Shown here one piece after another: positions 1 through 64,000 of a DNA stretch of 64,000 bases. Numbering within the stretch: the first letter of the stretch is position 1; each line of letters opens with the position of its first letter. Made by a program: the position numbers and the translations under genes. The notes beneath the pieces are model-generated. The model did no database searches and was not told the DNA's origin. It saw nothing but the letters and a program-made list of their open reading frames with translations. Source of the DNA: Muricea muricata (lineage: Eukaryota; Cnidaria; Anthozoa; Malacalcyonacea; Plexauridae); the NCBI GenBank assembly GCA_963855995.1, contig OY979723.1, positions 14,522,713 to 14,586,712 on the forward strand, written 5' to 3'.

Positions 1-3000
1 AACTTACAAAAATGAGTTTGAATGGCTCAAAACGATATTTTTCATGAAAAAAGGCATACGCGATCATTTTTGCACAGTTTCAAGTGATTTAAAGCCATTT
101 TGACAAGTTACCATATTTTACACCAGACTTCCCCACAAACCAAATCATGGATTGGGACTTAGACAAGGGCGAAATTCTGAAAACTTACAAAAATGAGTTT
201 GACTGGCTTAAAACGATTTTTTTCATGAAAAAAGGCATACGCGATCATTTTTACAAAGTTTCAAGTGATTTCAAGCCATTTTGACAAGTTACCATATTTC
301 ACATCAGACTTCCCCACAAACCAAATCATGGATTGGGACTTAGACAAGGGTGAAATTCTGAAAACTTACAAAAATGAGTTTGAATGGCTCAAAACGATTT
401 TTTTCATGAAAAAAGGCATACGCGATCATTTTTGAAAAGTTTCAAGTGATTTAAAGCCATTTTGACAAGTTACCATGTTTCACACCAGACTTCCCCACAA
501 ACCAAATCATGGATTGGGACTTAGACAAGGGTGAAATTCTGAAAACTTACAAAAATGAGTTTGAATGGCTCAAAACGATATTTTTCATGAAAGAAGGCAT
601 ACGCGATCATTTTTGCAAAGTTTCAAGTGATTTAAAGCCATTTTGACAAGTTACCATATTTCACACCAGACTTCCCCACAAACCAGATCATGGATTGGGA
701 TTTAGACAAGGGTGAAATTCTGAAAACTTACAAAAATGAGTTTGAATGGCTCAAAACGATATTTTTCATGAAAGAAGGCATACGCGATCATTTTTGCAAA
801 GTTTCAAGTGATTTAAAGCCATTTTGACAAGTTACCATATTTCACACCAGACTTCCCCACAAACCAAATCCTGGATTGGGACTTAGACAAAAGTGAAATT
901 CTGAAAACTTACAAAAATGAGTTTGAATGGCTCAAAACGATATTTTTCATGAAAAAAGGCATACGCGATCATTTTTGCACAGTTTCAAGTGATTTAAAGC
1001 CATTTTGAAGAGTTACCATATTTTACACCAGACTTCCCCACAAACCAAATCATGGATTGGGTTTTAGACAAGGGCGAAATTCTGAAAACTTACAAAAATG
1101 GGTTTGACTGGCTTAAAACGATTTTTTTCATGAAAAAAGGCATACGCGATCATTTTTGCAAAGTTTCAAGTGATTTAAAGCCATTTTGACAAGTTACCAT
1201 ATTTCACACCAGACTTCCCCACAAACCAAATCATGGATTGGGACTTAGACAAGGGTGAAATTCTGAAAACTTACAAAAATGAGTTTGAACGCCTCAAAAC
1301 GATTTTTTTCATGACAGAAGGCATACGCGATCATTTTTGAAAAGTTTCAAGTGATTTAAAGCCATTTTGACAAGTTACCATGTTTCACACCAGACTTTCC
1401 CACAAACCAAATCATGGATTGGGACTTAGACAAGGGTGAAATTCTGAAAACTTACAAAAATGAGTTTGAATGGCTCAAAACGATAGTTTTCATGAAAGAA
1501 GGCATACGCGATCATTTTTGCAAAGTTTCAAGTGATTTAAAGCCATTTTGACAAGTTACCATATTTCACACCAGACTTCCCCACAAACCAAATTATGGAT
1601 TGGGACTTAGACAAGGGTGAAATTCTGAAAACTTAGAAAAATGAGTTTGAATAGCTCAAAACGATATTTTTCATGAAAGAAGGCATACGCGATCATTTTT
1701 GCAAAGTTTCAAGTGATTTAAAGCCATTTTGACAAGTTACCATATTTCACAATAGACTTCCCCACAAACCAAATCATGGATTGGGACTTAGACAAGGGTG
1801 AAATTCTGAAAACTTACAAAAATGAGTTTGAATGGCTCAAAACGATATTTTTCATGAAAAAAGGCATACGCGATCTTTTTTGAAAAGTTTCAAGTGATTT
1901 CAAGCCATTTTGACAAGTTACCATATTTTACACCAGACTTCCCCACAAACCAAATCATGGATTGGGACTTAGACAAGGGCGAAATTCTGAAAACTTACAA
2001 AAATGAGTTTGACTGGCTTAAAACGATTTTTTTCATGAAAAAAGGCATACGCGATCATTTTTACAAAGTTTCAAGTGATTTCAAGCCATTTTGACAAGTT
2101 ACCATATTTCACATCAGACTTCCCCACAAACCAAATCATGGATTGGGACTTAGACAAGGGTGAAATTCTGAAAACTTACAAAAATGAGTTTGAATGGCTC
2201 AAAACGATTTTTTTCATGAAAAAAGGCATACGCGATCATTTTTGAAAAGTTTCAAGTGATTTAAAGCCATTTTGACAAGTTACCATGTTTCACACCAGAC
2301 TTCCCCACAAACCAAATCATGGATTGGGACTTAGACAAGGGTGAAATTCTGAAAACTTACAAAAATGAGTTTGAATGGCTCAAAACGATATTTTTCATGA
2401 AAGAAGGCATACGCGATCATTTTTGCAAAGTTTCAAGTGATTTAAAGCCATTTTGACAAGTTACCATATTTCACACCAGACTTCCCCACAAACCAGATCA
2501 TGGATTGGGATTTAGACAAGGGTGAAATTCTGAAAACTTACAAAAATGAGTTTGAATGGCTCAAAACGATATTTTTCATGAAAGAAGGCATACGCGATCA
2601 TTTTTGCAAAGTTTCAAGTGATTTAAAGCCATTTTGACAAGTTACCATATTTCACACCAGACTTCCCCACAAACCAAATCATGGATTGGGACTTAGACAA
2701 AAGTGAAATTCTGAAAACTTACAAAAATGAGTTTGAATGGCTCAAAACGATATTTTTCATGAAAAAAGGCATACGCGATCATTTTTGCACAGTTTCAAGT
2801 GATTTAAAGCCATTTTGACAAGTTACCATATTTTACACCAGACTTCCCCACAAACCAAATCATGGATTGGGACTTAGACAAGGGTGAAATTCTGAAAACT
2901 TACAAAAATGAGTTTGAATGCCTCAAAACGATATTTTTCATGAAGAAAGGCATACGCGATTATTTTTGCAAAGTTTCAAGTGCTTTCAAGCCATTTTGAC

Positions 3001-6000
3001 AAGTTACCATATTTCACACCAGACTTCCCCACAAACCAAATCATGGATTGGGACTTAGACAAGGGTGAAATTCTGAAAACTTACCAAAATGAATTTGACT
3101 GGCTAAAAACGATTTTTTTCATGAAAGAAGGCAAACGCGATCATTTTTGCAAAGTTTCAAGTGCTTTCAAGCCATTTTGACAAGTTACCATATTTCACAC
3201 CAGACTTCCCCACAAACCAAATCATGGATTGGGACTTAGACAAGGGTGAAATTCTGAAAACTTACAAAAATGAGTTTGAATGGCTCAAAACGATTTTTTT
3301 CATGAAAAAAGGCATACGCGATCATTTTTGAAAAGTTTCAAGTGATTTAAAGCCATTTTGACAAGTTACCATGTTTCACACCAGACTTCCCCACAAACCA
3401 AATCATGGATTGGGACTTAGACAAGGGTGAAATTCTGAAAACTTACAAAAATGAGTTTGAATGGCTCAAAACGATATTTTTCATGAAAGAAGGCATACGC
3501 GATCATTTTTGCAAAGTTTCAAGTGATTTAAAGCCATTTTGACAAGTTACCATATTTCACACCAGACTTCCCCACAAACCAGATCATGGATTGGGACTTA
3601 GACAAGGGTGAAATTCTGAAAACTTACAAAAATGAGTTTGAATGGCTCAAAACGATATTTTTCATGAAAGAAGGCATACGCGATCATTTTTGCAAAGTTT
3701 CAAGTGATTTAAAGCCATTTTTACAAGTTACCATATTTCACACCAGACTTCCCCACAAACCAAATCATGGATTGGGTTTTAGACAAGGGCGAAATTCTGA
3801 AAACTTACAAAAATGGGTTTGACTGGCTTAAAACGATTTTTTTCATGAAAAAAGGCATATGCGATCATTTTTGCAAAGTTTCAAGTGATTTAAAGCCATT
3901 TTGACAAGTTACCATATTTCACACCAGACTTCCCCACAAACCAAATCATGGATTGGGACTTAGACAAGGGTGAAATTCTGAAAACTTACAAAAATGAGTT
4001 TGAATGGCTCAAAACGATTTTTTTCATGAAAGAAGGCATACGCGATCATTTTTGAAAAGTTTCAAGTGACTTAAAGCCATTTTGACAAGTTACCATATTT
4101 CACACCAGACTTCCCCACAAACCAAATCATGGATTGGGACTTAGACAAGGGTGAAATTCTGAAAACTTACAAAAATGAATTTGACTTGCTAAAAACGATT
4201 TTTTTCATGAAAGAAGGCATACGCGATCATTTTTGCAAAGTTTCAAGTGATTTAAAGCCATTTTGACAAGTTACCATATTTCACACCAGACTTCCCCACA
4301 AACCAAGTCATGGATTGGGACTTAGACAAGGGTGAAATTCTGAAAACTTACAAAAATGAGTTTGAATGGCTCAAAACGATTTTTTTCATGAAAAAAGGCA
4401 TACGCGATCATTTTTGAAAAGTTTCAAGTGATTTAAAGCCATTTTGACAAGTTACCATGTTTCACACCAGACTTTCCCACAAACCAAATCATGGATTGGG
4501 ACTTAGACAACGGTGAAATTCTGAAAACTTACAAAAATGAGTTTGAATGGCTCAAAACGATATTTTTCATGAAAGAAGGCATACGCGATCATTTTTGCAA
4601 AGTTTCAAGTGATTTAAAGCCATTTTGACAAGTTACCATATTTCACACCAGACTTCCCCACAAACCAGATCATGGATTGGGACTTAGACAAGGGTGAAAT
4701 TCTGAAAACTTACAAAAATGAGTTTGAATGGCTCAAAACGATTTTTTTCATGAAAGAAGGCATACGCGATCATTTTTGCAAAGTTTCAAGTGCTTTCAAG
4801 CCATTTTGACAAGTTACCATATTTCACACCAGACTTCCCCACAAACCAAATCATGGATTGGGACTTAGACAAGGGTGAAATTCTGAAAACTTACAAAAAT
4901 GAATTTGACTGGCTAAAAACGATTTTTTTCATGAAAGAAGGCATACGCGATAATTTTTGCAAAGTTTCAAGTGATTTAAAGCCATTTTGACAAGTTACCA
5001 TATTTCACACCAGACTTCCCCACAAACCAAATCATGGATTGGGACTTAGACAAGGGTGAAATTCTGAAAACTTACAAAAATGAGTTTGAATGGCTCAAAA
5101 CGATTTTTTTCATGAAAAAAGGGATACGCGATCATTTTTGAAAAGTTTCAAGTGATTTAAAGCCATTTTGACAAGTTACCATGTTTCACACCAGACTTCC
5201 CCACAAACCAAATCATGGATTGGGACTTAGACAAGGGTGAAATTCTGAAAACTTACAAAAATGAGTTTGAATAGCTCAAAACGATATTTTTCATGAAAGA
5301 AGGCATACGCGATCATTTTTGCAAAGTTTCAAGTGATTTAAAGCCATTTTGTCAAGTTACCATGTTTCACACCAGACTTCCCCACAAACCAAATCATGGA
5401 TTGGGACTTAGACAAGGGTGAAATTCTGAAAACTTACAAAAATGAGTTTGAATGGCTCAAAACGATATTTTTCATGAAAGAAGGCATACGCGATCATTTT
5501 TGCAAAGTTTCAAGTGATTTAAAGCCATTTTGACATGTTACCATATTTCACACCAGACTTCCCCACAAACCAGATCATGGATTGGGACTTAGACAAGGGT
5601 GAAATTCTGAAAACTTACAAAAATGAGTTTGAATGGCTCAAAACGATATTTTTCATGAAAGAAGGCATACGCGATCATTTTTGCAAAGTTTCAAGTGATT
5701 TAAAGCCATTTTTACAAGTTACCATATTTCACACCAGACTTCCCCACAAACCAAATCATGGATTGGGTTTTAGACAAGGGCGAAATTCTGAAAACTTACA
5801 AAAATGGGTTTGACTGGCTTAAAACGATTTTTTCATGAAAAAAGGCATACGCGATCATTTTTGCAAAGTTTCAAGTGATTTAAAGCCATTTTGACAAGTT
5901 ACCATATTTCACACCAGACTTCCCCACAAACCAAATCATGGATTGGGACTTAGACAAGGGTGAAATTCTGAAAACTTACAAAAATGAGTGTGAATGGCTC

Positions 6001-9000
6001 AAAACGATTTTTTTCATGAAAGAAGGCATACGCGATCATTTTTGAAAAGTTTCAAGTGATTTAAAGCCATTTTGACAAGTTACCATATTTCACACCAGAC
6101 TTCCCCACAAACCAAATCATGGATTGGGACTTAGACAAGGGTGAAATTCTGAAAACTTACAAAAATGAATTTGACTGGCTAAAAACGATTTTTTTCATGA
6201 AAGAAGGCATACGCGATCATTTTTGCAAAGTTTCAAGTGATTTAAAGCCATTTTGACAAGTTACCATATTTCACACCAGACTTCCCCACAAACCAAATCA
6301 TGGATTGGGACTTAGACAAGGGTGAAATTCTGAAAACTTACAAAAATGAGTTTGAATGGCTCAAAACGATTTTTTTCATGAAAAAAGGCATACGCGATCA
6401 TTTTTGAAAAGTTTCAAGTGATTTAAAGCCATTTTGACAAGTTACCATGTTTCACACCAGACTTTCGCCACAAACCAAATCATGGATTGGGACTTAGACA
6501 AGGGTGAAATTCTGAAAACTTACAAAAATGAGTTTGAATGGCTCAAAACGATATTTTTCATGAAAGAAGGCATACGCGATCATTTTTGCAAAGTTTCAAG
6601 TGATTTAAAGCCATTTTGACAAGTTACCATATTTCACACCAGACTTCCCCACAAACCAGATCATGGATTGGGACTTAGACAAGGGTGAAATTCTGAAAAC
6701 TTACAAAAATGAGTTTGAATGGCTCAAAACGATATTTTTCATGAAAGAAGGCATACGCGATCATTTTTGCAAAGTTTCAAGTGATTTAAAGCCATTTTTA
6801 CAAGTTACCATATTTCACACCAGACTTCCCCACAAACCAAATCATGGATTGGGTTTTAGACAAGGGCGAAATTCTGAAAACTTACAAAAATGGGTTTGAC
6901 TGGCTTAAAACGATTTTTTTCATGAAAAAAGGCATACGCGATCCTTTTTGCAAAGTTTCAAGTGATTTAAAGCCATTTTGACAAGTTACCATATTTCACA
7001 CCAGACTTCCCCACAAACCAAATCATGGATTGGGACTTAGACAAGGGTGAAATTCTGAAAACTTACAAAAATGAGTTTGAATGGCTCAAAACGATTTTTT
7101 TCATGAAAGAAGGCATACGCGATCATTTTTGAAAAGTTTCAAGTGATTTAAAGCCATTTTGACAAGTTACCATGTTTCACACCAGACTTCCCCACAAACC
7201 AAATCATGGATTGGGACTTAGACAAGGGTGAAATTCTGAAAACTTACAAAAATGAGTTTGAATGGCTCAAAACGATATTTTTCATGAAAGAAGGCATACG
7301 CGATCATTTTTGCAAAGTTTCAAGTGATTTAAAGCCATTTTGACAAGTTACCATATTTCACACCAGACTTCCCCACAAACCAAATTATGGATTGGGACTT
7401 AGACAAGGGTGAAATTCTGAAAACTTACAAAAATGAGTTTGAATAGCTCAAAACGATATTTTTCATGAAAGAAGGCATACGCGATCATTTTTGCAAAGTT
7501 TCAAGTGATTTAAAGCCATTTTGACAAGTTACCATATTTCACATCAGACTTCCCCACAAACCAAATCATGGATTGGGACTTAGACAAGGGTGAAATTCTG
7601 AAAACTTACAAAAATGAGTTTGAATGGCTCAAAACGATATTTTTCATGAAAAAAGGCATACGCGATCATTTTTGCACAGTTTCAAGTGATTTAAAGCCAT
7701 TTTGACAAGTTACCATATTTTACACCAGACTTCCCCACAAACCAAATCATGGATTGGGACTTAGACAAGGGCGAAATTCTGAAAACTTACAAAAATGAGT
7801 TTGACTGGCTTAAAACGATTTTTTTCATGAAAAAAGGCATACGCGATCATTTTTACAAAGTTTCAAGTGATTTCAAGCCATTTTGACAAGTTACCATATT
7901 TCACATCAGACTTCCCCACAAACCAAATCATGGATTGGGACTTAGACAAGGGTGAAATTCTGAAAACTTACAAAAATGAGTTTGAATGGCTCAAAACGAT
8001 TTTTTTCATGAAAAAAGGCATACGCGATCATTTTTGAAAAGTTTCAAGTGATTTAAAGCCATTTTGACAAGTTACCATGTTTCACACCAGACTTCCCCAC
8101 AAACCAAATCATGGATTGGGACTTAGACAAGGGTGAAATTCTGAAAACTTACAAAAATGAGTTTGAATGGCTCAAAACGATATTTTTCATGAAAGAAGGC
8201 ATACGCGATCATTTTTGCAAAGTTTCAAGTGATTTAAAGCCAATTTGACAAGTTACCATATTTCACACCAGACTTCCCCACAAACCAGATCATGGATTGG
8301 GACTTAGACAAGGGTGAAATTCTGAAAACTTACAAAAATGAGTTTGAATGGCTCAAAACGATATTTTTCATGAAAGAAGGCATACGCGATCATTTTTGCA
8401 AAGTTTCAAGTGATTTAAAGCCATTTTGACAAGTTACCATATTTCACACCAGACTTCCCCACAAACCAAATCATGGATTGGGTTTTAGACAAGGGCGAAA
8501 TTCTGAAAACTTACAAAAATGAGTTTGACTGGCTTAAAACGATTTTTTTCATGAAAAAAGGCATACGCGATCATTTTTAGAAAGTTTCAAGTGATTTCAA
8601 GCCATTTTGACAAGTTACCATATTTCACATCAGACTTCCCCACAAACCAAATCATGGATTGGGACTTAGACAAGGGTGAAATTCTGAAAACTTACAAAAA
8701 TGAGTTTGACTGGCTTAAAACGATTTTTTTCATGAAAAAAGGCATACGCGATCATTTTTACAAAGTTTCAAGTGATTTCAAGCCATTTTGACAAGTTACC
8801 ATATTTCACATCAGACTTCCCCACAAACCAAATCATGGATTGGGACTTAGACAAGGGCGAAATTCTGAAAACTTACAAAAATGAGTTTGACTGGCTTAAA
8901 ACGATTTTTTTCATGAAAAAACGCATACGCGATCATTTTTACAAAGTTTCAAGTGATTTCAAGCCATTTTGACAAGTTACCATATTTCACATCAGACTTC

Positions 9001-12000
9001 CCCACAAACCAAATCATGGATTGGGACTTAGACAAGGGTGAAATTCTGAAAACTTACAAAAATGAGTTTGAATGGCTCAAAACGATATTTTTCATGAAAG
9101 AAGGCATACGCGATCATTTTTGCAAAGTTTCAAGTGATTTAAAGCCATTTTTACAAGTTACCATATTTCACACCAGACTTCCCCACAAACCAAATCATGG
9201 ATTGGGTTTTAGACAAGGGCGAAATTCTGAAAACTTACAAAAATGGGTTTGACTGGCTTAAAACGATTTTTTTCATGAAAAAAGGCATACGCGATCATTT
9301 TTGCAAAGTTTCAAGTGATTTAAAGCCATTTTGACAAGTTACCATATTTCACACCAGACTTCCCCACAAACCAAATCATGGATTGGGACTTAGACAAGGG
9401 TGAAATTCTGAAAACTTACAAAAATGAGTTTGAATGGCTCAAAACGATTTTTTTCATGAAAGAAGGCATACGCGATCATTTTTGAAAAGTTTCAAGTGAT
9501 TTAAAGCCATTTTGACAAGTTACCATGTTTCACACCAGACTTCCCCACAAACCAAATCATGGATTGGGACTTAGACAAGGGTGAAATTCTGAAAACTTAC
9601 AAAAATGAGTTTGAATGGCTCAAAACGATATTTTTCATGAAAGAAGGCATACGCGATCATTTTTGCAAAGTTTCAAGTGATTTAAAGCCATTTTGACAAG
9701 TTACCATATTTCACACCAGACTTCCCCACAAACCAAATTATGGATTGGGACTTAGACAAGGGTGAAATTCTGAAAACTTACAAAAATGAGTTTGAATAGC
9801 TCAAAACGATATTTTTCATGAAAGAAGGCATACGCGATCATTTTTGCAAAGTTTCAAGTGATTTAAAGCCATTTTGACAAGTTACCATATTTCACATCAG
9901 ACTTCCCCACAAACCAAATCATGGATTGGGACTTAGACAAGGGTGAAATTCTGAAAACTTACAAAAATGAGTTTGAATGGCTCAAAACGATATTTTTCAT
10001 GAAAAAAGGCATACGCGATCATTTTTGCACAGTTTCAAGTGATTTAAAGCCATTTTGACAAGTTACCATATTTTACACCAGACTTCCCCACAAACCAAAT
10101 CATGGATTGGGACTTAGACAAGGGCGAAATTCTGAAAACTTACAAAAATGAGTTTGACTGGCTTAAAACGATTTTTTTCATGAAAAAAGGCATACGCGAT
10201 CATTTTTACAAAGTTTCAAGTGATTTCAAGCCATTTTGACAAGTTACCATATTTCACATCAGACTTCCCCACAAACCAAATCATGGATTGGGACTTAGAC
10301 AAGGGTGAAATTCTGAAAACTTACAAAAATGAGTTTGAATGGCTCAAAACGATTTTTTTCATGAAAAAAGGCATACGCGATCATTTTTGAAAAGTTTCAA
10401 GTGATTTAAAGCCATTTTGACAAGTTACCATGTTTCACACCAGACTTCCCCACAAACCAAATCATGGATTGGGACTTAGACAAGGGGGAAATTCTGAAAA
10501 CTTACAAAAATGAGTTTGAATGGCTCAAAACGATATTTTTCATGAAAGAAGGCATACGCGATCATTTTTGCAAAGTTTCAAGTGATTTAAAGCCAATTTG
10601 ACAAGTTACCATATTTCACACCAGACTTCCCCACAAACCAGATCATGGATTGGGACTTAGACAAGGGTGAAATTCTGAAAACTTACAAAAATGAGTTTGA
10701 ATAGCTCAAAACGATATTTTTCATGAAAGAAGGCATACGCGATCATTTTTGCAAAGTTTCAAGTGATTTAAAGCCATTTTGACAAGTTACCATATTTCAC
10801 ACCAGACTTCCCCACAAACCAAATCATGGATTGGGTTTTAGACAAGGGCGAAATTCTGAAAACTTACAAAAATGGGTTTGACTGGCTTAAAACGATTTTT
10901 TCATGAAAAAAGGCATACGCGATCATTTTTGCAAAGTTTCAAGTGATTTAAAGCCATTTTGACAAGTTACCATATTTCACACCAGACTTCCCCACAAACC
11001 AAATCATGGATTGGGACTTAGACAAGGGTGAAATTCTGAAAACTTACAAAAATGAGTTTGAATGGCTCAAAACGATTTTTTTCATGAAAGAAGGCATACG
11101 CGATCATTTTTGAAAAGTTTCAAGTGATTTAAAGCCATTTTGACAAGTTACCATGTTTCACACCAGACTTCCCCACAAACCAAATCATGGATTGGGACTT
11201 AGACAAGGGCGAAATTCTGAAAACTTACAAAAATGAGTTTGACTGGCTTAAAACGATTTTTTTCATGAAAAAACGCATACGCGATCATTTTTACAAAGTT
11301 TCAAGTGATTTCAAGCCATTTTGACAAGTTACCATATTTCACATCAGACTTCCCCACAAACCAAATCATGGATTGGGACTTAGACAAGGGTGAAATTCTG
11401 AAAACTTACAAAAATGAGTTTGAATGGCTCAAAACGATATTTTTCATGAAAGAAGGCATACGCGATCATTTTTGCAAAGTTTCAAGTGATTTAAAGCCAT
11501 TTTTACAAGTTACCATATTTCACACCAGACTTCCCCACAAACCAAATCATGGATTGGGTTTTAGACAAGGGCGAAATTCTGAAAACTTACAAAAATGGGT
11601 TTGACTGGCTTAAAACGATTTTTTTCATGAAAAAAGGCATACGCGATCATTTTTGCAAAGTTTCAAGTGATTTAAAGCCATTTTGACAAGTTACCATATT
11701 TCACACCAGACTTCCCCACAAACCAAATCATGGATTGGGACTTAGACAAGGGTGAAATTCTGAAAACTTACAAAAATGAGTTTGAATGGCTCAAAACGAT
11801 TTTTTTCATGAAAGAAGGCATACGCGATCATTTTTGAAAAGTTTCAAGTGATTTAAAGCCATTTTGACAAGTTACCATGTTTCACACCAGACTTCCCCAC
11901 AAACCAAATCATGGATTGGGACTTAGACAAGGGTGAAATTCTGAAAACTTACAAAAATGAGTTTGAATGGCTCAAAACGATATTTTTCATGAAAGAAGGC

Positions 12001-15000
12001 ATACGCGATCATTTTTGCAAAGTTTCAAGTGATTTAAAGCCATTTTGACAAGTTACCATATTTCACACCAGACTTCCCCACAAACCAAATTATGGATTGG
12101 GACTTAGACAAGGGTGAAATTCTGAAAACTTACAAAAATGAGTTTGAATAGCTCAAAACGATATTTTTCATGAAAGAAGGCATACGCGATCATTTTTGCA
12201 AAGTTTCAAGTGATTTAAAGCCATTTTGACAAGTTACCATATTTCACATCAGACTTCCCCACAAACCAAATCATGGATTGGGACTTAGACAAGGGTGAAA
12301 TTCTGAAAACTTACAAAAATGAGTTTGAATGGCTCAAAACGATATTTTTCATGAAAAAAGGCATACGCGATCATTTTTGCACAGTTTCAAGTGATTTAAA
12401 GCCATTTTGACAAGTTACCATATTTTACACCAGACTTCCCCACAAACCAAATCATGGATTGGGACTTAGACAAGGGCGAAATTCTGAAAACTTACAAAAA
12501 TGAGTTTGACTGGCTTAAAACGATTTTTTTCATGAAAAAAGGCATACGCGATCATTTTTACAAAGTTTCAAGTGATTTCAAGCCATTTTGACAAGTTACC
12601 ATATTTCACATCAGACTTCCCCACAAACCAAATCATGGATTGGGACTTAGACAAGGGTGAAATTCTGAAAACTTACAAAAATGAGTTTGAATGGCTCAAA
12701 ACGATTTTTTTCATGAAAAAAGGCATACGCGATCATTTTTGAAAAGTTTCAAGTGATTTAAAGCCATTTTGACAAGTTACCATGTTTCACACCAGACTTC
12801 CCCACAAACCAAATCATGGATTGGGACTTAGACAAGGGGGAAATTCTGAAAACTTACAAAAATGAGTTTGAATGGCTCAAAACGATATTTTTCATGAAAG
12901 AAGGCATACGCGATCATTTTTGCAAAGTTTCAAGTGATTTAAAGCCAATTTGACAAGTTACCATATTTCACACCAGACTTCCCCACAAACCAGATCATGG
13001 ATTGGGACTTAGACAAGGGTGAAATTCTGAAAACTTACAAAAATGAGTTTGAATGGCTCAAAACGATATTTTTCATGAAAGAAGGCATACGCGATCATTT
13101 TTGCAAAGTTTCAAGTGATTTAAAGCCATTTTGACAAGTTACCATATTTCACACCAGACTTCCCCACAAACCAAATCATGGATTGGGTTTTAGACAAGGG
13201 CGAAATTCTGAAAACTTACAAAAATGGGTTTGACTGGCTTAAAACGATTTTTTCATGAAAAAAGGCATACGCGATCATTTTTGCAAAGTTTCAAGTGATT
13301 TAAAGCCATTTTGACAAGTTACCATATTTCACACCAGACTTCCCCACAAACCAAATCATGGATTGGGACTTAGACAAGGGTGAAATTCTGAAAACTTACA
13401 AAAATGAGTTTGAATGGCTCAAAACGATTTTTTTCATGAAAGAAGGCATACGCGATCATTTTTGAAAAGTTTCAAGTGATTTAAAGCCATTTTGACAAGT
13501 TACCATGTTTCACACCAGACTTCCCCACAAACCAAATCATGGATTGGGACTTAGACAAGGGTGAAATGCTGAAAACTTACAAAAATGAGTTTGAATGGCT
13601 CAAAACGATATTTTTCATGAAAGAAGGCATACGCGATCATTTTTGCAAAGTTTCAAGTGATTTAAAGCCATTTTGACAAGTTACCATATTTCACACCAGA
13701 GTTCCCCACAAACCAAATTATGGATTGGGACTTAGACAAGGGTGAAATTCTGAAAACTTACAAAAATGAGTTTGAATAGCTCAAAACGATATTTTTCATG
13801 AAAGAAGGCATACGCGATCATTTTTGCAAAGTTTCAAGTGATTTAAAGCCATTTTGACAAGTTACAATATTTCACATCAGACTTCCCCACAAACCAAATC
13901 ATGGATTGGGACTTAGACAAGGGTGAAATTCTGAAAACTTACAAAAATGAGTTTGAATGGCTCAAAACGATATTTTTTAAGAAAAAAGGCATACGCGATC
14001 TTTTTTGAAAAGTTTCAAGTGATTTCAAGCCATTTTGACAAGTTACCATATTTCACACCAGACTTCCCCACAAACCAAATCATGGATTGGGACTTAGACA
14101 AAAGTGAAATTCTGAAAACTTACAAAAATGAGTTTGAATGGCTCAAAACGATATTTTTCATGAAAAAAGGCATACGCGATCATTTTTTCACAGTTTCAAG
14201 TGATTTAAAGCCATTTTGACAAGTTACCATATTTTACACCAGACTTCCCCACAAACCAAATCATGGATTGGGACTTAGACAAGGGCGAAATTCTGAAAAC
14301 TTACAAAAATGAGTTTGACTGGCTTAAAACGATTTTTTTCATGAAAAAAGGCATACGCTATCATTTTTACAAAGTTTCAAGTGATTTCAAGCCATTTTGA
14401 CAAGTTACCATATTTCACATCAGACTTCCCCACAAACCAAATCATGGATTGGGACTTAGACAAGGGTGAAATTCTGAAAACTTACAAAAATGAGTTTGAC
14501 TGGCTTAAAACGATTTTTTTCATGAAAAAAGGCATACGTGATCATTTTTACAAAGTTTCAAGTGATTTCAAGCCATTTTGACAAGTTACCATATTTCACA
14601 TCAGACTTCCCCACAAACCAAATCATGGATTCGGACTTAGACAAGGGCGAAATTCTGAAAACTTACAAAAATGAGTTTGACTGGCTTAAAACGATTTTTT
14701 TCATGAAAAAACGCATACGCGATCATTTTTACAAAGTTTCAAGTGATTTCAAGCCATTTTGACAAGTTACCATATTTCACATCAGACTTCCCCACAAACC
14801 AAATCATGGATTGGGACTTAGACAAGGGTGAAATTCTGAAAACTTACAAAAATGAGTTTGAATGCCTCAAAACGATATTTTTCATGAAGAAAGGCATACG
14901 CGATCATTTTTGCAAAGTTTCAAGTGCTTTCAAGCCATTTTGACAAGTTACCATATTTCACACCAGACTTCCCCACAAACCAAATCATGGATTGGGACTT

Positions 15001-15417
15001 AGACAAGGGTGAAATTCTGAAAACTTACAAAAATGAGTTTGAATGGCTCAAAACGATATTTTTCATGAAAGAAGGCATACGCGATCATTTTTGCAAAGTT
15101 TCAGGTGATTTAAAGCCATTTTGAAAAGTTACCACATTTCACACCAGACTTCCCCACAAACCAAATCATGGATTGGGACTTAGACAAGGGTGAAATTCTG
15201 AAAACTTACAAAAATGAGTTTGACTGGCTAAAAACGATATTTTTCATGAAAAAAGGCATACGCGATCATTTTTGCAAAGTTTCAAGTGATTTAAAGCCAT
15301 TTTGACAAGTTACCATATTTCACACCAGACTTCCCCACAAACCAAATCATGGATTGGGACTTAAACAAGGGTGAAATTCTGAAAACTTCCAAAAATGAGT
15401 TTGACTGGCTCAAAACG
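1..15417 (+). repeat. Satellite A: 181-bp tandem repeat array, about 85 monomers
   Basis: A 181-bp unit repeats head to tail with no other sequence inside. Each monomer can be recognised by GATTGGGACTTAGACAAGG, then GGCATACGCGATCATTTT, then CCCCACAAACCAAATCATG. Monomers differ by point changes (for example TGCAAAG, TGAAAAG, TGCACAG or TTACAAAG after CGATCATTTT) and rare 1-bp indels. The array runs off the left edge of the window and stops sharply after CAAAACG at its right end. The monomer length is close to that of many centromeric or pericentromeric satellites. A centromeric role is inference only. Each monomer holds an open frame of about 60 codons, but 181 is not a multiple of three, so the array is not a coding repeat. 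Confidence 0.97.
6660..13700 (+). repeat. Satellite A higher-order repeat, 13 monomers (about 2353 bp)
   Basis: Diagnostic monomer variants recur every 13 monomers. The variant AAATTATGG lies at 7382, 9735 and 12087, spacings of 2353 and 2352 bp. A monomer that has lost its usual TGA stop (CCATTTTTACAAG) recurs around 6795, 9148 and 11500. A monomer with a 1-bp shorter T-run recurs near 10890 and 13245. Copies are not identical; the first differs from the others around 8540-8950. At the left end of the array the same logic gives a 10-monomer period (variants at about 148 and 1957), and an 11-monomer spacing is seen between 3586 and 5577. Confidence 0.8.
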
Positions 15418-15420
15418 GCT

Positions 15421-15475
15421 CTAAAAATTGAATATACACCGACATCCCGTACGGTTGTAAAAATTGAATATACAC
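15421..15475 (+). repeat. Short direct repeat at the satellite A border
   Basis: TAAAAATTGAATATACAC occurs twice, 37 bp apart (15421-15438 and 15458-15475), directly after the last satellite monomer. It may be a junction scar or a coincidence of an AT-rich region. Confidence 0.6.
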
Positions 15476-15518
15476 AGACAATTATCATTCTGGTCTACTG
15501 AGTAAAATAAGTCACATA

Positions 15519-15640
15519 AAAGAACCAGTTAATTTTGACTTCAGGCTGAAGTGTTTCTTATATAACAGGTACTTAGGAAAAAATATACCCCTATATTAGG
15601 AAAAAATACAGGCTCACGTGGTTCTTAACTGGTTCTTATT
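15519..15640. repeat. Small inverted repeat (foldback)
   Basis: AGAACCAGTTAA near 15522 is matched by its complement TTAACTGGTTCT near 15625, with a repeated TAGGAAAAAATA in the loop. It could be a small MITE remnant. No coding sequence is seen between the satellite end and 15786. Confidence 0.45.
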
Positions 15641-15785
15641 TCCAGTCAGAAAACAATTCCTCCTGGTATAGAGTTGGAAACCTCATATTGTATAAAATGT
15701 GTTGAATACATTGTGAAGATGAATTATGTTGTGAATTGAGGGCTGTTTTGATAAAACATATGCATGCAGGATGTGAAAAACTTAC

Positions 15786-16140
15786 TTTGCATTTTGCGAG
15801 TCCTGATCAACCAATTGATGTATAGTGCATATAATAGCACCGTAGGTTGGTTCTGTGACACCCTGGCTCCCTTCTCCGGGTGGCAGCCTGTAAACAAGAT
15901 CCTTCATCGCGTGTTTGCCTGACAAAAGGAAGACGCAGAAGTGAAGCAAACGGACTCTCGCATAGCAAACTGCAAACCAGGTCTCATACCTATAACAACT
16001 TTATTCCTTGTGTCCAACGCCAGATTCCGAAGTGCTGTGGTGTCTGCCCGAATGACAGCATCGTCATCGACTCGGAGTAACTCGACTAAGATCGGTAGAC
16101 CCTTCTCTCGCCTTAGCGTTGAACATAATAACGCTGACCA
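15786..16140 (-). pseudogene. Delta/p120-catenin family gene fragment (two consecutive armadillo exons)
   Basis: Two minus-strand exons are visible. Exon a (16140-15990, 151 bp) reads [14 protein letters not shown], then [13 protein letters not shown], then [16 protein letters not shown]. It ends in a split Gly codon before a GTATGA donor. A 71-bp intron follows, ending in TTTTGTCAG. Exon b (15918-15786, 133 bp) reads [14 protein letters not shown], then GAIICTIHQLVDQDSQNAK, and stops at a GTAAGT donor. Frame and phase agree across the junction. The wording matches armadillo repeats of the p120/delta-catenin/ARVCF family, cytoplasmic partners of classical cadherin tails (family knowledge). 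No stop or frameshift lies in these exons. No upstream exon is recognised to 18475, and downstream the satellite begins after about 370 bp. The piece is therefore either a truncated copy or the edge of a gene with the satellite in its next intron. I call it a fragment; active status is undecided. Confidence 0.75.
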
Positions 16141-16928
16141 CTGGAAAATACGTGGAATTATTTGAAAAAATATTCTAGACACATATGCAAGGCTAAATCA
16201 ATGAAGGTTCAACTGTAAACTATGAGCGCGCAGGGATGTTAAGTAATTACTTATTTTCACCTCTAAACACGGAATTACTTCCTTGAAACAGCATCGAGAG
16301 CACAAAGGAAACTTACGAAGGCAAATTTACTTGCTAAAAGGGATCAGGGTTATACAAATAACTAATATTTATAGTAAAACATTTTTTAAAGAGGTGAAAG
16401 ATGGAATTTTGCAATCAACAAGTTAGATCGCCATTTTGTTTTGTGAGTTTACTACATGAAATTCCATCGCTCAATTGTAGTGCCACGTTCGTGGATACGC
16501 CATTTACTGTAGTGTGTGCGGAACGTGTGCGATAATAACATCTTGAGTGATTGAAAACAATGAAAGCTACTGCGCAATGGAAAGAAATATTTGCACGGTT
16601 CCATGCACGATAATCAAAACTGGAAACTTCTGTTTAAGCTATAAAATTAACCAGAGAAATAAATCTAACCAATAGAACCAGTTTGAAAGGGATAAGGAAA
16701 ACATCTCGAAATATTTCTACTGGTTATAGATCAGGCCCACTAGCACATTTCTTCAGTAAATTTTCTAGTTATTGTAATTACACTAACTATTCATTTGGTA
16801 AACCCCTCAATAAACAATGAACTGAACTATTGCTGTCGCATACAAGAACAACAGAATAAACACTAATGGTGTCACCTCGGAGCGATTACAGAATTCCCGG
16901 CCACTCTAAACAGTTTTTGGTTTTAGGG

Positions 16929-17520
16929 GATACGGGGATAAGCAGTCATTAAAATGACAGAACTATATGAGTAGTTTAATGGTTCAAACACTAAGAGGAG
17001 AATGTGTGACTGTTATACGACGATAAGCAATGATTGAATGACGTAAGTTTTGAAGTAGTTTAATATGTACTATAGCGAGCAGGTAGAGAGATTTATAAAC
17101 TGTGATTGTAAAAAGTATGCATTGTTATCTATGCATCATAGCTGCTCAGACAAATATTTAAAAAGCATTGGAAAGCATGTTTTCTTATTTATTCGGCATT
17201 TGCCATTTTAAAGGTTAGCAAAACTTGTTTAACTTAAAGTTGCTCAATGTTTTGAGCTCTGGCATTGTGACAGTGTCCCTAACCCTAAAACTCATGAAAA
17301 TACATGATATATTTATACGAGTAAATCACTGCATGCGTCTATATCATGACTTACATAATATTCACGAGTCCAATGTGATGAGCTTATAAAGAACGAAGCA
17401 AATACATGCATGTGAGCGTGTATTTTAAAAAATGAGCGAAAGTCATGAAATACATAATATAGTTATCTGATTAAAGTACTCGAATATTTACGTCATTTCA
17501 ATGACTGTGTATCCCGTATC
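16929..17520. mobile_element. Possible TIR element (imperfect 29-bp inverted repeats)
   Basis: GATACGGGGATAAGCAGTC and the bases after it at the left end match, with a few mismatches, the reverse complement of the right end, which finishes GTGTATCCCGTATC. Flanking target duplications are not clear and the interior has no convincing coding sequence. A chance or decayed foldback cannot be excluded. Confidence 0.35.
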
Positions 17521-17544
17521 AGTAAAATATTCATGACTGCGTAT

Positions 17545-17560
17545 CCCCCCCCCCCCCCCC
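17545..17560 (+). repeat. Poly-C homopolymer, 16 bases
   Basis: An uninterrupted run of C directly followed by GAAAAAAAC. It is prone to length error in assemblies. Confidence 0.9.
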
Positions 17561-18475
17561 GAAAAAAACAAACACCAAAAGTGGCCGGATATTCTATAAT
17601 CTAGCCGAAAGGATCAAGTGGAGCTGTTAACCAATGTCGCGTGACTGCAAACTCTCGTGCTCGTTTGACCTGGTCTGATACTTTAACATAATTTATAAGA
17701 AATGTGTTTTGAGGGGCTGCGAAGAATCGATAATTGAGGGGATCCATAGTTATATACGCATGTGTTCCCAAAGTGTAAAAACAATCGATTTGAAACAAAA
17801 TTAATGATGCAGCACGCGAATATTTTTCCTTCGCTAATCGATCTTCCGAAACTGACCCATCTGTTCTTTTCATTTTTCAATCATCTGTAACTTGCTGAAT
17901 ATCTGACTTCCATTTACACTCACGAATACCGTACAGACTATGCGTACGTTAAGAAAATTATCCCTCTCAGTTTTGATTTGCGACCGTCTCTGAATGGCAT
18001 TAAAACGATGAAACATGAACAATGAATTGTATCATTGTTTGAATTTATTAACTTTTTTCAAAATTATTGCTTTTATTTTATCACTTTTTCATGTTTTGAA
18101 CGAAAAACGAGACAATATGATTGGTAAATGATGTCTTTAAAAAAATTGAATCATGTAAGCAAGCTGTTGTGAAATTGTGATTAATGCTTCTTAAAATATC
18201 ACAGAGAAGCATTAAAAAGCTCACTTTTCAAATTTTGCTGTAAATCCCAGAATAAACCCTTAATTTAGAATAAGTTATTACCTGAAAGTTCACTGAATGT
18301 CACTCTCGCTCACTTGTTTTGCCCTAAAAAATAAAAAAAAATTGTGAAACTCAATCACCAATAACCTCAGGGACTGTTGATTAAAGAATGGAAATTAGGA
18401 CGTATATTCATGCAATTATGCTGTTTCTTACTAGCGTCAAACAATAATAAGCAACTGCAAGTAAACTTCTGAGAT

Positions 18476-19500
18476 ATGATAACAGACGCAACCCTGGACT
18501 CAAGTTATGAACATTTGGAACAACCTAATAAAGAAAGTGTGTACTCCATTGACAAGGACAATACTTCTACCTTGACGTCATATTTCGTTACGCTTTTGGT
18601 ATATTGCTTCATGTGCCTATCATTCAACAGTATATATACCACCGTGTTGGAGAATCAAAAGGGCTGGTAACTAATAAGACGGAACATCATAGTAATTGTG
18701 ACAACCATACTGCACACGATAATCCTGAACTTCAGAGGATAATGAAGGATACACAAAGTGAATCCTCACTTATCCTCCTAGCCACTATAGTTACTGCAAC
18801 TATCCAAACATTATTCATGACCCTCATGCTTGGGTCATGGTCAGATAACGTTGGACGTCGAACTGTTACAGCAATTGTGATATTTGGAAGCATTACGGAG
18901 AGTACACTTATATTGATTATAATATGTTTTAAACTGCCAATATTTTCTCTCATCCTATCGAGCTTTATTGGTGGTATGTGTGGTTATTTCCCCACAATAA
19001 TACTGTCAGTGTTTTCATATATAGCTGATGTAACCCTCCCTGATCAGCGTGCATTGCGACTTGGTATACTTGAAGCAGTTGCTTTCATAAGTGGAATGAT
19101 AAGTCACCTATCAAGTGGATGGTGGATTGAGAAAGCTGGTTATGTCGCACCATATTGGCTGATAACATCGTTACATTTTTGTGCATTTCTTTATACAATA
19201 TTTGTATTACCTGAGTCTCGTCAAATCAATGTCAAAAAATTTGGCGCAGGTCTATGTCAATTTGAACATATATGGTCAATTATTAGATTATTTCAAGAAC
19301 CAAGACAGGGCCAGCGATGGAAGTTAACTCATTTGACGTTTGCAACATCATGTATGATGTTATCATCAACTGGTTTTGGATGTCTGTTTGTCCTTTATGC
19401 TCTTGACGTACCCCTGTGTTTTAATTCATTATTTATTGGTTAATTCAGAGGAAGGGAATTATCGTTCAGCTGCGTTTTTTATTTACACCACTTTGCCTGA
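18476..19500 (+). pseudogene. SLC46-type MFS transporter, N-terminal half, frameshifted
   Basis: An open frame from ATG 18476 gives a cytosolic N-terminus (MITDATLDSSYEHLEQ) and the start of a membrane helix. It must then change frame near 18610 to continue as HVPIIQQYIYHRVGES, a segment typical of helix 1 in SLC46 proteins. The second frame is open to a TAA at 19441 and carries the MFS loop motif GSWSDNVGRR, then FSYIADVTLPDQRALRLG, then GWWIEKAGYVAPYW, with about six hydrophobic segments. A third frame just after the TAA resumes family-like wording (YRSAAFFIYTT) and then fades into repeat DNA. SLC46 members (proton-coupled folate transporter and relatives) move small solutes across plasma or lysosomal membranes (family knowledge). 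Two frame changes and a missing C-terminal half make this a broken copy; the absence of introns is noted. Family assignment is fairly secure, the exact member is not. Confidence 0.75.
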
Positions 19501-19860
19501 CCACCTGACCACGTTGGCTGCTACACTCGTCCAATGTGGTTTAAATTATTTACCAGTTTTTAACAGAATGGGCCACAAAAAATGGTTACACAATTTGAAC
19601 CACGTTGGAAGAATGTGGTAGCGAACATATTCCAGTGGTAAAGACAATGCATATGTGTATCAATCAGAATCTGTCACTGAGGCCGCGATCAACACCTGGC
19701 TTTGCCAAAAATCCTCTTGGCTTTGGTCACTTTAAAGAACTATATAGGCCAGAACGCTTGGACAACTTAAACCACCTTGCCAAAGCGTCATAACCAACGT
19801 AGCCCAGTGGTCAAGTACAAATGTCTCAACAAACGTGGCTAGGATCAATTCCTGCCTATA
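19500..19860 (+). repeat. Repeat DNA with a tRNA-like (SINE-type) head
   Basis: TAGCCCAGTGG at 19800-19810 fits the polymerase III A box, and GGATCAATTCC at 19842-19852 fits the B box with two changes, at normal tRNA spacing. The preceding 300 bases repeat related phrases (ACCACGTTGG, ACCACCTTGCC). A decayed tRNA-derived SINE is the best explanation; the cloverleaf is not intact. Confidence 0.45.
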
Positions 19861-20161
19861 ATTTCATTGTACGGTCATTGCCTGCAGTCAAAGAAGACGC
19901 AGTACCCGAAAATCGCAGAAAAGCCAGGCATGTGAGAAGCTAAGTACACACTACACTAAGTACAGTATGCATAAAAAACCCATTTACGTGACATAAAGTA
20001 TATTACTGCATGTATCAGTAACACGATACGATAGAAGCATCTCATTTACAACTGCGTTTTGTACTATGGTAGAATTTACAATCCTGTAGTGGACGAAAAC
20101 GAAAGAAAACAAGAAGCATTGAAGGACATGATTCAAGTCAATCTTCAATTGTCCAGCTTTA

Positions 20162-20826
20162 GACCCCGCTCACACGATACCGGCCGACAGAGTTTGAAAA
20201 CGGTATGAAATTCTTACATTTAGGGGCTGCGTTCACACGATGCCGGTATGAAATTGTGTGAAACCGTAATGCCAAACGTAAGAGTTTGAAAACGGTATAC
20301 GTACCGTAAAAGCTTGAAACCGTAGTGAAATTCAACCGTCAGACTACCGTGTGAACGCCTAACCGTTAGTGTTTCATTACGATTAATACAAAATAATGAA
20401 ATTAACAAAAGTTTTTGTTGGATATTATATTCTGTCTATTTTAACTGGTTTGTACAGCACATTGTCAATAAATTTAAGCTTGTTACAAAAACGTTGGGTA
20501 GAAATTGAAAAGGACGTCGTATTCTCACAGTTTTATTACTGGATACAAAAAAAAAACGAAAAGGAAAAAAAGAGAAGACAACGCCGATTCTGGTCGATGC
20601 CAGGACGAACTTCTTCTTGGTGGCAGAGTTTTAGAAATAACCTTGTTGTGGAAGAGCAATGGCGAGAGAATTTCCGACAATTCAACGACTCAAATCCGAC
20701 ATTGATCCGGTTTCGTGTGAACGCAACACCAAAACGCGATATCACTCTACCGGTATCGTGTGGACATTTGAAAACCTAATGATTTTTACCAGCAGAGTCA
20801 CATACCGGCATCGTGTGAACGGGGTC
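20162..20826 (+). mobile_element. PIF/Harbinger DNA transposon, internally deleted
   Basis: The left end GACCCCGCTCACACGATACC and the right end (reverse complement GACCCCGTTCACACGATGCC) form 22-bp terminal inverted repeats with two mismatches. They are flanked by a TTA duplication (20159-20161 and 20827-20829). A 3-bp TWA target site is the hallmark of PIF/Harbinger elements. A further copy of the terminal motif lies inside at about 20228-20246 and suggests nested or rearranged ends. The interior holds a transposase N-terminus (separate entry). The element sits just past the last recognised MCM2 exon. Confidence 0.8.
20396..20779 (+). pseudogene. Truncated Harbinger transposase (N-terminal part)
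   Basis: This 127-codon open frame starts at ATG 20396 and reads KKRRQRRFWSMPGRTSSWWQ, then VVEEQWRENFR. It matches the conserved N-terminal block of Harbinger-type (HARBI1-like) DDE nucleases, which have a basic RRFW.PGRT..WW motif and an ENFR motif. After ENFRQF the frame runs straight into the 3' terminal repeat region, so the whole DDE catalytic core is absent. A 20-residue hydrophobic segment (FVGYYILSILTGLYS) near the start is not usual for the family and may mean the true start lies further in. The element could only have moved with transposase from elsewhere. Confidence 0.7.
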
Positions 20827-21230
20827 TTAAACAGAGGAGAAACGAAACTAGCTGTTAACTACATGGCGCAAAATGTTTATCAGTTATCCAGTGCAACTTA
20901 CCTGAGTGTACGGATTTCTTCCATTAAGGGCAACTCGGCAATTCTGACATAAATGTCGTTTGTAGTCTGATCATATCTTTCGTACATTGACAACACAACC
21001 TCCTTCGCAGCCTCGTCAAAAATCTTCAACATTTCTGCTGGTGCTTCGGGTAAGAAATAGGCCAAAACTTGCAGAGGTTGTTCACACGCGAGAACATTGT
21101 AGTCAGTTACGAGAGTCTGAAGGTTTCCTGGAAGAAAAAAGATGTGGGCCTTTAAAATTTCGTACAATACATAGTACAACGGCCATATATAAAATACGTT
21201 TGATGATTCTAAGCATTAGCTATAATCCCT

Positions 21231-21720
21231 AAAGCCCCGTACGGACAAGCAAGTTGTCCTTGACAAGTTTTATTTGCTCGTGTGTACGTGAAAAAACTGA
21301 CAACTTTTCCTTGACAAGGAGCCTGGTTTAAAAGCTAGTCGTACCAGCTTTTCGCCAAGGAAACTTGCTCGTGTGTACGTGCAACAAGGAACACTTGACA
21401 AGGGAATTGTTTGTTTACGTACTTAAATCATGCGGCCTCGTAAAAGTTGTCAAGAAAAAATATTGTCAAATTACGCGTACACAGGAACAAATAAAGTCTG
21501 TCATGGAAAAATTGTTTGTCGTGCAGACGCGTAAGAGAACTCGTCAAGAAACTTGTCAATGTATTTTCTCGTGTGAACGCGAAAAAATGACAATTTTTCC
21601 TTGAGAAGGAGCCCGGTTTAAAGCTAGTCGTACCAGCTTTTCAGCAAGGAAACTTAATCGTGTGTGCGCGCAAAAAGGGAATTTTTGTGTACGTACTTAA
21701 TTCATGCGGCCTTTACATTC
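21231..21720 (+). repeat. Partly duplicated non-autonomous element in MCM2 intron 4
   Basis: A block around 21285-21420 recurs at about 21560-21710. Both hold GACAA(C/T)TTTTCCTTGA, then CTAGTCGTACCAGCTTTTC, GCAAGGAAACTT and GTACGTACTTAA. The ends (CCCCGTACGGACAAGC at the left) resemble MITE termini, but a matching right end was not located. Confidence 0.55.
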
Positions 21721-21810
21721 AAGATAATGTTCAAAATTTACAATGACGTTATTGACATTAAGGGACTACACTGAATTGCAAAGTATCATATACAGAATCG
21801 ACCTCACCAC

Positions 21811-21880
21811 CTATCTCTCAGCGGGTTAAGCACTGGGCTAGCATTTCAAAGGTTATAATAGTTCTCATTCCTCGTGAGCC
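21811..21880 (+). repeat. tRNA-like remnant
   Basis: CTCTCAGCGGGTTAAGCACT at 21815-21834 resembles a tRNA D-arm/A box and AGTTCTCATTCC near 21860-21871 resembles a B box. The stems do not pair well, so this is at most a decayed tRNA-derived SINE. Confidence 0.35.
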
Positions 21881-22272
21881 AGGCACAATTTCTGATTAAC
21901 AAGTGTACCGTATCGTAACTTGTATCCCGGTATCAACAGCCATACCTTCACACATCAATTTGATTGTGTCTCTGTACACACTCTTGCCATGATGATCCAC
22001 AAATGTCTTTACAAATAGTTTGAATCTGTTTTTGATTTCATTTCTCGGCGCCTGCAGACACACCCACTCTCGTATGGTGTGTCCCTTCATATCCTACAAT
22101 TCTCTACACTTTCTACCATGTCATTGCCTAGGTCAATGTCACCCTGGGCATGTCATCTTCATCAGTTTCATCTGAGGGAAAATATATAAATAGTTTCTAA
22201 CTTGTTTAAGTTTAGAACACAAGAAAATGGACTGGTGATATCACATGCCTTTTGATGTATGATTATTTAGCG

Positions 22273-22331
22273 ATTAGTCGTCCAAGGCGAGGTAATTACA
22301 AGCCTATATTCACCTCGCCTGAGGCAACTAA
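22273..22331. repeat. Hairpin: inverted repeat around CACCTCGCC
   Basis: ATTAGTCGTCCAAGGCGAGG and its near complement CACCTCGCCTGAGGCAACTA flank a short loop inside MCM2 intron 3. I recall similar hairpins as common MITEs in cnidarian genomes. The rest of this 560-bp intron is AT-rich with no exon. Confidence 0.6.
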
Positions 22332-23179
22332 TTGTTTTAGTATAAATTTCCCTTTTGAAAAATTAACTTCAAATTCATAACTGTATACAAAAGCAAAAAG
22401 CAATAGTCACTGGTCAGTGACTATCACTTCCGAGAAAGCAAATCTTGACCAATCAGAATGCAGGAAAATCAATAGTCACCTGGAAATTTATACTGAACAG
22501 AAATAGATCACATCAAATCCCAACAAGCACAACCTAAAAATGTGCTTCTAAAGGAGCTTCTAAATGCAATTTGAACCCATACGAAAAAGTATTTCAAGTC
22601 AATGCTCTGTCAAAAGTCAGCACTTTTCTCCCACAGGGAAAATTGTCAGGTCGGCTATGCAATACTGGCTTAATGTGGTGTGGCTGTCTGCCATTTTGCC
22701 AAAAAATAAATGAACAAACTGTATAGTACCATAACGAAGTCCTCGTCTCAGTCTTCCAGATGTTAAAGCCTCCTGTCTGTCTCTCCTTCCCGTCACTTTC
22801 TCAGCTTCTTGTCGAGCCCCAATGTCCATCTGATCATATTCTTCATCATCAAGTGCTGTTAGGTCACACATCAAGTCGAGGGATTGCACGATAGTCACTA
22901 GAAAGAGAAAAAAAAATTGTTTTTTAAGTTCATAAACAATTTGTAAAATGAACTTGACAAATAAACATACTCTTCCATATTGTCTCCCATCAAATCAATT
23001 CCATCGTCGGCCTCGTCTTCCACACCACTTTAATCATTTCCCAAAATAGCATCTGACTAATCCTCAAGTGGAGCCAAATGCCGAGCAGGACTGGTCGTCA
23101 ACGCATCTGTTCGATCATAACGTACATCATCTTGGGGGTCTCGGCTTGGACTGGTTGCGATAGTGCTTGACGAATCCTC

Positions 23180-25105
23180 CTTAAATGAAAAGGCAACATT
23201 ATAACACAAGGAAAATATACCAACACAAAAAAAAGATGGCTGACATATTTATACAGATGAGAATAAGCAGTCAAGAAGGGCATAGTTAATAGAGCTATAA
23301 GGTTTGGAAACTCATTACAACTACAATACAAGTCATTATCCATGTTTTTGTTCTGATTTATGCAGAAATAAGGTCCTTCATCATCACATGCATATTGTAA
23401 TTAGACCTAACGAACCAATAACAATGTTTTAGAAAAGTTAGCCACCTGCAACTTGAACAATAGGGTAATTCAAGAATTGCTATTGGTAGATTTGGTAAAA
23501 ACACACTACACATGTGACGATGAAAAACCATATTTTGCATAAACGTTGACCAACATAGATAATGAGTTACATAGTTATTCTAATAAGTTTTACTCAATTA
23601 ACTACGAGAAGGGGATGGAAGTAGTCATTAGGGCAATATTAAAAATCCTCTCAATATGTTTGAAGCTGGAAACTGCACAGTGGCATCACTAATATGCGCT
23701 CGGACGGGGCACACTGGGTGATCTCCAGCCACAAAAGCCTTAAGGGAGGGCCCTGGTATTGTCATTTTTCAAGACAAAAGCTGACATTGCTGACGTATAG
23801 TGCCTCACATTCTTCAAGCAAACACAAGTGCCAAAAAATGGGAGAACGACAAACAAACAATGATTTTGGCAACAGGAGATGTATTTTGGTAAGTTCAATT
23901 TCTCACTTTACTGACTAATGAATATCAAAACAATTTTGACATAATTCTGTGACATCTTCCCCTCCAAAAGTCCAGGGAAATGAAATTTCACCATTTCTAG
24001 TTTGTAGTAGGGCAGGGGGGTTCACAAATTTTGAACCAGGGGCCTGTGGCCATGATGGTAAAGCACTGAAACTGCAATACACATACAGGTAAAGATTGAG
24101 TCCAAGGTGACAATTAATGGATGCATAATCACCATCGCACACTGTAATATTTCTAGGACATACAAGATGTTAATCAGGAAAAATTGCCTGATATGTAAAG
24201 AAGACATCAGCAAAACGTAATTACTGTAGGTACATATTTGCCAATTCAACATCTCTTAAGAGGAGAATTTTCAATGCAAGTTGCAAGAAATTTTGCAGCA
24301 CGTGACAACATCTTGATATTATTGAACAGACTTGATCCACATTAAGTTATCTGTAGTGGCACGGCTTGCAACAGCTTACTGACAACAGACTTGTTGCAAG
24401 TTGATTGTCAAAACTTGTTATCCACAGGCTTGCTGCAAGTTGTTTCAACAAGTTGGAAGAAGTCTGCAGATGGCAAGTTGCAACAAGCTTGTTTTGAAGA
24501 AATCAACAAGTTTGTTACAACTTGTCGACATTTTTTAACAAGGAGGTAAAACTAACAACCTGCAAGAATGCTGTGAAAAAATAAGTACTCATAATTGTGA
24601 TGCATTCTGTAACTGAAATTGTGTATTTATCATGATTTTCAGCATTCAACAGGTATTGAGTCCATACCTGTTAAAGGCTTGATGGTCTAATAACTAAAAG
24701 CTCACAATAAATATTTTCAGTCACAGCTGAATGCGGAGAATAGTTATTGCTTTCTTTAAGGAATTCATAATTATAGTATTTTGAGGGATTTAAATACACA
24801 AGCCATATGTCAAACATTGGCTACACAACTTTACAATTGTCTAATGTTTTGATGAACTTGACCGTCATTTTGAACCAAAAACAAAGTTAAATGAGGCATA
24901 TAATTTGCTGACAAATAACAACAAGTACTCTTGATATAATATTGAAGAATACAACACATGGAATACAATTGACCTACAACATGTCAAAAGCGGCAGTGAA
25001 ATATCGTATTGTGAAAGGCAAAACTCTTCAAAATTCATCACTAAACAACCATAGCTACTTCCAACATGTTTATTTACTTCAAATATAGTAAAATACCAAA
25101 CTTAC
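23180..25105. other. MCM2 pseudogene intron 1, non-coding
   Basis: No exon is recognised. The stretch holds a degenerate CAAGTTG/CAACTTG repeat (separate entry) and a weak tRNA-like segment near 24049-24090 (TGGCCATGATGGTAAAGCAC followed by GATTGAGTCC). Small open frames in it match no family I know. Confidence 0.55.
24280..24545. repeat. Degenerate CAAGTTG / CAACTTG repeat
   Basis: Short words such as CTTGTTGCAAGTTG, CAACAAGCTTGTT and ACAACTTGTCG recur on both strands for about 260 bases. The words are partly self-complementary, so the stretch can form many small hairpins. Similar repeats are familiar from anthozoan DNA (from memory). Confidence 0.6.
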
Positions 25106-25111
25106 AGCCAT

Positions 25112-25440
25112 TATTTTGCGTTTTTCCTCGCGTAGAAATATTGCCAATCGTCCCTTGCTCACTTCCCGTGCACATGCCGCTGCGAGCTGTTCACGTGATC
25201 AAAACTTCTCGGGCTTTTCCACTGGCCTCCAAATTAAATCAACTCACTTGCTCGATTACTTGGATCCCGAACTGGATCCATTCAGCCACTAAATTGACTA
25301 GAACTCGCCCTAGAATCACGGAATATCATAGATCACGTCCGAAAATCTGAGTTTTCAAAATCCTAAAACGGAAAAACAAGGTGTCCGATTATAAACACGC
25401 AATGCACACGCGCAGATCAATTAGAATATAATTACTGACG
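25112..25440 (-). promoter_or_regulatory. 5' flank of the MCM2 pseudogene (promoter remnant)
   Basis: This is the sequence upstream of the presumed MCM2 start. It has more CpG and GC than its surroundings (CCTCGCG, TGCGAGCTG, CACGTGATC). No single factor site is convincing. Whether it still drives transcription cannot be told. Confidence 0.3.
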
Positions 25441-25485
25441 CTCATAATAACCTATTGTTCTCACTCTGCATTATATGACAGAATC

Positions 25486-26373
25486 ATTACACCATTTGCC
25501 CCTCATTAAGCGAGAAAAGAATGTCATGAAGATCATTTTGCAGCTTCACAAATACAAATCGGAATTTCAATGACACATTGTGTGCAAGTCAATAAGCGTG
25601 AAGGGATATTCAATAGCAACAATTGACTCAAGTATGCATAAAAATTGAAATCCATTAATCAAAGATGGAAATTCAATAAGAATACAAAGAACATTCAAAA
25701 ACACAAAAGAAGTTCTTGTTTGAATACAAGAAACGCTCAATTAGATAAAAATGTATGTTCAATAAAACCTAGGTTTACTTTATAGACACGCAATCATATT
25801 AACCCCAAAAACAAAAAAATGGAACGTTCATTATCAAGTTTTATCAGTCTAAGTTTGTACGTGGCGTTGCCATAACTCTGCTGTGCTTGCCACCCATCCT
25901 GTCTGGAGCCTTGCTTGCTTTCTACAGTGGTACACTGTACAAGATTTCACTTCGTTTCGACACCTTTGTAACATTTCACGTTATTCAAAAACTTTTAGAA
26001 CAATTCAGCAAAGCCAAATATTTGCCGGAATAAAGAATATTTTTCAACAGCCCTTTTCTTTTCTTTGAGCATGTTGGTGTTCACATGACAACTTCGTTGA
26101 ACATACATTTTTATCTAATTGAGCGTTTCTTGTATTCAAACAAAAACTTCTTTTGTGTTTTTGAATGTTCTTTGTATTCTTATTGAATTTCCATGTTTGA
26201 TTAATGGCTTTCAATTTTCATGCATACTTGCGTCAATTGTTGCTATTGAATATCCCTTCACGCTTATTGACTTGCACACAATTTGTTATTGAAATTCCGA
26301 TTTGTACACGTGAAGTTGTAAAATGATCTTAATGACATTCTTTTTTAGCTTAATGAGGGGCAAATGGTGTAAT
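25486..26373. mobile_element. Foldback element with about 280-bp terminal inverted repeats
   Basis: The left arm begins ATTACACCATTTGCCCCTCA and runs to about 25763; the right arm runs from about 26088 and ends in its complement, GGGGCAAATGGTGTAAT. The arms match over nearly their full length with scattered changes and small indels. The 320-bp centre has no recognised coding sequence. No clear target duplication was found. This is a non-autonomous foldback or long-TIR MITE between the MCM2 and AMDHD1 fragments. Confidence 0.8.
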
Positions 26374-26956
26374 AGGGTTAGATTCTTAGGAAAAACGGGA
26401 GCGGTCTTTTTTGATTGTAGGGAAATTACCAGGGGTAAATAATATACGCGCTAAATGCCACACTGCAATATGAAAATTATTGCAGCCAGCTCCGTAAAGG
26501 CGTTTTATCTTATATATTGAAGAGTGAAAATAAGCGCCTCAAAAACACAGTTTCACACAATACAATAAGCACTACAAATCTTTAATAGCTAATAACTAAT
26601 TGGATTTATTATACACGCTACGTTGGTAAATACAAAATAGCAGTCATATTCCATAGACGGTAAACTTTAAAATCAGATTTGTACGAAACAACTATCTTGG
26701 TGGAATCTGTCTGAATAACAATTAGCTGATCAGAGCCAGACTTTACTTTATTAAAATTTTCTTTAACGTCTGTCTTGGTTTTACATTCTGCACTCGTTGC
26801 AACCTCACGCGAAACACTTCTGAACGATCTTTTTGAACGATCTTCGAAACACTTTCTGGCGATCTTTTTGCACTCTTCATCCATGTTAGCCTCACAAAAA
26901 CTACCTTGCAATAGTTGACTTGCTTTTCTCTTTAGTGAAGACGAGGTGCATTATAG
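26374..26956. other. Intergenic stretch upstream of the AMDHD1 fragment
   Basis: Apart from the unassigned minus-strand frame at 26618-26911, nothing recognisable is seen. The AMDHD1 start codon should lie in or near this stretch but no convincing first exon was found. Confidence 0.5.
26618..26911 (-). CDS. Unassigned small open frame (hypothetical)
   Basis: A 97-codon frame on the minus strand begins MQGSFCEANMDEECKKIARK and ends AILYLPT. It is rich in Lys, Arg, Glu and Ser in its first half, without a signal peptide or membrane segment. I recognise no family. It could be a first exon of something lost, a small orphan protein, or chance. Its overlap with the expected 5' region of AMDHD1 on the other strand argues for caution. 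Confidence 0.2.
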   Translation of the reverse strand: MQGSFCEANMDEECKKIARKCFEDRSKRSFRSVSREVATSAECKTKTDVKENFNKVKSGSDQLIVIQTDSTKIVVSYKSDFKVYRLWNMTAILYLPT

Positions 26957-28351
26957 GAACTGCCATGCGAGAAAGTGCTTAAAGGAACTGCCATGAATAA
27001 TGTGCGCATATTGACTGGGCCAGTTAGCATGGTAGTAAACTCTGAGGGGAACATTGCATAATTGCTGAAGATTCTATAGCCGTTTCTCAGAAATTTGAAG
27101 AGAAAGAATTCGCAACGATCTTAGAAGCAACGGACTGTTGTGCAGGGCCGAAACTAAAGCGTTAATTGGGGGGGTGCATATTCATATATTCGCGTTCTGC
27201 CCGACGAATTTCTTTTGAAATCAACGGTAATGACAACTGATTCCAAAAGAAATTCGTCGGGCAGAACGTGAATATATGAATATACACCCCCCCAATTAAC
27301 GCTTTAGTTTCGGCCCTGCTGTTGTGTTATGCCAGGTAAGGATACGTCATATAGAACAGGGCTAGAGTAAAGATTATGGTACTCCGATAGTACTTGAAAC
27401 TGATAACAATTATAGCAAAATAACTGTACATCATTTCTGGCAAAGCAATTTGTATTATTCTTAAAGGTTGCATTATTCTCTGGATTTTTCAGGTTTGGTT
27501 GATGCTCACACTCACCCTGTTTTTGCAGGGGATAGAGTATATGAATTTGCAATGAAGGTAAGTCTACTCCAACCCCAAATTTCTAACCATGAGAAACACA
27601 ACTGTTACGATAGATAGTAATGCTATTTCACGATGGCAGCGTTATCTCAGTCATTAAATTAGACCAAAACTGTGCTGTATGGTGAAAAGGTGTGCCCATT
27701 TGCCACTGATGACCATATGGCTGGGTTTCAGCCACATGATGGTATTATAATGCTTGGTGCTTAACTTCAAATAGAAACACCATTATTGGATCAAGTTAAG
27801 TATTTATCATTGGTATTGACCTTGTGTTTGGTAGCACATATGTACCATTGAAAGGCTTTTGCTCACTTCCATAAGGCATAAAGCTGCATGCCACCAAGCA
27901 TTGCCCTTGAGTGAACCCCCCTTCACACTGCACCATTAATTCATCCCATCAGCAATGAAATTACCGCATGTGCTTGAATCAATATTGTAAACATTTATAA
28001 TAACTTCCACTAGTTCTATTAATGCCACTGGTAATGCATCTGGCGTGTGTGACATTTAGTATGACCATGAATGAAGCACTTGTGGCCAGTACAATCAACG
28101 CTGCTGCGTCAATAAAGAGATCTCATTCTCATGGATCATTGGAGATTGGCAAATTTGCTGATATGCTGATTCTGGACTGCCCGAGGTAAAATATGTCAAA
28201 GTAAGGGCAATGTTTGAAACATGCCTTCTTTAATCAATATTTTTTTATGTTTTCTAGATGGAAACATTTAATTTACCAGTTTGGTGGACATGATCATGTG
28301 ATAAAACATGTGATTAAGAAGGGACAACTTGTACATTCTCATAAAGACTAA
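26957..28351 (+). pseudogene. AMDHD1: Imidazolonepropionase (AMDHD1/HutI), broken copy lacking its core
   Basis: Imidazolonepropionase opens the imidazolone ring in histidine breakdown. Exon a (about 26957-27335) reads EKVLKGTAMNNVRIL, VSMVVNSEGNIA, then after a 1-base frameshift near 27059 FEEKEFATILEATD. It is interrupted by a hAT-like MITE (27143-27318) and finishes CCVMPG. Exon b (27493-27557) reads LVDAHTHPVFAGDRVYEF with the HxH metal-binding pair of amidohydrolases. Exon c (28014-28185) reads MPLVMHLACV, MNEALVASTINAA and SHSHGSLEIGKFADMLIL. Exon d (28258-28351) reads WKHLIYQFGGHDHVIKHVIK and ends KD before TAA. Donors and acceptors (GTAAGG, GTAAGT, GTAAAA; TTTCAG, TTTCTAG) fit. About 215 residues that should lie between exons b and c, including further catalytic residues, are absent from that 456-bp gap. 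With a frameshift, an insertion and a missing core this is a pseudogene. Confidence 0.88.
27143..27318. mobile_element. hAT-like MITE inserted in an AMDHD1 exon
   Basis: The element starts CAGGGCCGAAACTAAAGCG and ends with the complement, CGCTTTAGTTTCGGCCCTG. It is almost a perfect palindrome over 176 bp. An exact 8-bp duplication, CTGTTGTG, flanks it (27135-27142 and 27319-27326). An 8-bp target site and CAGGG termini are typical of the hAT superfamily. Removing the element plus one duplication rejoins the reading frame ATD-C-C-VMPG across the site, which shows the insertion hit coding sequence. Confidence 0.88.
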
Positions 28352-29143
28352 TAGATTATTTATTACTGTTTTTCATCATAGAATTATAATCAAAGACAAG
28401 CACACATGAAGTTTGTAAGTTTTAACTTTAATTTTCCATACAAATTAACCCCCCCCCTCCCTTATTACCTACAGTATATACTAGATTAACCCACTGCATA
28501 AACCCCATTAAAGATGTACATAGAAAGTAGAAAACATGTACGTATGTCATTGCCTGCATTATAATCGAACACTGTGTTTTGCATTTAAGGAATAGAAGTG
28601 ATTGGAACAGTACTACTGGTATTCAGACTTTAAAGTTTAAGGTGACTCAATAATCTAAATCATGATGCTACATTGCACAATAGGTACTTTGCTCCATGGA
28701 AAATTGCCATAGAATCTTTTATATTGTACATGCAAAGCTAATCAGTTCATTGCATAGCTCTACTGGTTGTCTTCATAAATAGAAAAGTTTTTTCTCCTAC
28801 AATAATATATCCAGAGATAATGTTGTCATGGATAAGGATAACTCCACAGTTTATGCAAATTAAATTATATATAATTTGATTTGAACAGGGAAAATGATTT
28901 CTACATTTAGGCAAACTTTAAAGAAACTTTTTTTTGGAATACAGAGAACAGTGTTATAGTGCTGTGAAATGAACCAATTATGAAGCTACAGCATTTACTA
29001 TAAAACATTTCTAAGCGGAGAAAAAATTTTGCTTATCTATAACAGAAATTACGGAAAGCAATATTATAATGGACTTAGAGAAAGTTAGTTTTTAACCCGT
29101 TTAGAAAATGGTATGTTGGATTCAGTCCAGATATATCACGTGA
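28352..29143. other. Intergenic AT-rich sequence, nothing recognised
   Basis: The region from the AMDHD1 stop to the zinc-finger fragment holds a C-rich run near 28450 (CCCCCCCCTCCC) and no exon, repeat or RNA gene that I can support. A poly(A) signal for AMDHD1 is not obvious. Confidence 0.5.
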
Positions 29144-29524
29144 TCAGTAATGGTCATTCACTTTATCACAAGGTTGAGCGAGTAAGATCTTAGGTGTCAC
29201 GCTCTGGCCATGGATACAGACATGTATGTTGAGTGCACCAGAATTATTAAAACTACGAGGACAGTAGCAGCACTTGAAGGGCCTCTCATTCATGTGATCC
29301 TCCATATGCTTGCCCAGCTCTGTTCAGATGGTACACACACAATCACAGTACCTGCATGTGCAGTTCTTGCTCGATTTTGAACAGTTATGCAACAGAATTG
29401 TTTCACGGTTGTTAAAACATTTGGCACACTTGGAACAATATGCAGACCCCTCAGATGGCCCCTCATTGTTGGGCAGTTTATACCACTGGTGTACTAACTT
29501 TATCCACTTATAGCTTATTATAAC
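29144..29524 (-). pseudogene. C2H2 zinc-finger protein fragment with in-frame stop
   Basis: One minus-strand frame runs from 29524 to a TGA at 29144-29146 and is broken by a TGA at 29324-29326. It reads YKWIKLVHQWYKLPNN, then a C2HC-like finger (YCSKCAKCFNNRETILLHNC). A finger with exact C-x2-C-x12-H-x3-H spacing follows (CRYCDCVCTI, stop, TELGKHMEDH), then the linker NERPFK and a further full finger (CCYCPRSFNNSGALNIHVCIH minus its first residue). Such fingers bind DNA in transcription factors. The stop lies between the Cys and His pairs of the middle finger, so it would abolish it. No splice site can explain the stop. It is probably another gene-fragment pseudogene; the parent gene is not identified. 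Confidence 0.7.
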
Positions 29525-29582
29525 TTATATAAAATTTTGGATATACTAATCACCTTTGCACTGCCACACTGAATGACATTAG

Positions 29583-29730
29583 ACAATTATTGAATGAGGT
29601 CGAGCAGGATATGAGGAATTATTGAGGTGGAGGTTTGTATTATCCACCAAAGCCAAAGGCTGAGGTAGATAACACAAACCAAGGCCTTAATAATTCGTCT
29701 TATCCAGCAAGAACCGAATTCAATAATTGT
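29583..29730. mobile_element. Foldback MITE with ACAATTATTGAAT ends
   Basis: ACAATTATTGAATGAGGTCG at the left and its near complement ending GAATTCAATAATTGT at the right form arms of about 45 bp around a central hairpin (GGTTTGTATTATCCACC and GGTAGATAACACAAACC). Similar palindromes are common in cnidarian DNA (from memory). Confidence 0.65.
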
Positions 29731-30123
29731 TTTATTATTTTTTGAAAATATTTTAAACTCAGTTTAAATGCTTGCTTTGTAAGTAAGAAGACACTAAAAG
29801 TCGCATAAATTATAGCGTGACGTCATATCTTGCTTCAACATGCGACGAAATGACTCATAATGTTGTATATTTATTTTCAACCCCAAATTTGGGCAACTAC
29901 CAAGCAGATATGACGATTTCACCTTTAGCTCTTAACCAATCAAAACTCCTAAAATATTTTCAATAAATAATAATATTTCTTACTGCTATTACCATCAACA
30001 CCACTGTAAAACACCCACTATCAATTACTGTCAATCAAGACCATTATCTCAAATCAGAAAGCATATATATCTATTAAGTTATAGAATTCAAGTTCTAATT
30101 CTGCAGTTAATTAATTTTCTTAC
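29731..30123. other. AT-rich sequence downstream of the LCMT1 fragment
   Basis: The next LCMT1 exons would be expected here on the minus strand but none is recognisable. Nothing else is seen. Confidence 0.5.
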
Positions 30124-30747
30124 CTTATAACCATACATTTTCTGCTAGTGACAGCTCCAAAATCAACTTCATAAAACATCTTTGGAGAGTGACAATCTTC
30201 CTCAAAACATCAAATAGTAATCAACCAATTAATAGATTAAAGAGCTGAGGACATATTTTGAGTGAGGCCTGGCTGTGGAAACTAATACCTTCAGTTGCCA
30301 ATAACGAGTATCAAAGCCAGATCCAAGGTTTATGACTTGACAATTGTTGTCGGTGAACTCAAGAAACTGCAGTGAGATAGTTTCCATTCCTTTCACATGA
30401 GAATAATAACCTGAGGAAAATTAAGATGACAAATCTGAATCACACATCAACAAACTGCTTCATGGAATATACAAATTAGAACTATATAGTTCTTAGAACT
30501 AAGTTCAAGATAGAAAATCAATAAGACGAATTGCTTGTCCTCTTGGTGCCTGTGCAATCTATCTTGTTTCAAAATATTGAAATATTTCTATCGAGAACAG
30601 ACAATTCTATCAGCCAATGATATGATGTATAGTTAGGAATCAAATTACTAACAAACCTCTGTTAATCTCGGGTGCCTTTCTTTCAACAGTCTTAACAAAA
30701 TGTTGGATGTACGGTAATCTTGTCAATATCCCAACTGAACTGAAAAT

Positions 30748-31283
30748 CTGAAAATTATATAGAAAATCTAACCAAGTGGACAATGGAGATCTTGACTCAT
30801 TCTGGCAACATGAGGTAGACATTCTCAAAGTCTGTTTTCCTTACAGTTTCCACAAGCAGGGACACAGCTACAGGCTGATAAAAAAAATTCTCATAAAGAC
30901 TAATCACACTCAATGCCCCAAAAAACCCCTGAAATATATATAATTATAAAGTTTTTTTAATATAGAGATTGCTTGGGTACTTATGTTGTAGAATGAATGA
31001 AAAAATCTGAAATTTAAATGCTTACAACCCAGGGGGTGTGTATTCAAACACATTAAAAATGGCTTGTGCACAACATTACTTTTAAGCATTAAAGTTTTGC
31101 ACACAAGCCATATTTAACTTCCTGCAAGACTCCAGGTTTTGAAGTTTTAAATTTCTTAATTTTTCTGTTTATTCTACATTATAAGCACACAAACACTCTA
31201 TTTCAATAAAAAAATCGAGGCATTTTGCAAAGAAGAGAGCAATTCCAGATTTGTTCAGGCTTTTTCATTCACCCAGTTGAATG
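30748..31283. other. LCMT1 intron 1, distal part
   Basis: AT-rich sequence without recognised exons. A short inverted match joins ACACAAGCCATATTTAA near 31100 and GGCTTGTGCACAACATTAC near 31060. Nothing else is supported. Confidence 0.45.
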
Positions 31284-31425
31284 TTATTGGCAGAGGGGTG
31301 CATATTCATACCATGTTCTGCCTAAACAAATGCCTTTTGAAATCCGCTGTGATTAGAGTTGACTTCAAAAGACATTCGTGAGCTGGGATGCAAGTGTACA
31401 CCCCTCCCCAATTAACTCTGTCCTG
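31284..31425. mobile_element. Diverged relative of the AMDHD1-inserted MITE
   Basis: AGGGGTGCATATTCATACC, GTTCTGCC, CTTTTGAAATC and the complementary ACTTCAAAAGACATTCGTGA, GTACACCCCTCCCCAATTAA follow the same order as in the element at 27143-27318. The ends have decayed and no target duplication is left. Confidence 0.65.
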
Positions 31426-31626
31426 TCCCCAATACAATTATGCCCGTGTTGCCTGAACAGTTGCCGGAAACTTGTGCCAAGTCTATAATGTAACATACAT
31501 CACATTATGTTGTGAAATAATTTGAAACCTTGCACAAATAACTGAATAAGTCTTCTTTGCAAAAATAGTTTTGCAACTAAAAACAAATTTTAATAAGTTT
31601 GCGAAGTTTCATCTATGTTCTATGGG

Positions 31627-31778
31627 CAGTAGCGAAGCCAGCCTGTCAATTTGGTCATGCTATGCAAATTTAAATCATTATCATTAATCATTTCTTTAGG
31701 AATTAATTCCTTATACGGTTTATAAACACTGAAAAATTTGCATTTGCATGACCAAATGTCAGGCTGGCTTCACCACTG
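31627..31778. mobile_element. Second hAT-like MITE with 8-bp target duplication
   Basis: CAGTAGCGAAGCCAGCCTGT at the left and the complement of CAGGCTGGCTTCACCACTG at the right form imperfect terminal repeats of about 35 bp. The flanks TCTATGGG (31619-31626) and TCTATGGA (31779-31786) match in seven of eight bases, as expected for an old hAT insertion. Confidence 0.7.
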
Positions 31779-31818
31779 TCTATGGACTATGGGTATCTTG
31801 GCTTAGTTTCAGACTTCA

Positions 31819-33559
31819 GTAGCGTAATGCGGGGCAAAACGAGACACTTAAGGATTTCACTTGCTATAAAAAAGCATGAAAGCAAAATCAAGTACTTTTT
31901 TCATAATGAATATGTTAAATAGACTCATGACTAGCAATACAGAGAAGAAAAACTCTTTTGGAGACACGGCTGTCGTGTTATGAGAACAAAAACAACAAGT
32001 CATTATTGTCTCATTTTGCCCCAGCATGTGGGACAAAATGAGACAGGCAAATAAAATGCTACAAAAATGTTCAAAAATAAAAAAATTTTTAATCAAATGA
32101 TTTAACTAAATGTAACAATACATTAACTATCAGTTTCTTAATATATAAACAAATCACAGGTTGCATTTCAGATGACTACCATGGATTGACAGTTTTCCTG
32201 TTACCATAATGTTCAAACAAGGAGCATTTATCTCACTCCTTGCCTGCAGCAGACTTGGACCAGAACACATCACACACATGACATTTGGTATATCTTGCAC
32301 ATGCTCAGTGTCAGATCTTAGGAACATTTTGCAGGCTAGGGTTGGATGACAAAATGTTGATGAAACATCAGAAACCAGTCATAGTCTATTCACTTGTTGG
32401 AGAACAGAGGCCAGCAGGGTCTGAAGCATGGTCGATCAAAGCAGACTTGTTTTTTCTTTCAAGTTCATCACTGGTGGGACAAACTTAACACCACTGACAC
32501 ATGTCACTGAATACAAATAGAATAATATTATGGTTGTTCGACCATGTCTACCACTGGTCGCTAACAAGAGACATGCCGCTTTATAACATCTTCGAGACTA
32601 TAACTGTCACTGACATATGTACATTTATTAAACTATTTTCACAACATTTGAGTATTTATAAGCTACTCACAGACAGCTTATTTAACACAGTTGCACCAGT
32701 ATTATAATACAGTGGACAGGCGTTTTATTCACACTATATACATCAGTCACAAGTGGTTTTCGAAATGACAGATCAGGGTTGTCCTTTGGGTTGATCGGCA
32801 AAAAATCATGACCAATGAGTTTGCAGCCAAATTTAAAATTGTTGTTAATATTGCTTATTTTGCAGTAAAGTCATATACTAATGACCATTGGTGCAACATT
32901 TCTACTGTAGGCAAAATTTCACACAACTTGAATTGGATGATGTGTAACTGGTATCACACCAGAATTTGGTGACCTATTTACATGTTACACTGGCAATAAA
33001 TCCATAAAGAATTGGTGACTTTGCTTTATTGAGACAACATTAATATTGTGCTGTTGTGCAGAATCATTTAGTAAACACAACAACAGATAACGACAAACGA
33101 AAAGGTTCACATAAGTATACAAACTTAAAAGGCTGTAGGCTTGTCTCATTTTGCCCCAACTGCCTGAGTGAATTAAAAGTCGTGCAATGCGAAAAATTAC
33201 AGTCAACATTAACAAAATATACATCTGACATGAAAGGGCACATGCTAATGCCTCTTAAATAAATAAGGTTTTATTCGATCGTTACGACCTGCGAGAGAAA
33301 AGAAATACTATTTAAAATATAAAATAATAATGTACCTTAATTTAACCAGACAGGATCCAATGTCACTCACAAAATTCAGGATAATTCTCGTCAGAAATTA
33401 GCCTTTGATTTGTAATAACTTTCAAAACAAGCCAAGAAGCATCACGAATGAGCCCGCAATTCCTTATTAGGCAAATAGCGGTAGATCACTCGCTATATTC
33501 ATTTAAGCCAAAATGTCTCATTTAGCCCCACTGTCTCGTTTTGCCCCGCATTACGCTAC
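31819..33559. mobile_element. 1.7-kb TIR transposon with perfect 27-bp ends
   Basis: GTAGCGTAATGCGGGGCAAA and the seven bases after it (31819-31845) are perfectly complementary to 33533-33559. If the outer GTA is read as flank, a TA duplication is possible (Tc1/mariner-like), but this is ambiguous. Internal copies of the motif TGTCTCATTTTGCCCC occur near 32008, 33143 and 33513, some in inverted form. No intact transposase is found. On the minus strand near 32232-32300 a short frame reads CARYTKCHVCDVFWSKSAAG, with paired CxxC that might be a zinc-binding tail of a transposase. It lies in LCMT1 intron 1. Confidence 0.75.
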
Positions 33560-33854
33560 CTTGACATGTCTCAAAACCACTAAACTTAATCCAATTGACT
33601 AAATAAGTCATCTCTCGTAATAAAGTGGGGCTTGAGCACTGAACACATGTTTTACAAAATACATTTCAAGTAAAACCCAAACCGAAGAACCAGTAACACA
33701 TGTTTCTGTGTTACCATTATTAAATATGGCATAATATTCTCAAAATTTGTCAACTAATTTTGGATACTACCATCTAACAAAATAGTTGAGGATACCTTTT
33801 ACAAATAGATGCATCGTCATTCGTTGCCATAACCGCATCATCGTGCGACTGCAT

Positions 33855-34418
33855 AATAATTTAGTGCAATTTTTTAACTCAAAAGTTCAACACATAATTT
33901 CCAAAATTCTCAAATTAAATATTTTACGATTTCGCTAATTATTCCACGACACGCATCACGAAATATATCAGCATAATCATCCAGTTGATCTGACCGTGAA
34001 TAAACGGCCTGGAACTAGCCACCATTTTGCAATTGCTGTTTTTAATAACTTATAACCTTTATTTTCCTTCATAAAACTTGTTGAAACTTTGTTATTATGT
34101 TCAGCAAAGAATATAAAATGGATTTCTATTTGACAACTAGTGCCAGTACTTTTCGGTGTTTTCAGATCACCTAGATAAGACGAATTCTCGTTCATAATTA
34201 AAAACTTTCGCCCCAAAATTTAAAACAAAAGGAACAGTCTAGAAAACACATATTGTATTTCAAATCCCTTTTTTAATACTTAAAAATGGATACTATTATA
34301 GCAGTTAACTTTATTTATATTATTTGAGGGTTATATAATATACCATCTTTTTTACAAAATGATGTAACATACATAATCCAGGTGGATCTAGGAGTAACAC
34401 TTAGCACTTTTAGTGCTA
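33855..34418. other. Upstream flank of the LCMT1 fragment up to satellite B
   Basis: Contains the presumed LCMT1 promoter side. A 79-codon minus-strand frame at 33977-34216 (MGRKFLIMNENSSYLGDLKT) is not recognised. The stretch just before the satellite carries GTGGATCTAGGAGTAACACT and no clear insertion-site signature. Confidence 0.4.
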
Positions 34419-37400
34419 AAAAAACAAACTTTGACTAAAAAGTATAAAATAGACATCGCCAGGATTCGAACCCCAAACTGCGGCATGGAAGACATTTACC
34501 TTGACCACTACGACACAGCACAACAATCAACAAGCCGTGTTTGAAAACGGTATTTAACATTGTCGCTTAAAAAAGATAGCATAACCATGGTTAAATGGAC
34601 CAAGTATTGCTATAAAAGATGGCTTTGAAAACGGTATTTAACATTGTCGCTTAAAAAAGAGAGCATAACCATGGTGAAATGGACCAAGTATTGTTATAAA
34701 AGATGGCTTTGGACATTTGGCGCCCTGACAGAATTGGGCGTTGTTGTCGCCAACATTAACATCCAATTGACTGCCTTCGCCTAATATCCACCATCCCTGG
34801 TCCGGGTTCGAACTGTTAGGGGAGGGTGGAAGCGGCCCCCAGACCATAAGTGCTAAAACCCTGGAATTCCAGATTCGAATCCGACCATCGACAGTATAGA
34901 ATCACCGTTTGTATATATGTACGTTAGCCTCTGCTGCTTGCAAAGATTGTGGTGCATTAACACCGCGGAAACGTGACGTACCATAGCGTCACGCTTTTTG
35001 CAATACCTGAATTTAAGAGTCTAGAGGTGCATAAAAAAATTTTTTTTGCATTAATATTATTGTCAATTAACCCCAAAAATAACCCTAACACTAACCCTGA
35101 CCCTAATTATAAAGAAAAAAACTCAAAAAAAAAAAACTTTGACTCAAAAGTATAAAATAGACGTCGCCATTATTCGAACCCCAAACTGCGGCATGGAAGA
35201 CATTCACCTTGACTACTACGACACAGCACAACAATCAACAAACCGTGTTTGAAAACGGTATTTAACATTGTCGCTTAAAAAAGAGAGCATAACCATGGTG
35301 AAATGGACCAAGTGTTGTCATAAAAGATGGCTTTGGACATTTGGCGCCCTGACAGGATTGGACGTTGTCGTCGCCAACATTAACATCCAATTGACTGCCT
35401 TCGCCTAATATCCACCATCCCTGGCCCGAATTCGAGCTGTTAGGGGGGGGGGGGTAGGAGCGGCCCCCAGACCATAAGTGCTAAAACCCTGGAATTCCAG
35501 ATTCGAATTCGACCATCGATAGTATAGAATCACCGTTTGTATATATGTACGTTAGCCTCTGCTGCTTGCAAAGATTGTGGTGCATTAACACCGCGGAAAC
35601 GTGACGTACCATGGCGTCACGCTTTTTGCAATACCAGAATTTAAGAGTCTAGAGGTGCTTAAAAAAATTTTTTTTGCATTAATATTATTGTCAATCAACC
35701 CCAAAAATAACCCTAACACTAACCCTCACCTTAATTACAAAGAAAAAAACTCAAAAAAAAACAACTTTGACTCAAAAGTATAAAATAGACGTCGCCGGGA
35801 TTCGAACCCCAAACTGCGGCATGGAAGACATTCACCTCGACCACTACGACACAGCACAACAATCAACAAACCGTGTTTGAAAACGGTATTTAACATTGTC
35901 GCTTAAAAAAGAGAGCATAACCATGGTGAAATGGACCAAGTAATGTTATAAAAGATGGCTTTGGACATTTGGCGCCCTGGCGGAATTTGGACGTTGTTGT
36001 CGCCAACATTAACATCCAATTGACTGCCTTCGCCTTGTATCCACCATCCCTGGCCCGAATTCGGACTGTTAGGGGAGGGTAGAAGCGGCCCCCAGACAAT
36101 AAGTGCTAGAACCCTGGAATTCCAGATTCGAATTCGACCATCGATAGTATAGAATCACCGTTTGTATATATGTACGTTAGCCTCTGCTGCTTGCAAAGAT
36201 TGTGGTGCATTAACACCGCGGAAACGTGACGTACCATCGCGTCACGCTTTTTGCAATACCTGAATTTAAGAGTCTAGAGGTGCTTAAAAAAATTTTTTTG
36301 CATTAATATTATTGTCAATCAACCCAAAAACTAACCCTAACACTAACCCTGACCTTAATTATAAAGAAAAAAACTCAAAAAAAAAACTTTGACTCAAAAG
36401 TATAAAATAGACGTCGCCGGGATTCGAACCCCAAACTGCGGCATGGAAGACATTTACCTTGACCACTACGACACAGCACAACAATCAACAAACCGTGTTT
36501 GAAAACGGTATTTAACATTGTCGCTTAAAAAAGAGAGCATAGCCATGGTGAAATGGACAGAGTATTGTTATAAAAGATGGCTTTGGACATTTGGCGCCCT
36601 GGCGGAATTGGACGTTGTTGTCGCCAACATTAACATCCAATTGACTGCCTTCGCCTTGTATCCACCATCCCTGGCCCGAATTCGAACTGTTAGGGGAGGG
36701 TAGAAGCGGCCCCCAGACCATAAGTGCTAGAACCCTGGGATTCCAGATTCGAATTCGACCATCGATAGTATAGAATCACCGTTTGTATATATGTACGTTA
36801 GCCTCTGCTGCTTGCAAAGATTGTGGTGCATTAACACCGCGGAAACGTGACGTACCATCGCGTCACGCTTTTTGCAATACCTGAATTTAAGAGTCTAGAG
36901 GTGCTTAAAAAAATTTTTTTGCATTAATATTATTGTCAATCAACCCCAAAAATAACCCTAACACTAACCCTGACCTTAATTATAAAGAAAAAAACTCAAA
37001 AAAAAAAAACTTTGACTCAAAAGTATAAAATAGACGTCGCCGGGATTCGAACCCCAAACTGCGGCATGGAAGACATTTACCTTGACCACTACGACACAGC
37101 ACAACAATCACCAAACCGTGTTTGAAAACGGTATTTAACATTGTCGCTTAAAAAGAGAGCATAACCATGGTGAAATTGACCAAGTATTGCTATAAAAGAT
37201 GGCTTTAAGCATTTGGCGCCCTGGCGGAATTGGACGTTGTTGTCGCCAACATTAACATCCAATTGACTGCCTTCGCCTTGTATCCACCATCCCTGGCCCG
37301 AATTCGAACTGTTAGGGGAGGGTAGGAGCGGCCCCCAGACCATGGGTGCTAAAACCCTGGAATTCCAGATTCGAATTTTTGCAATACCTGAATTTAAGAG

Positions 37401-38112
37401 TCTAGAGGTGCTTAAAAAAATTTTTTTGCATTAATATTATTGTCAATCAACCCCAAAAATAACCCTAACACTAACCCTGACCTTAATTATAAAGAAAAAA
37501 ACTCAAAAAAAAAAGTATAAATAAGACGTCGCCGGGATTCGAACCCCAAACTGCGGCATGGAAGACATTTACCTTGACCACTACGACACAGCACAACAAT
37601 CAACAAACCGTGTTTGAAAACGGTATTTAACATTGTCGCTTAAAAAACAGAGCATAACCATGGTGAAATGGACAGAGTATTGTTATAAAAGATGGCTTTG
37701 GACATTTGGCGCCCTGGCGGAATTGGACGTTGTTGTCGCCAACATTAACATCCAATTGACGGCCTTCGCCTAATATCCACCATCCCTGGCCCGAATTCGA
37801 ACTGTTAGGGGAGGGTAGAAGCGGCCCCCAGACCATGAGTGCTGAAACCCTGGAATTCCAGATTCGAATTCGACCATCGATAGTATAGAATCACCGTTTG
37901 TATATATGTACGTTAGCCTCTGCTGCTTGCAAAGATTGTGGTGCATTAACACCGCGGAAACGTGACGTACCATCGCGTCACGCTTTTTGCAATACCTGAA
38001 TTTAAGAGTCTAGAGGTGCTTAAAAAAATTTTTTTGCATTAATATTATTGTCAATCAACCCCAAAAATAACCCTAACACTAACCCTGACCTTAATTATAA
38101 AGAAAAAAACTC

Positions 38113-38222
38113 AAAAAAAAAAACTTTGACTCAAAAGTATAAAATAGACGTCGCCGGGATTCGAACCCCAAACTGCGGCATGGAAGACATTCACCTCGAC
38201 CACTACGACACAGCACAACAAT
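38113..38222 (-). ncRNA. tRNA-derived polymerase III-type module (representative of most satellite B units)
   Basis: On the minus strand, TGTCGTAGTGG (38210-38200) fits the A box consensus TGGCNNAGYGG with one change. GGTTCGAATCC (38167-38157) is a perfect B box, 32 bases downstream, the spacing of a normal tRNA. A run of eleven T (38123-38113) follows about 33 bases later and would act as a polymerase III terminator. The predicted transcript is about 105-110 nt. The acceptor, D and anticodon stems do not pair, so it is not a working tRNA; it resembles a tRNA-derived SINE head. The same module recurs every unit except four (near 41218, 46182, 49903, 51136), where a deletion joins AAAAAAACT to ACGACACAGC. 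Transcription is not shown. Confidence 0.5.
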
Positions 38223-38870
38223 CAACAAACCGTGTTTGAAAACGGTATTTAACATTGTCGCTTAAAAAAGAGAGCATAACCATGGTGAAATGGACCAAGT
38301 ATTGTTATAAAAGATGGCTTTGGACATTTGGCGCCCTGGCGGAATTGGACGTTGTTGTCGCCAACATTAACATCCAATTGACTGCCTTCGCCTTGTATCC
38401 ACCATCCCTGGCCCGAATTCGAACTGTTAGGGGAGGGTAGAAGCGGCCCCCAGACCATAAGTGCTAAGACCCTGGAATTCCAGATTCGAATTCGACCATC
38501 GATAGTATAGAATCACCGTTTGTATATATGTACGTTAGCCTCTGCTGCTTGCAAAGATTGTGGTGCATTAACACCGCGGAAACGTGACGTACCATCGTGT
38601 CACGCTTTTTGCAATACCTGAATTTAAGAGTCTAGAGGTGCTTAAAAAAATTTTTTTGCATTAATATTATTGTCAATCAACCCCAAAAATAACCCTAACA
38701 CTAACCCTGACCTTAATTATAAAGAAAAAAACTCAAAAAAAAAAACTTTGACTCAAAAGTATAAAATAGACGTCGCCGGGATTCGAACCCCAAACTGCGG
38801 CATGGAAGACATTTACCTTGACCACTACGACACAGCACAACAATCAACAAACCGTGTTTAAAAACGGTAT

Positions 38871-41800
38871 TTAACATTGTCGCTTAAAAAAGAGAGCATA
38901 ACCATGGTGAAATGGACAGAGTATTGTTATAAAAGATGGCTTTGGACATTTGGCGCCCTGGCGGAATTGGACGTTGTTGTCGCCAACATTAACATCCAAT
39001 TGACTGCCTTCGCCTAATGTCCACCATCCCTGGCCCGAATTCGAACTGTTAGGGGAGGGTAGAAGCGGCCCCCAGACCATAGGTGCTAAAACCCTGGAAT
39101 TCCAGATTCGAATTCGACCATCGATAGTATAGAATCACCGTTTGTATATATGTACGTTAGCCTCTGCTGCTTGCAAAGATTGTGGTGCATTAACACCGCG
39201 GAAACGTGACGTACCATCGCGTCACGCTTTTTGCAATACCTGAATTTAAGAGTCTAGAGGTGCTTAAAAAAATTTTTTTGCATTAATATTATTGTCAATC
39301 AACCCCAAAAATAACCCTAACACTAACCTTGACCTTAATTATAAAGAAAAAAACTCAAAAAAAAAAACTTTGACTCAAAAGTATAAAATAGACGTCGCCG
39401 GGATTCGAACCCCAAACTGCGGCATGGAAGACATTTACCTTGACCACTACGACACAGCACAACAATCAACAAACCGTGTTTAAAAACGGTATTTAACATT
39501 GTCGCTTAAAAAAGAGAGCATAACCATGGTGAAATGGACAGAGTATTGTTATAAAAGATGGCTTTGGACATTTGGCGCCCTGGCGGAATTGGACGTTGTT
39601 GTCGCCAACATTAACATCCAATTGACTGCCTTCGCCTAATGTCCACCATCCCTGGCCCGAATTCGAACTGTTAGGGGAGGGTAGAAGCGGCCCCCAGACC
39701 ATAGGTGCTAAAACCCTGGAATTCCAGATTCGAATTCGACCATCGATAGTATAGAATCACCGTTTGTATATATGTACGTTAGCCTCTGCTGCTTGCAAAG
39801 ATTGTGGTGCATTAACACCGCGGAAACGTGACGTACCATCGCGTCACGCTTTTTGCAATACCTGAATTTAAGAGTCTAGAGGTGCTTAAAAAAATTTTTT
39901 TGCATTAATATTATTGTCAATCAACCCCAAAAATAACCCTAACACTAACCCTGACCTTAATTATAAAGAAAAAAACTCAAAAAAAAAAACTTTGACTCAA
40001 AAGTATAAAATAGACGTCGCCGGGATTCGAACCCCAAACTGCGGCATGGAAGACATTTACCTTGACCACTACGACACAGCACAACAATCAACAAACCGTG
40101 TTTGAAAACGGTATTTAACATTGTCGCTTAAAAAAGAGAGCATAACCATGGTGAAATGGACAGAGTATTGTTATAAAAGATGGCTTTGGACATTTGGCGC
40201 CCTGGCGGAATTGGACGTTGTTGTCGCCAACATTAACATCCAATTGACTGCCTTCGCCTAATATCCACCATCCCTGGCCCGAATTCGAACCGTTAGGGGA
40301 GGGTAGAAGCGGCCCCCAGACCATGAGTGCTAAAACCCTGGAATTCCAGATTCGAATTCGACCATCGATAGTATAGAATCACCGTTTGTATATATGTACG
40401 TTAGCCTCTGCTGCTTGCAAAGATTGTGGTGCATTAACACCGCGGAAACGTGACGTACCATCGCGTCACGCTTTTTGCAATACCTGAATTTAAGAGTCTA
40501 GAGGTGCTTAAAAAAATTTTTTTGCATTAATATTATTGTCAATCAACCCCAAAAATAACCCTAACACTAACCCTGACCTTAATTATAAAGAAAAAAACTC
40601 AAAAAAAAAAACTTTGACTCAAAAGTATAAAATAGACGTCGCCGGGATTCGAACCCCAAACTGCGGCATGGAAGACATTTACCTTGACCACTACGACACA
40701 GCACAACAATCACCAAACCGTGTTTGAAAACGGTATTTAACATTGTCGCTTAAAAAGAGAGCATAACCATGGTGAAATTGACCAAGTAGTGCTATAAAAG
40801 ATGGCTTTGGACATTTGGCGCCCTGGCGGAATTGGACGTTGTTGTCGCCAACATTAACATCCAATTGACTGCCTTCGCCTAATATCCACCATCCCTGGCC
40901 CGAATTCGAACTGTTAGGGGAGGGTAGAAGCGGCCCCCAGACCATGAGTGCTAAAACCCTGGAATTCCAGATTCGAATTCGACCATCGATAGTATAGAAT
41001 CACCGTTTGTATATATGTACGTTAGCCTCTGCTGCTTGCAAAGATTGTGGTGCATTAACACCGCGGAAACGTGACGTACCATCGCGTCACGCTTTTTGCA
41101 ATACCTGAATTTAAGAGTCTAGAGGTGCTTAAAAAATTTTTTTGCATTAATATTATTGTCAATCAACCCCAAAAATAACCCTAACACTAACCCTGACCTT
41201 AATTATAAAGAAAAAAACTACGACACAGCACAACAATCACTAAACCGTGTTTGAAAACGGTATTTAACATTGTCGCTTAAAAAGAGAGCATAACCATGGT
41301 GAAATTGACCAAGTATTGCTATAAAAAATGGCTTTGAAAACGGTATTTAACATTGTCGCTTAAAAAAGAGAGCATAACCATGGTGAAATGGACCAAGTAT
41401 TGTTATGAAAGATGGCTTTGGACATTTGGCGCCCTGACAGAATTGGACGTTGTTGTCGTTAACGTTGACATCCAATTGACTGCCTTCGCCTAATATCCAC
41501 CATCCCTGGCCCGAATTCGAACTGTTAGGGGAGGGTAGAAGCGGCCCCCAGACCATGGGTGCTAAAACCCTGGAATTCCAGATTCGAATTCGACCATCGA
41601 TAGTATAGAATCACCGTTTGTATATATGTACGTTAGCCTCTGCTGCTTGCAAAGATTGTGGTGCATTAACACCGCGGAAACGTGACGTACCATCGCGTCA
41701 CGCTTTTTGCAATACCTGAATTTAAGAGTCTAGAGGTGCTTAAAAAAATTTTTTTACATTAATATTATTGTCAATCAACCCCAAAAATAACCCTAACACT

Positions 41801-44800
41801 AACCCTGACCTTAATTATAAAGAAAAAAACTCAAAAAAAAAAACTTTGACTCAAAAGTATAAAATAGACGTCGCCGGGATTCGAACCCCAAACTGCGGCA
41901 TGGAAGACATTCACCTCGACCACTACGACACAGGACAACAATCAACAAACCGTGTTTGAAAACGGTATTTAACATTGTCGCTTAAAAAAGAGAGCATAAC
42001 CATGGTGAAATGGACCAAGTATTGTTATAAAAGATGGCTTTGGACATTTGGCGCCCTGGCGGAATTGGACGTTGTTGTCGCCAACATTAACATCCAATTG
42101 ACTGCCTTCGCCTTGTATCCACCATCCCTGGCCCGAATTCGAACTGTTAGGGGAGGGTAGAAGCGGCCCCCAGACCATGAGTGCTGAAACCCTGGAATTC
42201 CAGATTCGAATTCGACCATCGATAGTATAGAATCACCGTTTGTATATATGTACGTTAGCCTCTGCTGCTTGCAAAGATTGTGGTGCATTAACACCGCGGA
42301 AACGTGACGTACCATCGTGTCACGCTTTTTGCAATACCTGAATTTAAGAGTCTAGAGGTGCTTAAAAAAATTTTTTTGCATTAATATTATTGTCAATCAA
42401 CCCCAAAAATAACCCTAACACTAACCCTGACCTTAATTATAAAGAAAAAAACTCAAAAAAAAAAACTTTGACTCAAAAGTATAAAATAGACGTCGCCGGG
42501 ATTCGAACCCCAAACTGCGGCATGGAAGACATTTACCTTGACCACTACGACACAGCACAACAATCAACAAACCGTGTTTAAAAACGGTATTTAACATTGT
42601 CGCTTAAAAAAGAGAGCATAACCATGGTGAAATGGACAGAGTATTGTTATAAAAGATGGCTTTGGACATTTGGCGCCCTGGCGGAATTGGACGTTGTTGT
42701 CGCCAACATTAACATCCAATTGACTGCCTTCGCCTAATGTCCACCATCCCTGGCCCGAATTCGAACTGTTAGGGGAGGGTAGAAGCGGCCCCCAGACCAT
42801 AGGTGCTAAAACCCTGGAATTCCAGATTCGAATTCGACCATCGATAGTATAGAATCACCGTTTGTATATATGTACGTTAGCCTCTGCTGCTTGCAAAGAT
42901 TGTGGTGCATTAACACCGCGGAAACGTGACGTACCATCGCGTCACGCTTTTTGCAATACCTGAATTTAAGAGTCTAGAGGTGCTTAAAAAAATTTTTTTG
43001 CATTAATATTATTGTCAATCAACCCCAAAAATAACCCTAACACTAACCTTGACCTTAATTATAAAGAAAAAAACTCAAAAAAAAAACTTTGACTCAAAAG
43101 TATAAAATAGACGTCGCCGGGATTCGAACCCCAAACTGCGGCATGGAAGACATTTACCTTGACCACTACGACACAGCACAACAATCAACAAACCGTGTTT
43201 AAAAACGGTATTTAACATTGTCGCTTAAAAAAGAGAGCATAACCATGGTGAAATGGACAGAGTATTGTTATAAAAGATGGCTTTGGACATTTGGCGCCCT
43301 GGCGGAATTGGACGTTGTTGTCGCCAACATTAACATCCAATTGACTGCCTTCGCCTAATGTCCACCATCCCTGGCCCGAATTCGAACTGTTAGGGGAGGG
43401 TAGAAGCGGCCCCCAGACCATGAGTGCTGAAACCCTGGAATTCCAGATTCGAATTCGACCATCGATAGTATAGAATCACCGTTTGTATATATGTACGTTA
43501 GCCTCTGCTGCTTGCAAAGATTGTGGTGCATTAACACCGCGGAAACGTGACGTACCATCGTGTCACGCTTTTTGCAATACCTGAATTTAAGAGTCTAGAG
43601 GTGCTTAAAAAAATTTTTTTGCATTAATATTATTGTCAATCAACCCCAAAAATAACCCTAACACTAACCCTGACCTTAATTATAAAGAAAAAAACTCAAA
43701 AAAAAAAACTTTGACTCAAAAGTATAAAATAGACGTCGCCGGGATTCGAACCCCAAACTGCGGCATGGAAGACATTTACCTTGACCACTACGACACAGCA
43801 CAACAATCAACAAACCGTGTTTAAAAACGGTATTTAACATTGTCGCTTAAAAAAGAGAGCATAACCATGGTGAAATGGACAGAGTATTGTTATAAAAGAT
43901 GGCTTTGGACATTTGGCGCCATGGCGGAATTGGACGTTGTTGTCGCCAACATTAACATCCAATTGACTGCCTTCGCCTAATGTCCACCATCCCTGGCCCG
44001 AATTCGAACTGTTAGGGGAGGGTAGAAGCGGCCCCCAGACCATAGGTGCTAAAACCCTGGAATTCCAGATTCGAATTCGACCATCGATAGTATAGAATCA
44101 CCGTTTGTATATATGTACGTTAGCCTCTGCTGCTTGCAAAGATTGTGGTGCATTAACACCGCGGAAACGTGACGTACCATCGCGTCACGCTTTTTGCAAT
44201 ACCTGAATTTAAGAGTCTAGAGGTGCTTAAAAAAATTTTTTTGCATTAATATTATTGTCAATCAACCCCAAAAATAACCCTAACACTAACCTTGACCTTA
44301 ATTATAAAGAAAAAAACTCAAAAAAAAAAACTTTGACTCAAAAGTATAAAATAGACGTCGCCGGGATTCGAACCCCAAACTGCGGCATGGAAGACATTTA
44401 CCTTGACCACTACGACACAGCACAACAATCAACAAACCGTGTTTAAAAACGGTATTTAACATTGTCGCTTAAAAAAGAGAGCATAACCATGGTGAAATGG
44501 ACAGAGTATTGTTATAAAAGATGGCTTTGGACATTTGGCGCCCTGGCGGAATTGGACGTTGTTGTCGCCAACATTAACATCCAATTGACTGCCTTCGCCT
44601 AATGTCCACCATCCCTGGCCCGAATTCGAACTGTTAGGGGAGGGTAGAAGCGGCCCCCAGACCATAGGTGCTAAAACCCTGGAATTCCAGATTCGAATTC
44701 GACCATCGATAGCATAGAATCACCGTTTGTATATATGTACGTTAGCCTCTGCTGCTTGCAAAGATTGTGGTGCATTAACACCGCGGAAACGTGACGTACC

Positions 44801-47800
44801 ATCGCGTCACGCTTTTTGCAATACCTGAATTTAAGAGTCTAGAGGTGCTTAAAAAAATTTTTTTGCATTAATATTATTGTCAATCAACCCCAAAAATAAC
44901 CCTAACACTAACCCTGACCTTAATTATAAAGAAAAAAACTCAAAAAAAAAAACTTTGACTCAAAAGTATAAAATAGACGTCGCCGGGATTCGAACCCCAA
45001 ACTGCGGCATGGAAGACATTTACCTTGACCACTACGACACAGCACAACAATCAACAAACCGTGTTTGAAAACGGTATTTAACATTGTCGCTTAAAAAAGA
45101 GAGCATAACCATGGTGAAATGGACAGAGTATTGTTATAAAAGATGGCTTTGGACATTTGGCGCCCTGGCGGAATTGGACGTTGTTGTCGCCAACATTAAC
45201 ATCCAATTGACTGCCTTCGCCTAATATCCACCATCCCTGGCCCGAATTCGAACCGTTAGGGGAGGGTAGAAGCGGCCCCCAGACCATGAGTGCTAAAACC
45301 CTGGAATTCCAGATTCGAATTCGACCATCGATAGTATAGAATCACCGTTTGTATATATGTACGTTAGCCTCTGCTGCTTGCAAAGATTGTGGTGCATTAA
45401 CACCGCGGAAACGTGACGTACCATCGCGTCACGCTTTTTGCAATACCTGAATTTAAGAGTCTAGAGGTGCTTAAAAAAATTTTTTTGCATTAATATTATT
45501 GTCAATCAACCCCAAAAATAACCCTAACACTAACCCTGACCTTAATTATAAAGAAAAAAACTCAAAAAAAAAAACTTTGACTCAAAAGTATAAAATAGAC
45601 GTCGCCGGGATTCGAACCCCAAACTGCGGCATGGAAGACATTTACCTTGACCACTACGACACAGCACAACAATCACCAAACCGTGTTTGAAAACGGTATT
45701 TAACATTGTCGCTTAAAAAGAGAGCATAACCATGGTGAAATTGACCAAGTAGTGCTATAAAAGATGGCTTTGGACATTTGGCGCCCTGGCGGAATTGGAC
45801 GTTGTTGTCGCCAACATTAACATCCAATTGACTGCCTTCGCCTAATATCCACCATCCCTGGCCCGAATTCGAACTGTTAGGGGAGGGTAGAAGCGGCCCC
45901 CAGACCATGAGTGCTAAAACCCTGGAATTCCAGATTCGAATTCGACCATCGATAGTATAGAATCACCGTTTGTATATATGTACGTTAGCCTCTGCTGCTT
46001 GCAAAGATTGTGGTGCATTAACACCGCGGAAACGTGACGTACCATCGCGTCACGCTTTTTGCAATACCTGAATTTAAGAGTCTAGAGGTGCTTAAAAAAT
46101 TTTTTTGCATTAATATTATTGTCAATCAACCCCAAAAATAACCCTAACACTAACCCTGACCTTAATTATAAAGAAAAAAACTACGACACAGCACAACAAT
46201 CACTAAACCGTGTTTGAAAACGGTATTTAACATTGTCGCTTAAAAAGAGAGCATAACCATGGTGAAATTGACCAAGTATTGCTATAAAAAATGGCTTTGA
46301 AAACGGTATTTAACATTGTCGCTTAAAAAAGAGAGCATAACCATGGTGAAATGGACCAAGTATTGTTATGAAAGATGGCTTTGGACATTTGGCGCCCTGA
46401 CAGAATTGGACGTTGTTGTCGTTAACGTTGACATCCAATTGACTGCCTTCGCCTAATATCCACCATCCCTGGCCCGAATTCGAACTGTTAGGGGAGGGTA
46501 GAAGCGGCCCCCAGACCATGGGTGCTAAAACCCTGGAATTCCAGATTCGAATTCGACCATCGATAGTATAGAATCACCGTTTGTATATATGTACGTTAGC
46601 CTCTGCTGCTTGCAAAGATTGTGGTGCATTAACACCGCGGAAACGTGACGTACCATCGCGTCACGCTTTTTGCAATACCTGAATTTAAGAGTCTAGAGGT
46701 GCTTAAAAAAATTTTTTTGCATTAATATTATTGTCAATCAACCCCAAAAATAACCCTAACACTAACCCTGACCTTAATTATAAAGAAAAAAACTCAAAAA
46801 AAAAAACTTTGACTCAAAAGTATAAAATAGACGTCGCCGGGATTCGAACCCCAAACTGCGGCATGGAAGACATTCACCTCGACCACTACGACACAGGACA
46901 ACAATCAACAAACCGTGTTTGAAAACGGTATTTAACATTGTCGCTTAAAAAAGAGAGCATAACCATGGTGAAATGGACCAAGTATTGTTATAAAAGATGG
47001 CTTTGGACATTTGGCGCCCTGGCGGAATTGGACGTTGTTGTCGCCAACATTAACATCCAATTGACTGCCTTCGCCTTGTATCCACCATCCCTGGCCCGAA
47101 TTCGAACTGTTAGGGGAGGGTAGAAGCGGCCCCCAGACCATGAGTGCTGAAACCCTGGAATTCCAGATTCGAATTCGACCATCGATAGTATAGAATCACC
47201 GTTTGTATATATGTACGTTAGCCTCTGCTGCTTGCAAAGATTGTGGTGCATTAACACCGCGGAAACGTGACGTACCATCGCGTCACGCTTTTTGCAATAC
47301 CTGAATTTAAGAGTCTAGAGGTGCTTAAAAAAATTTTTTTGCATTAATATTATTGTCAATCAACCCCAAAAATAACCCTAACACTAACCCTGACCTTAAT
47401 TATAAAGAAAAAAACTCAAAAAAAAAAACTTTGACTCAAAAGTATAAAATAGACGTCGCCGGGATTCGAACCCCAAACTGCGGCATGGAAGACATTCACC
47501 TCGACCACTACGACACAGCACAACAATCAACAAACCGTGTTTGAAAACGGTATTTAACATTGTCGCTTAAAAAAGAGAGCATAACCATGGTGAAATGGAC
47601 CAAGTATTGTTATAAAAGATGGCTTTGGACATTTGGCGCCCTGGCGGAATTGGACGTTGTTGTCGCCAACATTAACATCCAATTGACTGCCTTCGCCTTG
47701 TATCCACCATCCCTGGCCCGAATTCGAACTGTTAGGGGAGGGTAGAAGCGGCCCCCAGACCATGAGTGCTAAGACCCTGGAATTCCAGATTCGAATTCGA

Positions 47801-50240
47801 CCATCGATAGTATAGAATCACCGTTTGTATATATGTACGTTAGCCTCTGCTGCTTGCAAAGATTGTGGTGCATTAACACCGCGGAAACGTGACGTACCAT
47901 CGTGTCACGCTTTTTGCAATACCTGAATTTAAGAGTCTAGAGGTGCTTAAAAAAATTTTTTTGCATTAATATTATTGTCAATCAACCCCAAAAATAACCC
48001 TAACACTAACCCTGACCTTAATTATAAAGAAAAAAACTCAAAAAAAAAAACTTTGACTCAAAAGTATAAAATAGACGTCGCCGGGATTCGAACCCCAAAC
48101 TGCGGCATGGAAGACATTTACCTTGACCACTACGACACAGCACAACAATCAACAAACCGTGTTTAAAAACGGTATTTAACATTGTCGCTTAAAAAAGAGA
48201 GCATAACCATGGTGAAATGGACAGAGTATTGTTATAAAAGATGGCTTTGGACATTTGGCGCCCTGGCGGAATTGGACGTTGTTGTCGCCAACATTAACAT
48301 CCAATTGACTGCCTTCGCCTAATGTCCACCATCCCTGGCCCGAATTCGAACTGTTAGGGGAGGGTAGAAGCGGCCCCCAGACCATAGGTGCTAAAACCCT
48401 GGAATTCCAGATTCGAATTCGACCATCGATAGTATAGAATCACCGTTTGTATATATGTACGTTAGCCTCTGCTGCTTGCAAAGATTGTGGTGCATTAACA
48501 CCGCGGAAACGTGACGTACCATCGCGTCACGCTTTTTGCAATACCTGAATTTAAGAGTCTAGAGGTGCTTAAAAAAATTTTTTTGCATTAATATTATTGT
48601 CAATCAACCCCAAAAATAACCCTAACACTAACCCTGACCTTAATTATAAAGAAAAAAACTCAAAAAAAAAAACTTTGACTCAAAAGTATAAAATAGACGT
48701 CGCCGGGATTCGAACCCCAAACTGCGGCATGGAAGACATTTACCTTGACCACTACGACACAGCACAACAATCACCAAACCGTGTTTGAAAACGGTATTTA
48801 ACATTGTCGCTTAAAAAAGAGAGCATAACCATGGTGAAATGGACAGAGTATTGTTATAAAAGATGGCTTTGGACATTTGGCGCCCTGGCGGAATTGGACG
48901 TTGTTGTCGCCAAGATTAACATCCAATTGACTGCCTCCGCCTAATATCCACCATCCCTGGCCCGAATTCGAACCGTTAGGGGAGGGTAGAAGCGGCCCCC
49001 AGACCATGAGTGCTAAAACCCTGGAATTCCAGATTCGAATTCGACCATCGATAGTATAGAATCACCGTTTGTATATATGTACGTTAGCCTCTGCTGCTTG
49101 CAAAGATTGTGGTGCATTAACACCGCGGAAACGTGACGTACCATCGCGTCACGCTTTTTGCAATACCTGAATTTAAGAGTCTAGAGGTGCTTAAAAAAAT
49201 TTTTTTGCATTAATATTATTGTCAATCAACCCCAAAAATAACCCTAACACTAACCCTGACCTTAATTATAAAGAAAAAAACTCAAAAAAAAAAACTTTGA
49301 CTCAAAAGTATAAAATAGACGTCGCCGGGATTCGAACCCCAAACTGCGGCATGGAAGACATTTACCTTGACCACTACGACACAGCACAACAATCACCAAA
49401 CCGTGTTTGAAAACGGTATTTAACATTGTCGCTTAAAAAGAGAGCATAACCATGGTGAAATTGACCAAGTAGTGCTATAAAAGATGGCTTTGGACATTTG
49501 GCGCCCTGGCGGAATTGGACGTCGTTGTCGCCAACATTAACATCCAATTGACTGCCTTCGCCTAATATCCACCATCCCTGGCCCGAATTCGAACTGTTAG
49601 GGGAGGGTAGAAGCGGCCCCCAGACCATGAGTGCTAAAACCCTGGAATTCCAGATTCGAATTCGACCATCGATAGTATAGAATCACCGTTTGTATATATG
49701 TACGTTAGCCTCTGCTGCTTGCAAAGATTGTGGTGCATTAACACCGCGGAAACGTGACGTACCATCGCGTCACGCTTTTTGCAATACCTGAATTTAAGAG
49801 TCTAGAGGTGCTTAAAAAAATTTTTTTGCATTAATATTATTGTCAATCAACCCCAAAAATAACCCTAACACTAACCCTGACCTTAATTATAAAGAAAAAA
49901 ACTACGACACAGCACAACAATCACTAAACCGTGTTTGAAAACGGTATTTAACATTGTCGCTTAAAAAGAGAGCATAACCATGGTGAAATTGACCAAGTAT
50001 TGCTATAAAAAATGGCTTTGAAAACGGTATTTAACATTGTCGCTTAAAAAAGAGAGCATAACCATGGTGAAATGGACCAAGTATTGTTATGAAAGATGGC
50101 TTTGGACATTTGGCGCCCTGACAGAATTGGACGTTGTTGTCGTTAACATTGACATCCAATTGACTGCCTTCGCCTAATATCCACCATCCCTGGCCCGAAT
50201 TCGAACTGTTAGGGGAGGGTAGAAGCGGCCCCCAGACCAT
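38871..50240 (+). repeat. Satellite B higher-order blocks (4963-bp and 3720-bp spacing)
   Basis: Marked units recur in the same order. A unit with CGAACCGTTAGGGG lies at 40287, 45250 and about 48970. The unit lacking the tRNA module lies at 41218, 46182 and 49903. The matching spacings are 4963 bp (8 monomers) and then about 3720 bp (6 monomers). A 1.23-kb two-monomer step follows to the next deleted unit at 51136. Confidence 0.8.
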
Positions 50241-53200
50241 GGGTGCTAAAACCCTGGAATTCCAGATTCGAATTCGACCATCGATAGTATAGAATCACCG
50301 TTTGTATATATGTACGTTAGCCTCTGCTGCTTGCAAAGATTGTGGTGCATTAACACCGCGGAAACGTGACGTACCATCGCGTCACGCTTTTTGCAATACC
50401 TGAATTTAAGAGTCTAGAGGTGCTTAAAAAAATTTTTTTGCATTAATATTATTGTCAATCAACCCCAAAAATAACCCTAACACTAACCCTGACCTTAATT
50501 ATAAAGAAAAAAACTCAAAAAAAAAAACTTTGACTCAAAAGTATAAAATAGACGTCGCCGGGATTCGAACCCCAAACTGCGGCATGGAAGACATTCACCT
50601 CGACCACTACGACACAGGACAACAATCAACAAACCGTGTTTGAAAACGGTATTTAACATTGTCGCTTAAAAAAGAGAGCATAACCATGGTGAAATGGACC
50701 AAGTATTGTTATAAAAGATGGCTTTGGACATTTGGCGCCCTGGCGGAATTGGACGTTGTTGTCGCCAACATTAACATCCAATTGACGGCCTTCGCCTAAT
50801 ATCCACCATCCCTGGCCCGAATTCGAACTGTTATGGGAGGGTAGAAGCGGCCCCCAGGCCATGAGTGCTGAAACCCTGGAATTCCAGATTCGAATTCGAC
50901 CATCGATAGTATAGAATCACCGTTTGTATATATGTACGTTAGCCTCTGCTGCTTGCAAAGATTGTGGTGCATTAACACCGCGGAAACGTGACGTACCATC
51001 GCGTCACGCTTTTTGCAATACCTGAATTTAAGAGTCTAGAGGTGCTTAAAAAAATTTTTTTGCATTAATATTATTGTCAATCAACCCCAAAAATAACCCT
51101 AACACTAACCCTGACCTTAATTATAAAGAAAAAAACTACGACACAGCACAACAATCACTAAACCGTGTTTGAAAACGGTATTTAACATTGTCGCTTAAAA
51201 AGAGAGCATAACCATGGTGAAATTGACCAAGTATTGCTATAAAAAATGGCTTTGAAAACGGTATTTAACATTGTCGCTTAAAAAAGAGAGCATAACCATG
51301 GTGAAATGGACCAAGTATTGTTATGAAAGATGGCTTTGGACATTTGGCGCCCTGACAGAATTGGACGTTGTTGTCGTTAACATTGACATCCAATTGACTG
51401 CCTTCGCCTAATATCCACCATCCCTGGCCCGAATTCGAACTGTTAGGGGAGGGTAGAAGCGGCCCCCAGACCATGGGTGCTAAAACCCTGGAATTCCAGA
51501 TTCGAATTCGACCATCGATAGTATAGAATCACCGTTTGTATATATGTACGTTAGCCTCTGCTGCTTGCAAAGATTGTGGTGCATTAACACCGCGGAAACG
51601 TGACGTACCATCGCGTCACGCTTTTTGCAATACCTGAATTTAAGAGTCTAGAGGTGCTTAAAAAAATTTTTTTGCATTAATATTATTGTCAATCAACCCC
51701 AAAAATAACCCTAACACTAACCCTGACCTTAATTATAAAGAAAAAAACTCAAAAAAAAAACTTTGACTCAAAAGTATAAAATAGACGTCGCCGGGATTCG
51801 AACCCCAAACTGCGGCATGGAAGACATTCACCTCGACCACTACGACACAGGACAACAATCAACAAACCGTGTTTGAAAACGGTATTTAACATTGTCGCTT
51901 AAAAAAGAGAGCATAACCATGGTGAAATGGACCAAGTATTGTTATAAAAGATGGCTTTGGACATTTGGCGCCCTGGCGGAATTGGACGTTGTTGTCGCCA
52001 ACATTAACATCCAATTGACGGCCTTCGCCTAATATCCACCATCCCTGGCCCGAATTCGAACTGTTAGGGGAGGGTAGAAGCGGCCCCCAGACCATGAGTG
52101 CTGAAACCCTGGAATTCCAGATTCGAATTCGACCATCGATAGTATAGAATCACCGTTTGTTTATATGTACGTTAGCCTCTGCTGCTTGCAAAGATTGTGG
52201 TGCATTAACACCGCGGAAACGTGACGTACCATCGCGTCACGCTTTTTGCAATACCTGAATTTAAGAGTCTAGAGGTGCTTAAAAAAATTTTTTTGCATTA
52301 ATATTATTGTCAATCAACCCCAAAAATAACCCTAACACTAACCCTGACCTTAATTATAAAGAAAAAAACTCAAAAAAAAAAACTTTGACTCAAAAGTATA
52401 AAATAGACGTCGCCGGGATTCGAACCCCAAACTGCGGCATGGAAGACATTCACCTCGACCACTACGACACAGCACAACAATCAACAAACCGTGTTTGAAA
52501 ACGGTATTTAACATTGTCGCTTAAAAAAGAGAGCATAACCATGGTGAAATGGACCAAGTATTGTTATAAAAGATGGCTTTGGACATTTGGCGCCCTGGCG
52601 GAATTGGACGTTGTTGTCGCCAACATTAACATCCAATTGACTGCCTTCGCCTTGTATCCACCATCCCTGGCCTGAATTCGAACTGTTAGGGGAGGGTAGA
52701 AGCGGCCCCCAGACCATAAGTGCTAAGACCCTGGAATTCCAGATTCGAATTCGACCATCGATAGTGTAGAATCACCGTTTGTATATATGTACGTTAGCCT
52801 CTGCTGCTTGCAAAGATTGTGGTGCATTAACACCGCGGAAACGTGACGTACCATCGTGTCACGCTTTTTGCAATACCTGAATTTAAGAGTCTAGAGGTGC
52901 TTAAAAAAATTTTTTTGCATTAATATTATTGTCAATCAACCCCAAAAATAACCCTAACACTAACCCTGACCTTAATTATAAAGAAAAAAACTCAAAAAAA
53001 ACAACTTTGACTCAAAAGTATAAAATAGACGTCGCCGGGATTCGAACCCCAAACTGCGGCATGGAAGACATTTACCTTGACCACTACGACACAGCACAAC
53101 AATCAACAAACCGTGTTTAAAAACGGTATTTAACATTGTCGCTTAAAAAAGAGAGCATAACCATGGTGAAATGGACAGAGTATTGTTATAAAAGATGGCT

Positions 53201-53742
53201 TTGGACATTTGGCGCCCTGGCGGAATTGGACGTTGTTGTCGCCAACATTAACATCCAATTGACTGCCTTCGCCTAATGTCCACCATCCCTGGCCCGAATT
53301 CGAACTGTTAGGGGAGGGTAGAAGCGGCCCCCAGACCATAGGTGCTAAAACCCTGGAATTCCAGATTCGAATTCGACCATCGATAGTATAGAATCACCGT
53401 TTGTATATATGTACGTTAGCCTCTGCTGCTTGCAAAGATTGTGGTGCATTAACACCGCGGAAACGTGACGTACCATCGCGTCACGCTTTTTGCAATACCT
53501 GAATTTAAGAGTCTAGAGGTGCTTAAAAAAATTTTTTTGCATTAATATTATTGTCAATCAACCCCAAAAATAACCCTAACACTAACCCTGACCTTAATTA
53601 TAAAGAAAAAAACTCAAAAAAAAAAACTTTGACTCAAAAGTATAAAATAGACGTCGCCGGGATTCGAACCCGAAACTGCGGCATGGAAGACATTTACCTT
53701 GACCACTACGACACAGCACAACAATCAACAAACCGTGTTTGA

Positions 53743-56700
53743 AAACGGTATTTAACATTGTCGCTTAAAAAGAGAGCATAACCATGGTGAAATTGACCAA
53801 GTATTGCTATAAAAGATGGCTTTGGACATTTGGCGCCCTGGCGGAATTGGACGTTGTTGTCGCCAACATTAACATCCAATTGACTGCCTTCGCCTAATAT
53901 CCACCATCCCTGGCCCGAATTCGAACTGTTAGGGGAGGGTAGAAGCGGCCCCCAGACCATAAGTGCTAAAACCCTGGAATTCCAGATTCGAATTCGACCA
54001 TCGATAGTATAGAATCACCGTTTGTATATATGTACGTTAGCCTCTGCTGCTTGCAAAGATTGTGGTGCATTAACACCGCGGAAACGTGACGTACCATCGC
54101 GTCACGCTTTTTGCAATACCTGAATTTAAGAGTCTAGAGGTGCTTAAAAAAATTTTTTTGCATTAATATTATTGTCAATCAACCCCAAAAATAACCCTAA
54201 CACTAACCCTGACCTTAATTATAAAGAAAAAACTCAAAAAAAAAAACTTTGACTCAAAAGTATAAAATAGACGTCGCCGGGATTCGAACCCCAAACTGCG
54301 GCATGGAAGACATTTACCTTGACCACTACGACACAGCACAACAATCACCAAACCGTGTTTGAAAACGGTATTTAACATTGTCGCTTAAAAAGAGAGCATA
54401 ACCATGGTGAAATTGACCAAGTATTGCTATAAAAGATGGCTTTGGACATTTGGCGCCCTGGCGGAATTGGACGTTGTTGTCGCCAACATTAACATCCAAT
54501 TGACATCCTTCGCCTTGTATCCACCATCCCTGGCCCGAATTCGAACTGTTAGGGGAGGGTAGAAGCGGCCCCCAGACCATGAGTGCTAAAACCCTGGGAT
54601 TCCAGATTCGAATTCGACCATCGATAGTATAGAATCACCGTTTGTATATATGTACGTTAGCCTCTGCTGCTTGCAAAGATTGTGGTGCATTAACACCGCG
54701 GAAACGTGACGTACCATCGCGTCACGCTTTTTGCAATACCTGAATTTAAGAGTCTAGAGGTGCTTAAAAAAATTTTTTTTCATTAATATTATTGTCAATC
54801 AACCCCAAAAATAACCCTAACACTAACCCTGACCTTAATTATAAAGAAAAAAACTCAAAAAAAAAAACTTTGACTCAAAAGTATAAAATAGACGTCGCCG
54901 GGATTCGAACCCCAAACTGCGGCATGGAAGACATTCACCTCGACCACTACGACACGGCACAACAATCAACAAACCGTGTTTGAAAACGGTATTTAACATT
55001 GTCGCTTAAAAAAGAGAGCATAACCATGGTGAAATGGACCAAGTATTGCTATAAAAGATGGCTTTGAAAACGGTATTTAACATTGTCGCTTAAAAAAGAG
55101 AGCATAACCATGGTGAAATGGACCAAGTATTGTTATAAAAGATGGCTTTGGGCATTTGGCGCCCTGGCGGAATTGGACGTTGTTGTCGCCAACATTAACA
55201 TCCAATTGACTGCCTTCGCCTTGTAACCACCATCCCTGGCCCGAATTCGAACTGTTAGGGGGGGGGGTAGAAGCGGCCCCCAGACCATAAGTGCTAAAAC
55301 CCTGGAATTCCAGATTCGAATTCGACCATCGATAGTATAGAATCACCATTTGTATATATGTACGTTAGCCTCTGCTGCTTGCAAAGATTGTGGTGCATTA
55401 ACACCGCGGAAACGTGACGTACCATCGCGTCACGCTTTTTGCAATACCTGAATTTAAGAGTCTAGAGGTGCTTAAAAAAATTTTTTTGCATTAATATTAT
55501 TGTCAATCAACCCCAAAAATAACCCTAACACTAACCCTGACCTTAATTATAAAGAAAAAATTTCAAAAAAAAAAACTTTGACTCAAAAGTATAAAATAGA
55601 CGTCGCCGAGATTCGAACCCCAACCTGCGGCATGGAAGACATTTACCTTGACCTGTACGACACAGCACAACAATCAACAAACCGTGTTTAAAAACGGTAT
55701 TTAACATTGTCGCTTAAAAAAGAGAGCATAACCATGGTGAAATGGACAGAGTATTGTTATAAAAGATGGGTTTGGACATTTGGCGCCCTGGCGGAATTGG
55801 ACGTTGTTGTCGCCAACATTAACATCCAATTGACTGCCTTCGCCTAATATCCACCATCCCTGGCCCGAATTCGAACTGTTAGGGGAGGGTAGAAGCGGCC
55901 CCCAGACCATAAGTGCTAAAACCCTGGAATTCCAGATTCGAATTCAACCATCGATAGTATAGAATCACCGTTTGTATATATGTACGTTAGCCTCTGCTGC
56001 TTGCAAAGATTGTGGTGCATTAACACCGCGGAAACGTGACGTACCATCGCGTCACGCTTTTTGCAATACCTGAATTTAAGAGTCTAGAGGTGCTTAAAAA
56101 AATTTTTTTGCATTAATATTATTGTCAATCAACCCCAAAAATAACCCTAACACTAACCCTGACCTTAATTATAAAGAAAAAAACTCAAAAAAAAAAACTT
56201 TGACTCAAAAGTATAAAATAGACGTCGCCGGGATTCGAACCCCAAACTGCGGCATGGAAGACATTTACCTTGACCACTACGACACAGCACAACAATCACC
56301 AAACCGTGTTTGAAAACGGTATTTAACATTGTCGCTTAAAAAAGAGAGCATAACCATTGTGAAATGGACAGAGTATTGTTATAAAAGATGGTTTTGGACA
56401 TTTGGCGCCCTAGCGGAATTGGACGTTGTTGTCGCCAACATTAACATCCAATTGACTGCCTTCGCCTAATATCCACCATCCCTGGCCCAAATTCGAGCTG
56501 TTAGGGGAGGGTAGAAGCGGCCCCCAGACCATGAGTGCTAAAACCCTGGAATTCCAGATTCGAATTCGACCATCGATAGTATAGAATCTTCGTTTGTATA
56601 TATGTACGTTAGCCTCTGCTGCTTGCAAAGATTGTGGTGCATTAACACCGCGGAAACGTGACGTACCATCGCGTCACGCTTTTTGCAATACCTGAATTTA

Positions 56701-57561
56701 AGAGTCTAGAGGTGCTTAAAAAAATTTTTTTGCATTAATATTATTGTTAATCAACCCCAAAAATAACCCTAACACTAACCCTGACCTTAATTATAAAGAA
56801 AAAAACTCAAAAAAAAAAACTTTGACTCAAAAGTATAAAATAGACATCGCCGGGATTCGAACCTCAAACTGCGGCATGGAAGACATTCACCTCGACCACT
56901 ACGACACAGCACAACAATGAACAAACCGTGTTTGAAAACGGTATTTAACATTGTCGCTTAAAAAAGAGAGCATAACCATGGTGAAATGGACCAAGTATTG
57001 TTATAAAAGATGGCTTTGGACATTTGGCGCCCTGGCGGAATTGGACGTTGTTGTCGCCAACATTAACATCCAATTGACTGCCTTCGCCTTGTGTCCACCA
57101 TCCTTGGCCCGAATTCGAACTGTTAGGGGAGGGTAGGAGCGGCCCCCAGACCATAAGTGCTAAAACCCTGGAATTCCAGATTCGAATTCGACCATCGATA
57201 GTATAGAATCACCGTTTGTATATATGTACGTTAGCCTCTGCTGCTTGCAAAGATTGTGGTGCATTAACACCGCGGAAACGTGACGTACCATGGCGTCACG
57301 GTTTTTGCAATACCTTAATTTAAGAGTCTAGAGGTGCTTAAAAAAATTTTTTTTGCATTAATATTATTGTCAATCAACCCCAAAAATAACCCTAACACTA
57401 ACCCTGACCCTAATTATAAAGAAAAAAACTCAAAAAAAAAAACAACTTTGAATCAAAAGTGTAAAATAGACGTCGCCGGGATTCGAACCCCAAACTGCGG
57501 CATGGAAGACATTCACCTTGACCACTGCGACACAGCACAACAATCAACAAACCGTGTTTGA
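53743..57561 (+). repeat. 3819-bp segment, copy 1 of a tandem duplication
   Basis: Every variant in this six-unit segment recurs 3819 bp later. Examples are the GGGGGGGGG run near 55259 and 59078, ACCATTTGTATATATG near 55345 and 59164, GAATCTTCG near 56584 and 60403, and the CGGTTTTTGCAATACC variant near 57299 and 61118. I noticed no difference between the copies. That points to a very recent duplication or an assembly duplication. Confidence 0.85.
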
Positions 57562-60500
57562 AAACGGTATTTAACATTGTCGCTTAAAAAGAGAGCATAA
57601 CCATGGTGAAATTGACCAAGTATTGCTATAAAAGATGGCTTTGGACATTTGGCGCCCTGGCGGAATTGGACGTTGTTGTCGCCAACATTAACATCCAATT
57701 GACTGCCTTCGCCTAATATCCACCATCCCTGGCCCGAATTCGAACTGTTAGGGGAGGGTAGAAGCGGCCCCCAGACCATAAGTGCTAAAACCCTGGAATT
57801 CCAGATTCGAATTCGACCATCGATAGTATAGAATCACCGTTTGTATATATGTACGTTAGCCTCTGCTGCTTGCAAAGATTGTGGTGCATTAACACCGCGG
57901 AAACGTGACGTACCATCGCGTCACGCTTTTTGCAATACCTGAATTTAAGAGTCTAGAGGTGCTTAAAAAAATTTTTTTGCATTAATATTATTGTCAATCA
58001 ACCCCAAAAATAACCCTAACACTAACCCTGACCTTAATTATAAAGAAAAAACTCAAAAAAAAAAACTTTGACTCAAAAGTATAAAATAGACGTCGCCGGG
58101 ATTCGAACCCCAAACTGCGGCATGGAAGACATTTACCTTGACCACTACGACACAGCACAACAATCACCAAACCGTGTTTGAAAACGGTATTTAACATTGT
58201 CGCTTAAAAAGAGAGCATAACCATGGTGAAATTGACCAAGTATTGCTATAAAAGATGGCTTTGGACATTTGGCGCCCTGGCGGAATTGGACGTTGTTGTC
58301 GCCAACATTAACATCCAATTGACATCCTTCGCCTTGTATCCACCATCCCTGGCCCGAATTCGAACTGTTAGGGGAGGGTAGAAGCGGCCCCCAGACCATG
58401 AGTGCTAAAACCCTGGGATTCCAGATTCGAATTCGACCATCGATAGTATAGAATCACCGTTTGTATATATGTACGTTAGCCTCTGCTGCTTGCAAAGATT
58501 GTGGTGCATTAACACCGCGGAAACGTGACGTACCATCGCGTCACGCTTTTTGCAATACCTGAATTTAAGAGTCTAGAGGTGCTTAAAAAAATTTTTTTTC
58601 ATTAATATTATTGTCAATCAACCCCAAAAATAACCCTAACACTAACCCTGACCTTAATTATAAAGAAAAAAACTCAAAAAAAAAAACTTTGACTCAAAAG
58701 TATAAAATAGACGTCGCCGGGATTCGAACCCCAAACTGCGGCATGGAAGACATTCACCTCGACCACTACGACACGGCACAACAATCAACAAACCGTGTTT
58801 GAAAACGGTATTTAACATTGTCGCTTAAAAAAGAGAGCATAACCATGGTGAAATGGACCAAGTATTGCTATAAAAGATGGCTTTGAAAACGGTATTTAAC
58901 ATTGTCGCTTAAAAAAGAGAGCATAACCATGGTGAAATGGACCAAGTATTGTTATAAAAGATGGCTTTGGGCATTTGGCGCCCTGGCGGAATTGGACGTT
59001 GTTGTCGCCAACATTAACATCCAATTGACTGCCTTCGCCTTGTAACCACCATCCCTGGCCCGAATTCGAACTGTTAGGGGGGGGGGTAGAAGCGGCCCCC
59101 AGACCATAAGTGCTAAAACCCTGGAATTCCAGATTCGAATTCGACCATCGATAGTATAGAATCACCATTTGTATATATGTACGTTAGCCTCTGCTGCTTG
59201 CAAAGATTGTGGTGCATTAACACCGCGGAAACGTGACGTACCATCGCGTCACGCTTTTTGCAATACCTGAATTTAAGAGTCTAGAGGTGCTTAAAAAAAT
59301 TTTTTTGCATTAATATTATTGTCAATCAACCCCAAAAATAACCCTAACACTAACCCTGACCTTAATTATAAAGAAAAAATTTCAAAAAAAAAAACTTTGA
59401 CTCAAAAGTATAAAATAGACGTCGCCGAGATTCGAACCCCAACCTGCGGCATGGAAGACATTTACCTTGACCTGTACGACACAGCACAACAATCAACAAA
59501 CCGTGTTTAAAAACGGTATTTAACATTGTCGCTTAAAAAAGAGAGCATAACCATGGTGAAATGGACAGAGTATTGTTATAAAAGATGGGTTTGGACATTT
59601 GGCGCCCTGGCGGAATTGGACGTTGTTGTCGCCAACATTAACATCCAATTGACTGCCTTCGCCTAATATCCACCATCCCTGGCCCGAATTCGAACTGTTA
59701 GGGGAGGGTAGAAGCGGCCCCCAGACCATAAGTGCTAAAACCCTGGAATTCCAGATTCGAATTCAACCATCGATAGTATAGAATCACCGTTTGTATATAT
59801 GTACGTTAGCCTCTGCTGCTTGCAAAGATTGTGGTGCATTAACACCGCGGAAACGTGACGTACCATCGCGTCACGCTTTTTGCAATACCTGAATTTAAGA
59901 GTCTAGAGGTGCTTAAAAAAATTTTTTTGCATTAATATTATTGTCAATCAACCCCAAAAATAACCCTAACACTAACCCTGACCTTAATTATAAAGAAAAA
60001 AACTCAAAAAAAAAAACTTTGACTCAAAAGTATAAAATAGACGTCGCCGGGATTCGAACCCCAAACTGCGGCATGGAAGACATTTACCTTGACCACTACG
60101 ACACAGCACAACAATCACCAAACCGTGTTTGAAAACGGTATTTAACATTGTCGCTTAAAAAAGAGAGCATAACCATTGTGAAATGGACAGAGTATTGTTA
60201 TAAAAGATGGTTTTGGACATTTGGCGCCCTAGCGGAATTGGACGTTGTTGTCGCCAACATTAACATCCAATTGACTGCCTTCGCCTAATATCCACCATCC
60301 CTGGCCCAAATTCGAGCTGTTAGGGGAGGGTAGAAGCGGCCCCCAGACCATGAGTGCTAAAACCCTGGAATTCCAGATTCGAATTCGACCATCGATAGTA
60401 TAGAATCTTCGTTTGTATATATGTACGTTAGCCTCTGCTGCTTGCAAAGATTGTGGTGCATTAACACCGCGGAAACGTGACGTACCATCGCGTCACGCTT

Positions 60501-61380
60501 TTTGCAATACCTGAATTTAAGAGTCTAGAGGTGCTTAAAAAAATTTTTTTGCATTAATATTATTGTTAATCAACCCCAAAAATAACCCTAACACTAACCC
60601 TGACCTTAATTATAAAGAAAAAAACTCAAAAAAAAAAACTTTGACTCAAAAGTATAAAATAGACATCGCCGGGATTCGAACCTCAAACTGCGGCATGGAA
60701 GACATTCACCTCGACCACTACGACACAGCACAACAATGAACAAACCGTGTTTGAAAACGGTATTTAACATTGTCGCTTAAAAAAGAGAGCATAACCATGG
60801 TGAAATGGACCAAGTATTGTTATAAAAGATGGCTTTGGACATTTGGCGCCCTGGCGGAATTGGACGTTGTTGTCGCCAACATTAACATCCAATTGACTGC
60901 CTTCGCCTTGTGTCCACCATCCTTGGCCCGAATTCGAACTGTTAGGGGAGGGTAGGAGCGGCCCCCAGACCATAAGTGCTAAAACCCTGGAATTCCAGAT
61001 TCGAATTCGACCATCGATAGTATAGAATCACCGTTTGTATATATGTACGTTAGCCTCTGCTGCTTGCAAAGATTGTGGTGCATTAACACCGCGGAAACGT
61101 GACGTACCATGGCGTCACGGTTTTTGCAATACCTTAATTTAAGAGTCTAGAGGTGCTTAAAAAAATTTTTTTTGCATTAATATTATTGTCAATCAACCCC
61201 AAAAATAACCCTAACACTAACCCTGACCCTAATTATAAAGAAAAAAACTCAAAAAAAAAAACAACTTTGAATCAAAAGTGTAAAATAGACGTCGCCGGGA
61301 TTCGAACCCCAAACTGCGGCATGGAAGACATTCACCTTGACCACTGCGACACAGCACAACAATCAACAAACCGTGTTTGA
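57562..61380 (+). repeat. 3819-bp segment, copy 2 of a tandem duplication
   Basis: Second copy of the preceding segment. After its end the sequence departs from what follows copy 1: AAAAAAGAGAGC instead of AAAAAGAGAGC, then an 84-bp internal duplication. The junction is therefore inside a satellite unit, at the TTTGAAAACGG motif. Confidence 0.85.
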
Positions 61381-61546
61381 AAACGGTATTTAACATTGTC
61401 GCTTAAAAAAGAGAGCATAACCATGGTGAAATGGACCAAGTATTGCTATAAAAGATGGCTTTGAAAACGGTATTTAACATTGTCGCTTAAAAAAGAGAGC
61501 ATAACCATGGTGAAAGGGACCAAGTATTGTTATAAAAGATGGCTTT
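61379..61546 (+). repeat. 84-bp internal duplication within a satellite B unit (representative)
   Basis: GAAAACGGTATTTAACATTG to AAAGATGGCTTT occurs twice in a row (starts 61379 and 61463). The same sub-duplication is present in units near 34541, 41250, 46213, 49935, 51170, 54980, 58800, 62087 and 62797. It is frequent at the array edges and in the units that lost the tRNA-like module. Confidence 0.85.
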
Positions 61547-63585
61547 GGACATTTGGCGCCCTGACAGAATTGGACGTTGTTGTCGCCAACATTAACATCC
61601 AATTGGCTGCCTTTGCCCAATATCCACCATCCCTGGCCCGAATTCGAACTGTTAGGGGAGGGTAGAAGCGGCCCTCAGGCCGTGGGCGCTAAGGCCCTGG
61701 GATTCCAGATTCGGATCCGACCATCGATAGTATTGAATCACCGTTTGTATATATGTACGTTAGCCTCTGCTGCTTGCAAAGATTGTGGTGCATTAACACC
61801 GCGGAAACGTGACGTACCATGGCGTCACGGTTTTTGCAATACCTGAATTTAAGAGTCTAGAGGTGCTTAAAAAAATTTTTTTTTGCATTAATATTATTGT
61901 CAATCAACCCCAAAAATAACCCTAACACTAACCCTGACCCTAATAATAAAGAAAAAAACTCAAAAAAAAACAACTTTGACTCAAAAGTATAAAATCGACG
62001 TCGCCGGGATTCGAACCCCAAACTGCGGCATGGAAGACACTCACCTTAACCACTACGACACACCACAACAATCAACAAACCGTGTTTGAAAACGGTATTT
62101 AACATTGTCGCTTAAAAAAGAGAGCATAACCATGGTGAAATGGACAAAGTATTGCTATAAAAGATGGCTTTGAAAACGGTATTTAACATTGACGCTTAAA
62201 AAAGAGAGCATAACTATGGTGAAAGGGACCAAGTATTGTTATAAAAGATGGCTTTGGACATTTGGCGCCCTGACAGAATTGGACGTTGTTGTCGCCAACA
62301 TTAACATCCAATTGACTGCCTTCGCCTAATATCCACCATCCCTGGCCCGAATTCGAACTGTTAGGAGAGGGTAGAAGCGGCCCCCAGGCCGTGAGCGCTA
62401 AAACCCTGGAATTCCAGATTCGGGTCCGATCATCGATAGTATAGAATCACCGTTTGTATATATGTACGTTAGCCTCTGCTGCTTGCAAAGATTGTGGTGC
62501 ATTAACACCGCGGAAACGTGACGTACCATGGCATCACGGTTTTTGCAATACCTGAATTTAAGAGTCTAGAGGTGCTTAAAAAAATTTTTTTTGCATTAAT
62601 ATTATTGTCAATCAACCCCAAAAATAACCCTAACACTAACCCTGACCCTAATAATAAAGAAAAAAACTCAAAAAAAAACAACTTTGACTCAAAAGTATAA
62701 AATAGACGTCGCCGGGATTCGAACCCCAAACTGCGGCATGGAAGACACTCACCTCAACCACTACGACACACCACAACAATCAACAAACCGTGTTTGAAAA
62801 CGGTATTTAACATTGTCGCTTAAAAAAGAGAGCATAACCATGGTGAAATGGACCAAGTATTGCTATAAAAGATGGCTTTGAAAACGGTATTTAACATTGA
62901 CGCTTAAAAAAGAGAGCATAACCATGGTGAAAGGGACCAAGTATTGTTATAAAAGATGGCTTTGGACATTTGGCGCCCTGACAGAATTGGACGTTGTTGT
63001 CGCCAACATTAACATCCAATTGACTGCCTTCGCCTAGTATCCACCATCCCTGGCCCGAATTCGAACTGTTAGGGGAGGGTAGAAGCGGCCCCCAGGCCGT
63101 GAGCGCTAAAACCCTGGAATTCCAGATTCGAATCCAACCATCGATAGTATAGAATCACCGTTTGTATATATGTACGTTAGCCTCTGCTGCTTGCAAAGAT
63201 TGTGGTGCATTAACACCGCGGAACCGTGACGTACCATGGCGTCCCGGTTTTTGCAATACCTGAATTTAAGAGTCTACAGGTGCTTAAAAAAATTTTTTTG
63301 CATTAATATTATTGTTAATCAACCCCAAAAATAACCCTAACACTAACCCTGACCCTAATTATAAAAAAAAAAACTCAAAAAAAAACAACTTTGACTCAAA
63401 AGTATAAAATAGACGTCGCCGGGATTTGAACCCCAAACTGCAACATGGAAGACACTCACCTTGACCACTACGACACAGCACAACAATCAACAAATGTGTT
63501 TGAAAACGGTATTTAACATTGTCGCTTAAAAAAGAGAGCATAACCATGGTGAAATGGACCAAGTTTTGCTATAAAAGATGCTTAA

Positions 63586-63712
63586 ACAAACCTAAAAAAC
63601 CCTAAAAAACCCTAAACGACCCTACATGACCCTAAATGACCCAAAATTAGGATAAATAAACCTATATAACCTTAAATAACCGTAAACACCCCCCTAAATG
63701 ACCCTAAAAAGC
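63586..63712 (+). repeat. Degenerate CCCTAA telomere-like repeats
   Basis: CCTAAAAAACCCTAAAAAAC, GACCCTACATGACCCTAAATG and similar words continue for about 125 bases directly after the last satellite B unit. The word CCCTAAA/CCCTAAAT dominates, a decayed form of the animal telomere repeat or of the CCCTAACACTAACCC motif in the satellite itself. Confidence 0.65.
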
Positions 63713-63744
63713 ATATCAAGTCTCTTTCTGTCATGTACTTGATG

Positions 63745-63996
63745 TGAGAACTAGCTCAGGGCTATTTCAGATCCGTCAGAGCACCTCCTGCTCGCAGGTT
63801 ATATGCATATTGACTAGTAGCAACTATTTCAACGGCTTTTTTCGTTTTGAATATTTTTTAAATGTGTTTAAGGATGAGGACGCCTCTACCCACTGCGCCA
63901 AGGATGCTCGCTAAAAGAGTCGTATCAAAAATTGTATTTAACCCTAACCCTAACCAGGTGCTCTGACGGATCTGAAATAGCCCTAACCTGAGAACT
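63745..63996. mobile_element. TIR element with 29-bp perfect inverted repeats and 8-bp duplication
   Basis: AGGGCTATTTCAGATCCGTC and nine more bases (63758-63786) are exactly complementary to 63956-63984. TGAGAACT flanks the unit on both sides (63745-63752 and 63989-63996), each separated from the repeats by four or five bases. An 8-bp duplication suggests a hAT-like element. The inside holds a perfect A box on the minus strand (TGGCGCAGTGG, 63900-63890) and the telomeric run TAACCCTAACCCTAACC (63939-63955). No coding sequence. Confidence 0.75.
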
Positions 63997-64000
63997 TTGC

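Follow-up and report, generated by a model that had tools for sequence, protein, structure and literature searches.

The window, a stretch of 64,000 nucleotides on contig OY979723.1 (C8 below) of the cnidarian Muricea muricata (assembly GCA_963855995.1), holds a 19-kb zone between two satellite arrays with units of 181 bp and 622 bp, as the first-pass annotation had claimed (Table 1). That annotation had also recognized fragments of six conserved genes in the zone, and homology backs all six: delta-catenin, MCM2, AMDHD1 and LCMT1 are represented by fragments that retain introns, SLC46 and a PRDM zinc-finger gene by further pieces. The translated fragments match catenin delta-1 at E 4.6e-17, MCM2 at E 1e-41 and LCMT1 at E 5.5e-18, each with two exons joined; imidazolonepropionase/AMDHD1 at E 4.7e-11, with three; and SLC46, the proton-coupled folate transporter, at E 9e-33. 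The C2H2 finger is the weakest in the window (E 7.8e-5; 23.3 bits, under the Pfam cut-off of 25.2), and the finger at its source locus scores 35.0 bits, above that cut-off. What had been called simply a zinc-finger gene is corrected to PRDM, since the source locus encodes a PR/SET domain. For the first LCMT1 exon, whose match reaches only E 0.3, the position comes from collinearity with the source locus; the gene extends to 33842, with a 1.7-kb transposon within its first intron.

Table 1. Features of the window, with positions counted from its first base.
Feature	Position	Strand	Details
181-bp satellite array	1..15417	+	85 copies, 96% matches (TRF); joined to the duplicon at 15417
Whole probable subtelomeric duplicon	15418..34430		Catenin, SLC46, MCM2-AMDHD1-PRDM and LCMT1 blocks; from genome searches and source loci
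Third catenin exon, remnant	15425..15465	-	Severed by the satellite junction; local duplication of ~30 bp
Delta-catenin, two open exons	15786..16140 (~15990-16140, ~15786-15918)	-	Short GT-AG intron between
SLC46 block	16634..19442	+	Coding part 18480-19442, truncated at 19442; 31-nt deletion near the N-terminus
Block collinear with C8:377.3-387.2 kb	19857..29485		Indels and insertions
MCM2, 5' part	20902..25111	-	Exons 25106-25111, 22971-23179, 22730-22897, 21946-22171, 20902-21127
Element with 277-nt inverted arms	25486..26373		Arms 95% complementary; absent at the source locus
AMDHD1 remnant	26967..28351	+	Part of exon 1 (to 27141), 27493-27557, last exons ~28013-28185 and 28258-28351 with stop codon
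Palindromic hAT-like MITE in AMDHD1 exon 1	27142..27319		8-bp target-site duplication CTGTTGTG
PRDM, C2H2 part	29170..29480	-	Stop codon 29324-29326 within a finger; source open there
LCMT1 block	29530..34415		Collinear with C3:60.143-60.147 Mb and with C9:351-355 kb
LCMT1, 5' part	30289..33842	-	Exons 33792-33842, 30657-30747 (stop and frameshift), 30289-30410 (open)
DNA transposon in LCMT1 intron 1	31819..33559		28-nt perfect terminal inverted repeat, TA target duplication
622-bp satellite array	34431..63580 (start ~34431)		Telomeric side; some units 708 bp or with altered spacing

MCM2 and LCMT1 are indeed present as 5' parts only, covering about human residues 1-298 and 23-109, respectively, and the decay ascribed to the fragments at first pass is plain: exon 2 of MCM2 has two in-frame stops, exon 3 a deletion of 2 nt and exon 4 deletions of 40 nt and 1 nt; LCMT1 is hit by a stop and a frameshift, PRDM by a stop and SLC46 by its 31-nt deletion. 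The AMDHD1 remnant has lost about 1.5 kb of middle exons. Introns with GT-AG borders are retained in the four fragments for which they had been reported (catenin, MCM2, AMDHD1 and LCMT1), and those of the source loci align with the window for MCM2, AMDHD1 and LCMT1. Because these introns are kept, we reject retrocopies or processed pseudogenes as an origin. SLC46 is read in one exon and has no bearing on that question. A B-box-like word occurs at 37 places in the 622-bp satellite and offers a lead toward a tRNA there; ARAGORN (bacterial code) found no tRNA in the window, Rfam at E up to 1 found none in 34400-36600, and Rfam at the gathering score returned 0 matches in 15000-40000.

Five of the six genes (MCM2, AMDHD1, PRDM, LCMT1 and SLC46) have longer, open source loci at three places in the same genome, on C8, C3 and C13, although not all of these are proven complete, the MCM2 locus having been read except for 1 kb and the SLC46 gene except for its end. 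The outcome that the first-pass annotation had named as refuting its reading, no intact paralog of any of the genes elsewhere, is thus not what we see, and its question of one or several donors is answered by several. MCM2, AMDHD1 and PRDM share one collinear source block at C8:365-391 kb; LCMT1 has its source at C3:60.14 Mb, 0.52 Mb from the contig end; and the source or a near relative of SLC46 lies at C13:12790258-12791124, with a longer open frame, 0.21 Mb from the contig end. All three loci are situated 0.2-0.5 Mb from a contig end. By this collinearity, six fragments do not amount to six separate arrivals, MCM2, AMDHD1 and PRDM having evidently arrived together. The non-coding distance from the window to the source loci is 0.040-0.091. 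For the 5-kb MCM2 stretch MAFFT gives 0.120-0.123, and BLAST gives 0.091 over the non-coding columns of the whole block; we prefer the latter figure because alignment noise probably inflates the former. The LCMT1 stops differ between the window and the C9 relative, so these two copies decayed separately, and the site of the transposon in LCMT1 intron 1 is empty in both C3 and C9. With open source loci elsewhere and lesions common to the copies read, we also reject a real gene cluster broken by assembly.

A 2-kb probe (2001 bases) places full-length copies of the block at no fewer than 26 sites, window included, with 98-100% identity, spread over 13 contigs and at least 19 contig ends; every one of the 26 lies less than 370 kb from a contig end. 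This count is a lower bound, 40 of 2193 candidates having been scored, and both copy number and the correctness of these ends are taken from the assembly alone. An SLC46 probe likewise met 26 places, and an AMDHD1-LCMT1 probe met largely the same ones as the 2-kb probe, with 14 places, counting the window, given as 100% identical over 3551 bases. BLAST identity between the window and its copies is 97.9-100%, against the non-coding distances of 0.040-0.091 to the source loci; such likeness points to recent exchange between non-homologous chromosome ends. Two contig ends were inspected: the right end of C8, the window's own contig, carries a (TTAGGG)n array, and the left end of C7 stops within the 622-bp satellite. 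Subtelomeric segmental duplication, one of the alternatives raised at first pass, is thus borne out by a TTAGGG contig end and by the nearness of all 26 places to an end. Passages of Ambrosini et al. 2007 (PMC2323237) define segmental duplications as sequences of at least 1 kb and more than 90% identity in several places; the copies have these properties, lie near telomeres of non-homologous chromosomes and form a patchwork from different source loci (C8, C3 and C13). A middle piece of MCM2 from a different family is found mid-chromosome, at C8:6.478 Mb, which shows that some copies of this sort are not terminal.

Lesions and junctions held in common give the order of events. The exon-2 stops and the exon-3 deletion of MCM2 recur in all seven other copies read there, which belong to the 26 other copies examined for the exon-4 deletions; 25 of these 26 have those deletions and the last is without the stretch. 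Since every copy that keeps the stretch carries the lesions read, decay of MCM2 preceded the spread. In 18 short sequence pieces that we read across the junctions, the right (622-bp) junction was present in 8/8 sampled other copies and the left (181-bp) junction in 6/10. The block thus has two kinds of left flank: the satellite junction occurs in all six sampled members of one 14-copy clade (window not counted) and in none of the four sampled outside it, where the third catenin exon continues unbroken instead. This distribution indicates that one version of the block broke within the catenin exon, fused with the 181-bp satellite and then spread.

The tree covers 26 copies, of which 14 face outward and 12 inward. 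Similarity among them tracks orientation toward the telomere, yet 6 of the 19 contig ends bearing full-length copies have inverted pairs. Orientation requires 4 changes on the tree against a shuffled mean of 8.8 (1 of 1000 shuffles as low), whereas chromosome requires 20 against 20.0 (657 of 1000 as low) and does not cluster. The 14-copy clade consists mostly of copies with the 622-bp side toward the telomere; the exceptions are two inward copies that fall within it and two outward ones that do not. The tree's resolution is weak: of its 23 inner branches, 6 are starred and 13 open. One copy, L012, was excluded from it, and for L011, L012 and L034 the distances are inflated by a non-homologous part of each locus (BLAST identity 98.7-99.3%). 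Inward copies tend to be deeper; because orientation covaries with distance from the end, position could be the cause of the clustering in place of orientation.

Taken together, we read the zone, with a probability of roughly 90%, as a subtelomeric segmental duplicon whose copies are homogenised through exchange between non-homologous ends. Comparison with the source loci indicates that pieces of genes in other subtelomeres fused, as genomic DNA with introns, beside the 622-bp satellite. They would have been joined near telomeres by end-joining or template-switch repair, and ectopic crossover, gene conversion or break-induced replication between non-homologous ends would account for the spread and likeness of the copies. 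Effective pairing may occur mainly between like-oriented copies, since inverted copies that exchange DNA would yield dicentric or acentric products. The probable sequence is capture, gene break, amplification, fusion to the second satellite and a second spread.

The 181-bp unit is of the size usual for centromeric satellites, and the array is long, extending over 15.4 kb or more of the window and still met by single probes at least 30 kb from the block on C8, C13 and C16, as would be expected if the block lay at centromeres of telocentric chromosomes and were a pericentromeric duplication. We consider this improbable, given that the block occurs at both ends of C5, C6, C8, C12, C13 and C16, that the window's 181-bp array lies only ~0.1 Mb from the TTAGGG telomere, and that, among the copies sampled, the junction with this satellite turned up only inside the 14-copy clade and was lacking in all four from outside it. 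Dispersed, near-identical copies with intron-bearing pieces and inverted-repeat elements inside the zone might bring to mind a mobile element of Helitron or Pack-MULE type that took up gene pieces as DNA and then multiplied. We give this hardly any credence: the pieces are collinear blocks from three loci, one with three genes, the outer borders are satellite junctions, one found in 8/8 and the other in 6/10 sampled copies, and the inner elements are ordinary insertions that carry target duplications of their own. A repeat search of 15418-34500 found no inverted pair linking the two block borders, and we reject Pack-MULE-like capture, as no borders with terminal inverted repeats and a target duplication support it.

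Near-identical repeats beside satellites are the hardest setting for assembly, and the C7 contig ends within such a satellite. That haplotypes or misjoins multiplied one real copy or broke a real gene cluster nevertheless seems scarcely credible, for the copies have differences of their own, some on well-supported branches, come with two kinds of left flank, in two orientations and at differing distances from the end, and for five of the six genes an open source locus exists elsewhere. It is likewise very doubtful that part of the block, such as the SLC46 fragment, is still expressed and useful. Its frame of ~296 aa is stop-free in 26/26 copies and its dN/dS to the C13 relative is 0.28, but at ~1% divergence among copies selection is not needed to explain an open frame, and a dN/dS computed against a working relative chiefly mirrors that relative; moreover, the 31-nt deletion shifts the frame near the start and the later transmembrane part is missing. 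The gene pieces themselves are most likely without function.

As a subtelomeric duplicon, the block is of a kind already known from human, schistosome and bean subtelomeres, of which this composite is a further case. Human subtelomeric duplicons, as described by Ambrosini et al. 2007, are likewise mosaic patchworks near telomeres with high identity between non-homologous ends; they usually keep their orientation toward the telomere, and internal telomere-like sequence is present at duplicon borders. The Muricea block differs in being bounded by two satellite families in window-like copies, in its inverted pairs at 6/19 ends and in one broken MCM2 piece common to the copies read. Schistosoma mansoni, also an invertebrate, has extensive interchromosomal recombination in its subtelomeres, a strong source of segmental duplications, according to PMC10900676, whose abstract stresses expanded gene families, whereas here we see fragments, with MCM2 broken before amplification. 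In the khipu subtelomeres of common bean, PMC6102362 describes gene-derived duplicates within subtelomeric satellite and interchromosomal exchange between ends, with homologous and end-joining repair inferred, but the genes form resistance clusters and not a composite of unrelated pieces. The portions of the literature retrieved by unit length alone contained no published pairing of the two satellites.

For annotation, the duplicon is a warning that matches to MCM2, LCMT1, AMDHD1, SLC46, PRDM and catenin may be counted dozens of times in such genomes. It also yields an ordered series of events at animal chromosome ends, and its near-identical copies are numerous enough for exchange between non-homologous ends to be measured and for effects of orientation to be told apart from those of chromosome. 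Tentatively, and against the odds as we judge them, the 181-bp array, duplicon and 622-bp array may together form a spreading chromosome-end unit, which we take to resemble yeast Y' elements in behaviour, whose recombination is limited by orientation and which drags fused gene pieces along; housekeeping genes in subtelomeres, such as MCM2 and LCMT1, would then be repeatedly copied and scrapped.

The assembly comprises 453 Mb in 74 contigs, written here as C2, C3 and so on, and the window (C8:14522713-14586712) stops about 51 kb short of the end of the 14.64-Mb contig C8. The 19 kb between its two satellites (see table) hold a composite of gene fragments, the duplicon. The first-pass annotation had read at least six gene fragments there, and solved-structure and Pfam searches supported each of six: catenin delta, an SLC46/folate transporter, MCM2, AMDHD1 (imidazolonepropionase), LCMT1 and a C2H2 finger, the last scoring under Pfam's cut-off within the window. 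Pfam was searched with 20 chosen frames of the zone, beyond which further weak fragments are possible. Its claim that four fragments retain introns also held, as frame reading recovered GT-AG introns in catenin, MCM2, AMDHD1 and LCMT1. Compared with its source, MCM2 has two in-frame stops within exon 2, while exon 3 has lost 2 nt and exon 4 shows two deletions, of 40 nt and 1 nt. LCMT1 exon 2 has one stop and one frameshift, the PRDM finger is interrupted by a stop, the SLC46 piece has a 31-nt deletion close to its start and breaks off abruptly, and AMDHD1 has lost its middle exons and carries a MITE in exon 1; both full catenin exons are open. The element names used in this work (hAT-like, TA-target) are presumptive, from characteristic signatures and observed target duplications.

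Satellites of the window and places of the second MCM2-piece family
Feature	Coordinates	Basis
181-bp satellite	window 1-15417	repeat analysis of window
622-bp satellite, some 84-bp internal duplications	window about 34431-63580	repeat analysis of window
Second MCM2-piece family	C8:6478000	
Second MCM2-piece family	C8:14363447	
Second MCM2-piece family	C9:206861	
Second MCM2-piece family	C9:14208940	
Second MCM2-piece family	C14:184008	
Second MCM2-piece family	C15:12289751	
Second MCM2-piece family	C16:290739	

Longer, open relatives of five of the six fragments (SLC46, MCM2, AMDHD1, PRDM and LCMT1) occur elsewhere in the genome, as the first-pass annotation had anticipated, and the donors it left as one or several are several, on C8, C3 and C13 (source loci being defined by open exons). 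A genome search with a C-terminal part of human MCM2, an approximate query, placed the C-terminal exons at C8:365817-373551 (36/36 candidates scored); weaker matches elsewhere are probably other MCM genes. The block C8:365.5-391.5 kb, read except for 375500-376499 (MCM2 exons for about residues 299-412), contains MCM2 exons free of the window's lesions, AMDHD1 in head-to-head orientation to them, and, further on, a PRDM gene. Collinearity with this block extends over window 19857-29485, at 79-94% per aligned piece. MCM2 and AMDHD1 apparently face each other head to head at C8:382.7-383.5 kb, separated by a few hundred bases. This gap would be a promoter shared in both directions, and the window's copy keeps its MCM2 side. 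Stop-free LCMT1 exons at C3:60140988-60146573 are collinear with window 29530-33995, with about residues 110-164 of the approximate probe unmatched; a decayed relative at C9:347-355 kb has a stop different from the window's. The closest longer SLC46 copy, C13:12790258-12791124, has an open frame of 446 aa, its last part running through a TA-repeat (the gene's end is unseen), and a second frame of 393 aa lies at C9:302646. The source loci lie about 0.37-0.39 Mb (C8), 0.52 Mb (C3) and 0.21 Mb (C13) from contig ends.

With a 2-kb MCM2 probe, the best 40 of 2193 candidates included at least 26 full-length duplicon places, the window among them, at 98-100% identity. They occupy 19 contig ends on C2-C8, C10-C13, C15 and C16, none of the 26 lying more than 370 kb from an end, and partial places occur besides. 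An SLC46 probe gave largely the same picture (26 duplicon places; 38/38 candidates scored), and a 3.5-kb AMDHD1-LCMT1 probe (best 40 of 2331) found largely the same places, with some copies split or shortened. Two contig ends were read in this one assembly: the C8 right end is a TTAGGG array of 6 kb or longer, and the C7 left end begins within the 622-bp satellite, with the edge of the C7 copy about 12 kb in. A second MCM2-piece family, covering another stretch of the gene at 86-87% over exon 5, has seven places, six near contig ends; the piece at C8:6.478 Mb is mid-chromosome, covers about residues 226-650, and has no further MCM2 exons within the 16 kb read around it.

The exon-2 stops and exon-3 deletion of MCM2 are identical in all seven other copies read there (eight loci with the window), and the exon-4 deletions in 25 out of 26 others, the 26th being without that stretch; the seven belong to the 26. 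Because the copies read have these lesions in common, MCM2 was broken once and multiplied afterwards. BLAST identity between window and copies is 97.9-100%, and non-coding distance to source is 0.091 for the MCM2 block, 0.085 for LCMT1 against C3 and 0.040 for SLC46 against C13. The smaller SLC46 distance suggests later arrival or later exchange with its source.

The 622-bp satellite junction was identical in all eight copies sampled, the 181-bp junction in six of ten. In the other four the catenin exon continues past that position, and the C16 copy, the one of these read further, also has the following catenin exon. Since the exon is uninterrupted where the join is missing, the 181-bp join cut it; about 30 bp are duplicated at the break. 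All six copies with the join fall inside a 14-copy clade that contains the window (support 100/99), and all four without it fall outside. Point probes place the 181-bp array beside plus (+) copies on C8, C13 and C16. Between inverted copies on these contigs, four of 17 probes were wholly 181-bp satellite, one partly so and one partly 622-bp satellite; the remaining 11 match neither, so this space is not one pure array.

On a tree of 26 copies and the source, with orientation to the telomere assigned from strand and nearest contig end, orientation changed four times against a shuffled mean of 8.8 (1000 shuffles, one as low), and chromosome 20 times against 20.0. Outward-facing copies, with the 622-bp side toward the telomere, make up 12/14 clade members and 2/12 others (Fisher p 0.0011), and a C16 and a C5 copy are identical across 3.2 kb. 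Exchange between non-homologous ends of the same orientation would give this pattern. The case for exchange between ends is strong; that for orientation as the cause of grouping is weaker, because distance from the contig end is a confounder and resolution within the clades of the tree is weak.

The satellite side has features of its own. CCCTAA occurs 52 times and TTAGGG 44 times in 34431-64000, where base composition predicts about 9 and 4, with enrichment in the 622-bp satellite, and a degenerate CCCTAAA-type array (63583-63708) directly follows it. On the minus strand of the 622-bp satellite, a tRNA B-box-like word, GGGTTCGAATCC, has 37 exact matches in 34462-62726 against none expected; ARAGORN over the window (bacterial code) and Rfam over 34400-36600 (E up to 1) detected no tRNA, and the word may originate from a tRNA-related SINE. 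Beyond the array, a short inverted repeat (63740-64000, around AGGTGCTCTGACGGATCTGAAATAGCCCT) encloses AACCCTAACCC and may be a small DNA element in the neighbourhood of telomere-like sequence. Two 2-kb bins (28001-32000) have CpG observed/expected ratios of 0.40 and 0.32, against about 1.04-1.11 in the 622-bp satellite (36001-62000), as if a gene-body methylation mark were kept in the gene pieces and absent from the satellite.

Human subtelomeres, according to PMC2323237, are duplicon mosaics with mostly kept orientation and internal TTAGGG-like islands, explained by translocated chromosome tips; interchromosomal exchange is also described for the subtelomeres of schistosome (PMC10900676) and common bean (PMC6102362). 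The duplicon belongs with these, as an example from a further genome. It is characterised by a frame of two satellites, housekeeping-gene scrap broken prior to spread, and a shared junction marking one wave of spread. The PRDM gene of the C8 source block (C8:386.5-390 kb) encodes PR/SET and C2H2 domains, and we take its PR domain to resemble that of PRDM9/7. If this likeness is true, a recombination-hotspot gene family is placed in the subtelomere.
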